From Bacteroidota bacterium (GTDB lineage Bacteria; Bacteroidota; Bacteroidia; Bacteroidales; FEN-979): a stretch of 44,171 nucleotides of DNA. Position 1 is the stretch's first letter; each line of letters opens with the position of its first letter. Of this stretch, positions 1 through 44,171 are shown in pieces. Location of the stretch: the NCBI GenBank assembly GCA_026391835.1, contig JAPLDF010000044.1:1-44171 (forward strand). The letters are read 5' to 3'. Made by a program: the position numbers and the translations under genes. Below the pieces are notes generated by a model. That model saw only the letters and a program-made list of their open reading frames with translations. It did not search any database and had not been told where the DNA came from.

Positions 1-2
1 CC

Positions 3-122
3 GGCCAGTTCAAGACTATCTTCGCCGCCGAGAACTTTGCCGTCCTGAGATCCATTATTGAAACAGCCATCAAAAACAAACAAGATGTGCTGAAAGCCCT
101 GAATGTAATCGCGCATTATTAG
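3..122 (+). CDS. Transposase C-terminal end, IS66-like (cut by window edge)
   Basis: Only the last 39 codons are present because the window starts inside the gene. The reading frame ends in FAVLRSIIETAIKNKQDVL followed by KALNVIAHY and TAG. An aromatic-A-x-L-R-S-x-I-x-T-A pattern just before the stop resembles the C-terminal helix of IS66-family transposases (family knowledge, from memory). Downstream, TTAC at 136-139 would match the usual 3' terminus of IS66 elements, which places a possible right end of the insertion sequence about 17 bases after the stop. The frame of the next gene is different and has no start codon, as expected if the element interrupts it. Another transposase family cannot be excluded. 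Confidence 0.42.
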   Translation, partial: GQFKTIFAAENFAVLRSIIETAIKNKQDVLKALNVIAHY

Positions 123-124
123 TA

Positions 125-538
125 GGACTGATTAGTTACCATGAATTAATTCATGTTGAACAAATTAGGAATCTTTCTGAGGATGGTTTTGCTGCTCAAT
201 ATGGTGTAGAATATTCACAATATGGATACAAAAAGATGCCCCTAGAGAAATATGCATATAATTTTGTCTCGAATATTCCTTTTAACCCTTCTTACTACTT
301 GAATAATAATTCTGATGTAAATAATTCTGTTAATGGCTCTTATATGAAGGCATTTGCTCATTGGTTGGATGATGGAATTATGGAGGGCAGGGATAGTACT
401 AATTATTTTAATTCTGTTAAGTATTTGGGAAACCCTCAAAATGGAGATTTATTAGCGGCATTTGGGCCTGGTAATTATAAAGCTGGAGTACTTCATTGGA
501 TTCAATTTGGTAAGGCTGAGGGCAGAAAGGGTAATTAA
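125..538 (+). pseudogene. Decapitated protein: HELIH motif plus two C-terminal repeats
   Basis: The frame is open from about 62 to 538, but the first ATG is at 236, inside a recognisable domain, so the 5' part of the gene is missing. Upstream of that ATG it reads SYHELIHVEQ (140-163), a classic HExxH zinc-protease motif. Then come GYKKMPLEKYAY and two repeats of about 45 residues, each with a YL..N..D/GD.. core and an ending like HW...G..EGR. The order HExxH, Q, GY..xP.E..A resembles DUF4157-type metallopeptidase-like domains. The repeats resemble those of large secreted calcium-binding-type proteins. The segment is clearly more AT-rich than the genes after 5.8 kb, which suggests separate ancestry. 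Loss of the 5' part through insertion of the neighbouring transposase gene is an inference. Confidence 0.55.
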
Positions 539-837
539 GTTATCTTACCAATCGGGCAGGTAGCCGAGAAGGCTGGATAAAATGGTTAGATAATTTTTAC
601 TTCCAGCAATATGAGTTTCGGTATACAACATTGAACATTTTCATAAAGGTGGCACGATGCTGCAACCCTGCCTCGGTGATCGTCCAAAATCGCCCCTTTT
701 TGTTTGTGTACCTCTTCGATAAAAACGTTTTCCGGAATGAGTGTATCTCGTTGATCTGGAGCAGGGATAATTTTGCAGTCATAGGTTGATGGGTTTATAA
801 GGATTTAATTTATGCATTGATATGCACAACACGCAAT
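539..837. other. Spacer with no convincing gene
   Basis: AT-rich spacer between two gene remnants. A 61-codon minus-strand frame (782 to 597) exists, but a second minus-strand frame over the same bases reads equally protein-like, and neither matches a family I know. It may be decayed coding sequence. Confidence 0.4.
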
Positions 838-969
838 GATATAAAAGATTCACTGCGTTGGGATTTAACCAAGTTGCTCTATAAAAACGGCTATCCCCCG
901 CAGCAGGAAGAAGAAGTTTTTTCTCAAGTATTAGAGCAGGCAGAGAATTTTAAGAAATATCTTGACTAA
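838..969 (+). pseudogene. HsdR (type I restriction subunit) C-terminal remnant
   Basis: The frame closes upstream at 787-789 and no start codon fits. It translates to DIKDSLRWDLTKLLYKNGYP followed by PQQEEEVFSQVLEQAENF and KKYLD, then TAA at 967-969. This is the C-terminal tail typical of type I restriction endonuclease R subunits: an (R/L)..L..LL.K.GYPP segment and a helix ending VLEQAE. Only about 45 of the roughly 1,000 residues expected for HsdR remain, and no hsdM or hsdS lies nearby, so this is a fossil of a lost restriction system. Identification rests on motif memory, not a database match. Confidence 0.6.
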
Positions 970-1459
970 TTAACCTCGAAATTCCCGCAAAATTACCTGC
1001 GAAAAATCCGCTTCGCTATAAAACTGTCAAGGGCAGCCGGTGAAAAACCGGCGCCTTTCATGGCTATTCACCCCGGGTCCCCGGGATGACACAGCCCCTT
1101 GCCATTATTTATTTTTCTCGGTATAGCTCCCTGGCTAAAATTTCAAGTTTAGCCAGGTGGGCCTGAAATCCTTCTGCATGACCATTACCGGGAAGAAATA
1201 AATGATGTCAACGCGTGTTGATCAGATTGCCTTCCAATCTGAATACAAAGAAAGCGGCAGTTCGGCATTCTCACAGCGGCCGATACCTGATCCCTGCGGG
1301 ATCATTCCCTTTCAGGGATGAAGGATTTGCGTATTCAGAAAAAAGTTATTAACAATTCCACCACCTTTTGAATTTTTCCTGATTAAGCTTCACGAGGCAA
1401 AGGAAAAACCGGGTTCCCGGGCCCGGCCATAAAAAACACCTCCTCAAAAAGTGAGTTTT
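970..1459. repeat. Palindrome-rich spacer (REP-like hairpins)
   Basis: No gene was found in about 490 bases. Several perfect short hairpins stand in a row: GCCGGT-GAAAA-ACCGGC (1036-1052), a CCCGGG-rich palindrome near 1070-1085, TCAGATTG-CCTTC-CAATCTGA (1222-1242), GATCCC-TGC-GGGATC (1289-1303) and TCCCT-TTC-AGGGA (1306-1318). Stems differ in sequence but share short loops. None has a T-tract, so they are not ordinary terminators. Confidence 0.6.
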
Positions 1460-2395
1460 ATGTCAAACGCTGGTTCCTTCACACATATCGCCAATCAACT
1501 CATTAAAGAATTATCAGATGCATCACGGTTCGTTGTTGAGGTCCGGCTCCCGGAAGGAAGCAGAAGGCAATGTAAAACCGGTCCGATTGAGATTATTTCG
1601 GTAAATGGCTGTACCACTGTCAATTCCTTTTCCCATTACGTTGGCGACCTCACCACCCGTTTACTGGAGGATAATCGTGAATATTTGTCAGCATTGCCGG
1701 ATGCAGAGCGGGGCTATTTTCTGGATCAACTGATCCCCGGCATACGGAGTTTATGCAAGGTGGTATTGCCCGAATACCTTTCTTATGAAAATCAAGGAAG
1801 AACCAGGCAAAATGTGCAGCTCAGAAAGGGTTTAAAAAGCTCGTTACACAGGGGTCCCCGAAGATGCCATCCTCAGGGCCAATTGCCGGTTCGCTGGTAT
1901 TTCAGAAGTATTACAGTGGTTATCAATGGTCCCTGTGGCATATCAAAGTCAACTGGAATCAAAAAAGATATCGAAAATGCCGTGATCGACCAGGCATGGA
2001 AATTCAGTACTGCATGGAGCCTGCGCTTATGTTATATGAAACAGATGTTGGAGGAAATAAAAAAAATTATTGATTGGATGCCGGTGAACAATTTACCGGT
2101 CCCGGGTATCCAGGTTCCGAACTCAAAATTACCTGTTATGATAACCCGTGATGTGCTGGCAGCATATTTCAGGATTTTGAAGGAAACCGGCATGTTTGGA
2201 AATACGCCATCCGGGGAGATCTGCAAAATGATCGTATCGAATTTTAGCACAAAAGGAAACAGCGATCTCAAACTCAAACGCCTGCGAAATGTGTTTGATG
2301 TTCCTACTGAATTTGGACTCCAATGCTGCTCAGACTTTTTCAGGACTGAACTTGAACTGGTTGAGAAACTGATGCTCCGTTATCATCATTCCTGA
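1460..2395 (+). CDS. Hypothetical protein, possibly frameshifted in the middle
   Basis: I chose the ATG at 1460 over a GTG three codons upstream; about 311 codons. The N-terminal third (QLIKELSDASRF to LPEYLSYE) and the C-terminal third (RDVLAAYFRILKETGMFG to RLRNVF) read like real protein. The C-terminal part resembles the small helical domain of many Bacteroidota hypothetical proteins from mobile regions (RteC-like neighbourhoods). The middle (about 1810-1980) is low in hydrophobic pattern, while another plus frame over the same bases reads VPEDAILRANCRFAGISEVL, which looks more natural. Two compensating indels would explain this, in which case the gene is a pseudogene that happens to stay open. 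Function is unknown. Confidence 0.45.
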   Translation: MSNAGSFTHIANQLIKELSDASRFVVEVRLPEGSRRQCKTGPIEIISVNGCTTVNSFSHYVGDLTTRLLEDNREYLSALPDAERGYFLDQLIPGIRSLCKVVLPEYLSYENQGRTRQNVQLRKGLKSSLHRGPRRCHPQGQLPVRWYFRSITVVINGPCGISKSTGIKKDIENAVIDQAWKFSTAWSLRLCYMKQMLEEIKKIIDWMPVNNLPVPGIQVPNSKLPVMITRDVLAAYFRILKETGMFGNTPSGEICKMIVSNFSTKGNSDLKLKRLRNVFDVPTEFGLQCCSDFFRTELELVEKLMLRYHHS

Positions 2396-2493
2396 ATTGT
2401 TCCTCCTTCCTTATTGGTTTTGATATCTGCGGCAGGTACCGTAAAGGGACCATAATGGTTTGAAAGAGGTTACATAGAGGTACCGAACCGGGC

Positions 2494-2584
2494 CAGCTGA
2501 TATACAACCCATATAGCGCTGATATACAAACTATATCCATTTAGTATAGCGCGGATATAGCGTTGATACGGAACGGATATAGCG
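2494..2584. repeat. Cluster of GATATAC and TATAGCG short repeats
   Basis: Within about 90 bases GCTGATATACAA occurs twice (near 2495 and 2518), and a TATAGCG core occurs four times, at about 2512, 2545, 2556 and 2578, mostly preceded by A or GA. Spacing is irregular. The cluster is iteron-like in appearance, but no replication gene is nearby. It could equally be an operator cluster or slippage product upstream of the next two small genes. Confidence 0.6.
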
Positions 2585-2603
2585 CCAACCCGAAATTGGC
2601 ACA

Positions 2604-2617
2604 GGGGGGTACCCCCC
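2604..2617. repeat. Perfect G6-TA-C6 palindrome
   Basis: GGGGGGTACCCCCC is a 14-base perfect palindrome, 33 bases upstream of a -7 box. It has no loop and no T-tract, so an operator or a cruciform is more likely than a terminator. Confidence 0.7.
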
Positions 2618-2649
2618 TTTACCCCTTGAATTGCCCCCTTCCGGTATAT

Positions 2650-2657
2650 TAATTTTG
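2650..2657 (+). promoter_or_regulatory. Promoter -7 box TAATTTTG
   Basis: It matches the Bacteroidota -7 consensus TAnnTTTG and has a TTG at 2626-2628, 21 bases upstream. It would give a leader of about 30 nt for the small membrane protein gene at 2695. Confidence 0.6.
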
Positions 2658-2694
2658 CTTCATCAGTTTTTCACAACACGCAACAAACGAACAT

Positions 2695-2964
2695 ATGAAA
2701 ACAAAAATTACGATTTTCGGACTTCCCCTCGCTCATTTCATGAGCCTGTCGACCCTTACCGCAGGATTTGTTTCGATCTGGATACACCTGGAGATTCGCA
2801 TTGCCCAGATCGAAGTGGACATCACCAACCTGAAACAGGAGATGACCTTGCATAAGTCGGAGAATATCCGGGATTTTGAAAATCTCCGAAACGACCTTCG
2901 GAACGATAACAAAGAGATCATCAGGAAGGTGGACGAGATCCAGATCTTTCTGAGGAAACGATAA
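2695..2964 (+). CDS. Small membrane-anchored coiled-coil protein
   Basis: An 89-residue protein of unknown function. Residues about 8-30 (LPLAHFMSLSTLTAGFVSIW) form one hydrophobic segment. Residues 31-89 are a charged helix with heptad-like spacing (IEVDITNLKQEM, then KSENIRDFENLRNDLRND), ending in RKR. It is probably an inner-membrane anchor with a cytoplasmic coiled coil. It has its own promoter and sits 67 bases before the next gene in the same direction, so the two are probably co-transcribed. Small phage holin-associated or conjugation proteins can look like this, but nothing in the sequence proves that. Confidence 0.6.
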   Translation: MKTKITIFGLPLAHFMSLSTLTAGFVSIWIHLEIRIAQIEVDITNLKQEMTLHKSENIRDFENLRNDLRNDNKEIIRKVDEIQIFLRKR

Positions 2965-3031
2965 TCCTTACCCATTCATGGCCATGATTGAGTATTAATA
3001 AACCAAGTATTAACCTTTAAATTTTACGATT

Positions 3032-3595
3032 ATGTCAACATCAAAAACAAACCTGCTTACCCACGGCTTCCGGGGCAAAGTAGGAAATCAGTATGTCATG
3101 AAGAACCGGAATGGCAAGCAGATCATCGCCGCAAAGCCTGATGCTTCCACGAAGGCGTATTCTGAAGCCCAACTTGCGGCGCGCAAGCAGTTTGCAGAGG
3201 CAACCGCCTATGCAAAAGGGATTATGAAAAAACCCGAACTGAAAGCTGCCTATGCCGCCCGGGGAGAGGGTCATGTGTCCGCCTATGCGGCGGCGGTAAC
3301 CGACTTTTACAAGCTGCCCTGGATTTCCTCCATCGAAACCGAACGTTATTCGGGCAAGACAGGCGACATTGTAAACGTAAGCGCCGGCGATTATTTCAGA
3401 GTTGTTGAAGTGGCGGTAACCATTACCAATGCCGCGGGCCAGGAAATCGAGAGGGGCCAATGCGTGAAGAATGACGTAACCAACAAATGGGAGTATACGG
3501 CCACGGTCGAAAACCCAGACAAGGCAGGCACTACGATCAAAGCTTTTGTAAGGGACCTGCCCGATCACAGGGTCGAAGCATCGGTTGTTTTGTAG
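3032..3595 (+). CDS. Conserved-looking hypothetical protein (basic N-terminus, Ig-like C-terminus)
   Basis: 187 residues with no signal peptide. The N-terminal part (residues 9-60: THGFRGKVGNQYVMKNRNGK, then KPDASTKAYSEAQLAARKQF) matches a pattern I know from many Bacteroidota proteins of unknown function: a GKxG(N/D) start, then a K/RP segment, then S.AQL..R..F (DUF6266-like). A helical middle (AYAKGIMKKPELKAAYAA) leads to a beta-rich C-terminus with SGKTGDIVNVSAGDYFRVVE, likely an immunoglobulin-like fold. Such proteins often sit in accessory islands. A strong terminator follows 40 bases downstream, so this closes a two-gene unit. Confidence 0.7.
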   Translation: MSTSKTNLLTHGFRGKVGNQYVMKNRNGKQIIAAKPDASTKAYSEAQLAARKQFAEATAYAKGIMKKPELKAAYAARGEGHVSAYAAAVTDFYKLPWISSIETERYSGKTGDIVNVSAGDYFRVVEVAVTITNAAGQEIERGQCVKNDVTNKWEYTATVENPDKAGTTIKAFVRDLPDHRVEASVVL

Positions 3596-3635
3596 GCACT
3601 GTCATGCATCCAACCCTTTATTGGGATTATTTAGA

Positions 3636-3664
3636 AAACCACTCCTTGCGGGGTGGTTTTTTTT
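3636..3664 (+). terminator. Rho-independent terminator
   Basis: Ten-base stem AAACCACTCC / GGGGTGGTTT (one G-U pair) with loop TTGC, followed directly by a run of T to 3664. It ends the unit of the two small genes. Confidence 0.9.
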
Positions 3665-3681
3665 ATGAGTGTCGGAAGTGT

Positions 3682-3850
3682 CGGATTTCAGATTTCACAC
3701 CTCACATCTCGCATTCAAACAAACTAATCAAAACACCCTTCACTTTTATGCTAAAATCCTGATTTAACATAAAAAAGTCTGATACAATGGAAAATAAGGA
3801 CAGATGCGAATTCGGAAATCGGAAATGTGAAATCTGAAATCCGAAATGTC
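3682..3850. repeat. Paired-arm heptamer element (CnnATTT unit)
   Basis: The left arm 3682-3716 reads on the plus strand as five heptamers: CGGATTT CAGATTT CACACCT and so on. The right arm 3802-3850, read on the minus strand, has seven: GACATTT CGGATTT CAGATTT and so on. The cores at 3681-3699 and 3826-3844 are perfect 19-base inverted copies. It lies between convergent genes; the 85 bases between the arms show nothing else. Confidence 0.85.
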
Positions 3851-3874
3851 AGGGCAGGTTGATATTGATTGCTG

Positions 3875-5278
3875 TCAATTTTTACCAAACTTCCTGGCAA
3901 TGCTTGAATTTTCTGTTTTAACTTTTAAAATATAAAGCCCGGCCGGATATGCCGCTGTGTTCAATATGACCTTGTATTCGGAAGAATAAGCGGCAAACAT
4001 TATTTTTCCCTGTAAATCACAAACCTCAATGTCCTTGCCGGTACAGTCAAGATCTCTGAAATCAATCGTTAAGTTTGTTGTCACAGGGTTGGGATACAGA
4101 GACAATCCTGATTCCCGGGGTTCATTAAGCCCTGTAGGGAAATCATATTTCATCACTGTTGCCCTGCCGGAGTTTCCCTCATCCATATATGCCAGGTAAG
4201 GCGTATCGGACGGACTGAGGAGAAAGCTCGGGTAGTCGGGATACCCTTCAGAGAATCCTGCATTCCCGACTGAAATCCAGTTGGTTCCGTCAAATGTTTT
4301 AACACAGATTCCAGGGAAGGACGAGTCCCAGTATGAAATATAAAGTTGACCAAATGAACTGAAAGCGACACCCATTCTTGTAGCCCATCCCAGTGTGGAG
4401 CCAGGATCCCCGACACTGGTCCAGTTGGTCCCATCGAATTTCATTACCTTTATCTGGTGATAATTCGCAGCATCGTCAATGGCTACATAAGGTTGGCCAT
4501 CCAATGGACTGATTCCAAATCCTGCTTCATCTGTTTGGCCGGAAGTGAAACCAGGCGATCCGACATTCACCCAGTCTGTTCCATCAAACTTCATAACCGT
4601 TACGTCCCCGGTATTCCAAAAATCCTGGTATACCACAAAAGGGGTGCCTGAGGGGCTGAAGGCTATTCTTAAATCCAAACTTTCACCGGAGGAGAAGTCT
4701 GGTGATCCAACGTACACCCAGTTGGCCCCGTCAAATTTCATGACCGATGCTTTGTTGGAATTTATCACATCCATAAACGCAACATAGGCCTGGCCACTGA
4801 CAGGATTGAAGGCGAGGCTGGTATAAGCAGCAGGTCCGGGTGAAAAGCTTCCGTTACCAACATTGACCCAGTTGCTTCCGTCATATTTCATGACTTTGGC
4901 CTGAACCGTGCCCGAACAGCCGGCAGCAAAAGCCACGTAGGGCATATTGTCAACCGGACTGAAGGCAAGACTGGTATAACCTATGCTGTCAATTGTGAAT
5001 CCTGCGATTCCCACATTTACCCAGCGACTTCCGTCAAATCTCATAACGACCCCCGGACCCCTTGTTCCACATCCGACGGGTATGTCGGCAAATGCTACAA
5101 AAGGCTGACCATCTGCCGGATTAAAGGCAAGGCTTGTATAATAGGCTCCTTCCTGCGAGAAGCCGGAATTTCCGACATTTTGCCATGTATTATCCGATGA
5201 GGGAGATTTGTAACTGCTTTGCTGAGAGAATACAACGATTGGCAGGACCAACCATACGATAAAGATTGCTGTTTTCAT
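3875..5278 (-). CDS. Secreted seven-repeat propeller protein with T9SS sorting domain
   Basis: I start at the internal ATG at 5278 because it begins a clean signal peptide (MKTAIFIVWLVLPIVVFSQ); the 29 codons upstream start with TTG and add a charged leader. The mature part has exactly seven repeats of about 48 residues, each with (N/D)W..VG..GF, a SLAFSP-like strand, a G.P.VA(F/Y) strand and (V/K)MK(F/Y)DG. Seven such units suggest a seven-bladed beta-propeller. The last about 80 residues (SLYPNPVTTNLTIDF to YPAGLYILKVKTE) are a type A T9SS domain, so the protein is exported and cleaved or anchored at the surface. The binding target is unknown. A weak box TAACTTTA (minus strand, near 5395) could be the promoter. 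Confidence 0.88.
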   Translation of the reverse strand: MKTAIFIVWLVLPIVVFSQQSSYKSPSSDNTWQNVGNSGFSQEGAYYTSLAFNPADGQPFVAFADIPVGCGTRGPGVVMRFDGSRWVNVGIAGFTIDSIGYTSLAFSPVDNMPYVAFAAGCSGTVQAKVMKYDGSNWVNVGNGSFSPGPAAYTSLAFNPVSGQAYVAFMDVINSNKASVMKFDGANWVYVGSPDFSSGESLDLRIAFSPSGTPFVVYQDFWNTGDVTVMKFDGTDWVNVGSPGFTSGQTDEAGFGISPLDGQPYVAIDDAANYHQIKVMKFDGTNWTSVGDPGSTLGWATRMGVAFSSFGQLYISYWDSSFPGICVKTFDGTNWISVGNAGFSEGYPDYPSFLLSPSDTPYLAYMDEGNSGRATVMKYDFPTGLNEPRESGLSLYPNPVTTNLTIDFRDLDCTGKDIEVCDLQGKIMFAAYSSEYKVILNTAAYPAGLYILKVKTENSSIARKFGKN

Positions 5279-5867
5279 ATCATTTCGGTTTACGGGTGAA
5301 CTTTGATGTACGCTGACATTTCTTGCTAACCTCCAAATGGCGGCTATTTTTGACGATAGACGCAATAAAAAATGATACCTGAGCAGTAAAGTTACGCCAT
5401 AATTGCAAAATCAGATACACTCATTGTGATATTTATTTTTCGCATCTCCACTCAGGTAACCACTTTTTTATGTACCATTATTAGTATACATTGGAATCTG
5501 AATAAGCTCTTTTATTGAAAATATTGAGTAACGTGAATCATGGGTCCAATGAAGAACTATTTATTGCAGTCTGCTTCAGCTGACTGCTAAAGTGACAATT
5601 CTGCATCACAGGGGCTTTAGCCCCATTATTAGGAAACACATCAATGTGGCTAAAGCCGGATGGAGTGCATCAATCTTAAACAGTTGGCTAAAGCCAACTG
5701 CAATAGATGAAAGCTTTCAAGGTAAGTTTTTTTTCTTGTGTGATTGGTTTTAACCCTTGATTCACATGAGTAATCGGAATTATTCGAGGCGGAAACGGAA
5801 AAAAGCATGAAGGAAATGGATTAAGAAAAAAAACTAACTTTGTCTGAGGCTTATCAAAAACAAGGTC
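5279..5867. repeat. Long spacer with REP-like palindromes
   Basis: About 590 bases without a gene. Palindromes: GCAGTC...GACTGC (5566-5587), GGGGCTTTAGCCCC (5611-5624), a related half-site GTGGCTAAAGCCGG (5646-5659) and AGTTGGCTAAAGCCAACT (5682-5699). The last three share the core GGCTAAAGCC or its complement, so they are copies of one element in alternating orientation. The divergent promoters of the flanking genes also lie here. Confidence 0.7.
5835..5842 (+). promoter_or_regulatory. Promoter -7 box TAACTTTG
   Basis: Fits TAnnTTTG and lies 25 bases before the ATG of the SUMF1-domain gene, the usual distance for short Bacteroidota leaders. Confidence 0.6.
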
Positions 5868-6749
5868 ATGTTCATTCTTGCGAATGTTCAGGGAGGGTTG
5901 CAAGGTGCCCTGAAAAATGCCGTAATGTTATGTCTCTTTATCCTTTCCTGCCAACTTGTATCGGCGCAGGTGATCAGCCCCGGGATGGTGTTTGTGAAGG
6001 GCGGGGCATTCAGGATGGGCTCCTTGTCCGGGGGGGCGGATGAGAAGCCTGTGCATGAGGTGGTGCTCGATGATTTCTACATCGGCCGGTTTGAAGTCAC
6101 GCAATATGAGTGGAGACAGATCATGGGACGGGATACCAGCAAGTGCTATTTCGAGGGGTGCGACAGTTGCCCCGTTGAGCGTGTAAGCTGGTACAAGGTA
6201 CAGGAGTACATCGAAAGCCTGAATGCGAAAACAAAGATGAACTACCGGCTCCCGACCGAGGCGGAATGGGAGTTTGCCGCAAGGGGAGGGCTGTTTTCAA
6301 AGAATTACAAATACAGCGGAAGCAATACAGACAGTGCAGTGGCCTGGAAAGTCGGCAATTCCGATTCCAGGACCCATCCGGTTGGCCGGAAAAAACCGAA
6401 TGAACTAGGATTATATGACCTCACGGGCAACGTGTTCGAGTGGTGCGCCGACTGGTACGCTCCGGGATGGTACCAGGTTTCGCCTGCCGGGAACCCGGCC
6501 GGACCGGTGGAAGGTGTTTTCAAAATCATCCGCGGGGGAAGCTGGTTCCACGACCATGCAGGGCTGTGTGCAACCGACCGCGAAAGTGCCAATCCATCCT
6601 TCCGGTATGGATATGTGGGATTCCGGCTGTGCCGTTCGGCTGCAGATGCGAAGCAAAACCCGGGCAACACTGAAAAATCCGGGTTGCACGGGAAGGATTC
6701 TGTTGAAGCAAAGAAAAAGGCATTCTATAAAAAATTTATCGGTTTTTAA
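5868..6749 (+). CDS. SUMF1/FGE-sulfatase-domain secreted protein
   Basis: 293 residues. The N-terminus is either the ATG at 5868 (long n-region) or the ATG at 5925, which gives the tidy signal MLCLFILSCQLVSAQ. The promoter box favours 5868. The domain is a formylglycine-generating-enzyme-like fold: GMVFVKGGAFRMGS, the FEVTQYEW segment, YRLPTEAEWEFAARGG, GLYDLTGNVFEWCADWY, RGGSWF and GFRLCR in the usual order. The pair of cysteines that makes a true FGE active before the GFR motif is not seen; only one Cys (GLCATDRE) is present. It is therefore probably a structural or binding relative (as in many Bacteroidota lipoproteins and gliding proteins) and not a sulfatase activator. The next gene follows after 32 bases. 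Confidence 0.85.
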   Translation: MFILANVQGGLQGALKNAVMLCLFILSCQLVSAQVISPGMVFVKGGAFRMGSLSGGADEKPVHEVVLDDFYIGRFEVTQYEWRQIMGRDTSKCYFEGCDSCPVERVSWYKVQEYIESLNAKTKMNYRLPTEAEWEFAARGGLFSKNYKYSGSNTDSAVAWKVGNSDSRTHPVGRKKPNELGLYDLTGNVFEWCADWYAPGWYQVSPAGNPAGPVEGVFKIIRGGSWFHDHAGLCATDRESANPSFRYGYVGFRLCRSAADAKQNPGNTEKSGLHGKDSVEAKKKAFYKKFIGF

Positions 6750-6781
6750 TGATTTCGATTTTGTTGTACCAACCACGCATC

Positions 6782-8107
6782 ATGAAGACCTGCTCAATTA
6801 ATATTCTCCTGTTTTTTTTATTGCTGCCACTGTTTTTGGCCGCACAGCATCTGAAATTTCATGGCACCATCGTCAATGAAGAGACCGGGAATCCTGTTGA
6901 AAATGTCAACCTGGTGATCCGGAATTCGAAATCGGGTACCGCGACAAACCAGGCAGGAGCCTTTGAGCTCGCCCTTCCGAAGCTTCCCGTCCTTCTTGAC
7001 ATCACCTGTGTCGGGTACAAGCCCCTTACGGTCGAGGTTGGCGAAATCGTGAAAAAACCGGTGGTGATCAGGCTGAAACCGCAGGTCCGCCAGCTTGAAA
7101 GCGTGACCATCACCAAACTTAAAGCAACGGCCGTATATACCGATCCCGATTATTCGGTGCTGGATTATGAATTGATGGGCGACAACCTTCTGATCCTGGT
7201 ATTCAGGTACCAGTTGAAGCGGTCGGCCATGCTGTTGCTGAACCCCGACGGGGACACGCTGGCGCAGGTTCCCCTGCCGGAGCTGCCCCCCGACAAACTC
7301 TTCAGGGATGCTTTTGGCAATGTGCACTATTTCTCGAAAAAGGGCAATGCCTTTCAATGCCATTATGATCCGTCGCTGAACCACCTCTATTTTCCGTATC
7401 GAACCACCGTTGATTCAATCAACCGCATGCTGGGGAATTTTTCGTTCAGCATGAAAAAGCGTCTTTACTTCCAGGAGGATATTTCCCAGGGATTCAGGGC
7501 CAAAATCGGTTATTACGACATGGACCAGGGGGTGAAATACCTGCAGACAGTTCAGAATGAACGGTCGGAATCGGATTATTACCGGGACAAATATTTTTTC
7601 ATCTCCCCCTCAAGGCTCGGCGATACCATTCCAAGCGATTTCCATGAACAGGCATACGATTTTTTTGCCCGGGGAAAGAACAGGAGCCGGATGGTTAAAA
7701 TCGGGAATGAGCGGGTTGCCGTTTTTAATTTTGGAGGCAATGTCATTGATATAGTCGATGCCGACTGGAACCTTGAAAAAGAGGTGCCCATCTCGTTTCA
7801 CAAGGAACATGAATATGCCTTTTTGGCCGCGCTTGCCAATTCATTCTTCCCGGATGATACCTGGAAATGGAGCGGGAAGCTGCTCACTGATGAACCATTT
7901 GGAGAGGTATATACAAGTTTCAGACTCCATGATGAGGTACGCCTGAGTAAAATTGACATTGAATCAGGCGTCCTGACCAATGAATTTGTCATCCCGTTTT
8001 CATTCCCCGAAAAGATCCAGGTACACCGCGGCTACTGCTATTTCCTCTACAAAGAGTGCGGGCAGGAACCAAAACGGAAATTGTACAGGATGAAATTCAG
8101 CAAATAA
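6782..8107 (+). CDS. Secreted carboxypeptidase-regulatory-like domain protein
   Basis: The frame opens at 6749 with an ATG overlapping the previous stop, but the ATG at 6782 starts a typical signal peptide (MKTCSINILLFFLLLPLFLA), so I use it; 441 residues. Residues 24-107 form a CarboxypepD_reg-like beta-sandwich (FHGTIVNEETGNPVENVNL, then TNQAGAFEL, ITCVGYKPL and VVIRLKP), common at the start of Bacteroidota outer-membrane proteins. The remaining about 330 residues are beta-rich, with repeats suggestive of a propeller, but match no family I can name. There is no TonB-dependent barrel. It is likely co-transcribed with the SUMF1 gene upstream. It ends 3 bases before the convergent MscS gene. 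Confidence 0.75.
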   Translation: MKTCSINILLFFLLLPLFLAAQHLKFHGTIVNEETGNPVENVNLVIRNSKSGTATNQAGAFELALPKLPVLLDITCVGYKPLTVEVGEIVKKPVVIRLKPQVRQLESVTITKLKATAVYTDPDYSVLDYELMGDNLLILVFRYQLKRSAMLLLNPDGDTLAQVPLPELPPDKLFRDAFGNVHYFSKKGNAFQCHYDPSLNHLYFPYRTTVDSINRMLGNFSFSMKKRLYFQEDISQGFRAKIGYYDMDQGVKYLQTVQNERSESDYYRDKYFFISPSRLGDTIPSDFHEQAYDFFARGKNRSRMVKIGNERVAVFNFGGNVIDIVDADWNLEKEVPISFHKEHEYAFLAALANSFFPDDTWKWSGKLLTDEPFGEVYTSFRLHDEVRLSKIDIESGVLTNEFVIPFSFPEKIQVHRGYCYFLYKECGQEPKRKLYRMKFSK

Positions 8108-8110
8108 CCT

Positions 8111-10600
8111 TTAGAGGTCATCGGCCCCGGGGGGTGTTTCGTCCTGTTCAGGCGAAGGAATGATGTGTACATCCCGCTGGGGGAAAGGGATCTGGATTCC
8201 ATTTTCCCTGAAAAGGAGGTCGATGGCAAGGATCAAATCGCTTTTCACATCGAACCCGATGCTGAAATGAGGCACCCAGAATTTCAGGGCAAGGTCGATG
8301 GAACTGTTGTTGAATTCCAGGGCCAGGACGATCGGTTCCGGGTGTTTCAATATCCTGGGATCCTTTGACATCAGGTCGAGGAGCAGTTGTTTTGTTTTTT
8401 CAAGTTCGGTGCCATAAGCAACACCAAGCAGGATGTCGAACCGCCGCCTGCTGCTGCCCATGGTCCAGTTCACAAGGTGCTGATTCAGCAGGTCGCCGTT
8501 GGGAATGATCACGTTGGCCCCGTCCCAGGTTGTCACCACACTGCTCCTGATCCCGATCGATTTCATTTTCCCTGTTTGCCCGTTGATTTCGATGATGTCG
8601 CCAACATTGACCGGCTTTTCAAAGGCGATGAACAACCCGCTCACGAGGTTGTTTACCAGTGTCTGCATCCCAAAGCCGATGCCGACACTCAGTGCGCCCA
8701 GGATGATTGCAAATTTATCCATGGCGATCCCTGCCGATATGAACGCCAGCAGCACGCCAAGTGTGATGATGGCGATCCTGATCAGCAGCAGCCAGCTTCC
8801 AAGGCCCCCTGATTTCGTTTTGCCCTGGATTGCCGCATTATCTGCCGCCAGGAAAGAGACGATGCGCGAGATGACCCCTGACAAAAACAGCACCAGGATA
8901 AAAATGAAAACACTCTTGTAGGTGAAGGTAAACGCGCCGATGGTGCGGGTTGCAATGAGCATTTCATCCAAAGGCTCAAACATGGTCTGATAAAAATAGT
9001 AATTGCGGGTGATGAGGATAAAGCACCCGGCAAAAAACAACAGGTAGAGATAAAAAGGGACCTTTTTCTCCAACTTTTCGCCCTGTTCGCGCTGGTCTTC
9101 ATCCTCATTCCCTTTCTGGAATTTTAAAGAGATCTGAAGCGTTTCATTTGCCAGGCGGGCTGTCCAGTACATTAAATAAACAACGATCACCGTGAAAAAA
9201 CCGCTCGCCATGAAGGTTTTTGCCTGGTTGTAACCCCCTGTCAGGTAGTTGAGAATGGCCATGATTTCAAAAACAACCATCAACCCGATAAAAAGCAGGA
9301 TGAGTTTTTCCTTGATTTCATGTTTTTTGATGCCGGCGAGTACGTAGATCCCTGTCGCCACGCCCGCGATGCTCAGCATCAGGATCAGCCAGCGTTCCAG
9401 CACCGATTGCCTGAGAAGAATATTGTCGGCATAAACAAAAATAAACAACACGAAGAAAATGATCCAGGCCCTGTAAGCGTGCGGTGTGATCGAGTTGCGC
9501 ATGATGACGGATAAAGCAATTCCGCTGGTAATCCACAACAGGCCGGTGAAAACATATGGCGGAAGTGGAAGAAAAAACTGGAAGATGGTGATAACCAGTA
9601 ATGTTGCGGAGGAGAAAGGGTGCTTCAGTGCCAGCTGATGGTCGTTCAGCTTTTCCGGGATCCCGGTTTCCCTGGTTTTTCGATTCAGCATAGCCAGGTA
9701 GAGGGCAAGGCCTATAATGAAGAGCCCCATCAGGATGAGGGTACTGAAATGGTTGACAATAAAAAACACCAGAACCAGTTCCGCCTTTCCCAGTGAGAAG
9801 GCAACTACCTCCCTGAACGGTCGGTCATTGTTGATTCCCCTGCCAAATGTTCCCACTTCCAGGATGCCGATTTTTCCAAACAACTCTTTTCGCTGGGATT
9901 CTGTTTCAGCGATGTCGGATTCCAGGCTGAATTTGATCAGGTTAACCTTGATTTCAAGTTGTTCTATACTGTCCAACGCGGTTTTCAGGGGAATTCTGAC
10001 CGGTTCATAATCCTTGTTTAACACGCTCAGCCTTTGAAAATACCGGATTAAGGCGACAGAATCGTTGGGGACAATATACATTACACTGTCCATCAAAAGG
10101 GAATCGAGTTTATTTTGAAACTGCCCCAGGGTGTTGTGATAGGCGATGATTTGTCGCAACCGGTTGTTGGTCCTGTTAAGCAGCTCTTTTAACAGGATGG
10201 AGGTGGTGGTCAGGTTCCTGACGGATTGCAGGTCGTCTTTACCGGTAATAACACCTTCACCCGCCAGTACCTTCCATTCTGTGAGCCGGTCGATCTCATA
10301 CCTGATGACCTGGTAGGAGTACCCCTGCCTGAGGAAATTCCTGGCACTTTCAATTTCATTTTTTATCAGTACAAATGTTTTTCCCTGTTGCATTATCGCC
10401 TGGTGCGCATTGAAATCGATCCTGCTGTTCGAGAGCTCCCTTGCAGCGGCGACCCTGGTCCGGGACGACAATTGCTCAAAGCTGGAAGATAACTTAAGCA
10501 ACGAGTCCGGTGCCGGTCCGCAAGAGGGGTGGGCGAACAAAGGCTGACAAAAGAAAATTGTCAGGAGAATAAACAGAAGATGGATATTTCTTTTGCTCAT
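8111..10600 (-). CDS. Large MscS-family mechanosensitive channel
   Basis: 829 residues from the ATG at 10600, which starts the signal MSKRNIHLLFILLTIFFCQP; the open frame begins with a GTG eight codons earlier. After a helical periplasmic domain (about residues 25-260) come multiple membrane segments (about 270-620). The conserved pore and vestibule follow: GALSVGIGFGMQTLVNNLVS (TM3), FEKPVNVGDIIEI, then WDGANVIIPNGDLLNQ and the alpha/beta end GIQIPFPQRDVHI. It opens under membrane tension to release solutes in hypo-osmotic shock. Size and layout are those of the MscK/MscM-type long homologues. It lies 30 bases downstream of the flavoenzyme gene and could be read through from it. Confidence 0.93.
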   Translation of the reverse strand: MSKRNIHLLFILLTIFFCQPLFAHPSCGPAPDSLLKLSSSFEQLSSRTRVAAARELSNSRIDFNAHQAIMQQGKTFVLIKNEIESARNFLRQGYSYQVIRYEIDRLTEWKVLAGEGVITGKDDLQSVRNLTTTSILLKELLNRTNNRLRQIIAYHNTLGQFQNKLDSLLMDSVMYIVPNDSVALIRYFQRLSVLNKDYEPVRIPLKTALDSIEQLEIKVNLIKFSLESDIAETESQRKELFGKIGILEVGTFGRGINNDRPFREVVAFSLGKAELVLVFFIVNHFSTLILMGLFIIGLALYLAMLNRKTRETGIPEKLNDHQLALKHPFSSATLLVITIFQFFLPLPPYVFTGLLWITSGIALSVIMRNSITPHAYRAWIIFFVLFIFVYADNILLRQSVLERWLILMLSIAGVATGIYVLAGIKKHEIKEKLILLFIGLMVVFEIMAILNYLTGGYNQAKTFMASGFFTVIVVYLMYWTARLANETLQISLKFQKGNEDEDQREQGEKLEKKVPFYLYLLFFAGCFILITRNYYFYQTMFEPLDEMLIATRTIGAFTFTYKSVFIFILVLFLSGVISRIVSFLAADNAAIQGKTKSGGLGSWLLLIRIAIITLGVLLAFISAGIAMDKFAIILGALSVGIGFGMQTLVNNLVSGLFIAFEKPVNVGDIIEINGQTGKMKSIGIRSSVVTTWDGANVIIPNGDLLNQHLVNWTMGSSRRRFDILLGVAYGTELEKTKQLLLDLMSKDPRILKHPEPIVLALEFNNSSIDLALKFWVPHFSIGFDVKSDLILAIDLLFRENGIQIPFPQRDVHIIPSPEQDETPPGADDL

Positions 10601-10630
10601 ACGATTGTTTTTATCAGTCTGCACCCATCA

Positions 10631-11578
10631 TCAGCAGTTAAGCAGCCTGAGTCCCTGTCTTGCATCCTCATATTCCTCCACCATCTCCCGGATAATCTCC
10701 CCGGCCGGTTTTACCTGGCCGATGAGCGCGGCAACCTGGCCGATCTCCAGCTCGCCTTCGTCCATATTGCCTTCGAACATCCCCAGTTTTGCCCGGCCTT
10801 TGCCAAGCAATTCACGGAGTGCTTCCTGCGAGGCCCCGGCATCTTCAAGTTGCTGCATTTTTTGAAAAAAGGAATTCCGGAGGAGCCTGACGGGGACAAT
10901 TTTCTTCATGGCCAGGAAGGTGCCGCCATCAGCGGCTTCAAGTATTTTCTGCTTAAATGCCGGGTGGGCCGACGATTCTTCGGAAGCGATGAAACGGCTG
11001 CCAACCTGCACCCCGTCGGCGCCAAGGGCCATCGCGGCCAGCATGCCGCGGCCTGTGGCAATGCCGCCGGCTGCGATGAGCGGCAGCGTGGTGGCTTTCC
11101 TGACCAACGGAATGAGTGTGAAGGTTGTCGTCTCCTCCCTGCCATTGTGCCCGCCCGCCTCAAAGCCTTCGGCAACAATGGCATCAACGCCGGATTGTTC
11201 GCATTTCAGGGCTGATTTGACATTGGCGACTACGTGGACAACAACGATGCCGTGACTTTTCAGCAGGGGAGTCCAGGTTGCCGGGTTTCCTGCGGAGGTA
11301 AAGACGATCGTGACTCCCTGGCGGATAATGACATCAAACTGTTTACCAGCCTGTGAAAATAAAAGCGGGATGTTGACACCGAAAGGCTTGTCCGTTGCCG
11401 CTTTGCATTTCCTGATCTGTTCTTCAAGCACTTCAGGTGTCATGGATCCGGCTCCAAGCAATCCAAGGCCCCCGGCATTGCTCACTGCCGCGGCAAGCCG
11501 CCATCCGCTGCACCAGATCATCCCGGCCTGGATAACCGGGAATTCTATATGAAACAGTTTTGTGATACAATTGTTCAA
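10631..11578 (-). CDS. Nitronate monooxygenase-like NAD(P)H:flavin oxidoreductase
   Basis: No ATG exists upstream of the conserved N-terminal motif FPVIQAGM, so I use the TTG at 11578, giving NNCITKLFHIEFPVIQAGM, as in relatives. An earlier TTG at 11647 falls inside a hairpin. About 315 residues form an FMN-binding TIM barrel: AAAVSNAGGLGLLGAG, DAIVAEGFEAGGHNG (the catalytic His region of 2-nitropropane dioxygenase relatives), PLIAAGGIATGRGM and ALGADGVQVGSRF for phosphate binding. Family members oxidise nitronates or act as FabK-like enoyl reductases, and this sequence does not decide between them. Being downstream of acyl-CoA genes makes a reductase role worth considering. Confidence 0.88.
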   Translation of the reverse strand: MNNCITKLFHIEFPVIQAGMIWCSGWRLAAAVSNAGGLGLLGAGSMTPEVLEEQIRKCKAATDKPFGVNIPLLFSQAGKQFDVIIRQGVTIVFTSAGNPATWTPLLKSHGIVVVHVVANVKSALKCEQSGVDAIVAEGFEAGGHNGREETTTFTLIPLVRKATTLPLIAAGGIATGRGMLAAMALGADGVQVGSRFIASEESSAHPAFKQKILEAADGGTFLAMKKIVPVRLLRNSFFQKMQQLEDAGASQEALRELLGKGRAKLGMFEGNMDEGELEIGQVAALIGQVKPAGEIIREMVEEYEDARQGLRLLNC

Positions 11579-11636
11579 AACGGGCCAGGGATTATGATAA
11601 GTTCTAAAAATATTTTGTGCCGGTAAAAAATACCAT

Positions 11637-11694
11637 ATTAGGCACAATAGGGACCCTTCTATTTCTTGCTCTTGTGTCCCTATTGTGTCCTAAT
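11637..11694. repeat. Long hairpin with CACAATAG-type words
   Basis: ATTAGG-CACAATAGGGAC (11637-11654) pairs with GTCCCTATTGTGTCCTAAT (11676-11694): 18 base pairs with a single bulge and a 21-base loop. On the minus strand it reads as three CAC-words (CACATTAG, CACAATAG, CACAAGAG) spaced 10 and 11 bases. It could limit read-through from the thiolase gene into the flavoenzyme gene. Confidence 0.8.
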
Positions 11695-11732
11695 GTGCCT
11701 TCTGTAGTAAAAAACCAATTAGTTCGAAACTA

Positions 11733-12965
11733 TTAACCCTTCTTATAAACGATCGACACCAGCGACTTATCATCACCGCCCATATTTACGGTAAGTCCGT
11801 ACGGGCGATCGGAAGGGATGTTCAGCTGGGCATCGCCGGCTTTCCCGGTAAGTTGTTCCAGGATGGTTACCGCCTGGTGAACGCCGGTGCCGCCTGTAGG
11901 ATGGCCCCAGCCAATGAGTCCGCCCGTGGTGTTGACGGGGACGCGCCCGTTGCGTGCTGTATTTCCTTCAAGGATATAATCGGCACCCTTGCCTTTTTCG
12001 GCAAAGCCGATGGCTTCCATGCACATCAGGCCGGCAATGGAGAAGCAGTCGTGGATTTCGGCAGTACCGACCTGGTCACGGGTGATCCCGGCGGAAGCCA
12101 GGGCCTGTTTGACGGCCTGTTTTGTGGTGGTCAGTTCGGCAGGGTCAACGGGTGGTTTTGTGATATCCTCTTCCATTTGTCCCCAGCCCATCACTTCGAT
12201 GGCTTCGCCTGCAGGAATCCCGCAGCGTTTCAATCCTTCCTCCGACACGATGGCAATAGCCGACGCACCGTCGGAAACCTTTGAGCAATCGAATATGTTG
12301 AGGTTGTCGATGAATGTTTTTCCATTCGGCTCCATCATGGCAAGGGCTTCCAGGTCCTTCACCGTATTGTGATGTTCCTGTGCAGTTGGGCAGAGACGGG
12401 CGTTTTCGATGGCATTCCGGAACCAGCGGGCCAATGCCAGGCGGGTTTTATCCCGGCCATATTTTTCAAAATAGACACCAGCCCTGTCGCTGAACTGCCC
12501 CGGGAAGAAATAGGCATGCCCTTCCTTCCGGTTCTTGAACCAGCCTGCGCCGGCAAGGTAGTCGGCACAATAGATGGCTTTTACGGTATTCTGCACCTCA
12601 ACGCCAATCACGAGCACCACCTCGGCAGTTTCGGCAAGCACGCTTTTGATGCCGCTCATCAGCGCCAGCCCGCCGGTGGCGCAGGCGCCTTCGACACGGA
12701 TGGCCGGCTTGTAGCGCAACCCTTCGTCGACAAAAGGGAAAAAGGCGGCGAGGTTCGCCTGCCGGTTGAACCGCGAGGCCATGAAGTTGCCGATCACGCA
12801 TTCATCAACGTTTTTGGCACCTCCGATCTGTGACAGGGTTCCCTGCCCGGCCTCTTTGATATATTCTTCAAGCCCCGGGCGTTCCTTTTTCGGGTTGAAT
12901 TCCTTACGTCCCGTTCCCATTGAAACGGTGTTGTACCCGGCAATCATGTATACTTTTCTTCTCAT
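11733..12965 (-). CDS. SCP2-type thiolase / acetyl-CoA acetyltransferase family
   Basis: 410 residues from an ATG. The nucleophile cysteine is C95 in VEGACATGG. The second motif is HDCF (H305, D306, C307) instead of NEAF, and the general-base region is GHPTGGTG with H355. The C-terminal CxG motif of classical thiolases is replaced by VNMGGDDKS. HDCF plus NxGG is the signature of the SCP2-type/archaeal-type thiolase branch, which often acts with partner proteins. It is likely to cleave or form acetoacetyl-CoA or 3-ketoacyl-CoA. It sits 76 bases after the 3-hydroxyacyl-CoA dehydrogenase gene in the same direction, which supports a role in acyl-CoA oxidation or its reversal. The DUF35 partner often found with archaeal thiolases is not seen nearby. 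Confidence 0.9.
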   Translation of the reverse strand: MRRKVYMIAGYNTVSMGTGRKEFNPKKERPGLEEYIKEAGQGTLSQIGGAKNVDECVIGNFMASRFNRQANLAAFFPFVDEGLRYKPAIRVEGACATGGLALMSGIKSVLAETAEVVLVIGVEVQNTVKAIYCADYLAGAGWFKNRKEGHAYFFPGQFSDRAGVYFEKYGRDKTRLALARWFRNAIENARLCPTAQEHHNTVKDLEALAMMEPNGKTFIDNLNIFDCSKVSDGASAIAIVSEEGLKRCGIPAGEAIEVMGWGQMEEDITKPPVDPAELTTTKQAVKQALASAGITRDQVGTAEIHDCFSIAGLMCMEAIGFAEKGKGADYILEGNTARNGRVPVNTTGGLIGWGHPTGGTGVHQAVTILEQLTGKAGDAQLNIPSDRPYGLTVNMGGDDKSLVSIVYKKG

Positions 12966-13041
12966 AGTTGTCTTTTTTTTCTCCGGTCGCCGATTGCACC
13001 GTTCTGCCAGAACGGGGGAGTCGGTATCCGGAAGAAGTAAA

Positions 13042-14373
13042 TCATAAATAATTGTTTATCGGGCCGTATGCATGGAAGAAGCCGGTGAGCAGAACGGTGT
13101 TTACATCGTTCTCGTTCATGGCCACCCCGGAATTTATCAGCTGCCTGCCGATCTCACAGGAACGGAGTGCATAAGATTTTGCCAGTCCGGCTCCCAGGCT
13201 TGATGAACTGGCCAGCTGGCCAAAATAGCTGCGAAGGATCTCGTCTTTCGACTTGCTCCCGACCACAGATTTCCAGGCGGGAGGAACCGGCATGGCTCCA
13301 AGTTTCTCATCAACCACGGATTGTAACCCGCTGATGGCCACGTAGGCTTTTGTGCCGGGATCATAAATGGCCACCGGCCGTCCCTTCTCGTATTTCAGGA
13401 CGCCATCCTTCTGGGAACCGTCTGAAAACTGGCCACCCTTCACTCCCTGCGCAAGCAGATGGTCAAGCAGCGGGCTGTGTATTGTTTCACCCTCCAGGTG
13501 ATTATCCATCACCGACATGATGAAACTGCACACATCCACACCTACATAATCAATGAGCTGGAAGATCCCCATGGGGCGCACCAGGTAATCCTGGCTGATC
13601 CTGTTCATGGCATAAACTGCCTCGACATAAGTGAAATCTTTGCTGAGCCGCTCCACTTCGGCGGTGGCATACAGGATGTCGCGCATAAAATGCCCGTTGC
13701 CGATAAACCCGGCTACATCGTGTGATGGAACGACTACTTTCCGGAGGTTTTTGGCATATTGCAGTGCAAATGCCTCCACCTCGGGCAGCGTTCCGGCTGC
13801 TTTGATGATCTCAACCAGTTTCTGGACGGCAGGCGGGTTGTAAAAATGGAAGCCGATGATACGGCCTTTCAATCCCGCACCTTCATCCAGCTTTGTGATC
13901 GGGATTGAGGAGGTATTGGTAAAGAACCACGGCTGGTGGGGGTTGTTGGCCGAAATTTTCGAAAAGATGCTGATCTTCAGGTCGGGGTCTTCTTTAATGG
14001 CCTCGAAGACCATGTGCGAATCGAAGGCGGATTCAAGCCGCGTGGTGGTTCTGACCAGGCTGATCACATCAAAAATGTACTGGTCGATGATCTCGCCGTT
14101 GTCGATCAGGTCAGGTCTTAATGCATATGCTTTTCGCAATGCAACCACCTTTTTTTCTGCCAGTTTCAGCACCTGGGCTTTCAGGTATTTCATGACGCCG
14201 GCCAGGGCTTCATCGGATACATCAATGGCATTGAGCACAAAAGGCTTGCCTTTATTTTCTGGTTTCAGGCTGATATCGGCCATTTCAACTGCAGTAAGCA
14301 GCAGGATGCCGCTTCCCATTTTTCCTGCAGCTCCCAGCACCGAAACATGCTGTAATCGTTCTTCGTAGGACAT
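13042..14373 (-). CDS. 3-hydroxyacyl-CoA dehydrogenase family protein
   Basis: 443 residues, longer than the usual 280-290. Residues 10-30 hold the NAD-binding Rossmann loop GAAGKMGSGI. FEAIKEDPDLK, FTNTSSIPITKL and GFHFYNPPAVQKLVE are the conserved segments around the catalytic His-Glu pair. SHDVAGFIGNGHFMRDI opens the helical C-terminal domain, and about 130 extra residues follow, probably a second C-terminal domain. It oxidises 3-hydroxyacyl-CoA to 3-ketoacyl-CoA with NAD. The substrate range is not visible. Its neighbours are a crotonase upstream and a thiolase downstream, so the three steps after the double bond are complete; no acyl-CoA dehydrogenase is in the window. Confidence 0.92.
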   Translation of the reverse strand: MSYEERLQHVSVLGAAGKMGSGILLLTAVEMADISLKPENKGKPFVLNAIDVSDEALAGVMKYLKAQVLKLAEKKVVALRKAYALRPDLIDNGEIIDQYIFDVISLVRTTTRLESAFDSHMVFEAIKEDPDLKISIFSKISANNPHQPWFFTNTSSIPITKLDEGAGLKGRIIGFHFYNPPAVQKLVEIIKAAGTLPEVEAFALQYAKNLRKVVVPSHDVAGFIGNGHFMRDILYATAEVERLSKDFTYVEAVYAMNRISQDYLVRPMGIFQLIDYVGVDVCSFIMSVMDNHLEGETIHSPLLDHLLAQGVKGGQFSDGSQKDGVLKYEKGRPVAIYDPGTKAYVAISGLQSVVDEKLGAMPVPPAWKSVVGSKSKDEILRSYFGQLASSSSLGAGLAKSYALRSCEIGRQLINSGVAMNENDVNTVLLTGFFHAYGPINNYL

Positions 14374-14417
14374 GTCTGATATTTTTTTGTGTATACTATA
14401 AAATCATATTGTTATTA

Positions 14418-14506
14418 CACGAAGTGTCACGAAGAAGGCACGAAGAACCACGAAGGTGTAATCATTTTCTTCGTGGTCCTTCGTGTTGCCTTCGTGTGCC
14501 TTCGTG
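14418..14506. repeat. Paired-arm CACGAAG element with helical spacing
   Basis: CACGAAG occurs four times on the plus strand (14418, 14428, 14439, 14449) and four times as CTTCGTG (14469, 14479, 14490, 14500). Start spacings are 10, 11 and 10 in both arms. Linkers of 3, 4 and 3 bases differ in sequence between the arms while every heptamer is identical. It can fold as four 7-bp helices separated by symmetric internal loops. It lies between the crotonase and dehydrogenase genes. Confidence 0.92.
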
Positions 14507-14568
14507 AAATCATTGTTTTTTTTATAAAATCCTCCTGATTTGACAACTTGGATAGTGTGTTGGTCCTG

Positions 14569-15339
14569 TCACCAGGCTGGTTTGCGTTTCTCCAGGAAAG
14601 CTTTCATTCCCTCCTTGGTTGCCTGGTTGTTGAACTGTTTTCCGAATTCAACGGCTTCCAGTTCAGAAGCATCTTTAAAATCCATGGCGATACCGGCCCG
14701 GATAATTCTTTTCGAGGTGGGAACTGCTTCAGAGCCGTTGCCGGCAATTTTTGAAGCAAGCTTCATCACCTCCTCCATCAACAGTTCCGGTTCGGTTACT
14801 TTCTGGACAAGCCCGATGCGCAAGGCGTCGTCGGCCGTGATCGTATCGGCGGTAAGGATGAGGTACAGGGCATTGCCCAGCCCGGTAATGCGCGACAGGC
14901 GCTGGGTTGCCGCATACCCCGGTATCATGCCCAGGTTCATTTCGGGCTGGCCGAATTTGGCCAGTTTGCTGGCAATGCGGAAATCGCATGCCATGGCCAG
15001 TTCGCAGCCACCTCCCAGGGCATACCCGTTCACCGCAGCAATTACAGGTATACCAAGCTGTTCCAGCCGGTCGAAGGTTCGCTGGCCATAGGTCGAAAAT
15101 GCATATCCCTGGTCGGGATTCATGTGAACCATTTCGGCGATATCGGCGCCGGCCACGAAGGATTTTCCCTCACCGGTAATCACCAGGACTTTTATATCCT
15201 CCCGGGGCTGAAGGTCATCAAGAAAATGGTTAAACTCTTTGAAAAAATCTGTATTCAAAGCATTCATGGCAGCAGGCCTGCTGATGGTCACCAACGCTAT
15301 CCGGTCGGCAACCTGGATCTTAAGGATTTGATAATTCAT
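14569..15339 (-). CDS. Enoyl-CoA hydratase/isomerase (crotonase)
   Basis: 256 residues, normal family length, from an ATG. The CoA-binding oxyanion loop is SFVAGADIAEM (residues 60-70) and GYALGGGCELAMACDF (105-120). Both glutamates expected for hydratase activity are present: E113 in GGGCELA and E133 in FGQPE. IPGYAATQRL and GLVQKV are also typical. It hydrates trans-2-enoyl-CoA to 3-hydroxyacyl-CoA, the step before the neighbouring dehydrogenase. A degenerate box TAAATTTA on the minus strand near 15380 could be the promoter of the whole acyl-CoA group, divergent from the M13 peptidase. Confidence 0.95.
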   Translation of the reverse strand: MNYQILKIQVADRIALVTISRPAAMNALNTDFFKEFNHFLDDLQPREDIKVLVITGEGKSFVAGADIAEMVHMNPDQGYAFSTYGQRTFDRLEQLGIPVIAAVNGYALGGGCELAMACDFRIASKLAKFGQPEMNLGMIPGYAATQRLSRITGLGNALYLILTADTITADDALRIGLVQKVTEPELLMEEVMKLASKIAGNGSEAVPTSKRIIRAGIAMDFKDASELEAVEFGKQFNNQATKEGMKAFLEKRKPAW

Positions 15340-15426
15340 CGTGAATTTGTTAACAGTCAGCGTTTTTTCGCGTTATAAATTTAGGAAAAAATCCGGATGA
15401 TAAAAGTTTACAATGAGAAATTCGAG

Positions 15427-15434
15427 TAATTTTG
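15427..15434 (+). promoter_or_regulatory. Promoter -7 box TAATTTTG
   Basis: A perfect TAnnTTTG 17 bases before the ATG at 15452. It lies inside the longer open frame that begins at 15413 and so argues for the downstream start. Confidence 0.7.
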
Positions 15435-15451
15435 CAAAAAAATTCCAACTC

Positions 15452-17494
15452 ATGAAAAAACTCCTTGTATTTCTGATGATTACCCTTCCGGTGACAACTG
15501 CGCTGCTCACCACTTCCTGTAACAATAACACAAAGCCAATGAATGCCGAAACGAAAGTACCTGCCTTCGATCTTTCAACCATCGATTCAACTGTAAAGCC
15601 CTGCGATGATTTCGATGGTTATGCCAATGGCAACTGGAAAAAACACAACCCGATCCCTTCAACCGAAGGTTCATGGGGTTCCTTTGATATCCTGGACAAA
15701 GAGACGCGTGAGGTGAAAATCAAAGGCATCATCAAGGAACTGCTCACCCAGGAAAATCCTCAGAAGGGGAGTGAAGCCCAGCTGATCACCGGCTATTACC
15801 GTTCATATCTTGATACAGTTACCATCGCCAAACGCGGGATTACCCCCATTGTTCCCATGTCGGATAAAATCGTTGCTGCACACAATGTTGCCGAACTTGT
15901 TTCATTTACGGGTGAACTGGCAAAATACATGGTTGACGGGCCGTTTTCCGTTTACGTTGGTGCCGATGACCGCAACAGTACCATGAATGCAATCTTCATG
16001 GGACAAAGCGGGTTGTCGCTGAATGACCGCAACTACTATGAAAACAAGGATTCCGCCATGGTGAAGATCAGGGCTGAATTTGTAAAGCATGTGGATAAGA
16101 TGTTTTCAATGGCTGGCTGGCAGGTGGCTGATCCCGGGAAGACGATTCTGGATTTCGAAACCAAACTGGCGCTCATCCAGCTTAAGAATTTCGAACTTCG
16201 CGACCCTGTGAAGATCTATAATAAAATACCATTTGCCGAACTTAAGAAAATTGCTCCCGGGATCAACTGGGGCGACTATTATAAAAACTATGGTTTGAAT
16301 GCCGATACGGTAATCGTCCAGGACAAAAACTACCTGAAAAGCCTGAACCAGCTCGTCGGGGCAACCCCGCTTGACGTGATGAAAACCTATTACCGCTGGC
16401 AGCTCCTGTCGACCTATGCCAACCTGCTGCCATCGGAGTTCAACAAGGAAACTTTCCACTTTTTCAGCACGGTCATGTACGGTGTGAAAGAGCAGCGCCC
16501 ACGCGAAGAACGCGCCATCATGAGCGTAAACCGAAGGCTTGGCATGCCGCTTGGCAAATTGTTTGTCGCTAAATATTTCCCGGAATCCTCCAAGAAAAAG
16601 GTTTCCGACATGATTGAAAATGTGCGGAGTGTATATAGCAGCCGGATTGATAACCTTGCGTGGATGAGCGCCCCGACAAAGGAGAAAGCCAAAAAGAAAC
16701 TTGCGGCCTTTACCTGGAAAATAGGTTATCCTGATAAATGGAAAGATTATTCCAGCATCGATATCCAGGCGGACAAACTGATCGAAAACAGCATGAACAT
16801 TGCACTGTGGGATCACCAGGACATGATCTCAAAAGCAGGGAAACCGGTTGATAAATCGGAATGGGGCATGTCACCCCAAACAATCAACGCGTATAACAAC
16901 CCCACAAACAACGAAATCGTGTTCCCCGCAGCCATCCTTCAGCCGCCGTTCTTCAACCCCGATGCCGACGATGCCATCAACTACGGAGCCATCATCGGTG
17001 TGATCGGGCATGAAATGACACACGGATTCGATGACCAGGGTGCCCAATATGATGGCACCGGCAACCTCAGCAACTGGTGGACACCTGAAGACACGAAGAA
17101 CTTTACCGCACTGGGAAAAAAGATGGAGGATTACTTCAGTTCCATTGAAGTTACCAAAGGATTTCACATCGACGGGAAACTTACCCTGGGTGAAAACATT
17201 GCCGATCTTGGGGGATTGACCCTCGGATACTATGCACTTGAAAAATCGCTTGAAGGGAAAAAGAAGCCGGATCCCATTGATGGATTCACTTACCAGCAGC
17301 GGTTTTTTCTTGGATGGGCCCAGGTTTGGCGCGACAACATGACCAACGAAAGCCTGATCAACCAGGTGCAGACCAACGAACACACCCCCGCACGCTGGAG
17401 AATAAATGCCACCCTTCCGCTGATGAAGGAATTTGCTGATGCTTTCGGATGCAAAGGCACTGCCGCTGAATCACAGCGTATCGTGATCTGGTAA
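15452..17494 (+). CDS. M13 family (neprilysin/PepO-like) zinc metallopeptidase, lipoprotein
   Basis: 680 residues from the ATG at 15452, which gives the lipoprotein signal MKKLLVFLMI...LLTTSC. An ATG 13 codons earlier would overlap the promoter. The N-terminal helical domain (CDDFDGYANGNWKKHNPIP) and C-terminal catalytic domain are both complete: NAYNNPTNNEIVFPAAILQP, zinc ligands H520 and H524 in HEMTH, third ligand E581 in ENIADLGG, and the family's short C-terminus ending in a Trp (SQRIVIW). It cleaves oligopeptides up to a few kDa outside the cytoplasm. It stands alone, with its own promoter and terminator. Confidence 0.96.
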   Translation: MKKLLVFLMITLPVTTALLTTSCNNNTKPMNAETKVPAFDLSTIDSTVKPCDDFDGYANGNWKKHNPIPSTEGSWGSFDILDKETREVKIKGIIKELLTQENPQKGSEAQLITGYYRSYLDTVTIAKRGITPIVPMSDKIVAAHNVAELVSFTGELAKYMVDGPFSVYVGADDRNSTMNAIFMGQSGLSLNDRNYYENKDSAMVKIRAEFVKHVDKMFSMAGWQVADPGKTILDFETKLALIQLKNFELRDPVKIYNKIPFAELKKIAPGINWGDYYKNYGLNADTVIVQDKNYLKSLNQLVGATPLDVMKTYYRWQLLSTYANLLPSEFNKETFHFFSTVMYGVKEQRPREERAIMSVNRRLGMPLGKLFVAKYFPESSKKKVSDMIENVRSVYSSRIDNLAWMSAPTKEKAKKKLAAFTWKIGYPDKWKDYSSIDIQADKLIENSMNIALWDHQDMISKAGKPVDKSEWGMSPQTINAYNNPTNNEIVFPAAILQPPFFNPDADDAINYGAIIGVIGHEMTHGFDDQGAQYDGTGNLSNWWTPEDTKNFTALGKKMEDYFSSIEVTKGFHIDGKLTLGENIADLGGLTLGYYALEKSLEGKKKPDPIDGFTYQQRFFLGWAQVWRDNMTNESLINQVQTNEHTPARWRINATLPLMKEFADAFGCKGTAAESQRIVIW

Positions 17495-17802
17495 CAGGGC
17501 TGTTTTAAAAATCCTTATTTACCTCCGGACGACCGGGCGTAAAGAGGCTGTCTCTAAAGTACGAGGCAGCCTCTTTTGTGAATTGGAACATGAGAATTGC
17601 CAGCATTGTGCCTTCAGGCACTTAATATGGGTAGCATTGGCCGGATCGTGTTTAATCTCGTCCCGTATGGGACGAAATATCCTCCCCCAACTTCCCAGCT
17701 ACCCGGATTAAATCCCTGACGGGATTATATGGTAATAGCAGGCGTCCATTTGGAACGCCTGCTATGTGTCTTTACAGAAAGATGGTGTAAAATACCCCGG
17801 GT
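17495..17802. repeat. Spacer with terminator and REP-like palindromes
   Basis: After the M13 terminator come four unrelated short palindromes: GTGCC-TTCA-GGCAC (17608-17621), CGTCCC-GTAT-GGGACG (17659-17674), AATCCC-TGAC-GGGATT (17711-17726) and AGGCGT...ACGCCT (17740-17760). They have tetraloop-like centres, different stems and no T-tracts. Confidence 0.7.
17541..17576 (+). terminator. Terminator of the M13 peptidase gene
   Basis: AAAGAGGCTG pairs with CAGCCTCTTT across a 16-base loop and ends in TTTT, 46 bases after the stop codon. Confidence 0.8.
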
Positions 17803-20184
17803 TTATTGAACGATGAACCGCGTAACTGATACGTTATTTTCAGACCTGAGTTTCACCAGGTACAATCCTTTGGCATAAGCCCTTATATCCAGTTTCTTCG
17901 TTGCGGTCTCTTTTCCTGAAGGATCAAAACTGCCGGAATAAACCTCGCGGCCTTCCAGCCCGGTAATGGTAAGAACAGCCTCTTTTGCCAGGCCTTTCAC
18001 CGTGATCAGCACTTCGTCATGCGCAGGATTTGGCTGAATCACCATTTTCACCTCGCTGCGTGTGTTTTCAAGGATCCCGGTGCACGGGTCAAGTGCAATG
18101 TGTTTCATGCTGGTTGCTTTTTGCATGCATGGGGCAAGGGGCCAGACGATGAGTTTCAGATCGGCCGATCCCGACGTCTTATCCCGGATCCCGGGGATAT
18201 AGGCGGTTGTAAGTGACAAAGGATCTGTAAATGTGCCGTCGCCGGTGCTGCCCCAGAGGAACCTGAGGTAGTTGGTTGCAGTGGCGTTTACAGGGATTGG
18301 TGAAACATACCAGCATACGATGGTGTCATTTCCGGCAAATGCGGTTGGTGCATTCACAATGCGCATTTCGGTGGTGTCGTGTCTTGTCAGGGTGCCGTCG
18401 CTGGTAGCCACGACATATTTGGTGGTCTGCACCGGTTTGATCTTTGGATTTTGAAGGGTAGAGGTAAACCCGGCAGGGATGGAAGTCCATGAATAGGAAT
18501 AGGTTCCGCTCCCGCCATAGCCGTATGCACGGAGCTGTGAAGAATCGGATGTAATGCTGCAGATGATCGCAGGGGTGACAGATGCTGCAGATGAGAACAC
18601 ATTGGCATAGGAATAGGATGCGATGCGGGTTTGCCAGCCGCTGGTGGAGGTTGTGGCATAATACTCGGTTGTAAACCAGAAGGTGGTAGGGGATGACGGG
18701 TCCACGCTGAGGGCGCTGTAGTCGCCCCAACGGCTGCGTCCGCTCCAGTTTCCTGTTTGCGAACCGCCCCCGTTGACGATTGTTTTTTCCATGATCGTCA
18801 TCTGGTTCAGCGGATCGGTCTTCAACCTCCCGGTATACCTGATCCCCGGAAAAATAGTGGAGCTGGAAACCGAGTAGCCCATTGAAATGGTTCCTGAAGT
18901 ATCCTGCGCAATGCTGCCCATCCAGCGTGAATGGAGATCGGGGGCATAGGTTGCCTGCTGGTATATGCTCCAGGCTGAACCGGTATTCCTCAGTTCATAC
19001 CACCTGACACCGGCTTTTCCGGAACCCGCATCAACTGTATGGTTGAGAACCATGGAGCCATAACCATTGAATTTCCGGTATTGCAAACGGTACATCAGGC
19101 GGTCGGAAAGTGTTTCAAGCAGCTGCGGGGATCCTTTTTGCGGGATGCCGCTGCCCCAGCCGAGGGTGCCGAAAGGGGTAACGTTGAGATAAGACAGGTT
19201 TCCGAACGTTGAATTGGCAGGCGTTACAAAGTCGGAGTGGAATTCATAAATGCCAAGGCGCTGTGTTCCGCCCGTGCGGATATAGGTAAAGTAGTTTGGT
19301 GTTCCCATCGCCGGGAATGTCCCGTCACAATCGGCCGGCAGCAGGGAGATGAACCCGTCGCTGCCCGGGGATAAGGTGAACGAGATCCGCATGGCACCGG
19401 GATCCCCTGCGAGCATCGCGGTGCGGTCGTAAGAATAGGCCCCGTTCCCAACCCAGCCGGCTCCGCCGGTACCAAAGTTGTTGGTCGACATATAATAGGC
19501 ATCAGTCCAGATGCCGAACTTGGGATAATCGGGCATGGCGCTGAATTCATAAACCCAGCGGTACCAGCTGCCGGTAGGATCGGGTGTTTGCGACACGGCA
19601 ATCATCTGGTAGAACGGGGCTGTCGATGATCCGTAGGGAAGTGAGAACTGGGAAAAAATCCATCGGTTGGCCAGCTCATCGAACAAAACAATCGCATCGC
19701 CGTCGTTGGAATTGTGCGGCATGCCTGACCATACCGTGCTGTTGCCGGCCGGACCGAAAATTCGCGCACCACTTTTATTGTATATGGAATAAGAACAGTT
19801 GATTACCTGGAAATAATGGTTGAATCCCACATCGCCATGGGTGTCGGGAGGCACATAACCGCCGAGATTGCCCATCCCGTCGAAGTTCTGGATGGTGGTA
19901 TCGGTGAGCAGGTTCCCGAAATAATCCTGCAGTCCCGGATCCTGGGGAGGTGACTGGCCCGGCTTTCTGTCTGCATCACCATGGGGATCAACATAGTTGT
20001 TCACGACGCCGTCTTTCCAGCTCCCGTCGGCCCGGACCATTGCCGATTTCACCATATCTCGCAGGGGCGGCGAAACATCAAAGTAAACAGCATGGTCGGC
20101 GCTGGGGATTAAACGGGTTTCCTGTGCTGTTGCAACCCTCATGGCCAAAAGCAGAATGATGAGCGGGAAAATGGTGTTTTTCAT
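17803..20184 (-). CDS. Large secreted protein with T9SS sorting domain, function unknown
   Basis: 793 residues from an ATG with signal MKNTIFPLIILLLAMRVATA. A large beta-rich region (about 30-530) contains YVPPDTHGDVGFNHYFQVIN and many Trp/Tyr-rich strands. It looks like the sialidase/propeller-like surface proteins of Bacteroidota, but I cannot name the family. Residues about 540-700 look like one or two Ig/PKD-like modules (SYSWTSIPAGFTSTLQNPKI). The last about 85 residues (MVIQPNPAHDEVLITVKG to GLYLVKLRSENN) are a T9SS type A domain. It has its own divergent promoter, opposite the FIST gene. Confidence 0.85.
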   Translation of the reverse strand: MKNTIFPLIILLLAMRVATAQETRLIPSADHAVYFDVSPPLRDMVKSAMVRADGSWKDGVVNNYVDPHGDADRKPGQSPPQDPGLQDYFGNLLTDTTIQNFDGMGNLGGYVPPDTHGDVGFNHYFQVINCSYSIYNKSGARIFGPAGNSTVWSGMPHNSNDGDAIVLFDELANRWIFSQFSLPYGSSTAPFYQMIAVSQTPDPTGSWYRWVYEFSAMPDYPKFGIWTDAYYMSTNNFGTGGAGWVGNGAYSYDRTAMLAGDPGAMRISFTLSPGSDGFISLLPADCDGTFPAMGTPNYFTYIRTGGTQRLGIYEFHSDFVTPANSTFGNLSYLNVTPFGTLGWGSGIPQKGSPQLLETLSDRLMYRLQYRKFNGYGSMVLNHTVDAGSGKAGVRWYELRNTGSAWSIYQQATYAPDLHSRWMGSIAQDTSGTISMGYSVSSSTIFPGIRYTGRLKTDPLNQMTIMEKTIVNGGGSQTGNWSGRSRWGDYSALSVDPSSPTTFWFTTEYYATTSTSGWQTRIASYSYANVFSSAASVTPAIICSITSDSSQLRAYGYGGSGTYSYSWTSIPAGFTSTLQNPKIKPVQTTKYVVATSDGTLTRHDTTEMRIVNAPTAFAGNDTIVCWYVSPIPVNATATNYLRFLWGSTGDGTFTDPLSLTTAYIPGIRDKTSGSADLKLIVWPLAPCMQKATSMKHIALDPCTGILENTRSEVKMVIQPNPAHDEVLITVKGLAKEAVLTITGLEGREVYSGSFDPSGKETATKKLDIRAYAKGLYLVKLRSENNVSVTRFIVQ

Positions 20185-20203
20185 GAATTTTTAGATTATA
20201 CTG

Positions 20204-20211
20204 CAAAAATA
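20204..20211 (-). promoter_or_regulatory. Promoter -7 box TATTTTTG (minus strand)
   Basis: Fits TAnnTTTG and ends 19 bases before the ATG of the large T9SS gene. It is divergent from the FIST promoter, with 61 bases between the two boxes. Confidence 0.6.
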
Positions 20212-20249
20212 GCGTTATTCTTTATCCGAACCATTGCCTTTAAAAACAA

Positions 20250-20279
20250 TTGACCGATTTGCTGAAATTTGTATATTTG
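20250..20279 (+). promoter_or_regulatory. Consensus Bacteroidota promoter for FIST-kinase operon
   Basis: TTG at 20250-20252, then exactly 19 bases, then TATATTTG at 20272-20279: a textbook -33/-7 arrangement. The ATG follows 33 bases after the box, so the TTG is a promoter element and not a start codon. Confidence 0.75.
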
Positions 20280-20312
20280 TTAAAAGTTATTCAACCACAA
20301 ATATTTGCCAGC

Positions 20313-21455
20313 ATGGTCGTTAAATCATTCCATACCGATTCAGTAAAAGGATTCAGGCAAGCATGGGCTGATCAGACAGCCGGCGGATTCAACCCCAATG
20401 CAGTTGTTGTTTTTTCCTCGGTCGAACTTGATTTGCAGGAGATTGTCTCTTTTCTTCAACCACGCAATGTCAGTGTGTTTGGTTGCAGTTCCTGCGGGGA
20501 GTTTTTATATGATGAACACAACCAGGTTATCACCGAAGGCGGTTTGGTGTGCCTGATGATGGCGCTCATCCCCGGGACTTTTGAAATCAGGTTGTTCAGC
20601 GGCAAGGATCAATCTTCGTTTGACCTGGGCAATAAAGTCGGGAAATGGGCCGGGGATGTTTTCGAAAAACCGGCCATCCTGATCCTTGGCAGCGGTCTTG
20701 ACACCGATGGCGAACAGCTTGTCAGGGGCATCCAGCATGTTGCCGGGAACGACATCACCATGTTCGGGGGGCTGGCAGGTGATGATGCACGTTTTAAAGA
20801 GACATTTGTATTCTCCGGGGATAAACTTGAGAACAACGGTGCAATCGCCATGGCCTTTGATACGAAAAATTATGAAATCCACGGCATAGCCACCAGCGGA
20901 TGGGTGAGCATTGGCGCCGACAAGATCATCACCCACTCTGAAGGAAACGTGGTGTATACGATCGACGGCCAGCCTGCCCTTGATGTTTATAAAAGTTACC
21001 TGAATGTGCGCGACACCGACCTTCCTGAAATCGGCGTTGAATACCCGTTGCTGATCAAAAAAGCCGGGGCTCCCGATGTGTTGCGGGCTGTGATCAATGT
21101 GGATATCGAAAAGAAATTGCTGATCTTTGCCGGTACGGTTCCCAATGGGGCTGTTGTAACCTTTTCCAGTTCGCCTGGTTTTGAAATCATCGAATACACG
21201 CGGAATAAGGTCAATGAGTTTTATGAAATGAACAGGGAAACCGATGTACTGATCCTGTTCTCCTGCATGGCACGTCACAATGCACTGGGCCCCACCATTT
21301 CAGAAGAAATTGACGAAGCATGGAAAAACTGGGGGAAACCCCTGGCCGGGTTTTTTACCTACGGAGAGATCGGAAACAATTACAATGCTTCCTGCGACTT
21401 TTATAACGAAACGTTCACCATGGTTTCATTAAAACAAAAACCGGATGTCACTTAA
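20313..21455 (+). CDS. FIST-domain sensory protein
   Basis: 380 residues from the ATG at 20313. The N-terminal FIST domain holds PNAVVVFSSVELDLQEIVSF, VFGCSSCGEFL and the GGLAGDDARF loop. The FIST_C part holds AVINVDIEKKLLIFAGTVPNG, LILFSCMARHNALGP and AGFFTYGEIG. FIST domains are predicted cytoplasmic small-ligand sensors, with amino acids often suggested. There is no membrane segment or output domain in this protein, and its stop codon overlaps the start of the kinase gene by 11 bases. The pair is therefore almost certainly translated together, with FIST supplying the input to the kinase. Confidence 0.93.
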   Translation: MVVKSFHTDSVKGFRQAWADQTAGGFNPNAVVVFSSVELDLQEIVSFLQPRNVSVFGCSSCGEFLYDEHNQVITEGGLVCLMMALIPGTFEIRLFSGKDQSSFDLGNKVGKWAGDVFEKPAILILGSGLDTDGEQLVRGIQHVAGNDITMFGGLAGDDARFKETFVFSGDKLENNGAIAMAFDTKNYEIHGIATSGWVSIGADKIITHSEGNVVYTIDGQPALDVYKSYLNVRDTDLPEIGVEYPLLIKKAGAPDVLRAVINVDIEKKLLIFAGTVPNGAVVTFSSSPGFEIIEYTRNKVNEFYEMNRETDVLILFSCMARHNALGPTISEEIDEAWKNWGKPLAGFFTYGEIGNNYNASCDFYNETFTMVSLKQKPDVT

Positions 21456-23196
21456 AATTCTTTCGTTCATCGAAGAGTTGTCCAATATGCAGCCGCCGGA
21501 GGATTTTTCAGGGCTGAAAGGGTCGATCATTGATGAATTGCGGAAGATCAATTCGGAGTATGATAAGTTGCAGTTTAAATATGAACGGTCAAACAAAGAT
21601 AAGAACATACTTTCATCACTCCTTACCCGTACCTCGGTCGACCTGATGAAGGTTTCCGATAACCTGAAAATACGGGCCGAGGAGCTGTCGACCTTGCTTG
21701 CCACCATCCCTGCTTATGTCTATTTCAAGGATACCAGCCTCAATTATATGATTGTTAACCGGTCATTCGCTGAGCTGGCGGGAGTTGCTTCAGACCAGAT
21801 CATCGGGAAAAAGATCCAGGAAATTTTTCCCGGATACTTTAACCACGAATATATTAAAAAAGAGATGGAAGTGCTGGAATCCGGCCTGGCGAAATACAAT
21901 ATCGAAGAGGAGATGGACCTCCAGGACAAAAAACGCTGGTTGAACAGCAACATAGCTCCCATCCGGAATGCTGAAAACCAGATCATCGGGCTGATCGGCA
22001 TTTCATGGGATATCACTGAACGCAAGTTGCATGAGGAGCAACTTCGTGAGTCGAAGGAACTGGCAGAAGCCGGCACCCATGCAAAAAACGAGTTCATTGC
22101 CAGTATCTCCCATGAATTCCGTACCCCTATGGCAGGGATCCTTGGATTGTCGGAAATCCTAAAAAACTCGGCATTGACTCCTGAGCAGACAGATTTGCTG
22201 AAAGGGATCACCACTTCTGCCGAAAACCTGCTGGTGCTGCTGAATGATGTGCTCGATTTCTCAGCCATTGAAGCCGGGAAAATGGAGATGGATTACCAGC
22301 CCTTCCTGCTCGACCGGGTGATGGAAGATATTTCACTGGTGATGAAAATGAAGGCAGCAGAGAAATCAATAATATTCAACATATTGACTGATCCCGGTGT
22401 GCCGAATCTACTCATCGGCGATTCCCAGCGACTGCGCCAGATCATCATCAACCTTACCAACAATGCCGTTAAATTTACGGAAAAGGGAAAGATTGACGTT
22501 CTTATTACCCGGGTTGACCAGTCTGGCAACAAGGCCAATTTAAAATTTGAAGTGGTTGATACCGGGATAGGCATTCCTCCCGGGTCGATGGATTCGCTTT
22601 TCCGTGTTTTCTCAAGGGTGCGGCAGGATAAATCAAAATTAATTTCAGGCACGGGGCTTGGCCTTTCGATTTGCAAAAAACTTACCGACCTGATGGGGGG
22701 CACGATCGGCGTAGAAAGTATGCCCGGAAAAGGATCTACATTCTGGTTCACCCTGCCGTTCACCTTGTCGAATCTTCAGAAAAACAAGCCCGACCCCCCT
22801 TTACCCGAAGAAACCACCGGTTTCACCAAAAAACTGGTATTGGTAGCTGAAGACAATGTCATAAACCAGCGGATCGTCAGCTTTCAGCTGAAAAAAATGG
22901 GATTCGAGGTGGACATGGTGGGCGACGGGCAGGAGGCGTTTGAGAAATACCATACACGGGTATATGACCTGATCATCCTGGATATCCAGATGCCATTGAT
23001 GGATGGGTACCAGGTGGCCAAGGCCATCCGTGAAGAGGAGAAAGGCACCATCCGCCATTCCGCGATCATCGCATTAACCGCCAATGCCATGAAAGGCGAC
23101 CGGGAACTGTACCTCAATGCCGGCATGGACGAATATGTCAGCAAGCCCTTTACCTACGAAATACTCCAGAAAGCGATCAGCAGCGTGATCGGGTGA
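21445..23196 (+). CDS. Hybrid histidine kinase (PAS - HisKA - HATPase - receiver)
   Basis: 583 residues with no membrane segment, so cytoplasmic. Order: N-terminal coiled coil (1-80), PAS domain (about 83-200, LLATIPAYVYFKD to GISWDITERK), HisKA with H223 in SISHEFRTPM, HATPase with the N box NLTNNAVKF, G1 DTGIGIP and G2 GTGLGLSICKK, then a receiver with acceptor D513 in ILDIQMPLMDG and KPF near the end. It autophosphorylates and passes phosphate to its own receiver; an output regulator or HPt protein is not in the window. The 11-base overlap with the FIST gene points to a dedicated pair. The signal is unknown. Confidence 0.97.
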   Translation: MSLKILSFIEELSNMQPPEDFSGLKGSIIDELRKINSEYDKLQFKYERSNKDKNILSSLLTRTSVDLMKVSDNLKIRAEELSTLLATIPAYVYFKDTSLNYMIVNRSFAELAGVASDQIIGKKIQEIFPGYFNHEYIKKEMEVLESGLAKYNIEEEMDLQDKKRWLNSNIAPIRNAENQIIGLIGISWDITERKLHEEQLRESKELAEAGTHAKNEFIASISHEFRTPMAGILGLSEILKNSALTPEQTDLLKGITTSAENLLVLLNDVLDFSAIEAGKMEMDYQPFLLDRVMEDISLVMKMKAAEKSIIFNILTDPGVPNLLIGDSQRLRQIIINLTNNAVKFTEKGKIDVLITRVDQSGNKANLKFEVVDTGIGIPPGSMDSLFRVFSRVRQDKSKLISGTGLGLSICKKLTDLMGGTIGVESMPGKGSTFWFTLPFTLSNLQKNKPDPPLPEETTGFTKKLVLVAEDNVINQRIVSFQLKKMGFEVDMVGDGQEAFEKYHTRVYDLIILDIQMPLMDGYQVAKAIREEEKGTIRHSAIIALTANAMKGDRELYLNAGMDEYVSKPFTYEILQKAISSVIG

Positions 23197-23203
23197 AATC
23201 TGG

Positions 23204-23344
23204 CTACAGATCTATTAAAATCGTATTCGCCCTGTCATTCAACATTGCCAGGAACTGATCAGCCGGAATGACTGCCCCGCCTTTGCGGTATTTGTTGTCT
23301 TCACGTAAAAATTCAACAGGTTTGCCATTGTCTCTGCATGGCAT
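23204..23344 (-). CDS. Possible 46-residue small protein
   Basis: A short minus-strand frame with ATG at 23344 and TAG at 23204-23206, 8 bases from the end of the kinase gene. It reads MPCRDNGKPVEFLREDNKYR followed by KGGAVIPADQFLAMLND and RANTILIDL: soluble, charged, with a plausible helix at ADQFLAMLND and no low-complexity sequence. The composition looks protein-like, not like random spacer. I recognise no family. Its start lies against the aldo/keto reductase promoter on the other strand. It might be the surviving C-terminal end of a larger gene. Confidence 0.45.
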   Translation of the reverse strand: MPCRDNGKPVEFLREDNKYRKGGAVIPADQFLAMLNDRANTILIDL

Positions 23345-23351
23345 TTTAGGC

Positions 23352-23359
23352 TATCTTTG
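23352..23359 (+). promoter_or_regulatory. Promoter -7 box TATCTTTG
   Basis: Fits TAnnTTTG with TTG 21 bases upstream (23328-23330) and an ATG 27 bases downstream. It would drive the aldo/keto reductase, CotH and M1 genes. Confidence 0.6.
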
Positions 23360-23386
23360 TTCACAACGTATATAAACCCGGCAATC

Positions 23387-24361
23387 ATGGAAAATCAGAT
23401 CACTCTAAGAACCCTCGGCAGATCCGATATCAGGATAACCCCCATCGGGCTTGGATGCTGGCAATTCAGCAAACAGGGCAACCTGGCAGGAAAATACTGG
23501 CCATCGCTGGAGGATGACCTCATCCGTGATGTTGTAAGGATAAGCCTGGAAGGAGGAATCAACTGGTTCGACACTGCCGAGGTATATGGTAAGGGTGCTT
23601 CGGAAAGAGCTCTTGCAAAGTCGCTCGTGGCACTTGGCAAAAAACCGGGAGATGTGGTGATCGCTACAAAATGGTGGCCAATGTTCAGGACGGCTTCGAA
23701 CCTGCTGAAAACCATTGATGACAGGCTGGCCGCCCTGGATCCTTTTCCAATCGACCTTTACCAGGTTCACCAGCCCTGGGGCTTTTCCTCTGAGGTGGCC
23801 GAAATGGAGGCCATGGCAAAATTGGTCCAGGCCGGAAAAATCAGGCAGGTCGGGGTGAGCAACTTCTCGGCCGGGAAGATGCGCAGCGCGTGGGAAACTC
23901 TCCGGAAATCGGGAATCAGCCTGGTTTCAAACCAGGTGCAGTACAGTTTGCTCCAGCGGAAAATCGAGACAAACGGGGTACTTGAAACCGCAAAGGAGCT
24001 GGGAATAACTATCATTGCCTATTCTCCCCTGGCCCAGGGGATCGTTACCGGAAAATTTCACGACAACCCGGAATTGTTAAAAAACATTGGATTCCGCAAG
24101 CATTCATCGCAGTTCAAGCCGAAGGGGATGGAGAAAAGCCGCCCGGTGGCTGTACTGGTCCAGAAACTTGCGGCAACATACAAGGTAACACCCGCGCAGG
24201 TAGCCCTGAACTGGCTGATCCATTTCAGCGGCGAGACCGTTGTTGCCATCCCCGGCGCCACAAAAGCAACCCATGCCGCCGAAAACACCGGTGCCATGAA
24301 ATTCAGGCTTTCGGCCGCCGACATGCATTTGCTGGATGAAGCAAGCAAAGGATACAAATAA
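23387..24361 (+). CDS. Aldo/keto reductase
   Basis: 324 residues from the ATG at 23387; the frame extends 10 codons upstream only through a TTG inside the promoter box. AKR barrel signatures are in order: IGLGCWQFSKQ, the catalytic NWFDTAEVYGKGASE (Asp and Tyr), VVIATKWWP (Lys), DLYQVHQPW (His position), VGVSNFSAGKM, YSPLAQGIVTGKF and the cofactor loop VAIPGATKATHAAEN. It uses NADPH to reduce aldehydes or ketones; the substrate is not visible. It is the first gene of a probable three-gene unit, with an 11-base gap to the next. Confidence 0.95.
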   Translation: MENQITLRTLGRSDIRITPIGLGCWQFSKQGNLAGKYWPSLEDDLIRDVVRISLEGGINWFDTAEVYGKGASERALAKSLVALGKKPGDVVIATKWWPMFRTASNLLKTIDDRLAALDPFPIDLYQVHQPWGFSSEVAEMEAMAKLVQAGKIRQVGVSNFSAGKMRSAWETLRKSGISLVSNQVQYSLLQRKIETNGVLETAKELGITIIAYSPLAQGIVTGKFHDNPELLKNIGFRKHSSQFKPKGMEKSRPVAVLVQKLAATYKVTPAQVALNWLIHFSGETVVAIPGATKATHAAENTGAMKFRLSAADMHLLDEASKGYK

Positions 24362-24372
24362 CTGAATTGTCA

Positions 24373-25899
24373 ATGAAAAAACTCATATTATCCGCACTGC
24401 TGGCTCTCTTATTTACCGGGTATGCCCTTCCGCAGGACAGCACCCTGTTTGACGACACCCGTTTATCTGCAATCTATATCACCATACATCCCGATTCGCT
24501 CCAGGTAATTTATGACTCGGTGCTGAGCGACCACTATTATATGGCCCGGTTTATCTTCGACGACAATGTGCACCGCGACACCCTCGAAAATGTCGGCTTC
24601 CGTCTCAGGGGAAATACCTCGCGCTATTCAATGAAAAAATCGTTCAAGATCAGTTTCAGCGAATATGTATCTGGGCGCAAATACCAGGGAGTCAAAAAGA
24701 TAAACCTCAACGGGGAGCACAACGATCCTACAATGATCAGGGAGAAACTGTTTTACGATATATGGAAAAAAGCGGGAATGGTTGAACGCAGGACCAGCTT
24801 TGTAAAACTCTATATCAACAATGCATATTACGGCCTGTACACCAATCTCGAGGAGATGGAAAAGGAGTGGCTTACCCGGGTGTACCTTCAAACCGGGGGC
24901 AATCTCTATAAATGTACCTATCCTGCCGATCTTGTTTACCATGGCCCGCTGGAACAGACCTACAAGGATCTTGAAAATGAAACAGCCACCGGGGGCCGGG
25001 TTTATGAACTGCAAACAAATAAATCGCAGGATGATTATACCCGGCTTGTGGAACTGATCACCGTGCTCAACCAGCCGGCCGGAGGCACTTTTGCCCAGGA
25101 TATCCCGGTGATCCTGAATGTTGATCATTTTCTGAAATCGCTGGCACTCGATGTGGCGACCGGCAACTGGGACGATTACGGCTACAACCGCAACAACTAT
25201 TACCTGTATGAGAATCCGGCTGATTCGAAGGTCGATTTTATCACCTACGACCCCGACAATACCTTTGGAGTGGACTGGTTTGGCATTGACTGGGGCATCC
25301 GTGATTGCCGGAACTGGATAAATAAAAGCATGTCACTGCCGTTGTCACAGAAACTGCTGGCAGTTCCCGCCTTTTATGAAAAATACAAACAGTACCTGGA
25401 TACCATTGCAAAAAACATCATCAACCCCGACACAATTTTCCCCCGGATTGACCTGCTGAAACAGTTGATCCAGCAAGCCGCCATCGAAGACACATACCGT
25501 ACCCTCGACTATGGTTATACCGTCCCGGATTTTAACAACTCCTTTATCCGGGCAACCGATAATCACACACCTTACGGACTCAAGCCTTTCCTGGATAAGC
25601 GCAAACAGTCTATCCTCAGCCAGTTGCATCCTGCAGGGATACCCGGCAATGAAACAACGGATGACAGGATCACCGTATTTCCAAACCCGGCCGGCGAAAC
25701 CATCACTTTTACACTCCCAAACCTGGACACAAATGATATAACAGCCAAAATATATGACCTTTATGGTAAGCTGATGTTGCAGTTTGACCTTGTGGATGGC
25801 AATCGTTTACTTTCCGTCCAAAGTCTCCCGCCGGGCATGTATATCCTCCGGGTAGCCTCACCGGGTTTGTCGCATCAAACGAAATTTATCAGGAAATAG
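24373..25899 (+). CDS. CotH-kinase-like secreted protein with T9SS sorting domain
   Basis: 508 residues from the ATG at 24373 (a TTG two codons earlier is unlikely), with signal MKKLILSALLALLFTGYALP. The central domain carries the CotH set: GFRLRGNTSRYSMKKSFKIS, KINLNGEHNDPTMIREKL, VKLYINNAYYGLYTNLEEM and the acidic active-site-like stretch FITYDPDNTFGVDW after GNWDDYGYNRNN. CotH proteins are atypical protein kinases in spore coats, and relatives in Bacteroidota are secreted with unknown targets. The C-terminal about 85 residues (VFPNPAGETITFTLP to PPGMYILRVAS) are a T9SS domain. The M1 peptidase starts 2 bases after its stop. Confidence 0.93.
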   Translation: MKKLILSALLALLFTGYALPQDSTLFDDTRLSAIYITIHPDSLQVIYDSVLSDHYYMARFIFDDNVHRDTLENVGFRLRGNTSRYSMKKSFKISFSEYVSGRKYQGVKKINLNGEHNDPTMIREKLFYDIWKKAGMVERRTSFVKLYINNAYYGLYTNLEEMEKEWLTRVYLQTGGNLYKCTYPADLVYHGPLEQTYKDLENETATGGRVYELQTNKSQDDYTRLVELITVLNQPAGGTFAQDIPVILNVDHFLKSLALDVATGNWDDYGYNRNNYYLYENPADSKVDFITYDPDNTFGVDWFGIDWGIRDCRNWINKSMSLPLSQKLLAVPAFYEKYKQYLDTIAKNIINPDTIFPRIDLLKQLIQQAAIEDTYRTLDYGYTVPDFNNSFIRATDNHTPYGLKPFLDKRKQSILSQLHPAGIPGNETTDDRITVFPNPAGETITFTLPNLDTNDITAKIYDLYGKLMLQFDLVDGNRLLSVQSLPPGMYILRVASPGLSHQTKFIRK

Positions 25900-25901
25900 C
25901 C

Positions 25902-27833
25902 ATGAAAAGAGCAATTTTATTGGTTTGCCTGCTGGTTTCCTGCCTTCTGCAGGCCCAGGTGACTTTCAATGCCGGTGACCTGGCGATCATCGCAAAAGGA
26001 GAGCGGGATGCGCATGCCGGCAAGCTTAAACCAGGGAATATTGAAGCAACAGCGGGCTATGATGTAAAGTGGTACCGGTGCTGCTGGAACATTGATCCCG
26101 CGGTAAGGGAAATTTCGGGAAATGTAACCACCCTGTTTCGCCAGGCAGAAACCGCCTCTGATTCGATGGTTCTTGATTTGCACCGGGACCTGGCGGTCGA
26201 TTCGGTGGTATACCACAAGGTGTCGACTCCATGGACCCATGTTTCGGACCTCCTGACAATCCATTTCCCATCTGCCATACCGCCAAATGCCGCCGACTCT
26301 GTTTCAGTATATTATCATGGAGTTCCCCCCGACAACGGGTTTGGCTCCTTTGGCCAGTCCATCCACAACGGAACGCCGGTGATCTGGACGCTTTCAGAAC
26401 CTTACGGATCAAGTGACTGGTGGCCCTGCAAAAACGGGCTGACAGATAAGGCCGACTCCATCGATATCTTCATACGGACACCGGCAGCGTACAAGGCGGC
26501 CAGCAATGGCCTCCTCATGTCGTCATCGGCGGTTGGTTCAGACATTATTTATCACTGGAAACACCGGTACCCGGTTGCAGCCTATCTTGTTTGCCTGGCG
26601 GTAACCAACTATGCTGTTTATTCCGACCTGGTTCCATATAATTCAGACACACTGGAGGTTGTGAACTACGTCTACCCTGAAGATTCGGCATCCGCAGTTG
26701 CCCAAACAAGCGCAATCGTACCTGTGCTCCAATTGTATGACAGCCTGTTCGGGGTGTATCCTTTTCAGCGCGAAAAATATGGTCACACCCAGTTTGGCTG
26801 GGGTGGCGGGATGGAACACCAAACCATGACATTTGTAGCCTCTTTTGGTTTTGAACTCCTGGCCCACGAACTTGCCCATCAGTGGTTCGGAGATGATGTT
26901 ACCTGCGGAAGCTGGGCAGATATCTGGTTGAACGAAGGCTTTGCCACCTATCTCTCCGGCCTTTGTTACGAGCATCTGGCACCCCTTTACTGGAAACAAT
27001 TCAGGATGGCGCGGGTAAAAAGCATCACCGCTTATCCCGGGGGCTCGGTTTACTGTACCGATACCACGCGTGTATACCGTATTTTCGACGGCCGGCTTTC
27101 ATACGCCAAGGGAGCCATGATCCTGCACCAGCTGAGATGGATCATGGGGGATTCCGCGTTTTTTGCCGGGGTAAACAATTATCGCTCAGATCCTGGTCTG
27201 GCATATGGATTTGCGCGGACCGAAGATCTGAAAACGCACCTCGAAAGTGCATGCGGCCTCGATCTAACCTGGTATTTTGATGACTGGTTCACAGGCGAAG
27301 GGTTTCCTTCGTACCAGCTAAACTGGACCCGGGAACAAGACACCGTTTCTTTCACCCTCAGGCAAACCCAGTCGCATCTTTCAGTTCCCTTTTTTGAAAT
27401 GACGGTTCCCGTCATGTTTAAAAATGCTTCACGCGATACGATCATACGTGTATCAAACACTTTTTCGGGACAATCATTTACTGTTGTAATTCCATTCGCC
27501 GTCGATTCGGTGTTGTTCGATCCCGAATGCCAGCTTATAACAGGGCATAATACGGTGAGCGCGATCGCCGGACCAGCGCCGGTACAAGGCGTGCAGATCT
27601 ATCCAAACCCGGCTGCCAGCCAGGTAACTTTCTTTGTTGGCGGAAATACTTCAAATGAGGAGGTTGAGATTTCAGTGTACGACCTGTCAGGCCGTGTGCA
27701 AGATAAGGTCTCCGTTCCCCGTGGAACTACCGAAACAGTCTTGAACACCAGCAACTTCGCACCCGGAATTTACTTCTACACCCTGAACCGGAAAAATGGT
27801 ACTCTCAACGGAAAACTCATCATCCTCCGCTAA
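25902..27833 (+). CDS. M1 family aminopeptidase with T9SS sorting domain
   Basis: 643 residues with signal MKRAILLVCLLVSCLLQAQ. The catalytic domain has GGMEHQTM (the substrate-anchoring GxMEN-type loop with Asn replaced by His-Gln, as in many Bacteroidota M1 enzymes), zinc ligands H322 and H326 in HELAHQWFGD, and E345 in WLNEGFATY. A C-terminal beta domain is followed by a T9SS tail (IYPNPAASQVTFFVGG to FAPGIYFYTLNRKN). It trims amino acids from peptides at the cell surface. The 2-base gap from the CotH gene implies translational coupling. Confidence 0.96.
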   Translation: MKRAILLVCLLVSCLLQAQVTFNAGDLAIIAKGERDAHAGKLKPGNIEATAGYDVKWYRCCWNIDPAVREISGNVTTLFRQAETASDSMVLDLHRDLAVDSVVYHKVSTPWTHVSDLLTIHFPSAIPPNAADSVSVYYHGVPPDNGFGSFGQSIHNGTPVIWTLSEPYGSSDWWPCKNGLTDKADSIDIFIRTPAAYKAASNGLLMSSSAVGSDIIYHWKHRYPVAAYLVCLAVTNYAVYSDLVPYNSDTLEVVNYVYPEDSASAVAQTSAIVPVLQLYDSLFGVYPFQREKYGHTQFGWGGGMEHQTMTFVASFGFELLAHELAHQWFGDDVTCGSWADIWLNEGFATYLSGLCYEHLAPLYWKQFRMARVKSITAYPGGSVYCTDTTRVYRIFDGRLSYAKGAMILHQLRWIMGDSAFFAGVNNYRSDPGLAYGFARTEDLKTHLESACGLDLTWYFDDWFTGEGFPSYQLNWTREQDTVSFTLRQTQSHLSVPFFEMTVPVMFKNASRDTIIRVSNTFSGQSFTVVIPFAVDSVLFDPECQLITGHNTVSAIAGPAPVQGVQIYPNPAASQVTFFVGGNTSNEEVEISVYDLSGRVQDKVSVPRGTTETVLNTSNFAPGIYFYTLNRKNGTLNGKLIILR

Positions 27834-27861
27834 AAGAATATTCTCCGTCTCAGCACCCAAT

Positions 27862-27896
27862 TTGTCATTTGTCACTTGTCATTTGTCACTTGTAAC
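27862..27896 (+). repeat. Heptamer array TTGTCAY x5
   Basis: TTGTCAT TTGTCAC TTGTCAT TTGTCAC TTGTAAC in perfect 7-base register, then decaying. It lies in the 119-base gap between the M1 and permease genes, 28 bases after the stop. Confidence 0.9.
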
Positions 27897-27952
27897 TGTC
27901 ATTTCTTCCCTTTCCCGATTAGAAATTATTTTATCTTTATCGAAAAAAAATA

Positions 27953-29710
27953 GTGTCAAATCAGCACCTGTTCCGTAAGAAATCCATCAGCCATATCCTG
28001 AAGGATGCGCATAGCCGGGAGGGCGAACATTCGGGACTGAAAAAAAGCCTCAATGTGGTTGATCTGACGGCTCTTGGCATTGCAGCGGTGATCGGTGCCG
28101 GCATATTCAGCACCATTGGAAATGCAGCTGCCAGCGGGGGGCCGGCCGTTTCCCTCCTCTTCCTTTTTACGGCAATGGCCTGCGCTTTTTCGGCCCTTTG
28201 CTACGCACAATTCGCCTCGCTCATTCCCATCAGCGGAAGTGCGTACACCTATGCATATGCAAGTTTCGGGGAGCTCATCGCATGGATCATCGGCTGGGAC
28301 CTCATCATGGAGTATGCCATTGGCAACATTGCCGTGGCGATCTCCTGGTCCGACTATTTTACCGGTTTCCTCGGAGGAGTGGGGCTGCATGTGCCCACTT
28401 ACCTGGGCATCGACTATCTTTCTGCAGCACGGGGTTATCACCAGGCAACCCTCGAACTGATGCGCGGCATCCCCATTGCAAACCTGCCCGACACGGTGCG
28501 GGAGGCATATTCCGCCTGGCTGTCGGCTCCAGTAATCGGTGGGATCAGGATCATTGCCGACATTCCTGCGTTTTCGATCGTGGTATTTATCTCTGTGCTG
28601 GTTTACGTGGGTATTTATGAAACCAAGGTTGCAAGCAACATCATGGTGTTGTTAAAGGTCGGCATCCTCTTCCTGATCATTGCCGTCGGTTCATTTTACA
28701 TTGATCCGGAAAACTGGCACCCGTTTGCACCCAACGGCGTGGCCGGTGTGCTGAAGGGCGTTTCGGGGGTGTTTTTTGCCTACATCGGGTTTGATGCCAT
28801 CTCTACAACGGCCGAAGAGTGCCGCAACCCGCGGAGAGACCTTCCCCGGGCCATCATCTATGCCCTGATCATCACCACGGTGCTGTACATCATGATCAGC
28901 CTTGTGCTTACCGGGATGTTGCATTATTCAGAACTCGGAGTCGGTGACCCGCTGGCTTTTGCGTTTCAGAAACTGCACCTGACAAAACTTTCGGGCGTGA
29001 TCGCCATCAGCGCCGTGATCGCCATGGCAAGCGTACTGCTTGTATTCCAGGTGGGGCAGCCCCGCATCTGGATGAGCATGAGCAGGGACGGGTTGCTGCC
29101 CCGGTCGTTCTCGAAAATTCATCCGCGGTTCAAAACGCCCTATTTTGCAACGATCATTGCCGGTATCCTGGTGGCCATTCCGTCGCTTTTCATGAACCTC
29201 ACCGAAGTTACCGACCTGACCAGCATCGGAACCCTGTTTGCCTTCATCCTGGTTTCAGGCGGCGTACTTGTTCTCCAGAGCGGCTGGAAAAAGAACGACA
29301 TTCCTGCAAATGAAAAAGGATTCCAGGTTCCATACTTCAACAGCCGTTATTTCCTGCCGGTGATCTGGGCCGGGGTTTTCATCGTGCTGTTTTACTGGAA
29401 CCGTCCGGAAATCAGCATGTTTTTTAATACAGCCCGTGATGCCTCCGGGAATATTTTCCCGGCATCTTTTGCCTGGCATTTGCTCCTTACTGAATTTCCG
29501 ATCCTGATTTTCATCATTTCGGCCATGGTGCTTACCTGGTTTGGTATCCGCAGTCAACTGTCGCTCATCCCGGTGCTGGGACTGCTGACAAACTTTTACC
29601 TGATGGCCCAGCTGGGAGTTACCAACTGGCTGCGCTTCCTGGTCTGGCTGGCTATCGGGCTCATCATCTACTTCAGTTATGGAAGAAGGCACAGCAAACT
29701 GGTGAACTAG
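27953..29710 (+). CDS. APC family amino acid permease
   Basis: 585 residues beginning with GTG; no earlier or nearby ATG fits. The APC signature opens the membrane part: LTALGIAAVIGAGIFSTIG (TM1, with the GxG substrate-binding break), then about 12-14 hydrophobic helices, FFAYIGFDAISTTAEECRNP (TM6) and RDLPRAIIYALI. Relatives (YfnA/CAT group) import cationic or branched amino acids by proton symport. Residues about 135-190 form an extra extracytoplasmic loop that is longer than usual. With the M1 peptidase upstream, peptide breakdown and amino-acid uptake are side by side. Its stop codon runs into an octamer repeat array. Confidence 0.93.
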   Translation: MSNQHLFRKKSISHILKDAHSREGEHSGLKKSLNVVDLTALGIAAVIGAGIFSTIGNAAASGGPAVSLLFLFTAMACAFSALCYAQFASLIPISGSAYTYAYASFGELIAWIIGWDLIMEYAIGNIAVAISWSDYFTGFLGGVGLHVPTYLGIDYLSAARGYHQATLELMRGIPIANLPDTVREAYSAWLSAPVIGGIRIIADIPAFSIVVFISVLVYVGIYETKVASNIMVLLKVGILFLIIAVGSFYIDPENWHPFAPNGVAGVLKGVSGVFFAYIGFDAISTTAEECRNPRRDLPRAIIYALIITTVLYIMISLVLTGMLHYSELGVGDPLAFAFQKLHLTKLSGVIAISAVIAMASVLLVFQVGQPRIWMSMSRDGLLPRSFSKIHPRFKTPYFATIIAGILVAIPSLFMNLTEVTDLTSIGTLFAFILVSGGVLVLQSGWKKNDIPANEKGFQVPYFNSRYFLPVIWAGVFIVLFYWNRPEISMFFNTARDASGNIFPASFAWHLLLTEFPILIFIISAMVLTWFGIRSQLSLIPVLGLLTNFYLMAQLGVTNWLRFLVWLAIGLIIYFSYGRRHSKLVN

Positions 29711-29773
29711 CGGACAAGCGGACAGGCGGACAGGCGGACAGGCGGACGGGCGGACAAGCGGACGGGCGGACTG
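29710..29773 (+). repeat. Octamer array GCGGACxy x8
   Basis: Eight units GCGGAC followed by AA, AG, AG, AG, GG, AA, GG, TG. The first G is the last base of the permease stop codon TAG. The same octamer recurs 15 times at 43516-43635 on the other strand. Confidence 0.97.
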
Positions 29774-29806
29774 CGTAATTTTTAATTTTTAATTCGTAAT
29801 TATAAG

Positions 29807-30592
29807 GTGTCTCTTGCTGAAATATTCATAATCATCCTGGCAGGTATTTTTGTCGGGTTTATCAACACGTTATCCGGCGGCGGCTCGGTCATAAGCCTGT
29901 CACTGCTGTTGATCCTTGGGTTGCCGGCAAACATCGCCAATGGAACCAACCGGATCAGCATCTTTTTTCAAACACTCTCCTCTGTCGGCAGTTTCACCCG
30001 GCAGAAGATGTTTGACAACCTCCGCCCGGTATGGCTGTCGGTTCCGGCAACCATCGGGGCCATTCTTGGCGCCTACCTTGCAGTGGATGTCAATACACGT
30101 GTTATTGAGATCGCCATGGCGGTATCGATGGTCATCATGCTGTTTTTCCTGTTTTACAAGCCTGGCAAATGGATGAAAGAGAAGCCGGCCATGTTGTCGC
30201 AGCCACTGAAATGGTGGCAGTTCGGCATCTTTTTTATCGTTGGATTTTATGGCGGATTTATCCAGGTAGGGGTTGGCTATTTCCTGCTGATGGCGCTGGT
30301 CCTGGGAGTCGGGTATGACCTGGTAAAGGCCAATGCCGTAAAAAACCTTATCGTATTTTTCTATGCAATCTTTGCGTTGCTGGTTTTTATCATTGATGGT
30401 AAAGTAAACTACCTGTATGGTGTCGTCCTTTCGGTTGGGAGCATGATCGGGGCGTTGATTGCTTCATACCTTGCCGTGAAAAAAGGGGCGGGGTTTATCC
30501 GTGCAGTCATTTTATTATCAGTGATCCTGACCATCCTGCAAATCACCGGATTGATTAATTTTACACAGTTTTTAAAACAAATTATTAAATGA
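29807..30592 (+). CDS. TSUP (TauE/SafE) family sulfite/organosulfonate exporter-like protein
   Basis: 261 residues from GTG. Eight or so membrane helices in two halves carry the TSUP motifs GFINTLSGGGSVISLSLLLI in the first and GFYGGFIQVGVGYFLLMALV in the second. The family moves small anions such as sulfite, sulfoacetate or 2-carboxyacids; the substrate cannot be read from sequence. The start follows an A/T-rich repeat (TAATTTTTAATTTTTAATTC) behind the octamer array, so initiation here probably depends on read-through from the permease gene or on an unseen promoter. Confidence 0.92.
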   Translation: MSLAEIFIIILAGIFVGFINTLSGGGSVISLSLLLILGLPANIANGTNRISIFFQTLSSVGSFTRQKMFDNLRPVWLSVPATIGAILGAYLAVDVNTRVIEIAMAVSMVIMLFFLFYKPGKWMKEKPAMLSQPLKWWQFGIFFIVGFYGGFIQVGVGYFLLMALVLGVGYDLVKANAVKNLIVFFYAIFALLVFIIDGKVNYLYGVVLSVGSMIGALIASYLAVKKGAGFIRAVILLSVILTILQITGLINFTQFLKQIIK

Positions 30593-30617
30593 CAACAGAT
30601 CGGGAATGTTGTAAAGC

Positions 30618-30706
30618 CACGAAGGCACGAGGTCACAAAGATTACACAAAGGTGTAAATGTTGAAAATCATCACTTTGTGTTCCCTGGTGTCTTTGTGCC
30701 CTGGTG
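30618..30706. repeat. Paired-arm CACnARG heptamer element
   Basis: Left arm: CACGAAG, CACGAGG, CACAAAG, CACAAAG with linkers of 1, 1 and 4 bases. Right arm (minus strand, outside inwards): CACCAGG, CACAAAG, CACCAGG, CACAAAG with linkers of 1, 1 and 3. Each arm has four heptamers, as in the element at 14418-14506. It lies between the TSUP and isoaspartyl peptidase genes. Confidence 0.88.
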
Positions 30707-30763
30707 GCATTTTTATAGATTGTTGTTTCAGGTTCGGTTTGTCCAAATTATAACACATGCCAT

Positions 30764-31852
30764 ATGAAAATGCTTAATCGTTTACAGGGTTTCCTCACCC
30801 GCAAATATTTCGCGGTTCCCGCAATGATGATGATCTTCCTCCTGCCGGCCAGGCCCCTGGCAGCGCAGGAGAAAGTAACTAAAGAGGCAAAGGTCGAATT
30901 GATCTCCGTTGCTTCAGCTGAAAATCCCCGTCAAACCTGGACATTGGTGATCCACGGCGGAGCAGGCGGACCGGGCAAGGGCACGATGTCGGAAGAAACT
31001 GAAAAAGGATACCTTGGCAAGATGGACGAAGCACTTTCGCTTGGGGCAAAAATCCTTGAAGGAGGCGGAAGCAGCCTGGATGCTGTTGAAACTGTGGTTA
31101 AATTCATGGAGGATTGTCCGCTGTTCAATGCCGGTAAGGGTGCTGTTCTGAACGAATACGGCAAAGCGGAACTCGACGCTTCGATCATGGATGGAAGTAC
31201 CGGGATGGCCGGGGCTGTAGCCGGGGTTACCACCATTAAAAACCCGGTAGCCGCAGCGAGGCTGGTGATGGATAAAACAAGCCATGTGATGCTGGTGGGC
31301 AGGGGTGCCGAAAGTTTTGCAAAAAAGATGGGATTGAAACCGGTTGACTCCGCTTACTTCATCACGCCCGAAAGGCTGGCTTCATGGAAAAAGTGGAAGA
31401 GCTCACCTTCCGGATCGAACGGGAGCCAGGCTGAAAAAGAAAAACATGGCACCGTCGGGGCTGTGGCTCTTGACCAGAAAGGCAACCTGGCCGCGGCTAC
31501 CTCCACCGGCGGCCAGATGGGGAAAATGGCCGGCAGGGTAGGGGATTCTCCCATCATCGGGGCGGGAACATACGCCAGCAACAATACCTGTGCTGTTTCT
31601 GCCACCGGCCAGGGCGAATTTTTCATCCGGAATGTGATTGCTTACGATCTCTCGGCCCTGATGGAGTACAGGGGGATGACTGTCGAAGAGGCCGGAAAAT
31701 TACTGATCGCTGAGAAACTGACGAAACAGAAAGCGGCAGGCGGACTGATTGCCGTTGACAAGGATGGCAACATTGCCATGCCGTTCAATACCAGTTCAAT
31801 GTACAGGGGGTTTACAAAATCAACCGGGGAACACGAAGTGGCAATTTATTGA
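30764..31852 (+). CDS. Isoaspartyl peptidase / plant-type L-asparaginase
   Basis: 362 residues with an N-terminal signal (FAVPAMMMIFLLPARPLAA). It is an Ntn-hydrolase precursor: HGGAGGPGKG (64-73), FNAGKGAVLNEYGKAELDAS (121-140) with IMDG, and the autoprocessing site KHGTVGAVA, where T230 becomes the N-terminal nucleophile, then TSTGG. The segment before the nucleophile (about 195-228) is the usual disordered linker. It removes isoaspartyl residues from peptides or hydrolyses asparagine; the signal peptide suggests periplasmic action. Its stop codon directly abuts that of the convergent dCMP deaminase gene. Confidence 0.96.
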   Translation: MKMLNRLQGFLTRKYFAVPAMMMIFLLPARPLAAQEKVTKEAKVELISVASAENPRQTWTLVIHGGAGGPGKGTMSEETEKGYLGKMDEALSLGAKILEGGGSSLDAVETVVKFMEDCPLFNAGKGAVLNEYGKAELDASIMDGSTGMAGAVAGVTTIKNPVAAARLVMDKTSHVMLVGRGAESFAKKMGLKPVDSAYFITPERLASWKKWKSSPSGSNGSQAEKEKHGTVGAVALDQKGNLAAATSTGGQMGKMAGRVGDSPIIGAGTYASNNTCAVSATGQGEFFIRNVIAYDLSALMEYRGMTVEEAGKLLIAEKLTKQKAAGGLIAVDKDGNIAMPFNTSSMYRGFTKSTGEHEVAIY

Positions 31853-32344
31853 TTATTGCTTTTCGTACTGCTGGACTTCATCGTGCACATATTCGAGGAG
31901 TACGCCGGCCTGTCTGAACATCTCTTCAGATTCATTCCCGTCGTGGTATTTCCGCTCGCAAACCACCCGCACGATGCCGCAGTTGATAATGAGCATGGCA
32001 CAGGTCCTGCACGGTGTCATCCGGCAATATAACGTGGCCTTGTCCATAGGAATACCAAGACGGGCAGCCTGGCAGATGGCATTTTGCTCGGCATGCACCG
32101 TGCGCATGCAGTGCTGGGTAACCCGGTCATCTTCATGCAGCATTTTTTTCATCAGGTGACCAACTTCGTCGCAATGCGGCAGTCCGCGCGGAGAACCGAC
32201 GTACCCGGTGACCAGGATCTGCCTGTCGCGCGCAATGACACATCCGCTGCGGCCACGGTCGCAGGTGGCACGTTCCGAAACGGTGTGGGCAATCTGCATG
32301 AAGTATTCATCCCAGGAGGGGCGTATATATGGTGTTTTTTCCAT
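31853..32344 (-). CDS. dCMP deaminase-like zinc deaminase
   Basis: 163 residues. The cytidine-deaminase zinc site is complete: H84-A85-E86 in TVHAEQNAI, and C112 and C115 in PCRTCAM. The N-terminal YIRPSWDEYFMQIAHTVSER and the inserted zinc-binding-like stretch (CDRGRSGC to HCDEVGH) fit the ComEB/dCMP-deaminase branch. It converts dCMP to dUMP, feeding thymidylate synthesis. It is the last gene of a compact minus-strand trio, 5 bases after the kinase gene. Confidence 0.93.
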   Translation of the reverse strand: MEKTPYIRPSWDEYFMQIAHTVSERATCDRGRSGCVIARDRQILVTGYVGSPRGLPHCDEVGHLMKKMLHEDDRVTQHCMRTVHAEQNAICQAARLGIPMDKATLYCRMTPCRTCAMLIINCGIVRVVCERKYHDGNESEEMFRQAGVLLEYVHDEVQQYEKQ

Positions 32345-32349
32345 GTCGG

Positions 32350-32904
32350 TTATATTATCTGTTTCAAAATTTTTTCAACCTCCCCGAAAAGGTCTTCTTT
32401 CGTGCCATTGTTGTTCATGATGAAATCGGCCTCACGGATGCACGCCTTGAGGTTCTGTTTGTTCGGATCGGAGGTGTTCATCTCCCGGGCCTCGTCATCA
32501 ATGAAGGTCTCATAGGAGATATGGTCTGTTTCAGATTGTCTCTCGGCAATCCTCCGGTAACGGATGGCTGCGTCTGCATCCACGGCAAAAAGGAAAAAAC
32601 TCCCCTTTTCCCGCAAGGATACAATCTCTCCCGGGGTGCGGATACTCTCGATGATGCAGTTCCTGCCAATGAGCGCGGCTTCGTTGTACAACTGATCCGT
32701 GACAAACGATGCCCCGTGCCTGCTGCGCAATTCATTCGCGACCGCTACCATGCTGTCGCGGTTTCCGGGCATCCCGCGCCGGTTGATCTCCTTCAGCAGG
32801 AAAGCCCTGACAGAATAGTGGTCAAACCCTTTCTTTTCAACGAGATACTCCACAACCGTACCTTTGCCGGCTCCAAGGGTGCCGGTAATCCCAATTATCA
32901 GCAT
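32350..32904 (-). CDS. P-loop nucleotide kinase-like protein
   Basis: 184 residues with a Walker A GTLGAGKGT (8-16) right after the first strand. DHYSVRAFLLKEINRRGMPG, RDSMVAVANELRSRHGASF and IIESIRTPGE follow, then a mobile Arg-rich lid (RYRRIAERQSE). The layout is that of small (deoxy)nucleoside/NMP kinases and dephospho-CoA kinases, and the middle resembles archaeal UPF0200-type kinases more than CoaE. With dCMP deaminase directly downstream and a LOG nucleosidase upstream, a (d)NMP substrate is the best guess. Substrate assignment is inference. Confidence 0.75.
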   Translation of the reverse strand: MLIIGITGTLGAGKGTVVEYLVEKKGFDHYSVRAFLLKEINRRGMPGNRDSMVAVANELRSRHGASFVTDQLYNEAALIGRNCIIESIRTPGEIVSLREKGSFFLFAVDADAAIRYRRIAERQSETDHISYETFIDDEAREMNTSDPNKQNLKACIREADFIMNNNGTKEDLFGEVEKILKQII

Positions 32905-32912
32905 ATGGTAAA

Positions 32913-32939
32913 ATCAAAGATCAAAAATCAAAATCAAAA
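32913..32939 (+). repeat. ATCAAAR near-heptamer array x4
   Basis: ATCAAAG ATCAAAA ATCAAA ATCAAAA, just 8 bases upstream of the kinase start codon (which is on the minus strand). It occupies the position where a leader would be. Confidence 0.7.
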
Positions 32940-32969
32940 TGGAAAAACACCCGGCTAACCAGGATTTTG

Positions 32970-33020
32970 CATTGTTTTCATTGCCTGCATTGCCTGCATT
33001 GTCTGCATTGTCTTCATTAT
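32970..33020 (+). repeat. Nonamer array CATTGnnTn x5-6, entering a stop codon
   Basis: CATTGTTTT CATTGCCTG CATTGCCTG CATTGTCTG CATTGTCTT, then a degenerate CATTAT that contains the stop codon of the LOG gene (TTA on this strand, 33017-33019). A related array stands at 43458-43511 in opposite orientation. Confidence 0.92.
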
Positions 33021-33610
33021 ATTTTCCCGGCCTTCAGCCGTTCAATCCACTTCTCTGCCGTTTCAGGCTGGTATTTCTCCAGGTCATTCATTATCCTGGT
33101 AAAATTATCCCCGATAATGAGCATCCTCCGGTGTTCCGGGCGCAGGAATTTCTCAGCCACCGCATGATCAAGCATTTGCAGCAACGGGTTGAAAAATCCG
33201 TCGAGGTTCAGCAACCCGATTGGTTTGGTGATGATGCCGAGCTGGTTCCAGGTAAGTACTTCGAACAGTTCGTCCAGGGTGCCATAGGCGCCGGGCAAAG
33301 CGATAAAAGCATCGGAAAGATCGGCCATCAGTGCCTTGCGCTCCTGCATCCCTTCCACAATATGCATTTCAGTAAGACCGGCATGGGCAACTTCGCGTTC
33401 AACCAGCGATTTTGGCATCACCCCGATCACCTTGCCGCCACCTGCAAGCATGGTATCGGCAAGAACGCCCATCAGCCCTACATTAGCCCCGCCATAAACA
33501 AGTGTAATCTTTTCCGCCAGGAGATGTTCCGCCAGCAAAACGGCCTGTGCGGCATACAATGGCTGCCGGCCCATGCTGGAACCGCAGAAAACACATAGGG
33601 CTTTAATCAT
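33017..33610 (-). CDS. LOG family nucleotide 5'-monophosphate nucleosidase
   Basis: 197 residues. The Rossmann-like LOG fold shows LVYGGANVGLMGVLADTML, GKVIGVMPKSL, the EGMQERKALM helix and the signature PGAYGTLDE (106-114; the family form is PGGxGTxxE, here with Ala at the second Gly). The enzymes hydrolyse the N-glycosidic bond of nucleoside 5'-monophosphates, releasing base and ribose 5-phosphate; in plants this activates cytokinins. It is the first gene of the trio with kinase and dCMP deaminase, although a 112-base repeat-filled gap separates it from the kinase. It is divergent from manA. Confidence 0.94.
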   Translation of the reverse strand: MIKALCVFCGSSMGRQPLYAAQAVLLAEHLLAEKITLVYGGANVGLMGVLADTMLAGGGKVIGVMPKSLVEREVAHAGLTEMHIVEGMQERKALMADLSDAFIALPGAYGTLDELFEVLTWNQLGIITKPIGLLNLDGFFNPLLQMLDHAVAEKFLRPEHRRMLIIGDNFTRIMNDLEKYQPETAEKWIERLKAGKI

Positions 33611-33659
33611 ATATTTAGTAGTTTTGTCATTAAATTGAATGTCAAAGGTAAGGAGAATG

Positions 33660-33786
33660 GATTTACGATTTACGATTTTAGATTTACGAATGGGGTTCTG
33701 ATCAGCTGATAACCCAAAACAGGTATTGTATTCCGATTCGGAGTTAGCATTTTCATCCCAAAATCGTAAATCCCAAATCGTAAATT
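33660..33786. repeat. Paired-arm GATTTAC heptamer element
   Basis: Left arm 33660-33687: GATTTAC GATTTAC GATTTTA GATTTAC. Right arm 33759-33786 on the minus strand: AATTTAC GATTTGG GATTTAC GATTTTG. Four heptamers per arm in strict register, with a 71-base middle. It lies between the divergent LOG and manA genes, so it can affect transcription of both. A box TAGTTTTG at 33619-33626 could serve manA. Confidence 0.92.
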
Positions 33787-33822
33787 ATTATATATCACCA
33801 CCAATCATCAAAATTAACACCC

Positions 33823-34797
33823 ATGTTGTATCCATTAAAGTTCAAGCCGGTTTTTAAAGATAAGATCTGGGGCGGCCGCAAGATCAGCACCAGCCTTGGG
33901 CTCGATTTTTCACCGCTTCCAAATTGCGGGGAAGCCTGGGCTTTGTCGGGAGTTGCCGGTTCGCAGACCATTATTGCCAATGGATTCCTTGAGGGGAATG
34001 AACTCAATGAAATTCTTGAGATTTACATGGATGAACTGGTAGGTGAAAGAGTCTATGGGATGTATCCCGAAGAATTCCCGATCCTGGTGAAATTTATCGA
34101 TGCCAACGACTGGCTTTCCATCCAGGTCCATCCCGATGATGCTCTTGCCGCCCGCCGGGACATCGGAAGCGGGAAAACCGAAATGTGGTACATCCTTGAT
34201 GCTGATCCCGGTGCTGAACTGATAACGGGGTTTAACCGGACCACGAATGCGGCAACCTACCTGGAGTTCCTGGAGGAAAAGCGGCTGAAGGAGTTGCTCA
34301 ATTTCGAAAAAGTGAAGAAGGGGGATGCCTTTTTTATCCCGTCGGGCAGGGTTCATGCCCTGGGGCCCGGCATCCTGCTGGCCGAAATCCAGCAAACTTC
34401 CGATACCACTTACCGCATTTATGACTGGGACCGTGTTGACGGCGAAGGTAAATCGCGGGAACTTCATACCGGCCTGGCCCTCGACGCCATTGATTTCAGC
34501 CCGGTTCATTCATACAGGACAGAGTACAGGAGCATCCGCAACAAGCCGGTTACCCTGGTTGATTGCCCGTTTTTTATGACCAATATGCTTGACTTCGACC
34601 GGGCGACAGAAAAGGACTACAGTTCACTGGATTCTTTCGTGATCTATGTTTGCGTGGAAGGAAAGGCGGAACTCAGGACCGGTGAAGACAGTGTTTCCCT
34701 GTCGGCCGGGGAGGTCATACTCCTCCCGGCAACAGTTGCAGGAATCACCCTGCTTCCCGAACCTGCCATTAAAATTTTGGAGGTCTATATTCCATAA
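33823..34797 (+). CDS. manA: Mannose-6-phosphate isomerase, type I
   Basis: 324 residues, the short bacterial class. Zinc ligands are Q101 and H103 (QVHPDD), E120 (GKTEMWYIL) and H178 (SGRVHALG). The N-terminal KPVFKDKIWGGRK and the second cupin (VEGKAELRTGEDSVSLSAGE) are complete. It interconverts mannose 6-phosphate and fructose 6-phosphate for GDP-mannose and surface glycans or mannose use. The start ATG has an in-frame environment but no Shine-Dalgarno. It is followed by a new promoter, so it is probably monocistronic. Confidence 0.96.
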   Translation: MLYPLKFKPVFKDKIWGGRKISTSLGLDFSPLPNCGEAWALSGVAGSQTIIANGFLEGNELNEILEIYMDELVGERVYGMYPEEFPILVKFIDANDWLSIQVHPDDALAARRDIGSGKTEMWYILDADPGAELITGFNRTTNAATYLEFLEEKRLKELLNFEKVKKGDAFFIPSGRVHALGPGILLAEIQQTSDTTYRIYDWDRVDGEGKSRELHTGLALDAIDFSPVHSYRTEYRSIRNKPVTLVDCPFFMTNMLDFDRATEKDYSSLDSFVIYVCVEGKAELRTGEDSVSLSAGEVILLPATVAGITLLPEPAIKILEVYIP

Positions 34798-34803
34798 TTT
34801 TCC

Positions 34804-34811
34804 TAATTTTG
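34804..34811 (+). promoter_or_regulatory. Promoter -7 box TAATTTTG
   Basis: Perfect TAnnTTTG, 4 bases after the manA stop codon and 19 before the ATG of the thioredoxin-like gene. It marks the start of the three-gene envelope unit. Confidence 0.7.
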
Positions 34812-34830
34812 TGAATTGAAAAACAGTATC

Positions 34831-35355
34831 ATGATGAAAAAACTCAATATCTTATTGCTCCTGCTCTTATTCTCCGGCACCCTGTTGGCCCAGGAGAGTG
34901 TGTTCAACTACAAAAAACTCCCATCTGTCAAGCTGAAAACAGTTAAAGGATTGCCTTTTACCTCCGACAGCATTGTAAACAACGGGAAGCCGGTCATCAT
35001 CAGCTTCTGGGCCACCTGGTGCAAACCCTGTGTGCGCGAACTGACCACCATTGCAGATGTTTACGATGACTGGGTGAAGGAAACCGGCGTAAAGCTTTAT
35101 GCCATATCGGTTGATGATTCGCGTTCAATGACACTTGTGGCACCCATGGTCAATGGAAAGGGTTGGGATTATACCGTATTGCTCGATCCCAACAGCGACT
35201 TCAAACGGGCCATGAATGTCGGCCCTATCCCCCATACATTTCTGCTGAACAGCAAAGGGCAGGTCGTTTTCCAGCACACGTCGTTTGCCGAAGGCGATGA
35301 ACTGAACCTTATTGAGATGGTTCGCAAACTCAACCGGGGCGAAGAGATCAAATAG
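34831..35355 (+). CDS. TlpA-like thioredoxin-fold protein, exported
   Basis: 174 residues; two ATGs stand in tandem (34831, 34834) and either suits the signal MKKLNILLLLLLFSGTLLAQ. The thioredoxin fold has the active site FWATWCKPCVREL with C64 and C67, then TGVKLYAISVDD, WDYTVLLDPNSDFKRAMNVG and the cis-proline PIPHTFLL. It reduces or isomerises disulfides in the periplasm. The next gene starts 41 bases on, and the third member of the unit also has a CxxC, which makes a redox partnership plausible. Confidence 0.94.
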   Translation: MMKKLNILLLLLLFSGTLLAQESVFNYKKLPSVKLKTVKGLPFTSDSIVNNGKPVIISFWATWCKPCVRELTTIADVYDDWVKETGVKLYAISVDDSRSMTLVAPMVNGKGWDYTVLLDPNSDFKRAMNVGPIPHTFLLNSKGQVVFQHTSFAEGDELNLIEMVRKLNRGEEIK

Positions 35356-35396
35356 TCAGGAAATTTGTATTTTTTGCACTTAATACATCCAACACC

Positions 35397-37112
35397 TTGA
35401 ATAGAAGATTCTGCTGTTTTCTGGGAACAATCAGTTTATTGTTCCTTGTTCCTGTGATGGTCAAATCGCAGGATGTGCTGAAAGGGAGTGAAGTTCACGG
35501 CAGCATGCAGGCCGATGCCTCCTATTATCTCACCGATCCCAAGACCGGGATAACCGATTCAACCCTCGCCGGCAAGCTGATCCGGATGAATGCATTTACC
35601 GAGGTGAACTATACCCTGGGAAATTTCACAGCAGGCATGCGGTTTGAGGCCTATCTGCCGCCGCAAATGGGGTATGACGCGGAATATAACGGGGTTGGCG
35701 TGCCTTACTGGTACGTGAATTATAAGAACGACTACATCGACGTAACCGCCGGGAATTTTTATGAACAGTTTGGGTATGGGATGATCCTGCGCACCTACCA
35801 GGAGTGGACGCTCGGGTACGACAACTCCCTGCGGGGCCTCCGGGTAAAGGTGATGCCCGCCAAGGGTATAACCTTCAAGGGTGTTTATGGCGTTCAGCGC
35901 TATTACTGGGATCCCTATAAAGATTATAACCGGGGCATCGTAAAGGGTTTTGATGCCGATTTTTATCTCAATGATATTTTTTCAAGCCTGAACGACGCCA
36001 AAGTCAAGCTGACGCTGGGAGGTTCTTTTGTAAGTGATTACCAGCAGGGAACCACCAAGGAGATTGCCTCCGGCGGTAAACTTCTTGCACTTACGCTGCC
36101 TGAGAACGTATCAAACTATGGAGGCCGGTTCAATTTGAACATCGGCGATTTCAACTGGTTCACCGAATACGCCCATAAAATCAACGACCCCAACGAATCG
36201 AATAAATATATCTATAAAAACGGTGACGGCTTATTTACAAATTTATCCTTTTCCAAGCCGGGGCTGGGCATTTCACTGATGTCGAAATGGATCGATAACA
36301 TGAGTTTCAAATCAGACCGGTCGCTGACGAACAACATGCTTAACATCAACTACCTGTCTGCCATTACCAAGGAGCATTCATACGCCCTCGCAAGTATGTA
36401 TCCGTATTCAACACAGCCCAATGGTGAAGTAGGACTTTCGGGCACCGTTACGTTGCATTTTCCAAAAAATTCAGCACTGGGAGGTAAGACCGGATTGTCA
36501 ATTGCCGGTAATTTTTCCCAGGTTAACGGGTTGAAGAAGACCCAGGTCAACGATACCACGCTTATCGGGCAGACCGGGACCCTCGGGTACAAATCATCTT
36601 TTTATGGTGCAGGCGATGAAGTGTATTACCAGGATGCCAACATTGAGGTAACCAAGAAATTCGGGAAAAAATGGAAAGGGATTTTCACCTATCTCTATCA
36701 GACCTACAACAAGGAAATCGTGGAAGGCCATGGTTCGGAGGACTTTGGCACAATTTATTCACAGATCGGGATTGCCGACGTGGCGTGGAATATCACAAAA
36801 AAACACACCCTTCGCGGCGAGGTACAGGGATTATTTACCAAACAGGATAATGGGAACTGGGTTGCCGGCCTGATCGAACTCACCATTTCGCCGGCCTGGT
36901 TTGTTTCGGTGGTGGATCAGTACAATTACGGCAACGACATTGTTTCGCAGCGGCTGAATTACTACACCGTGAGTGCCGGTTACACCAACCACACGACGCG
37001 GATTTCATTTTCGTACGGACGGCAGCGCGAAGGAATCATATGTGTCGGAGGGGTTTGCAGGAACGTTCCTGCAACTACCGGCCTTACATTGACCGTAACC
37101 AGCAGTTTCTGA
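35397..37112 (+). CDS. DUF6029-like outer-membrane beta-barrel protein
   Basis: 571 residues from TTG. No ATG exists between the previous stop and the signal peptide (NRRFCCFLGTISLLFLVPVM, ending VKSQ), so TTG is the likely start. The body is a succession of amphipathic strands with aromatic girdles (EVHGSMQADASYYL, VPYWYVNYKNDYIDVTAGNF, YEQFGYGMILRTYQEW) and ends in an aromatic strand (GLTLTVTSSF), the usual outer-membrane targeting end. It resembles the Bacteroidota DUF6029 family of unknown function. It sits between a thioredoxin and an Omp28-like gene. Confidence 0.88.
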   Translation: MNRRFCCFLGTISLLFLVPVMVKSQDVLKGSEVHGSMQADASYYLTDPKTGITDSTLAGKLIRMNAFTEVNYTLGNFTAGMRFEAYLPPQMGYDAEYNGVGVPYWYVNYKNDYIDVTAGNFYEQFGYGMILRTYQEWTLGYDNSLRGLRVKVMPAKGITFKGVYGVQRYYWDPYKDYNRGIVKGFDADFYLNDIFSSLNDAKVKLTLGGSFVSDYQQGTTKEIASGGKLLALTLPENVSNYGGRFNLNIGDFNWFTEYAHKINDPNESNKYIYKNGDGLFTNLSFSKPGLGISLMSKWIDNMSFKSDRSLTNNMLNINYLSAITKEHSYALASMYPYSTQPNGEVGLSGTVTLHFPKNSALGGKTGLSIAGNFSQVNGLKKTQVNDTTLIGQTGTLGYKSSFYGAGDEVYYQDANIEVTKKFGKKWKGIFTYLYQTYNKEIVEGHGSEDFGTIYSQIGIADVAWNITKKHTLRGEVQGLFTKQDNGNWVAGLIELTISPAWFVSVVDQYNYGNDIVSQRLNYYTVSAGYTNHTTRISFSYGRQREGIICVGGVCRNVPATTGLTLTVTSSF

Positions 37113-37160
37113 TACGTGTCCCGGGAAAAATTATCAAGTTGAAAACAAATTGAAAGGAAT

Positions 37161-38006
37161 ATGAAAGCGATTTTCCAGATAACCATCTTTCTGCTTTTTG
37201 GCGTTATGCTGCTCCAGTCGTGTACAAAGGTCAGCGAACCCTATTATACGGTGAAGTCGATCATTGTTGATACAACCAAACGACCGGTGCTGCTGGAGGA
37301 TTATACCGGTCACCTGTGCGTAAATTGCGCTCCTGCAGCTGAAGTTGCAACGACGATCCGTGATCTTAACCCGGGATTGGTATATATCATCGCTGTTCAC
37401 GCCGGTTCCTTTGCCAAGCCCAACCCGGTAAGTTATCCTCCTTACCTGGCAGCCGATTACACCTGTGCTGCCGGAAATGACTGGTATGGCTACAGTGGTT
37501 TTAACATCAACGTGAACCCAAAGGGAATGGTCAACAGGCTTCCTTACAAGGGGAAAATTTCCTTTGGCCCTTCCGAATGGTACGAGGCGGTCAAGGTGGC
37601 TGATGTCCTGCCCAGGATGGCAGTCATGACCGTACACAATACATTCAGCAGCCAGACGAAACAGCTGAATTCAAAGGTTGAGGTTAAATTCCTGGCAGGG
37701 ATGACAAGCAAGGTAAACCTGACAGTTTGCATTCTCGAAGACAGCATTTATGGCGGCCAGCTGAACGATAAAACGATCATTTACAACTACAGGTTTATGC
37801 ATATGCTGCGCGGCTCCCTCAACGGGAGTTTCGGGGAAGAAATTGCCGTCAACCCGGTGGCCGGCGATTTAATAACAAAGTCATATTCATTTGATTTCAC
37901 CCCCGTATCCTGGGTGCCTGGCCACTGCAGCGTTATTGCATTTATCTCTGATGCCGATACCAAAGAGGTTTTCCATGTTGCCAAATCGGGCGAAATTACA
38001 CCCTGA
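37161..38006 (+). CDS. Omp28-like outer membrane lipoprotein
   Basis: 281 residues. The lipobox LLQSC gives acylated C21. VLLEDYTGHLCVNCAPAAEV carries a thioredoxin-like C53-V-N-C56 at the position typical of Omp28-related proteins, followed by an inserted region and a C-terminal beta-sandwich (NLTVCILEDSIYGGQL to HCSVIAFISDA). Omp28 was first described as an adhesion-related protein of Porphyromonas; the thioredoxin-like core suggests redox or scaffold roles. It is the last gene of the TlpA - DUF6029 - Omp28 unit. Confidence 0.92.
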   Translation: MKAIFQITIFLLFGVMLLQSCTKVSEPYYTVKSIIVDTTKRPVLLEDYTGHLCVNCAPAAEVATTIRDLNPGLVYIIAVHAGSFAKPNPVSYPPYLAADYTCAAGNDWYGYSGFNINVNPKGMVNRLPYKGKISFGPSEWYEAVKVADVLPRMAVMTVHNTFSSQTKQLNSKVEVKFLAGMTSKVNLTVCILEDSIYGGQLNDKTIIYNYRFMHMLRGSLNGSFGEEIAVNPVAGDLITKSYSFDFTPVSWVPGHCSVIAFISDADTKEVFHVAKSGEITP

Positions 38007-38595
38007 TAATTCTGTTTTCCTCTGTCCGGACTCAGCCACAATACCTCATCCCCCTGCCCCTTCTCCGCACGGAGAAGGGGAGGATGATCGTAAATACGTT
38101 TCATACCAGGGTATTCCAAAAATCGCAAGGCTGACTCCGGAGGAGTCGTATTTTGATAGAATTGTTGCCAAGGTCAGCATTATCGGCCCTGTAAGGGTCG
38201 GATTAAAAGTAGCGGTACAATAGACAATTATCAATCATGACATAAGATAATTGGGGTGGTTTACTGACGACTGTTTTTTGATTTCACAGAATATACGACC
38301 CCTACAGGGTCGATAATTTGAATTGTCCTCATATTGCTACCAATATTTGATCCCTTCGGGACCATCCTCTTATAAGGACTGATGACGACTCTGTCAATTG
38401 TCCGTTCTTCTACCCGGATTCAACTTGCTGAAATCCAGTTGTTAAAAAACAGCATCGGTGTTCTCTGATTTTAAAGATGGGAATAAACAGTAAATCCGGA
38501 CGGAGAGAAGGTCAGGGGGTGAGGGATGTTGCATTGCCCAGGTGCAACCGACCGCTCACTGAGCGAAGCCGAAGTGAGCGAAGCCGAAGTGAGTG
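38007..38595. repeat. Long spacer with REP-like palindromes
   Basis: About 590 bases between convergent genes with no coding frame of interest. Hairpins: CCCCTTCTCC-GCAC-GGAGAAGGGG (38057-38080, no T-tract), GACTCC-GGA-GGAGTC (38133-38147), CCCTGTAAGGG (38187-38197), CGACCC-CTACA-GGGTCG (38296-38312) and TCCCTTCGGGA (near 38350). Two of them are followed by the same TCG(G)AT(A)A tail. A CCCCCTCTCCGCGCGG relative of the first recurs near 44018. Confidence 0.7.
38561..38595 (-). repeat. 15-mer repeat x2.3 abutting a stop codon
   Basis: GAGCGAAGCCGAAGT occurs twice, plus GAGTG, and ends exactly at the stop codon of the C25 protease gene (TTA on plus, 38596-38598). CTCACT just outside (38555-38560) is complementary to the ends of the unit, so it can also fold. 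Confidence 0.9.
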
Positions 38596-41139
38596 TTATC
38601 TTTTAACCACCAGCTTTCGCGTAGCCATACCCTCTTTCCCTGCCACTTTCAAAAAGTAAATTCCTTCCGGCAGCGCACCCAGGTTAATGGCTTTACTTAA
38701 GTGGCCTGAAACAGAAATGTCCTTCCCGGAATAAACGACGGTGCCGATCATATCAAATACGGTGAGCTCCAGCTTATCTTCGGGGGTTGACTTCACCTGC
38801 AGGGTGAAATTACCGTTGCAGGGGTTGGGCAGGGCCGTAAAGGTGAACGGTCCGGTTTTATCGGAGGTGGCAGCCGGGAAATCCGCGACAATATACCCGG
38901 TACTCAATACGCTGTCGGTTGAAAAACCATCGCCAACTACCAGTTTTACATCATAGTTCCCGACAGTTTCATAGGTGATGACCGGGTTTTTTTCGGTAGA
39001 ACTGGAAGGTGTCCCGCCCGGGAAATACCAATGCCATGTGGTGGTGTTTCCGGCAGAGGTATCTGCAAAGGCAACGGAATGGCCGGGTACAACCCTCGTG
39101 GGCAACCCGGAAAAGCCTGCAACTACAGGAGCAGGGATGGCATGAACAATAAGGTTTCCCTGGAAAGGGAGCATGTTGTAGGAGGTAATCACCAGGTGGA
39201 TCGTGTCGGGAGCAAGGGTCAGCGCAGGGAATGCAAGCGTAACCTCGTCATTCGCAATGATGCCCGTGGCAAGAATGGTACCGGCGCGGGTTGCAGTAAC
39301 CCTGGCACCGTTGACCCCGCAATTTACGGTAAGGGATGAATCAGTGACAAACAACACCGAATCGTATTGCGCTGCAATGGGCTGAGGAGTTGCAGTACGT
39401 ACCATGATCGTCGGATCTCCGAAAACAGTCCATGTATCGGCCATGTTGGCGCCATCGGTGCCATACGAATCGATCATTTTCATGCAGCCGTTGATTGACA
39501 GCCCGGCAAAGGTGCGCCTGATGTTGTTTGAATCGGATTCAATGAGGATGTTGGTCATGGCATCCTGGCCTTCCATCGGGGAGTTCCAGCTCTGGTTGAT
39601 CGTGGAACCGAGAAAAGCGATTGCCCCGGTGGGCTGGCCGCCCTGCGATGCCCGCAACCATGCTTCGGCGAAACATGTACCGGCGGTAAAATTGCCGTTC
39701 ACACAGGCAACGGACCAGACAAAAGGAAGCTTCCCCGTATTGGTCAGCTGGTTGACGTTGGTATTGCTGAAATTTGATGTTCCCCACGAGGTGTTGCTGC
39801 CGTGGCCGGTGTACAGGATCAGGCTCGCGCCAGCGTTCACTTCTGTTGCAACTGTTGGAGGCGTGGGATTCCCGGGGGCATCGTTGCCACCCTGCGACCC
39901 GTCGAACAGCTCCGGGTTCATGGTATATTTATACCCCAGCAGCTGGGTTTGCTGATTTCTGATGTGCTGGTAATCATATTCATTGTCATCGCCGGGGCCC
40001 TGGTCCGAACCGATGCCGATTACCGTGGAATACCAGTCATCCGCAAGAAATTGGGGATTCTGCTCGTACTCGAGGGTGCGCTGCACCTGTGTTTGCACCT
40101 GCGCGGTATTTTCGGCTGAGAATCTTCCGACAAAGACATCTGAATAGTGGTCGTTCCCGACAATATAACCATAAGCATTGTCTGACGGGCCTCCAAGGTT
40201 ACCCCCTGTATTGGTGGGGACCTGCGCACCATCGCCGACAAGGAGCACATGGGTAAGTCCGTGGGTGTTGTAATAGCCGGCGATGAATGTCTTGATCTGT
40301 GCCGCAGTGGAACCGGCCGAATCCTTGTTTATCATTTCGGTATGATATCCTTCGGCGAGTTTCCAGTTTACATAAGGCTGCATGGCACTCATGAACGGAC
40401 CGTAACAAATCACCAGCAGGTTCCCGTATTCACCCAGGGGGGTGTAATTCATGGCATCGAAATTCAGGAACTGGTGAGCCAGCACCGGCTGGAAATCCTG
40501 GGAGATCGTTTTCCCGGTTTGTGCCATTGGTAAAGGGTTAATGCCGGTTTCTGCTGTTTTATAGAGTTCGATGGTCATGCTGTAAAACACCCGCAGGACT
40601 TTTGTAACCGGGTTGTACTGAAAGGGGTATGCAACCAGGGTTTGCCCGCGAACATCACGGATGATATATGGTTCGCGGGTATCGGCGGGCTGGCCCGGGT
40701 AAAAACCATCCCTGGAATAAGCTGGTCCGAAGGAGTATGGAACGGTTGAGGGATCAATATCACGTGAGATCACCCCTTTTGATGGCGCAACCATGATGCC
40801 GGGATAATCTTTATAATTGGAAGAAACAACCCGGAAACCCATGCCTGCCTGGTCGGGAATGACCACGGATGCCGTTAACTTGGGCAAATCAGGGGAGCCG
40901 GCCTCCTGGATGGGTGTTGATTTTGCAACTTCAACTGTAAAAGCAGCACCATTCGGCGTTTGCACTTCGCGGAGATAAAAGCCTACAAGGGTGAACTGAA
41001 TGGTCGACCGGTCAATCGTTGAGGAGACCAGCCTGGTGCCGGCGGGAGTCGGAAACGCACTGTTGATATTGATCCAGTTGCCGGCAAACGCGGTCATTGC
41101 AAATACAAAGGAAACGAATAGTACCAGGGTTTTACGCAT
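38596..41139 (-). CDS. Gingipain-like C25 cysteine protease with PKD and T9SS domains
   Basis: 847 residues from the ATG at 41139 (signal MRKTLVLFVSFVFAMTAFAG). A C25 propeptide (VSSTIDRSTIQFTLVGF to GFYPGQPADTREPYII) precedes the peptidase: LLVICYGPFMSAMQPYVNWK, HVLLVGDGAQVP, catalytic H446 in YTGHGSN and C479 in WSVACVNGNF. The 33-residue distance between them equals that in Porphyromonas gingipain R, from memory. A PKD domain (FADTSAGNTTTWHWYFPGG) and a T9SS tail (ALPNPCNGNFTLQVKS to LPEGIYFLKVAGKE) follow. It is a secreted, self-activated endopeptidase. Confidence 0.96.
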   Translation of the reverse strand: MRKTLVLFVSFVFAMTAFAGNWININSAFPTPAGTRLVSSTIDRSTIQFTLVGFYLREVQTPNGAAFTVEVAKSTPIQEAGSPDLPKLTASVVIPDQAGMGFRVVSSNYKDYPGIMVAPSKGVISRDIDPSTVPYSFGPAYSRDGFYPGQPADTREPYIIRDVRGQTLVAYPFQYNPVTKVLRVFYSMTIELYKTAETGINPLPMAQTGKTISQDFQPVLAHQFLNFDAMNYTPLGEYGNLLVICYGPFMSAMQPYVNWKLAEGYHTEMINKDSAGSTAAQIKTFIAGYYNTHGLTHVLLVGDGAQVPTNTGGNLGGPSDNAYGYIVGNDHYSDVFVGRFSAENTAQVQTQVQRTLEYEQNPQFLADDWYSTVIGIGSDQGPGDDNEYDYQHIRNQQTQLLGYKYTMNPELFDGSQGGNDAPGNPTPPTVATEVNAGASLILYTGHGSNTSWGTSNFSNTNVNQLTNTGKLPFVWSVACVNGNFTAGTCFAEAWLRASQGGQPTGAIAFLGSTINQSWNSPMEGQDAMTNILIESDSNNIRRTFAGLSINGCMKMIDSYGTDGANMADTWTVFGDPTIMVRTATPQPIAAQYDSVLFVTDSSLTVNCGVNGARVTATRAGTILATGIIANDEVTLAFPALTLAPDTIHLVITSYNMLPFQGNLIVHAIPAPVVAGFSGLPTRVVPGHSVAFADTSAGNTTTWHWYFPGGTPSSSTEKNPVITYETVGNYDVKLVVGDGFSTDSVLSTGYIVADFPAATSDKTGPFTFTALPNPCNGNFTLQVKSTPEDKLELTVFDMIGTVVYSGKDISVSGHLSKAINLGALPEGIYFLKVAGKEGMATRKLVVKR

Positions 41140-41145
41140 AACGAT

Positions 41146-41174
41146 CAAATTTAAATGGTTACATGGTTTCTCAA
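41146..41174 (-). promoter_or_regulatory. Promoter TTG-N18-TAAATTTG (minus strand)
   Basis: The -7 box is at 41153-41146 on the minus strand, with TTG 18 bases upstream at 41174-41172. Only 6 bases separate the box from the ATG, so the transcript would have almost no leader. Confidence 0.6.
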
Positions 41175-41271
41175 CATAACAAAGTTACAAGATAATCCAA
41201 TACAACAAATAAAAATATTTGTGAATGTTATAACTGACTTTCAGAAGTGCCCCTGGAAAAAGGAGGGGAGT

Positions 41272-42507
41272 TTATTCTGTCCTGACCATGGTGGTATCAA
41301 CCTTCCGGATATTGTACACAGGGTAGATGGCAGCCAGGAAACCGACAAACATCACCGTGAAAAAGACGGCAAAAAAGTCGGTTACTTTCATCAGCACCGG
41401 GTATGCGCTCACCACAAAACTGCTGTCGGCCGATCCCAGGTGCACCAGGCCAAACCTGATTTGCACCCAGCAAACGATCGCCCCGAGCGCCAGCCCCAGC
41501 ATGGCACCGATAAAGGATATGAGTACGCCTTCAAGGAGAAAAATTCCCTGGATCAGCCGGTGGTTTGCTCCCAGGCTCCGCAGCACGGCAATGTCCTTTT
41601 TCTTGTCCAGGATGAGCATGGACAATGTTCCGATCACGTTGAAGGTGGCAATGATCAGGATAAGCGTCAGGATCATGAAGATGTAATTCTTTTCAGATAC
41701 CATGATCTTAAACAGTATTTCCTCCTGCTGGTAGCGGTTTTTAATGATGTATTTGCTGCCGGCAAGGAGCTCTATTCTTTTCTGCACATCCGCCTGGCTG
41801 GCATCCTTGGCCAGGTCAACTTCAAGCGAGGTGCGTTCATCGCCATAGTCAAGCAGTTTTTTCACGAAACGCAGCGGCAGGATGGCATATTTGACATCGT
41901 ATTCCCACTGGATCTGAAAAAAGCCGGAAGGAAAGATGACTTCGGTATTGAAGGCATTTTCAAATCCGCCCGAAAAGGTTGCATCTCGCCGCGGAACATA
42001 AACGGCAATCGGGTTTACATAATCCTGGAGGTTGGCATTCAGGGTGCCGGCCACCCCGTACCCGAGCAGCGCATAGTCCTTGTCGCCATCCTGCAACAGG
42101 AATTTTCCCTCAACCATCATGGTGTCAAGCCCGCTCATTTTCGTGTAAGCCTCACTCACGCCTTTAATGGTCACAATGGACTGGTCATCCTTGTATTTCA
42201 TCAGGGCATCCTCTTCGATTACCTCGGCAACATGCAGCACACCGGGTGTTTTTTGCAATTTGTCAAGCGGAAAGCTTTTCAGGTCAAAGGTTTTGCCATG
42301 GGCTGGGGTGATCTGGATGCTGGGGTTGAATGAGCTGAACAGCGAAACCACCAGCTGGTCGAAACCGTTGAATACCGAAAGGACAATGATCAGTGCCATG
42401 GCCCCGATAGCCACGCCCACAACCGATATCCCCGAAATGATGTTGATGATGTTGTGCGACTTCTTCGAGACCAGGTAACGGCGGGCGATATAGAAGGGGA
42501 AGTTCAA
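41272..42507 (-). CDS. LolC/LolE-type FtsX-like ABC transporter permease
   Basis: 411 residues. The conserved N-terminus (N)FPFYIARRYLVSKKSHNIIN is preceded directly by TTG and by no usable ATG, so the start is TTG at 42507. Membrane helix 1 is GISVVGVAIGAMALIIVLSV, a periplasmic MacB-like domain spans about 50-260, and three C-terminal helices follow, with LRSLGANHRLIQGIFLLEGV and the last helix FFAVFFTVMFVGFLAAIYPV. It is the permease part of the system that releases outer-membrane lipoproteins; the ATPase (LolD) is not in the window. In Bacteroidota this gene commonly follows rbfA, which fits here. Confidence 0.94.
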   Translation of the reverse strand: MNFPFYIARRYLVSKKSHNIINIISGISVVGVAIGAMALIIVLSVFNGFDQLVVSLFSSFNPSIQITPAHGKTFDLKSFPLDKLQKTPGVLHVAEVIEEDALMKYKDDQSIVTIKGVSEAYTKMSGLDTMMVEGKFLLQDGDKDYALLGYGVAGTLNANLQDYVNPIAVYVPRRDATFSGGFENAFNTEVIFPSGFFQIQWEYDVKYAILPLRFVKKLLDYGDERTSLEVDLAKDASQADVQKRIELLAGSKYIIKNRYQQEEILFKIMVSEKNYIFMILTLILIIATFNVIGTLSMLILDKKKDIAVLRSLGANHRLIQGIFLLEGVLISFIGAMLGLALGAIVCWVQIRFGLVHLGSADSSFVVSAYPVLMKVTDFFAVFFTVMFVGFLAAIYPVYNIRKVDTTMVRTE

Positions 42508-42508
42508 A

Positions 42509-42534
42509 GGAATTACGAATTAGGAATTACGAAT
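42509..42534 (+). repeat. Repeat GGAATTACGAATTA x1.9
   Basis: A 14-base unit and a 12-base partial copy lie immediately upstream of the TTG start of the permease gene. AATTCGTAATT also appears at 29791-29804. Confidence 0.8.
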
Positions 42535-42559
42535 GAACATTTGAATTTTACCCTTTCAC

Positions 42560-42612
42560 CATTTTGCCTTTTCATTTGCATTTTGCCTTTTCATTTTTCA
42601 TTTTGCATTTTA
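42560..42612 (+). repeat. CATTTTG near-heptamer array abutting a stop codon
   Basis: CATTTTG CCTTTT CATTTG CATTTTG CCTTTT CATTTTT CATTTTG CATTTTA. It ends 1 base before the methyltransferase stop codon (TTA on plus, 42614-42616). Confidence 0.85.
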
Positions 42613-42613
42613 T

Positions 42614-43438
42614 TTATTTCCAGGCTTTCACAATCAGCCCCGTCCCGGTTTCATGTGTCATCTTTGTATCAAGCCAGTTACAGAAAAACGCCACTGGGTA
42701 GGTGAGGAGGTAATAAAATGGAAGCAGGATGAAAAAAAGTTTGGTGGTGTTGAGCATCAGGATCGGGTATTTCATCGAAAGCTTCCAGGCGATCTTCCCG
42801 GGGGTGCCATAGGTAAAACGCGCTTCAGTCTTTGTAAACCCGGCACGGTTCAGCTTTTCCTGTATGTCGGTTATGTTATATCCGTCACGGACATGCTCGT
42901 CGATGAACGACTCGCCCTCTTCATGGTCGTGCACATCAGAGCCACCCTGGTCCGAAGGAGTTGAAATCAGCAACATTCCCTTCTGCGTCAGCGAGTCATA
43001 GAAATTCCGGAATACAGCTTCATCATCGCCGATATGTTCCATGACATCCACAGAGAGGATCAGGTCAAACCGGTCGGGCTGTGAAAATCGGGTAAGGTCA
43101 GCTTTTTCAAAGAGTACATTTTTTCTGCCCATCTTTGCGAAAAAGGCATTGCAGTCGGCGATCTGCTCATCTTTTACATCCACGGCATCTACGAACCACC
43201 ATGGCGACATGCCGGTGAGAAACCAGGTGTACTGCCCGAATCCCGATCCGGCATCCAGGATCATTCGTTTGGTATTGCGGTCGGCAGGTTCTGACAGACC
43301 CGCCCATTGCCTGATCTCTTTCCGCACATGCCAGGCACGCAGCAGCAGCAGGTCAAGCAGTTTGTAAAACAATATCCGCAGGAAGGGGGTTTTATTGAAA
43401 ACCTTTCCCAGCGATTTCTTTATCGGATCGTACTGCAT
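42614..43438 (-). CDS. SAM-dependent methyltransferase with C-terminal membrane segment
   Basis: 274 residues from an ATG. A class I methyltransferase core: MILDAGSGFGQYTWFL (motif I, about 59-74), FVDAVDVKDEQI (motif II), LILSVDVMEHIGDDEAVF (motif IV) and KGMLLISTPSDQGGSDVHDH (motif V). The N-terminal basic helices (KKSLGKVFNKTPFLRILFYK) and one hydrophobic segment near the end (KLFFILLPFYYLLTYPVAFF) suggest a membrane-bound enzyme, as in quinone or lipid methyltransferases. The substrate is unknown. It is inserted between rbfA and the permease and flanked by repeat arrays on both sides. Confidence 0.9.
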   Translation of the reverse strand: MQYDPIKKSLGKVFNKTPFLRILFYKLLDLLLLRAWHVRKEIRQWAGLSEPADRNTKRMILDAGSGFGQYTWFLTGMSPWWFVDAVDVKDEQIADCNAFFAKMGRKNVLFEKADLTRFSQPDRFDLILSVDVMEHIGDDEAVFRNFYDSLTQKGMLLISTPSDQGGSDVHDHEEGESFIDEHVRDGYNITDIQEKLNRAGFTKTEARFTYGTPGKIAWKLSMKYPILMLNTTKLFFILLPFYYLLTYPVAFFCNWLDTKMTHETGTGLIVKAWK

Positions 43439-43457
43439 AGGTCAAATTAAAATGTAA

Positions 43458-43511
43458 GAATGCAAACAATGAAAGCAATGAAAACAATGAAAGCAATGAA
43501 AACAATGCAGG
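43458..43511 (+). repeat. Nonamer array CAATGAAAR x5-6
   Basis: GAATGCAAA, then CAATGAAAG CAATGAAAA CAATGAAAG CAATGAAAA CAATGCAGG. It is the reverse-complement relative of the CATTG array at 32970-33020 and stands just upstream of the methyltransferase start. Confidence 0.93.
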
Positions 43512-43515
43512 GTTG

Positions 43516-43635
43516 GTCCGCCCGTCCGCCTGTCCGCCCGTCCGCCTGTCCGCCCGTCCGCCCGTCCGCCTGTCCGCCTGTCCGCCCGTCCGCCCGTCCG
43601 CTTGTCCGCCCGTCCGCTTGTCCGCCTGTCCGCTT
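43516..43635 (-). repeat. Octamer array GCGGACxy x15 (minus strand)
   Basis: Fifteen uninterrupted units. Read in the direction of rbfA, the two variable bases are AG, AA, GG, AA, GG, GG, AG, AG, GG, GG, AG, GG, AG, GG, CA. It begins 2 bases after the rbfA stop codon. Orientation relative to the upstream gene is the same as in the array at 29710-29773. Confidence 0.98.
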
Positions 43636-43637
43636 GT

Positions 43638-43973
43638 TTATTTAAGCAAGCTATCGATATTTTCAATATAATCAAGCGAATCATCCAGGAAAAACTGCAG
43701 TTCGGGCATGACACGCAGCTGGTTGTGAACGCGCAGTGCAAGGAAGTGACGTATCTCCCGGCCGTGATGCCTGATTTTTTCGAGCAACACCTGTTTGTCC
43801 GTGGTGATAAACAAGCTCAGGTGGACTTTTGCGATGGCAAGGTCCTTGCTCACCTGCACTTTGGTTACCGTGATCAAAGCTCCTCCAAAGAGATTCCTGC
43901 TCTCCTGCTGGAAGATAATGCCGAGATCCTTCTGGATCAGGCGCGATATTTTTTGCTGACGGGTCGATTCCAT
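43638..43973 (-). CDS. rbfA: Ribosome-binding factor A
   Basis: 111 residues from the ATG at 43973. The typical N-terminus ESTRQQKISRLIQKDLGIIF fixes this start; the frame extends 11 codons upstream only via a TTG that is part of the promoter. The KH-like core (TVTKVQVSKDLAIAKVHLSL) and the C-terminal LRVMPELQFFLDDSLDYIEN match the family. It binds the 30S subunit and assists maturation of the 16S rRNA 5' end. It heads a minus-strand unit with the methyltransferase and the lipoprotein permease. Confidence 0.96.
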   Translation of the reverse strand: MESTRQQKISRLIQKDLGIIFQQESRNLFGGALITVTKVQVSKDLAIAKVHLSLFITTDKQVLLEKIRHHGREIRHFLALRVHNQLRVMPELQFFLDDSLDYIENIDSLLK

Positions 43974-43977
43974 GGAG

Positions 43978-44006
43978 CAAAGGTAGTAAAAAATTAGCGG
44001 AAACAA
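43978..44006 (-). promoter_or_regulatory. Promoter TTG-N18-TACCTTTG of rbfA (near-leaderless)
   Basis: TACCTTTG lies at 43985-43978 on the minus strand, with TTG 18 bases upstream at 44006-44004. Only 4 bases (CTCC) separate the box from the ATG, so transcription should start at or within about 3 bases of the start codon. Confidence 0.65.
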
Positions 44007-44171
44007 CGACCATCCTCCCCCTCTCCGCGCGGCTACTCTTTATACACATCTTTTTAAAATACATTTTGTGATGCCAAAAGGTATAACTACATACAATACA
44101 GTATTAAAGATAATTATTTGGTTTAAAGGATGTATCTTCTTATGCCATTTTTCAGTACTGTAACCTTAAAA
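44007..44171. other. Terminal spacer, no gene seen
   Basis: An AT-rich end of the window with one REP-like CCTCCCCCTCTCCGCGCGG segment near 44014-44032. No coding frame worth reporting. Confidence 0.5.

Follow-up and report, generated by a model that had tools for sequence, protein, structure and literature searches.

What produces the short tandem repeats of 7–9 nt that stand between genes in contig JAPLDF010000044.1 of a Bacteroidota bacterium (44,171 nucleotides, hereafter the window)? To our knowledge, intergenic heptamers occur in unrelated bacteria and have no agreed origin. Our analysis indicates that the spacer arrays are probably derived from small mobile elements, as their inverted arms. 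An intact element of this family would carry a single gene, for a ring-forming PF05635 four-helix-bundle protein (S23/IVS protein; hereafter 4HB); here the arms mostly stand without it. Arrays of this kind, as 4HB-element arms, could account for similar unexplained repeats in other bacteria.

The survey covered the window and 60 further stretches of the source genome (G000), 1.24 Mb in all (1,235,171 bases of 5.35 Mb), in which home-made gene calls delimited 663 spacers of at least 20 nt (131,480 bases) and 1,091,190 bases of coding DNA. Exact runs of at least 10 matches at a given lag were compared with the mean of five dinucleotide shuffles. Spacers held 81 runs versus 0.2 at lag 7, 46 versus 0.4 at lag 8, 7 versus 0.4 at lag 9 and 12 versus 0.6 at lag 11, with almost no excess at lags 5 and 6 (1 and 2 runs); coding DNA was nearly free of arrays (6 runs at lag 7, 2 at lag 8). 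The period-7 excess that the initial annotation had named as its check is thus present, with period 8 also enriched, and its idea of a common generating process is supported. Within the window (Table 1), heptamer register was recovered in the arrays beginning at 3684, 3808, 27860, 42510 and 42560 and at 33660–33685 with 33755–33785, octamers at 29711 and 43516, and nonamers at 32966 and 43459. Two sites read as regular heptamers, 14418–14506 and 30618–30706, proved instead to be hairpins whose core is CACGAAG or CACAAAG and whose short linkers vary in length. Nor do arrays fill most intergenic gaps, as had been stated: a strict array was found in 7 of 26 window spacers, about 10 when loose cases were added by eye, and in 115 of 663 (17%) genome-wide.

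Table 1. Repeat arrays and putative element-derived features of the window
Position	Strand	Feature	Remarks
3684–3714	+	Putative left arm, GATTTCA-type word, of 4HB-element derivative	Array; same arm ahead of shared core in other copies
3703–3806	+	Core common to other copies in the genus, corresponding to 4HB gene leader; ATG at 3787–3789 opens the frame	
3808–3847	+	Putative right arm, inverted (GAAATCx)	Array detection
14418–14506	.	CACGAAG hairpin	Outside the 4HB class assignment
27860–27897	-	TTTGTCA/TTGTCAC array (GTGACAA word on minus strand)	Word of recQ-site 4HBs in G003, G014, G015
29711–29771	+	GCGGACAG array	Starts at stop codon of the 27953–29710 gene
29776–29801	+	TAATTTT array ahead of next start	No confident family; one-mismatch matches only
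30618–30706	.	CACAAAG-type hairpin	Outside the 4HB class assignment
32913–32933	+	ATCAAAA-type array	No confident family
32966–33013	-	Nonamer array, CATTGCCTG type (AATGCAxxC on other strand)	
33660–33698	+	GATTTAC left arm of gene-less pair	Word of 4HB at G000:C72:160394 (L289)
33755–33786	-	GTAAATC right arm, inverted, of the same gene-less pair	
42510–42534	+	GAATTAC array	One letter off GATTTAC
42560–42611	+	CATTTTG/TTTTCAT array	One mismatch from word beside 4HB L292
43459–43507	+	Nonamer array AATGAAAxC	
43516–43637	-	GTCCGCCT array (GCGGACAG word)	Word of L283; reads from end of gene 43638–43973

The unit words are not private to each site, as had been supposed, and they recur at unrelated places across the genome: 92 period-7 runs are built from 26 words, and GATTTAC/GTAAATC together with GTGACAA/TTGTCAC make up 46 of them. 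Unit variation is limited to 1–3 positions in GCGGACAG, GGTGAACG, GGGTAACA, AATGCAAAC and GTAAATC and is spread across five in GTGACAA; the GATTTCA row was left out of this profile because GATTTAC units were mixed in. The initial view that the arrays are not copies of one element holds in part: numerous element families exist, and each has a word of its own that its members use at many places in the genome. The idea that every array stems from one dispersed element whose body is conserved was rejected. Among 671 masked spacers of the source genome, the largest family (37 spacers) has a CGCAAAG hairpin with ends of GAGGCTGTCTC/GAGACAACCTC type and is seen as a putative element class of another kind; the 4HB-leader core unites three spacers.

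Many arrays touch stop codons or stand ahead of starts. After removal of two arrays from an order-level genome and an N run in G017, word orientation relative to gene ends was consistent in 113 of 139 cases (random maximum 99); orientation by transcription was rejected, since its 97 of 139 cases fall within the random range. Elsewhere in its own spacer a word recurred inverted 248 times, versus 91 ± 41 in shuffled pairings, an excess over chance that is only suggestive because shuffled pairings reached 291.

The arrays are linked to one gene family. For this comparison, 4HB genes were picked by profile score and not by arrays. All eight proteins scanned match PF05635 (23S rRNA-intervening sequence protein) at 60–131 bits against a cut-off of 33.8; at E 0.001, seven match this Pfam family alone and one has a sub-threshold bAvd match besides. 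Of 64 distinct 4HB genes, 42 lay between inverted arrays of the same word when 300 nt were searched on either side; 16 had an array on one side, two had direct arrays and four had none. The two sets gave 30/46 and 14/20, the second including two repeats; n = 46 excludes seven repeat rows, and n = 64 excludes L294 and L297, whose proteins duplicate L270 and L237. With at most one mismatch, 34 of the 42 inverted calls hold. By eye, the two-mismatch calls L166, L276 and L280 are weak. Among 198 other genes of 80–200 aa in the source genome, taken as a control, two were inverted-flanked, three had direct arrays and 139 lacked any array. Four PF05635 genes of 141–148 aa lack arrays. The array words are tandem 7–9-mers, one word per 4HB, and they tend to follow the protein: the word is the same in 23 of 37 pairs above 60% protein identity and in 26 of 1623 below 50%, counts that are not independent, since the genomes are related. 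In three old 4HB pairs dN/dS is about 0.1, with dS saturated. The same element stands at different places (L270/L284 and L283/L300), and gene-less inverted pairs exist (e.g., 33660–33786 and L362), short, with inverted ends, without a gene and in many copies, as in MITEs. No transposase, recombinase or reverse transcriptase is recognisable inside the element. The nearest solved 4HB structure is 2gsc, from Xanthomonas.

The window itself contains such gene-less or internally deleted copies. The segment 3684–3847 is a copy that keeps just the beginning of the 4HB frame, which ends after a few codons; a 111-base query from its core matched in 10 of 41 genomes and at six places in the source genome, and L249 and L251 are copies of this core with a longer 4HB frame. 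The 4HB at G000:C82:11259 (L283) has the GCGGACAG word of the array at 29711 on either side. Among 4HB words, the nonamer at 32966 comes closest to the one of L281 in G005 (AAACAATGC), and none was found in the source genome.

Complete plasmids, mostly cyanobacterial, show the same arrangement: 13 of 18 4HBs were strictly flanked by inverted arrays, compared with 2 of 33 neighbours. These loci come from 18 of the 33 plasmid records that matched a 4HB (all except H5, H9, H11, H18–H22, H25, H27–H29 and H31–H33), with flanks of 170 nt searched (400 nt for L341). In related plasmids, the gene and both arms are present or absent together. No constant target duplication was apparent at the junctions, with a possible GTAAT at one site, ATG at another and none at a third, and array copy number varies.

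Word abundance follows the cognate 4HB in some genomes. At the recQ spacer, where the 4HB copies lie between two protein genes, the five genomes with a GATTTAC-4HB have 81–415 GATTTAC matches and the other nine have 0–75; the 75 belong to G009, without a 4HB before recQ and with its other 4HBs partly surveyed. Matches to AGGCAAT are confined to four of 19 genomes, and an AGGCAAT-4HB is present in three of the four. Dispersed words matched the words of the genome's own 4HBs exactly at a rate of 0.36 in the source genome (0–0.20 for relatives' words) and 0.30 in G014, in both cases better than the words of relatives; this advantage was absent in G003, G013, G018, G006 and G011, whose 4HB sets are incomplete. 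No GTGACAA-4HB was found among the 12 PF05635 genes of the source genome, despite 95 GTGACAA matches there, and none is known in G009 (4HBs only partly surveyed) or G001.

Words such as GTGACAA in the source genome, which have no cognate 4HB there, are what would be expected if the arrays came first, spreading between spacers by gene conversion or template switching, with the 4HB gene merely settling on repeats as good landing sites. Although such copying would disperse words, protein and word travel together, and gene and both arms appear jointly at sites empty in relatives; we regard this order of events as unlikely. Replication slippage in neutral spacers, where repeats of 7–8 nt would grow since loops of such size evade repair, fits the avoidance of genes and the variable copy number and surely contributes to array length. 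Slippage alone, which we consider very unlikely, was rejected because of the words common to unrelated places, the strand preference relative to gene ends and the 4HB link; it also sits poorly with the presence or absence of whole elements between related plasmids and the near lack of excess at periods 5 and 6. It is still less probable that the arrays are regulatory sites under selection, acting in translation, termination or RNA stability: many do lie at stop codons or ahead of starts, and a translational role was suggested for the TAACTGA repeats of Beggiatoaceae by MacGregor 2015 (PMC4679880), but beside an orthologous transporter gene the array words differ from species to species, and orientation tracks gene ends, not transcription. 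Word addition at DNA breaks templated by a reverse transcriptase, akin to telomerase-like end healing, would fit the outward reading and gene-end position but is scarcely credible and, for known reverse transcriptases, largely refuted, since RVT_1 gave no match in the array-bearing G011, G012, G014 and G020 (drafts 95–98% complete), Ku was found in 0 of 41 genomes, which also discards NHEJ, and the 4HB gene would be left unexplained.

The preferred reading, arrays as arms of 4HB elements, can be put as a mechanism. In it, a complete element consists of an array of a 7–9-nt word W, a 4HB gene of about 120–140 codons and a second array in which W is reverse-complemented. The 4HB would recognise its own word, most likely as a ring of five subunits, each of which would contact one word of single-stranded DNA or RNA. 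It would also drive or guide the dispersal of the arms, so that spacers in a cell with that 4HB would accumulate gene-less arrays of its word. Insertion into a spacer directly after a stop codon would do little harm, and older arrays would then grow, shrink and drift. TRAP is a model of a ring that binds spaced repeats, and we know of no catalytic site in PF05635. More tentatively, it is possible, rather than probable, that PF05635 supplies the active gene in a widespread class of mobile elements without a known transposase, in which each protein ring reads a private 7–9-letter word, one per subunit, and spreads gene-less arms; this one class would then have produced the 23S rRNA intervening sequences as well as the heptamers of cyanobacteria, Xanthomonas and Bacteroidota.

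As far as we know, PF05635 has many members and solved structures but no assigned function. Linking it to the heptamers offers an explanation and a prediction, namely that each 4HB binds its own word and that words rise and fade along with their 4HB. If true, this would be a selfish system resembling REP/RAYT, but based on a protein that is not a recognisable transposase, and it would imply a code from protein sequence to 7–9-letter word that is learnable from genomes. A literature search, in which subscription journals were thinly covered, found no paper with a general link between heptamer arrays and PF05635 genes.

Comparison with known systems places the elements as follows. For DGRs (Avd), no reverse transcriptase was present among annotated neighbours of 16 plasmid 4HBs, and a few 4HBs stand near one (e.g., G003:C55, L237). 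TAACTGA heptamers are intergenic in Beggiatoaceae, cyanobacteria and five Bacteroidetes, but they are a single word treated as a translational signal, and 4HB genes are unmentioned in the accessible part of that report (PMC4679880). The BrickBuilt MITE of Porphyromonas gingivalis, also of Bacteroidota, holds a tandem repeat within a miniature intergenic element, but its unit is 23 nt and the accessible text mentions no 4HB gene (PMC4596501). The Xanthomonas GGGAATC repeats are likewise heptamers between genes, and two genomes contain 70 and 75 inverted pairs of them (PMC4692102). The STRR repeats of filamentous cyanobacteria are, word lists aside, alike in layout as heptamer arrays between genes, and the initial analogy with them was borne out, since on cyanobacterial plasmids heptamer arrays form the inverted arms of the same type of gene.

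The nearest published precedent for the link between gene and array is the 23S rRNA intervening sequence, in which an S23-family gene lies within an inverted-repeat hairpin, much as 4HBs lie between inverted arrays. It has been called a selfish element, and in Coxiella burnetii two or three GACAGAT heptamers precede the S23 start (PMC4990558). Published intervening sequences lie inside rRNA genes and are excised by RNase III, whereas 4HB elements lie between protein genes (none of the annotated plasmid 4HBs, at 16 of the 18 loci, is inside a 23S rRNA gene) and have longer arrays and many gene-less copies. The RAYT/REP system differs in having a tyrosine (HuH) transposase instead of PF05635 and single palindromes instead of tandem 7–9-mers. 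It resembles the 4HB elements in that a gene stands between two inverted repeats and cognate gene-less copies are dispersed; there, repeats and gene co-evolve and repeat abundance tracks gene presence (PMC2817692).

The window genome (G000), a 5.35-Mb draft of 86 contigs in which the window is C69, encodes type IX secretion tails and has Bacteroidales MAGs as its nearest named relatives, which puts it in the Bacteroidota and probably in the Bacteroidales. In a sample comprising the window and 60 further stretches (1,235,171 bases, with genes called by a home-made caller), exact runs between genes numbered 81 for period 7 and 46 for period 8, against 0.2 and 0.4 in dinucleotide shuffles, and periods 5 and 6 showed hardly any excess (1 and 2 runs); the 1.09 Mb of coding DNA held 6 period-7 and 2 period-8 runs. 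The genome-wide excess of period 7 expected in the initial annotation was thus confirmed. Its view that most intergenic gaps hold arrays proved too broad: with mismatches allowed, arrays occur in 115 of the 663 sampled spacers (period 7 accounts for 96 arrays, period 8 for 35 and period 9 for 9) and in 7 of the 26 spacers of the window. Nor does each site have its own unit, since 26 words serve 92 runs and two words make up 46 of them. Related genomes that were sampled have the same periods and partly different favourite words.

Taken as a whole, the evidence makes it quite likely that the arrays are the inverted arms of mobile elements, each consisting of an array of a 7–9-nt word, a PF05635 four-helix-bundle (4HB) gene and a reverse-complement array. 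Among the best PF05635 matches of 30 genomes, selected by profile score, 28 have arrays within 1.5 kb, compared with 0.30 of random 3.3-kb stretches of G000. When flanking was defined as a pair of same-word arrays in inverted orientation, one on each side of the gene and no more than 300 nt away (at most 2 mismatches), a first set of 46 4HB genes gave 30 flanked on both sides, 14 on one side, 1 with direct arrays and 1 with none, whereas only 2 of 198 other G000 genes of 80–200 aa were so flanked (3 direct, 3 with unrelated arrays, 51 one-sided, 139 none). Twenty further stretches, two of them repeats of earlier genes, added 14 flanked cases, for a total of 42 of 64 distinct genes (34 of these 42 at no more than 1 mismatch), 16 one-sided, 2 direct and 4 without arrays. 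The last four (L287, L304, L307 and L308; 141–148 aa, from several genomes of the genus) perhaps form a non-mobile, domesticated group. In a separate case, a reverse transcriptase gene lies near the 4HB gene of contig G003:C55 (L237, L297), and this 4HB is possibly a retroelement accessory instead of an array-flanked element. Of the 12 PF05635 genes in G000 itself, 7 are flanked two-sidedly, 4 have an array on a single side and 1 has none, and the words of the six contigs in the table each also occur in other G000 spacers.

Coordinates and words of the features discussed
Location	Feature	Word or sequence
Window 3703-3806	Core of ~104 nt between inverted arms	GATTTCA-type
Window 5581-5710	Spacer type between genes 3875-5278 and 5970-6749	ggctttagccccattattag ... 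gtggctaaagccgga; inverted ggctaaagcc words
Window 14418-14506, 30618-30706	Hairpins, also in 37 spacers of the G000 sample; larger family resembles a MITE of an insertion sequence	CACGAAG/CGCAAAG; larger family, ends of type GAGGCTGTCTCAAAAG/CTTTTGAGACAACCTC
Window 27953-29710	Transporter gene	
Window 38560-38593	15-nt tandem repeat at stop of gene 38596-41148	TGAGCGAAGCCGAAG
L134 5708-5816, 12379-12496; L132 16302-16410; L151 2652-2880	Gene-less inverted heptamer pairs; records labelled Acidobacteria, Pyrinomonadaceae (MAGs) and Chitinophaga rupis	
G000 C72	4HB gene	GATTTAC
G000 C12	4HB gene	GATTTCG
G000 C82	4HB gene	GCGGACAG
G000 C22	4HB gene	GGTGAACG/GGTAAACG
G000 C39	4HB gene	ACAGGGTG
G000 C27	4HB gene	AGTCACAG

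The window is tied to these elements by its core, which was found again in 10 of the 41 genomes and at six places of G000. Elsewhere (L249, L251) it is the leader of a frame matched by the PF05635 profile; in the window copy this frame stops after a few codons. The GCGGACAG and GATTTAC arrays of the window are 4HB words of G000, and its other arrays lie within one letter of some 4HB word in G000 or a relative, near matches that are poor evidence with words so short.

Protein and word go together. Among 62 4HBs with a word, compared between species with at most one mismatch, the word was common to 23 of 37 pairs above 60% protein identity, 18 of 80 at 50–60% and 26 of 1623 below 50%; identity and word distance correlated at -0.26 (lowest of 500 permutations, -0.135). 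Some same-word pairs share a neighbourhood (L261/L265, L255/L266, L289/L306) and others have only the element in common (L270/L284, L283/L300). Three old protein pairs gave dN/dS of ~0.1 with dS saturated, and three close pairs were uninformative.

Besides G000, the genus was represented by 18 other genomes, all drafts and possibly metagenome bins. In the spacer upstream of recQ, the 14 genus genomes in which this gene was located carry a GATTTAC-4HB (5), a GTGACAA-type 4HB (3), a TGACCAA-4HB (1) or no 4HB (5). The first five contain 107, 415, 203, 81 and 177 exact GATTTAC matches and the other nine 13, 6, 18, 10, 75, 0, 16, 7 and 3, a separation with odds of 1 in 2002 for independent genomes, although these are related. 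AGGCAAT had no match in 15 of 19 genomes searched and 90, 5, 5 and 4 matches in the other four; three of these four contain a 4HB with that word (L255, L266 and a gene on G008:C115 that has AGGCAAT matches around it). GTGACAA is abundant in G000 (95), G009 (68), G003 (35) and G001 (24), and within the incomplete 4HB sets of the relatives only G003 has a known cognate; the rule that words follow their 4HB therefore has exceptions.

Presence and absence of elements, and gene-less copies, were observed between relatives. A tblastn search of 72,556 plasmid records with one 4HB query matched 33, mostly from Nostoc, Calothrix, Trichormus and other cyanobacteria; in the 18 loci examined, strict inverted flanking was found for 13 4HBs versus 2 of 33 neighbouring genes, with words including AGGGAAC, ACAGGTG, AGGGTGT, AAAAGGG and TCAGAAT. 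Some elements lie inside operons, such as the cas6/cas4 and cas10/cmr3 gaps of cyanobacterial CRISPR-Cas loci (L341, L344, L352). At a Trichormus variabilis plasmid site, three ~97% identical plasmids have a 13-nt spacer without the element and a fourth (~90% identical) a gene-less array; at five further sites, plasmids of ~86–94% identity differ in whether the element is present, absent or reduced to a gene-less copy, and gene-less L362 keeps both arms. In one of these cases the annotated length of the upstream gene is 36 nt less with the insertion (L354) than in a plasmid lacking the element (L367), and no constant duplication was seen at junctions of occupied and empty plasmid sites. Between G006 and G011 (~96% identical, 86 kb aligned), five of eight alignment breaks coincide with spacers whose arrays differ, and the other three show no array as far as they were viewed; a ninth gap was an artefact of chaining.

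In same-strand spacers, 106 arrays are closer to a stop (median 6 nt, 40 within 3 nt) and 74 to a start (median 16 nt, from approximate gene starts). Reading outward from the nearest gene start or stop, 113 of 139 arrays of words seen at least 3 times have one preferred strand (random flips, mean 89 and maximum 99 in 500 trials; by transcription sense, 97), indicating that spacers tend to hold inverted arms. Orthologues of the window transporter gene have an array within 300 nt at 14 of 20 loci, two of which are cut by contig ends and where the other neighbour is not necessarily the same gene throughout, and the words vary by species.

As a Xanthomonas relative is described as a toroidal homopentamer (PMC4990558), five chains are listed for both solved relatives, arrays beside 4HBs have a median of 5.6 units and, of the six word families that could be used, five have their variation concentrated on 1–3 positions, we propose that a 4HB ring would read its own word, one per subunit; the copying step may use a partner enzyme from the host. 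A broader proposal, that one 4HB-driven class underlies the heptamers of several phyla and the 23S rRNA intervening sequences, is conceivable but somewhat doubtful; the odds of both this and the mobile-element explanation are tempered by the GTGACAA exceptions and by five relatives in which the matches are weak. Xanthomonas is known to have heptamer repeats, with inverted pairs (PMC4692102), as are Beggiatoaceae and cyanobacteria (PMC4679880), and the accessible parts of these descriptions contain no 4HB link; literature mostly outside subscription journals yielded no general connection between PF05635 and heptamer arrays. The layout of the 4HB element is that of RAYT/REP (PMC2817692), but 4HBs are no recognisable transposases. 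The 23S rRNA intervening sequences carry the same protein family within a hairpin, and one published example has heptamers ahead of the S23 start codon (PMC4990558).
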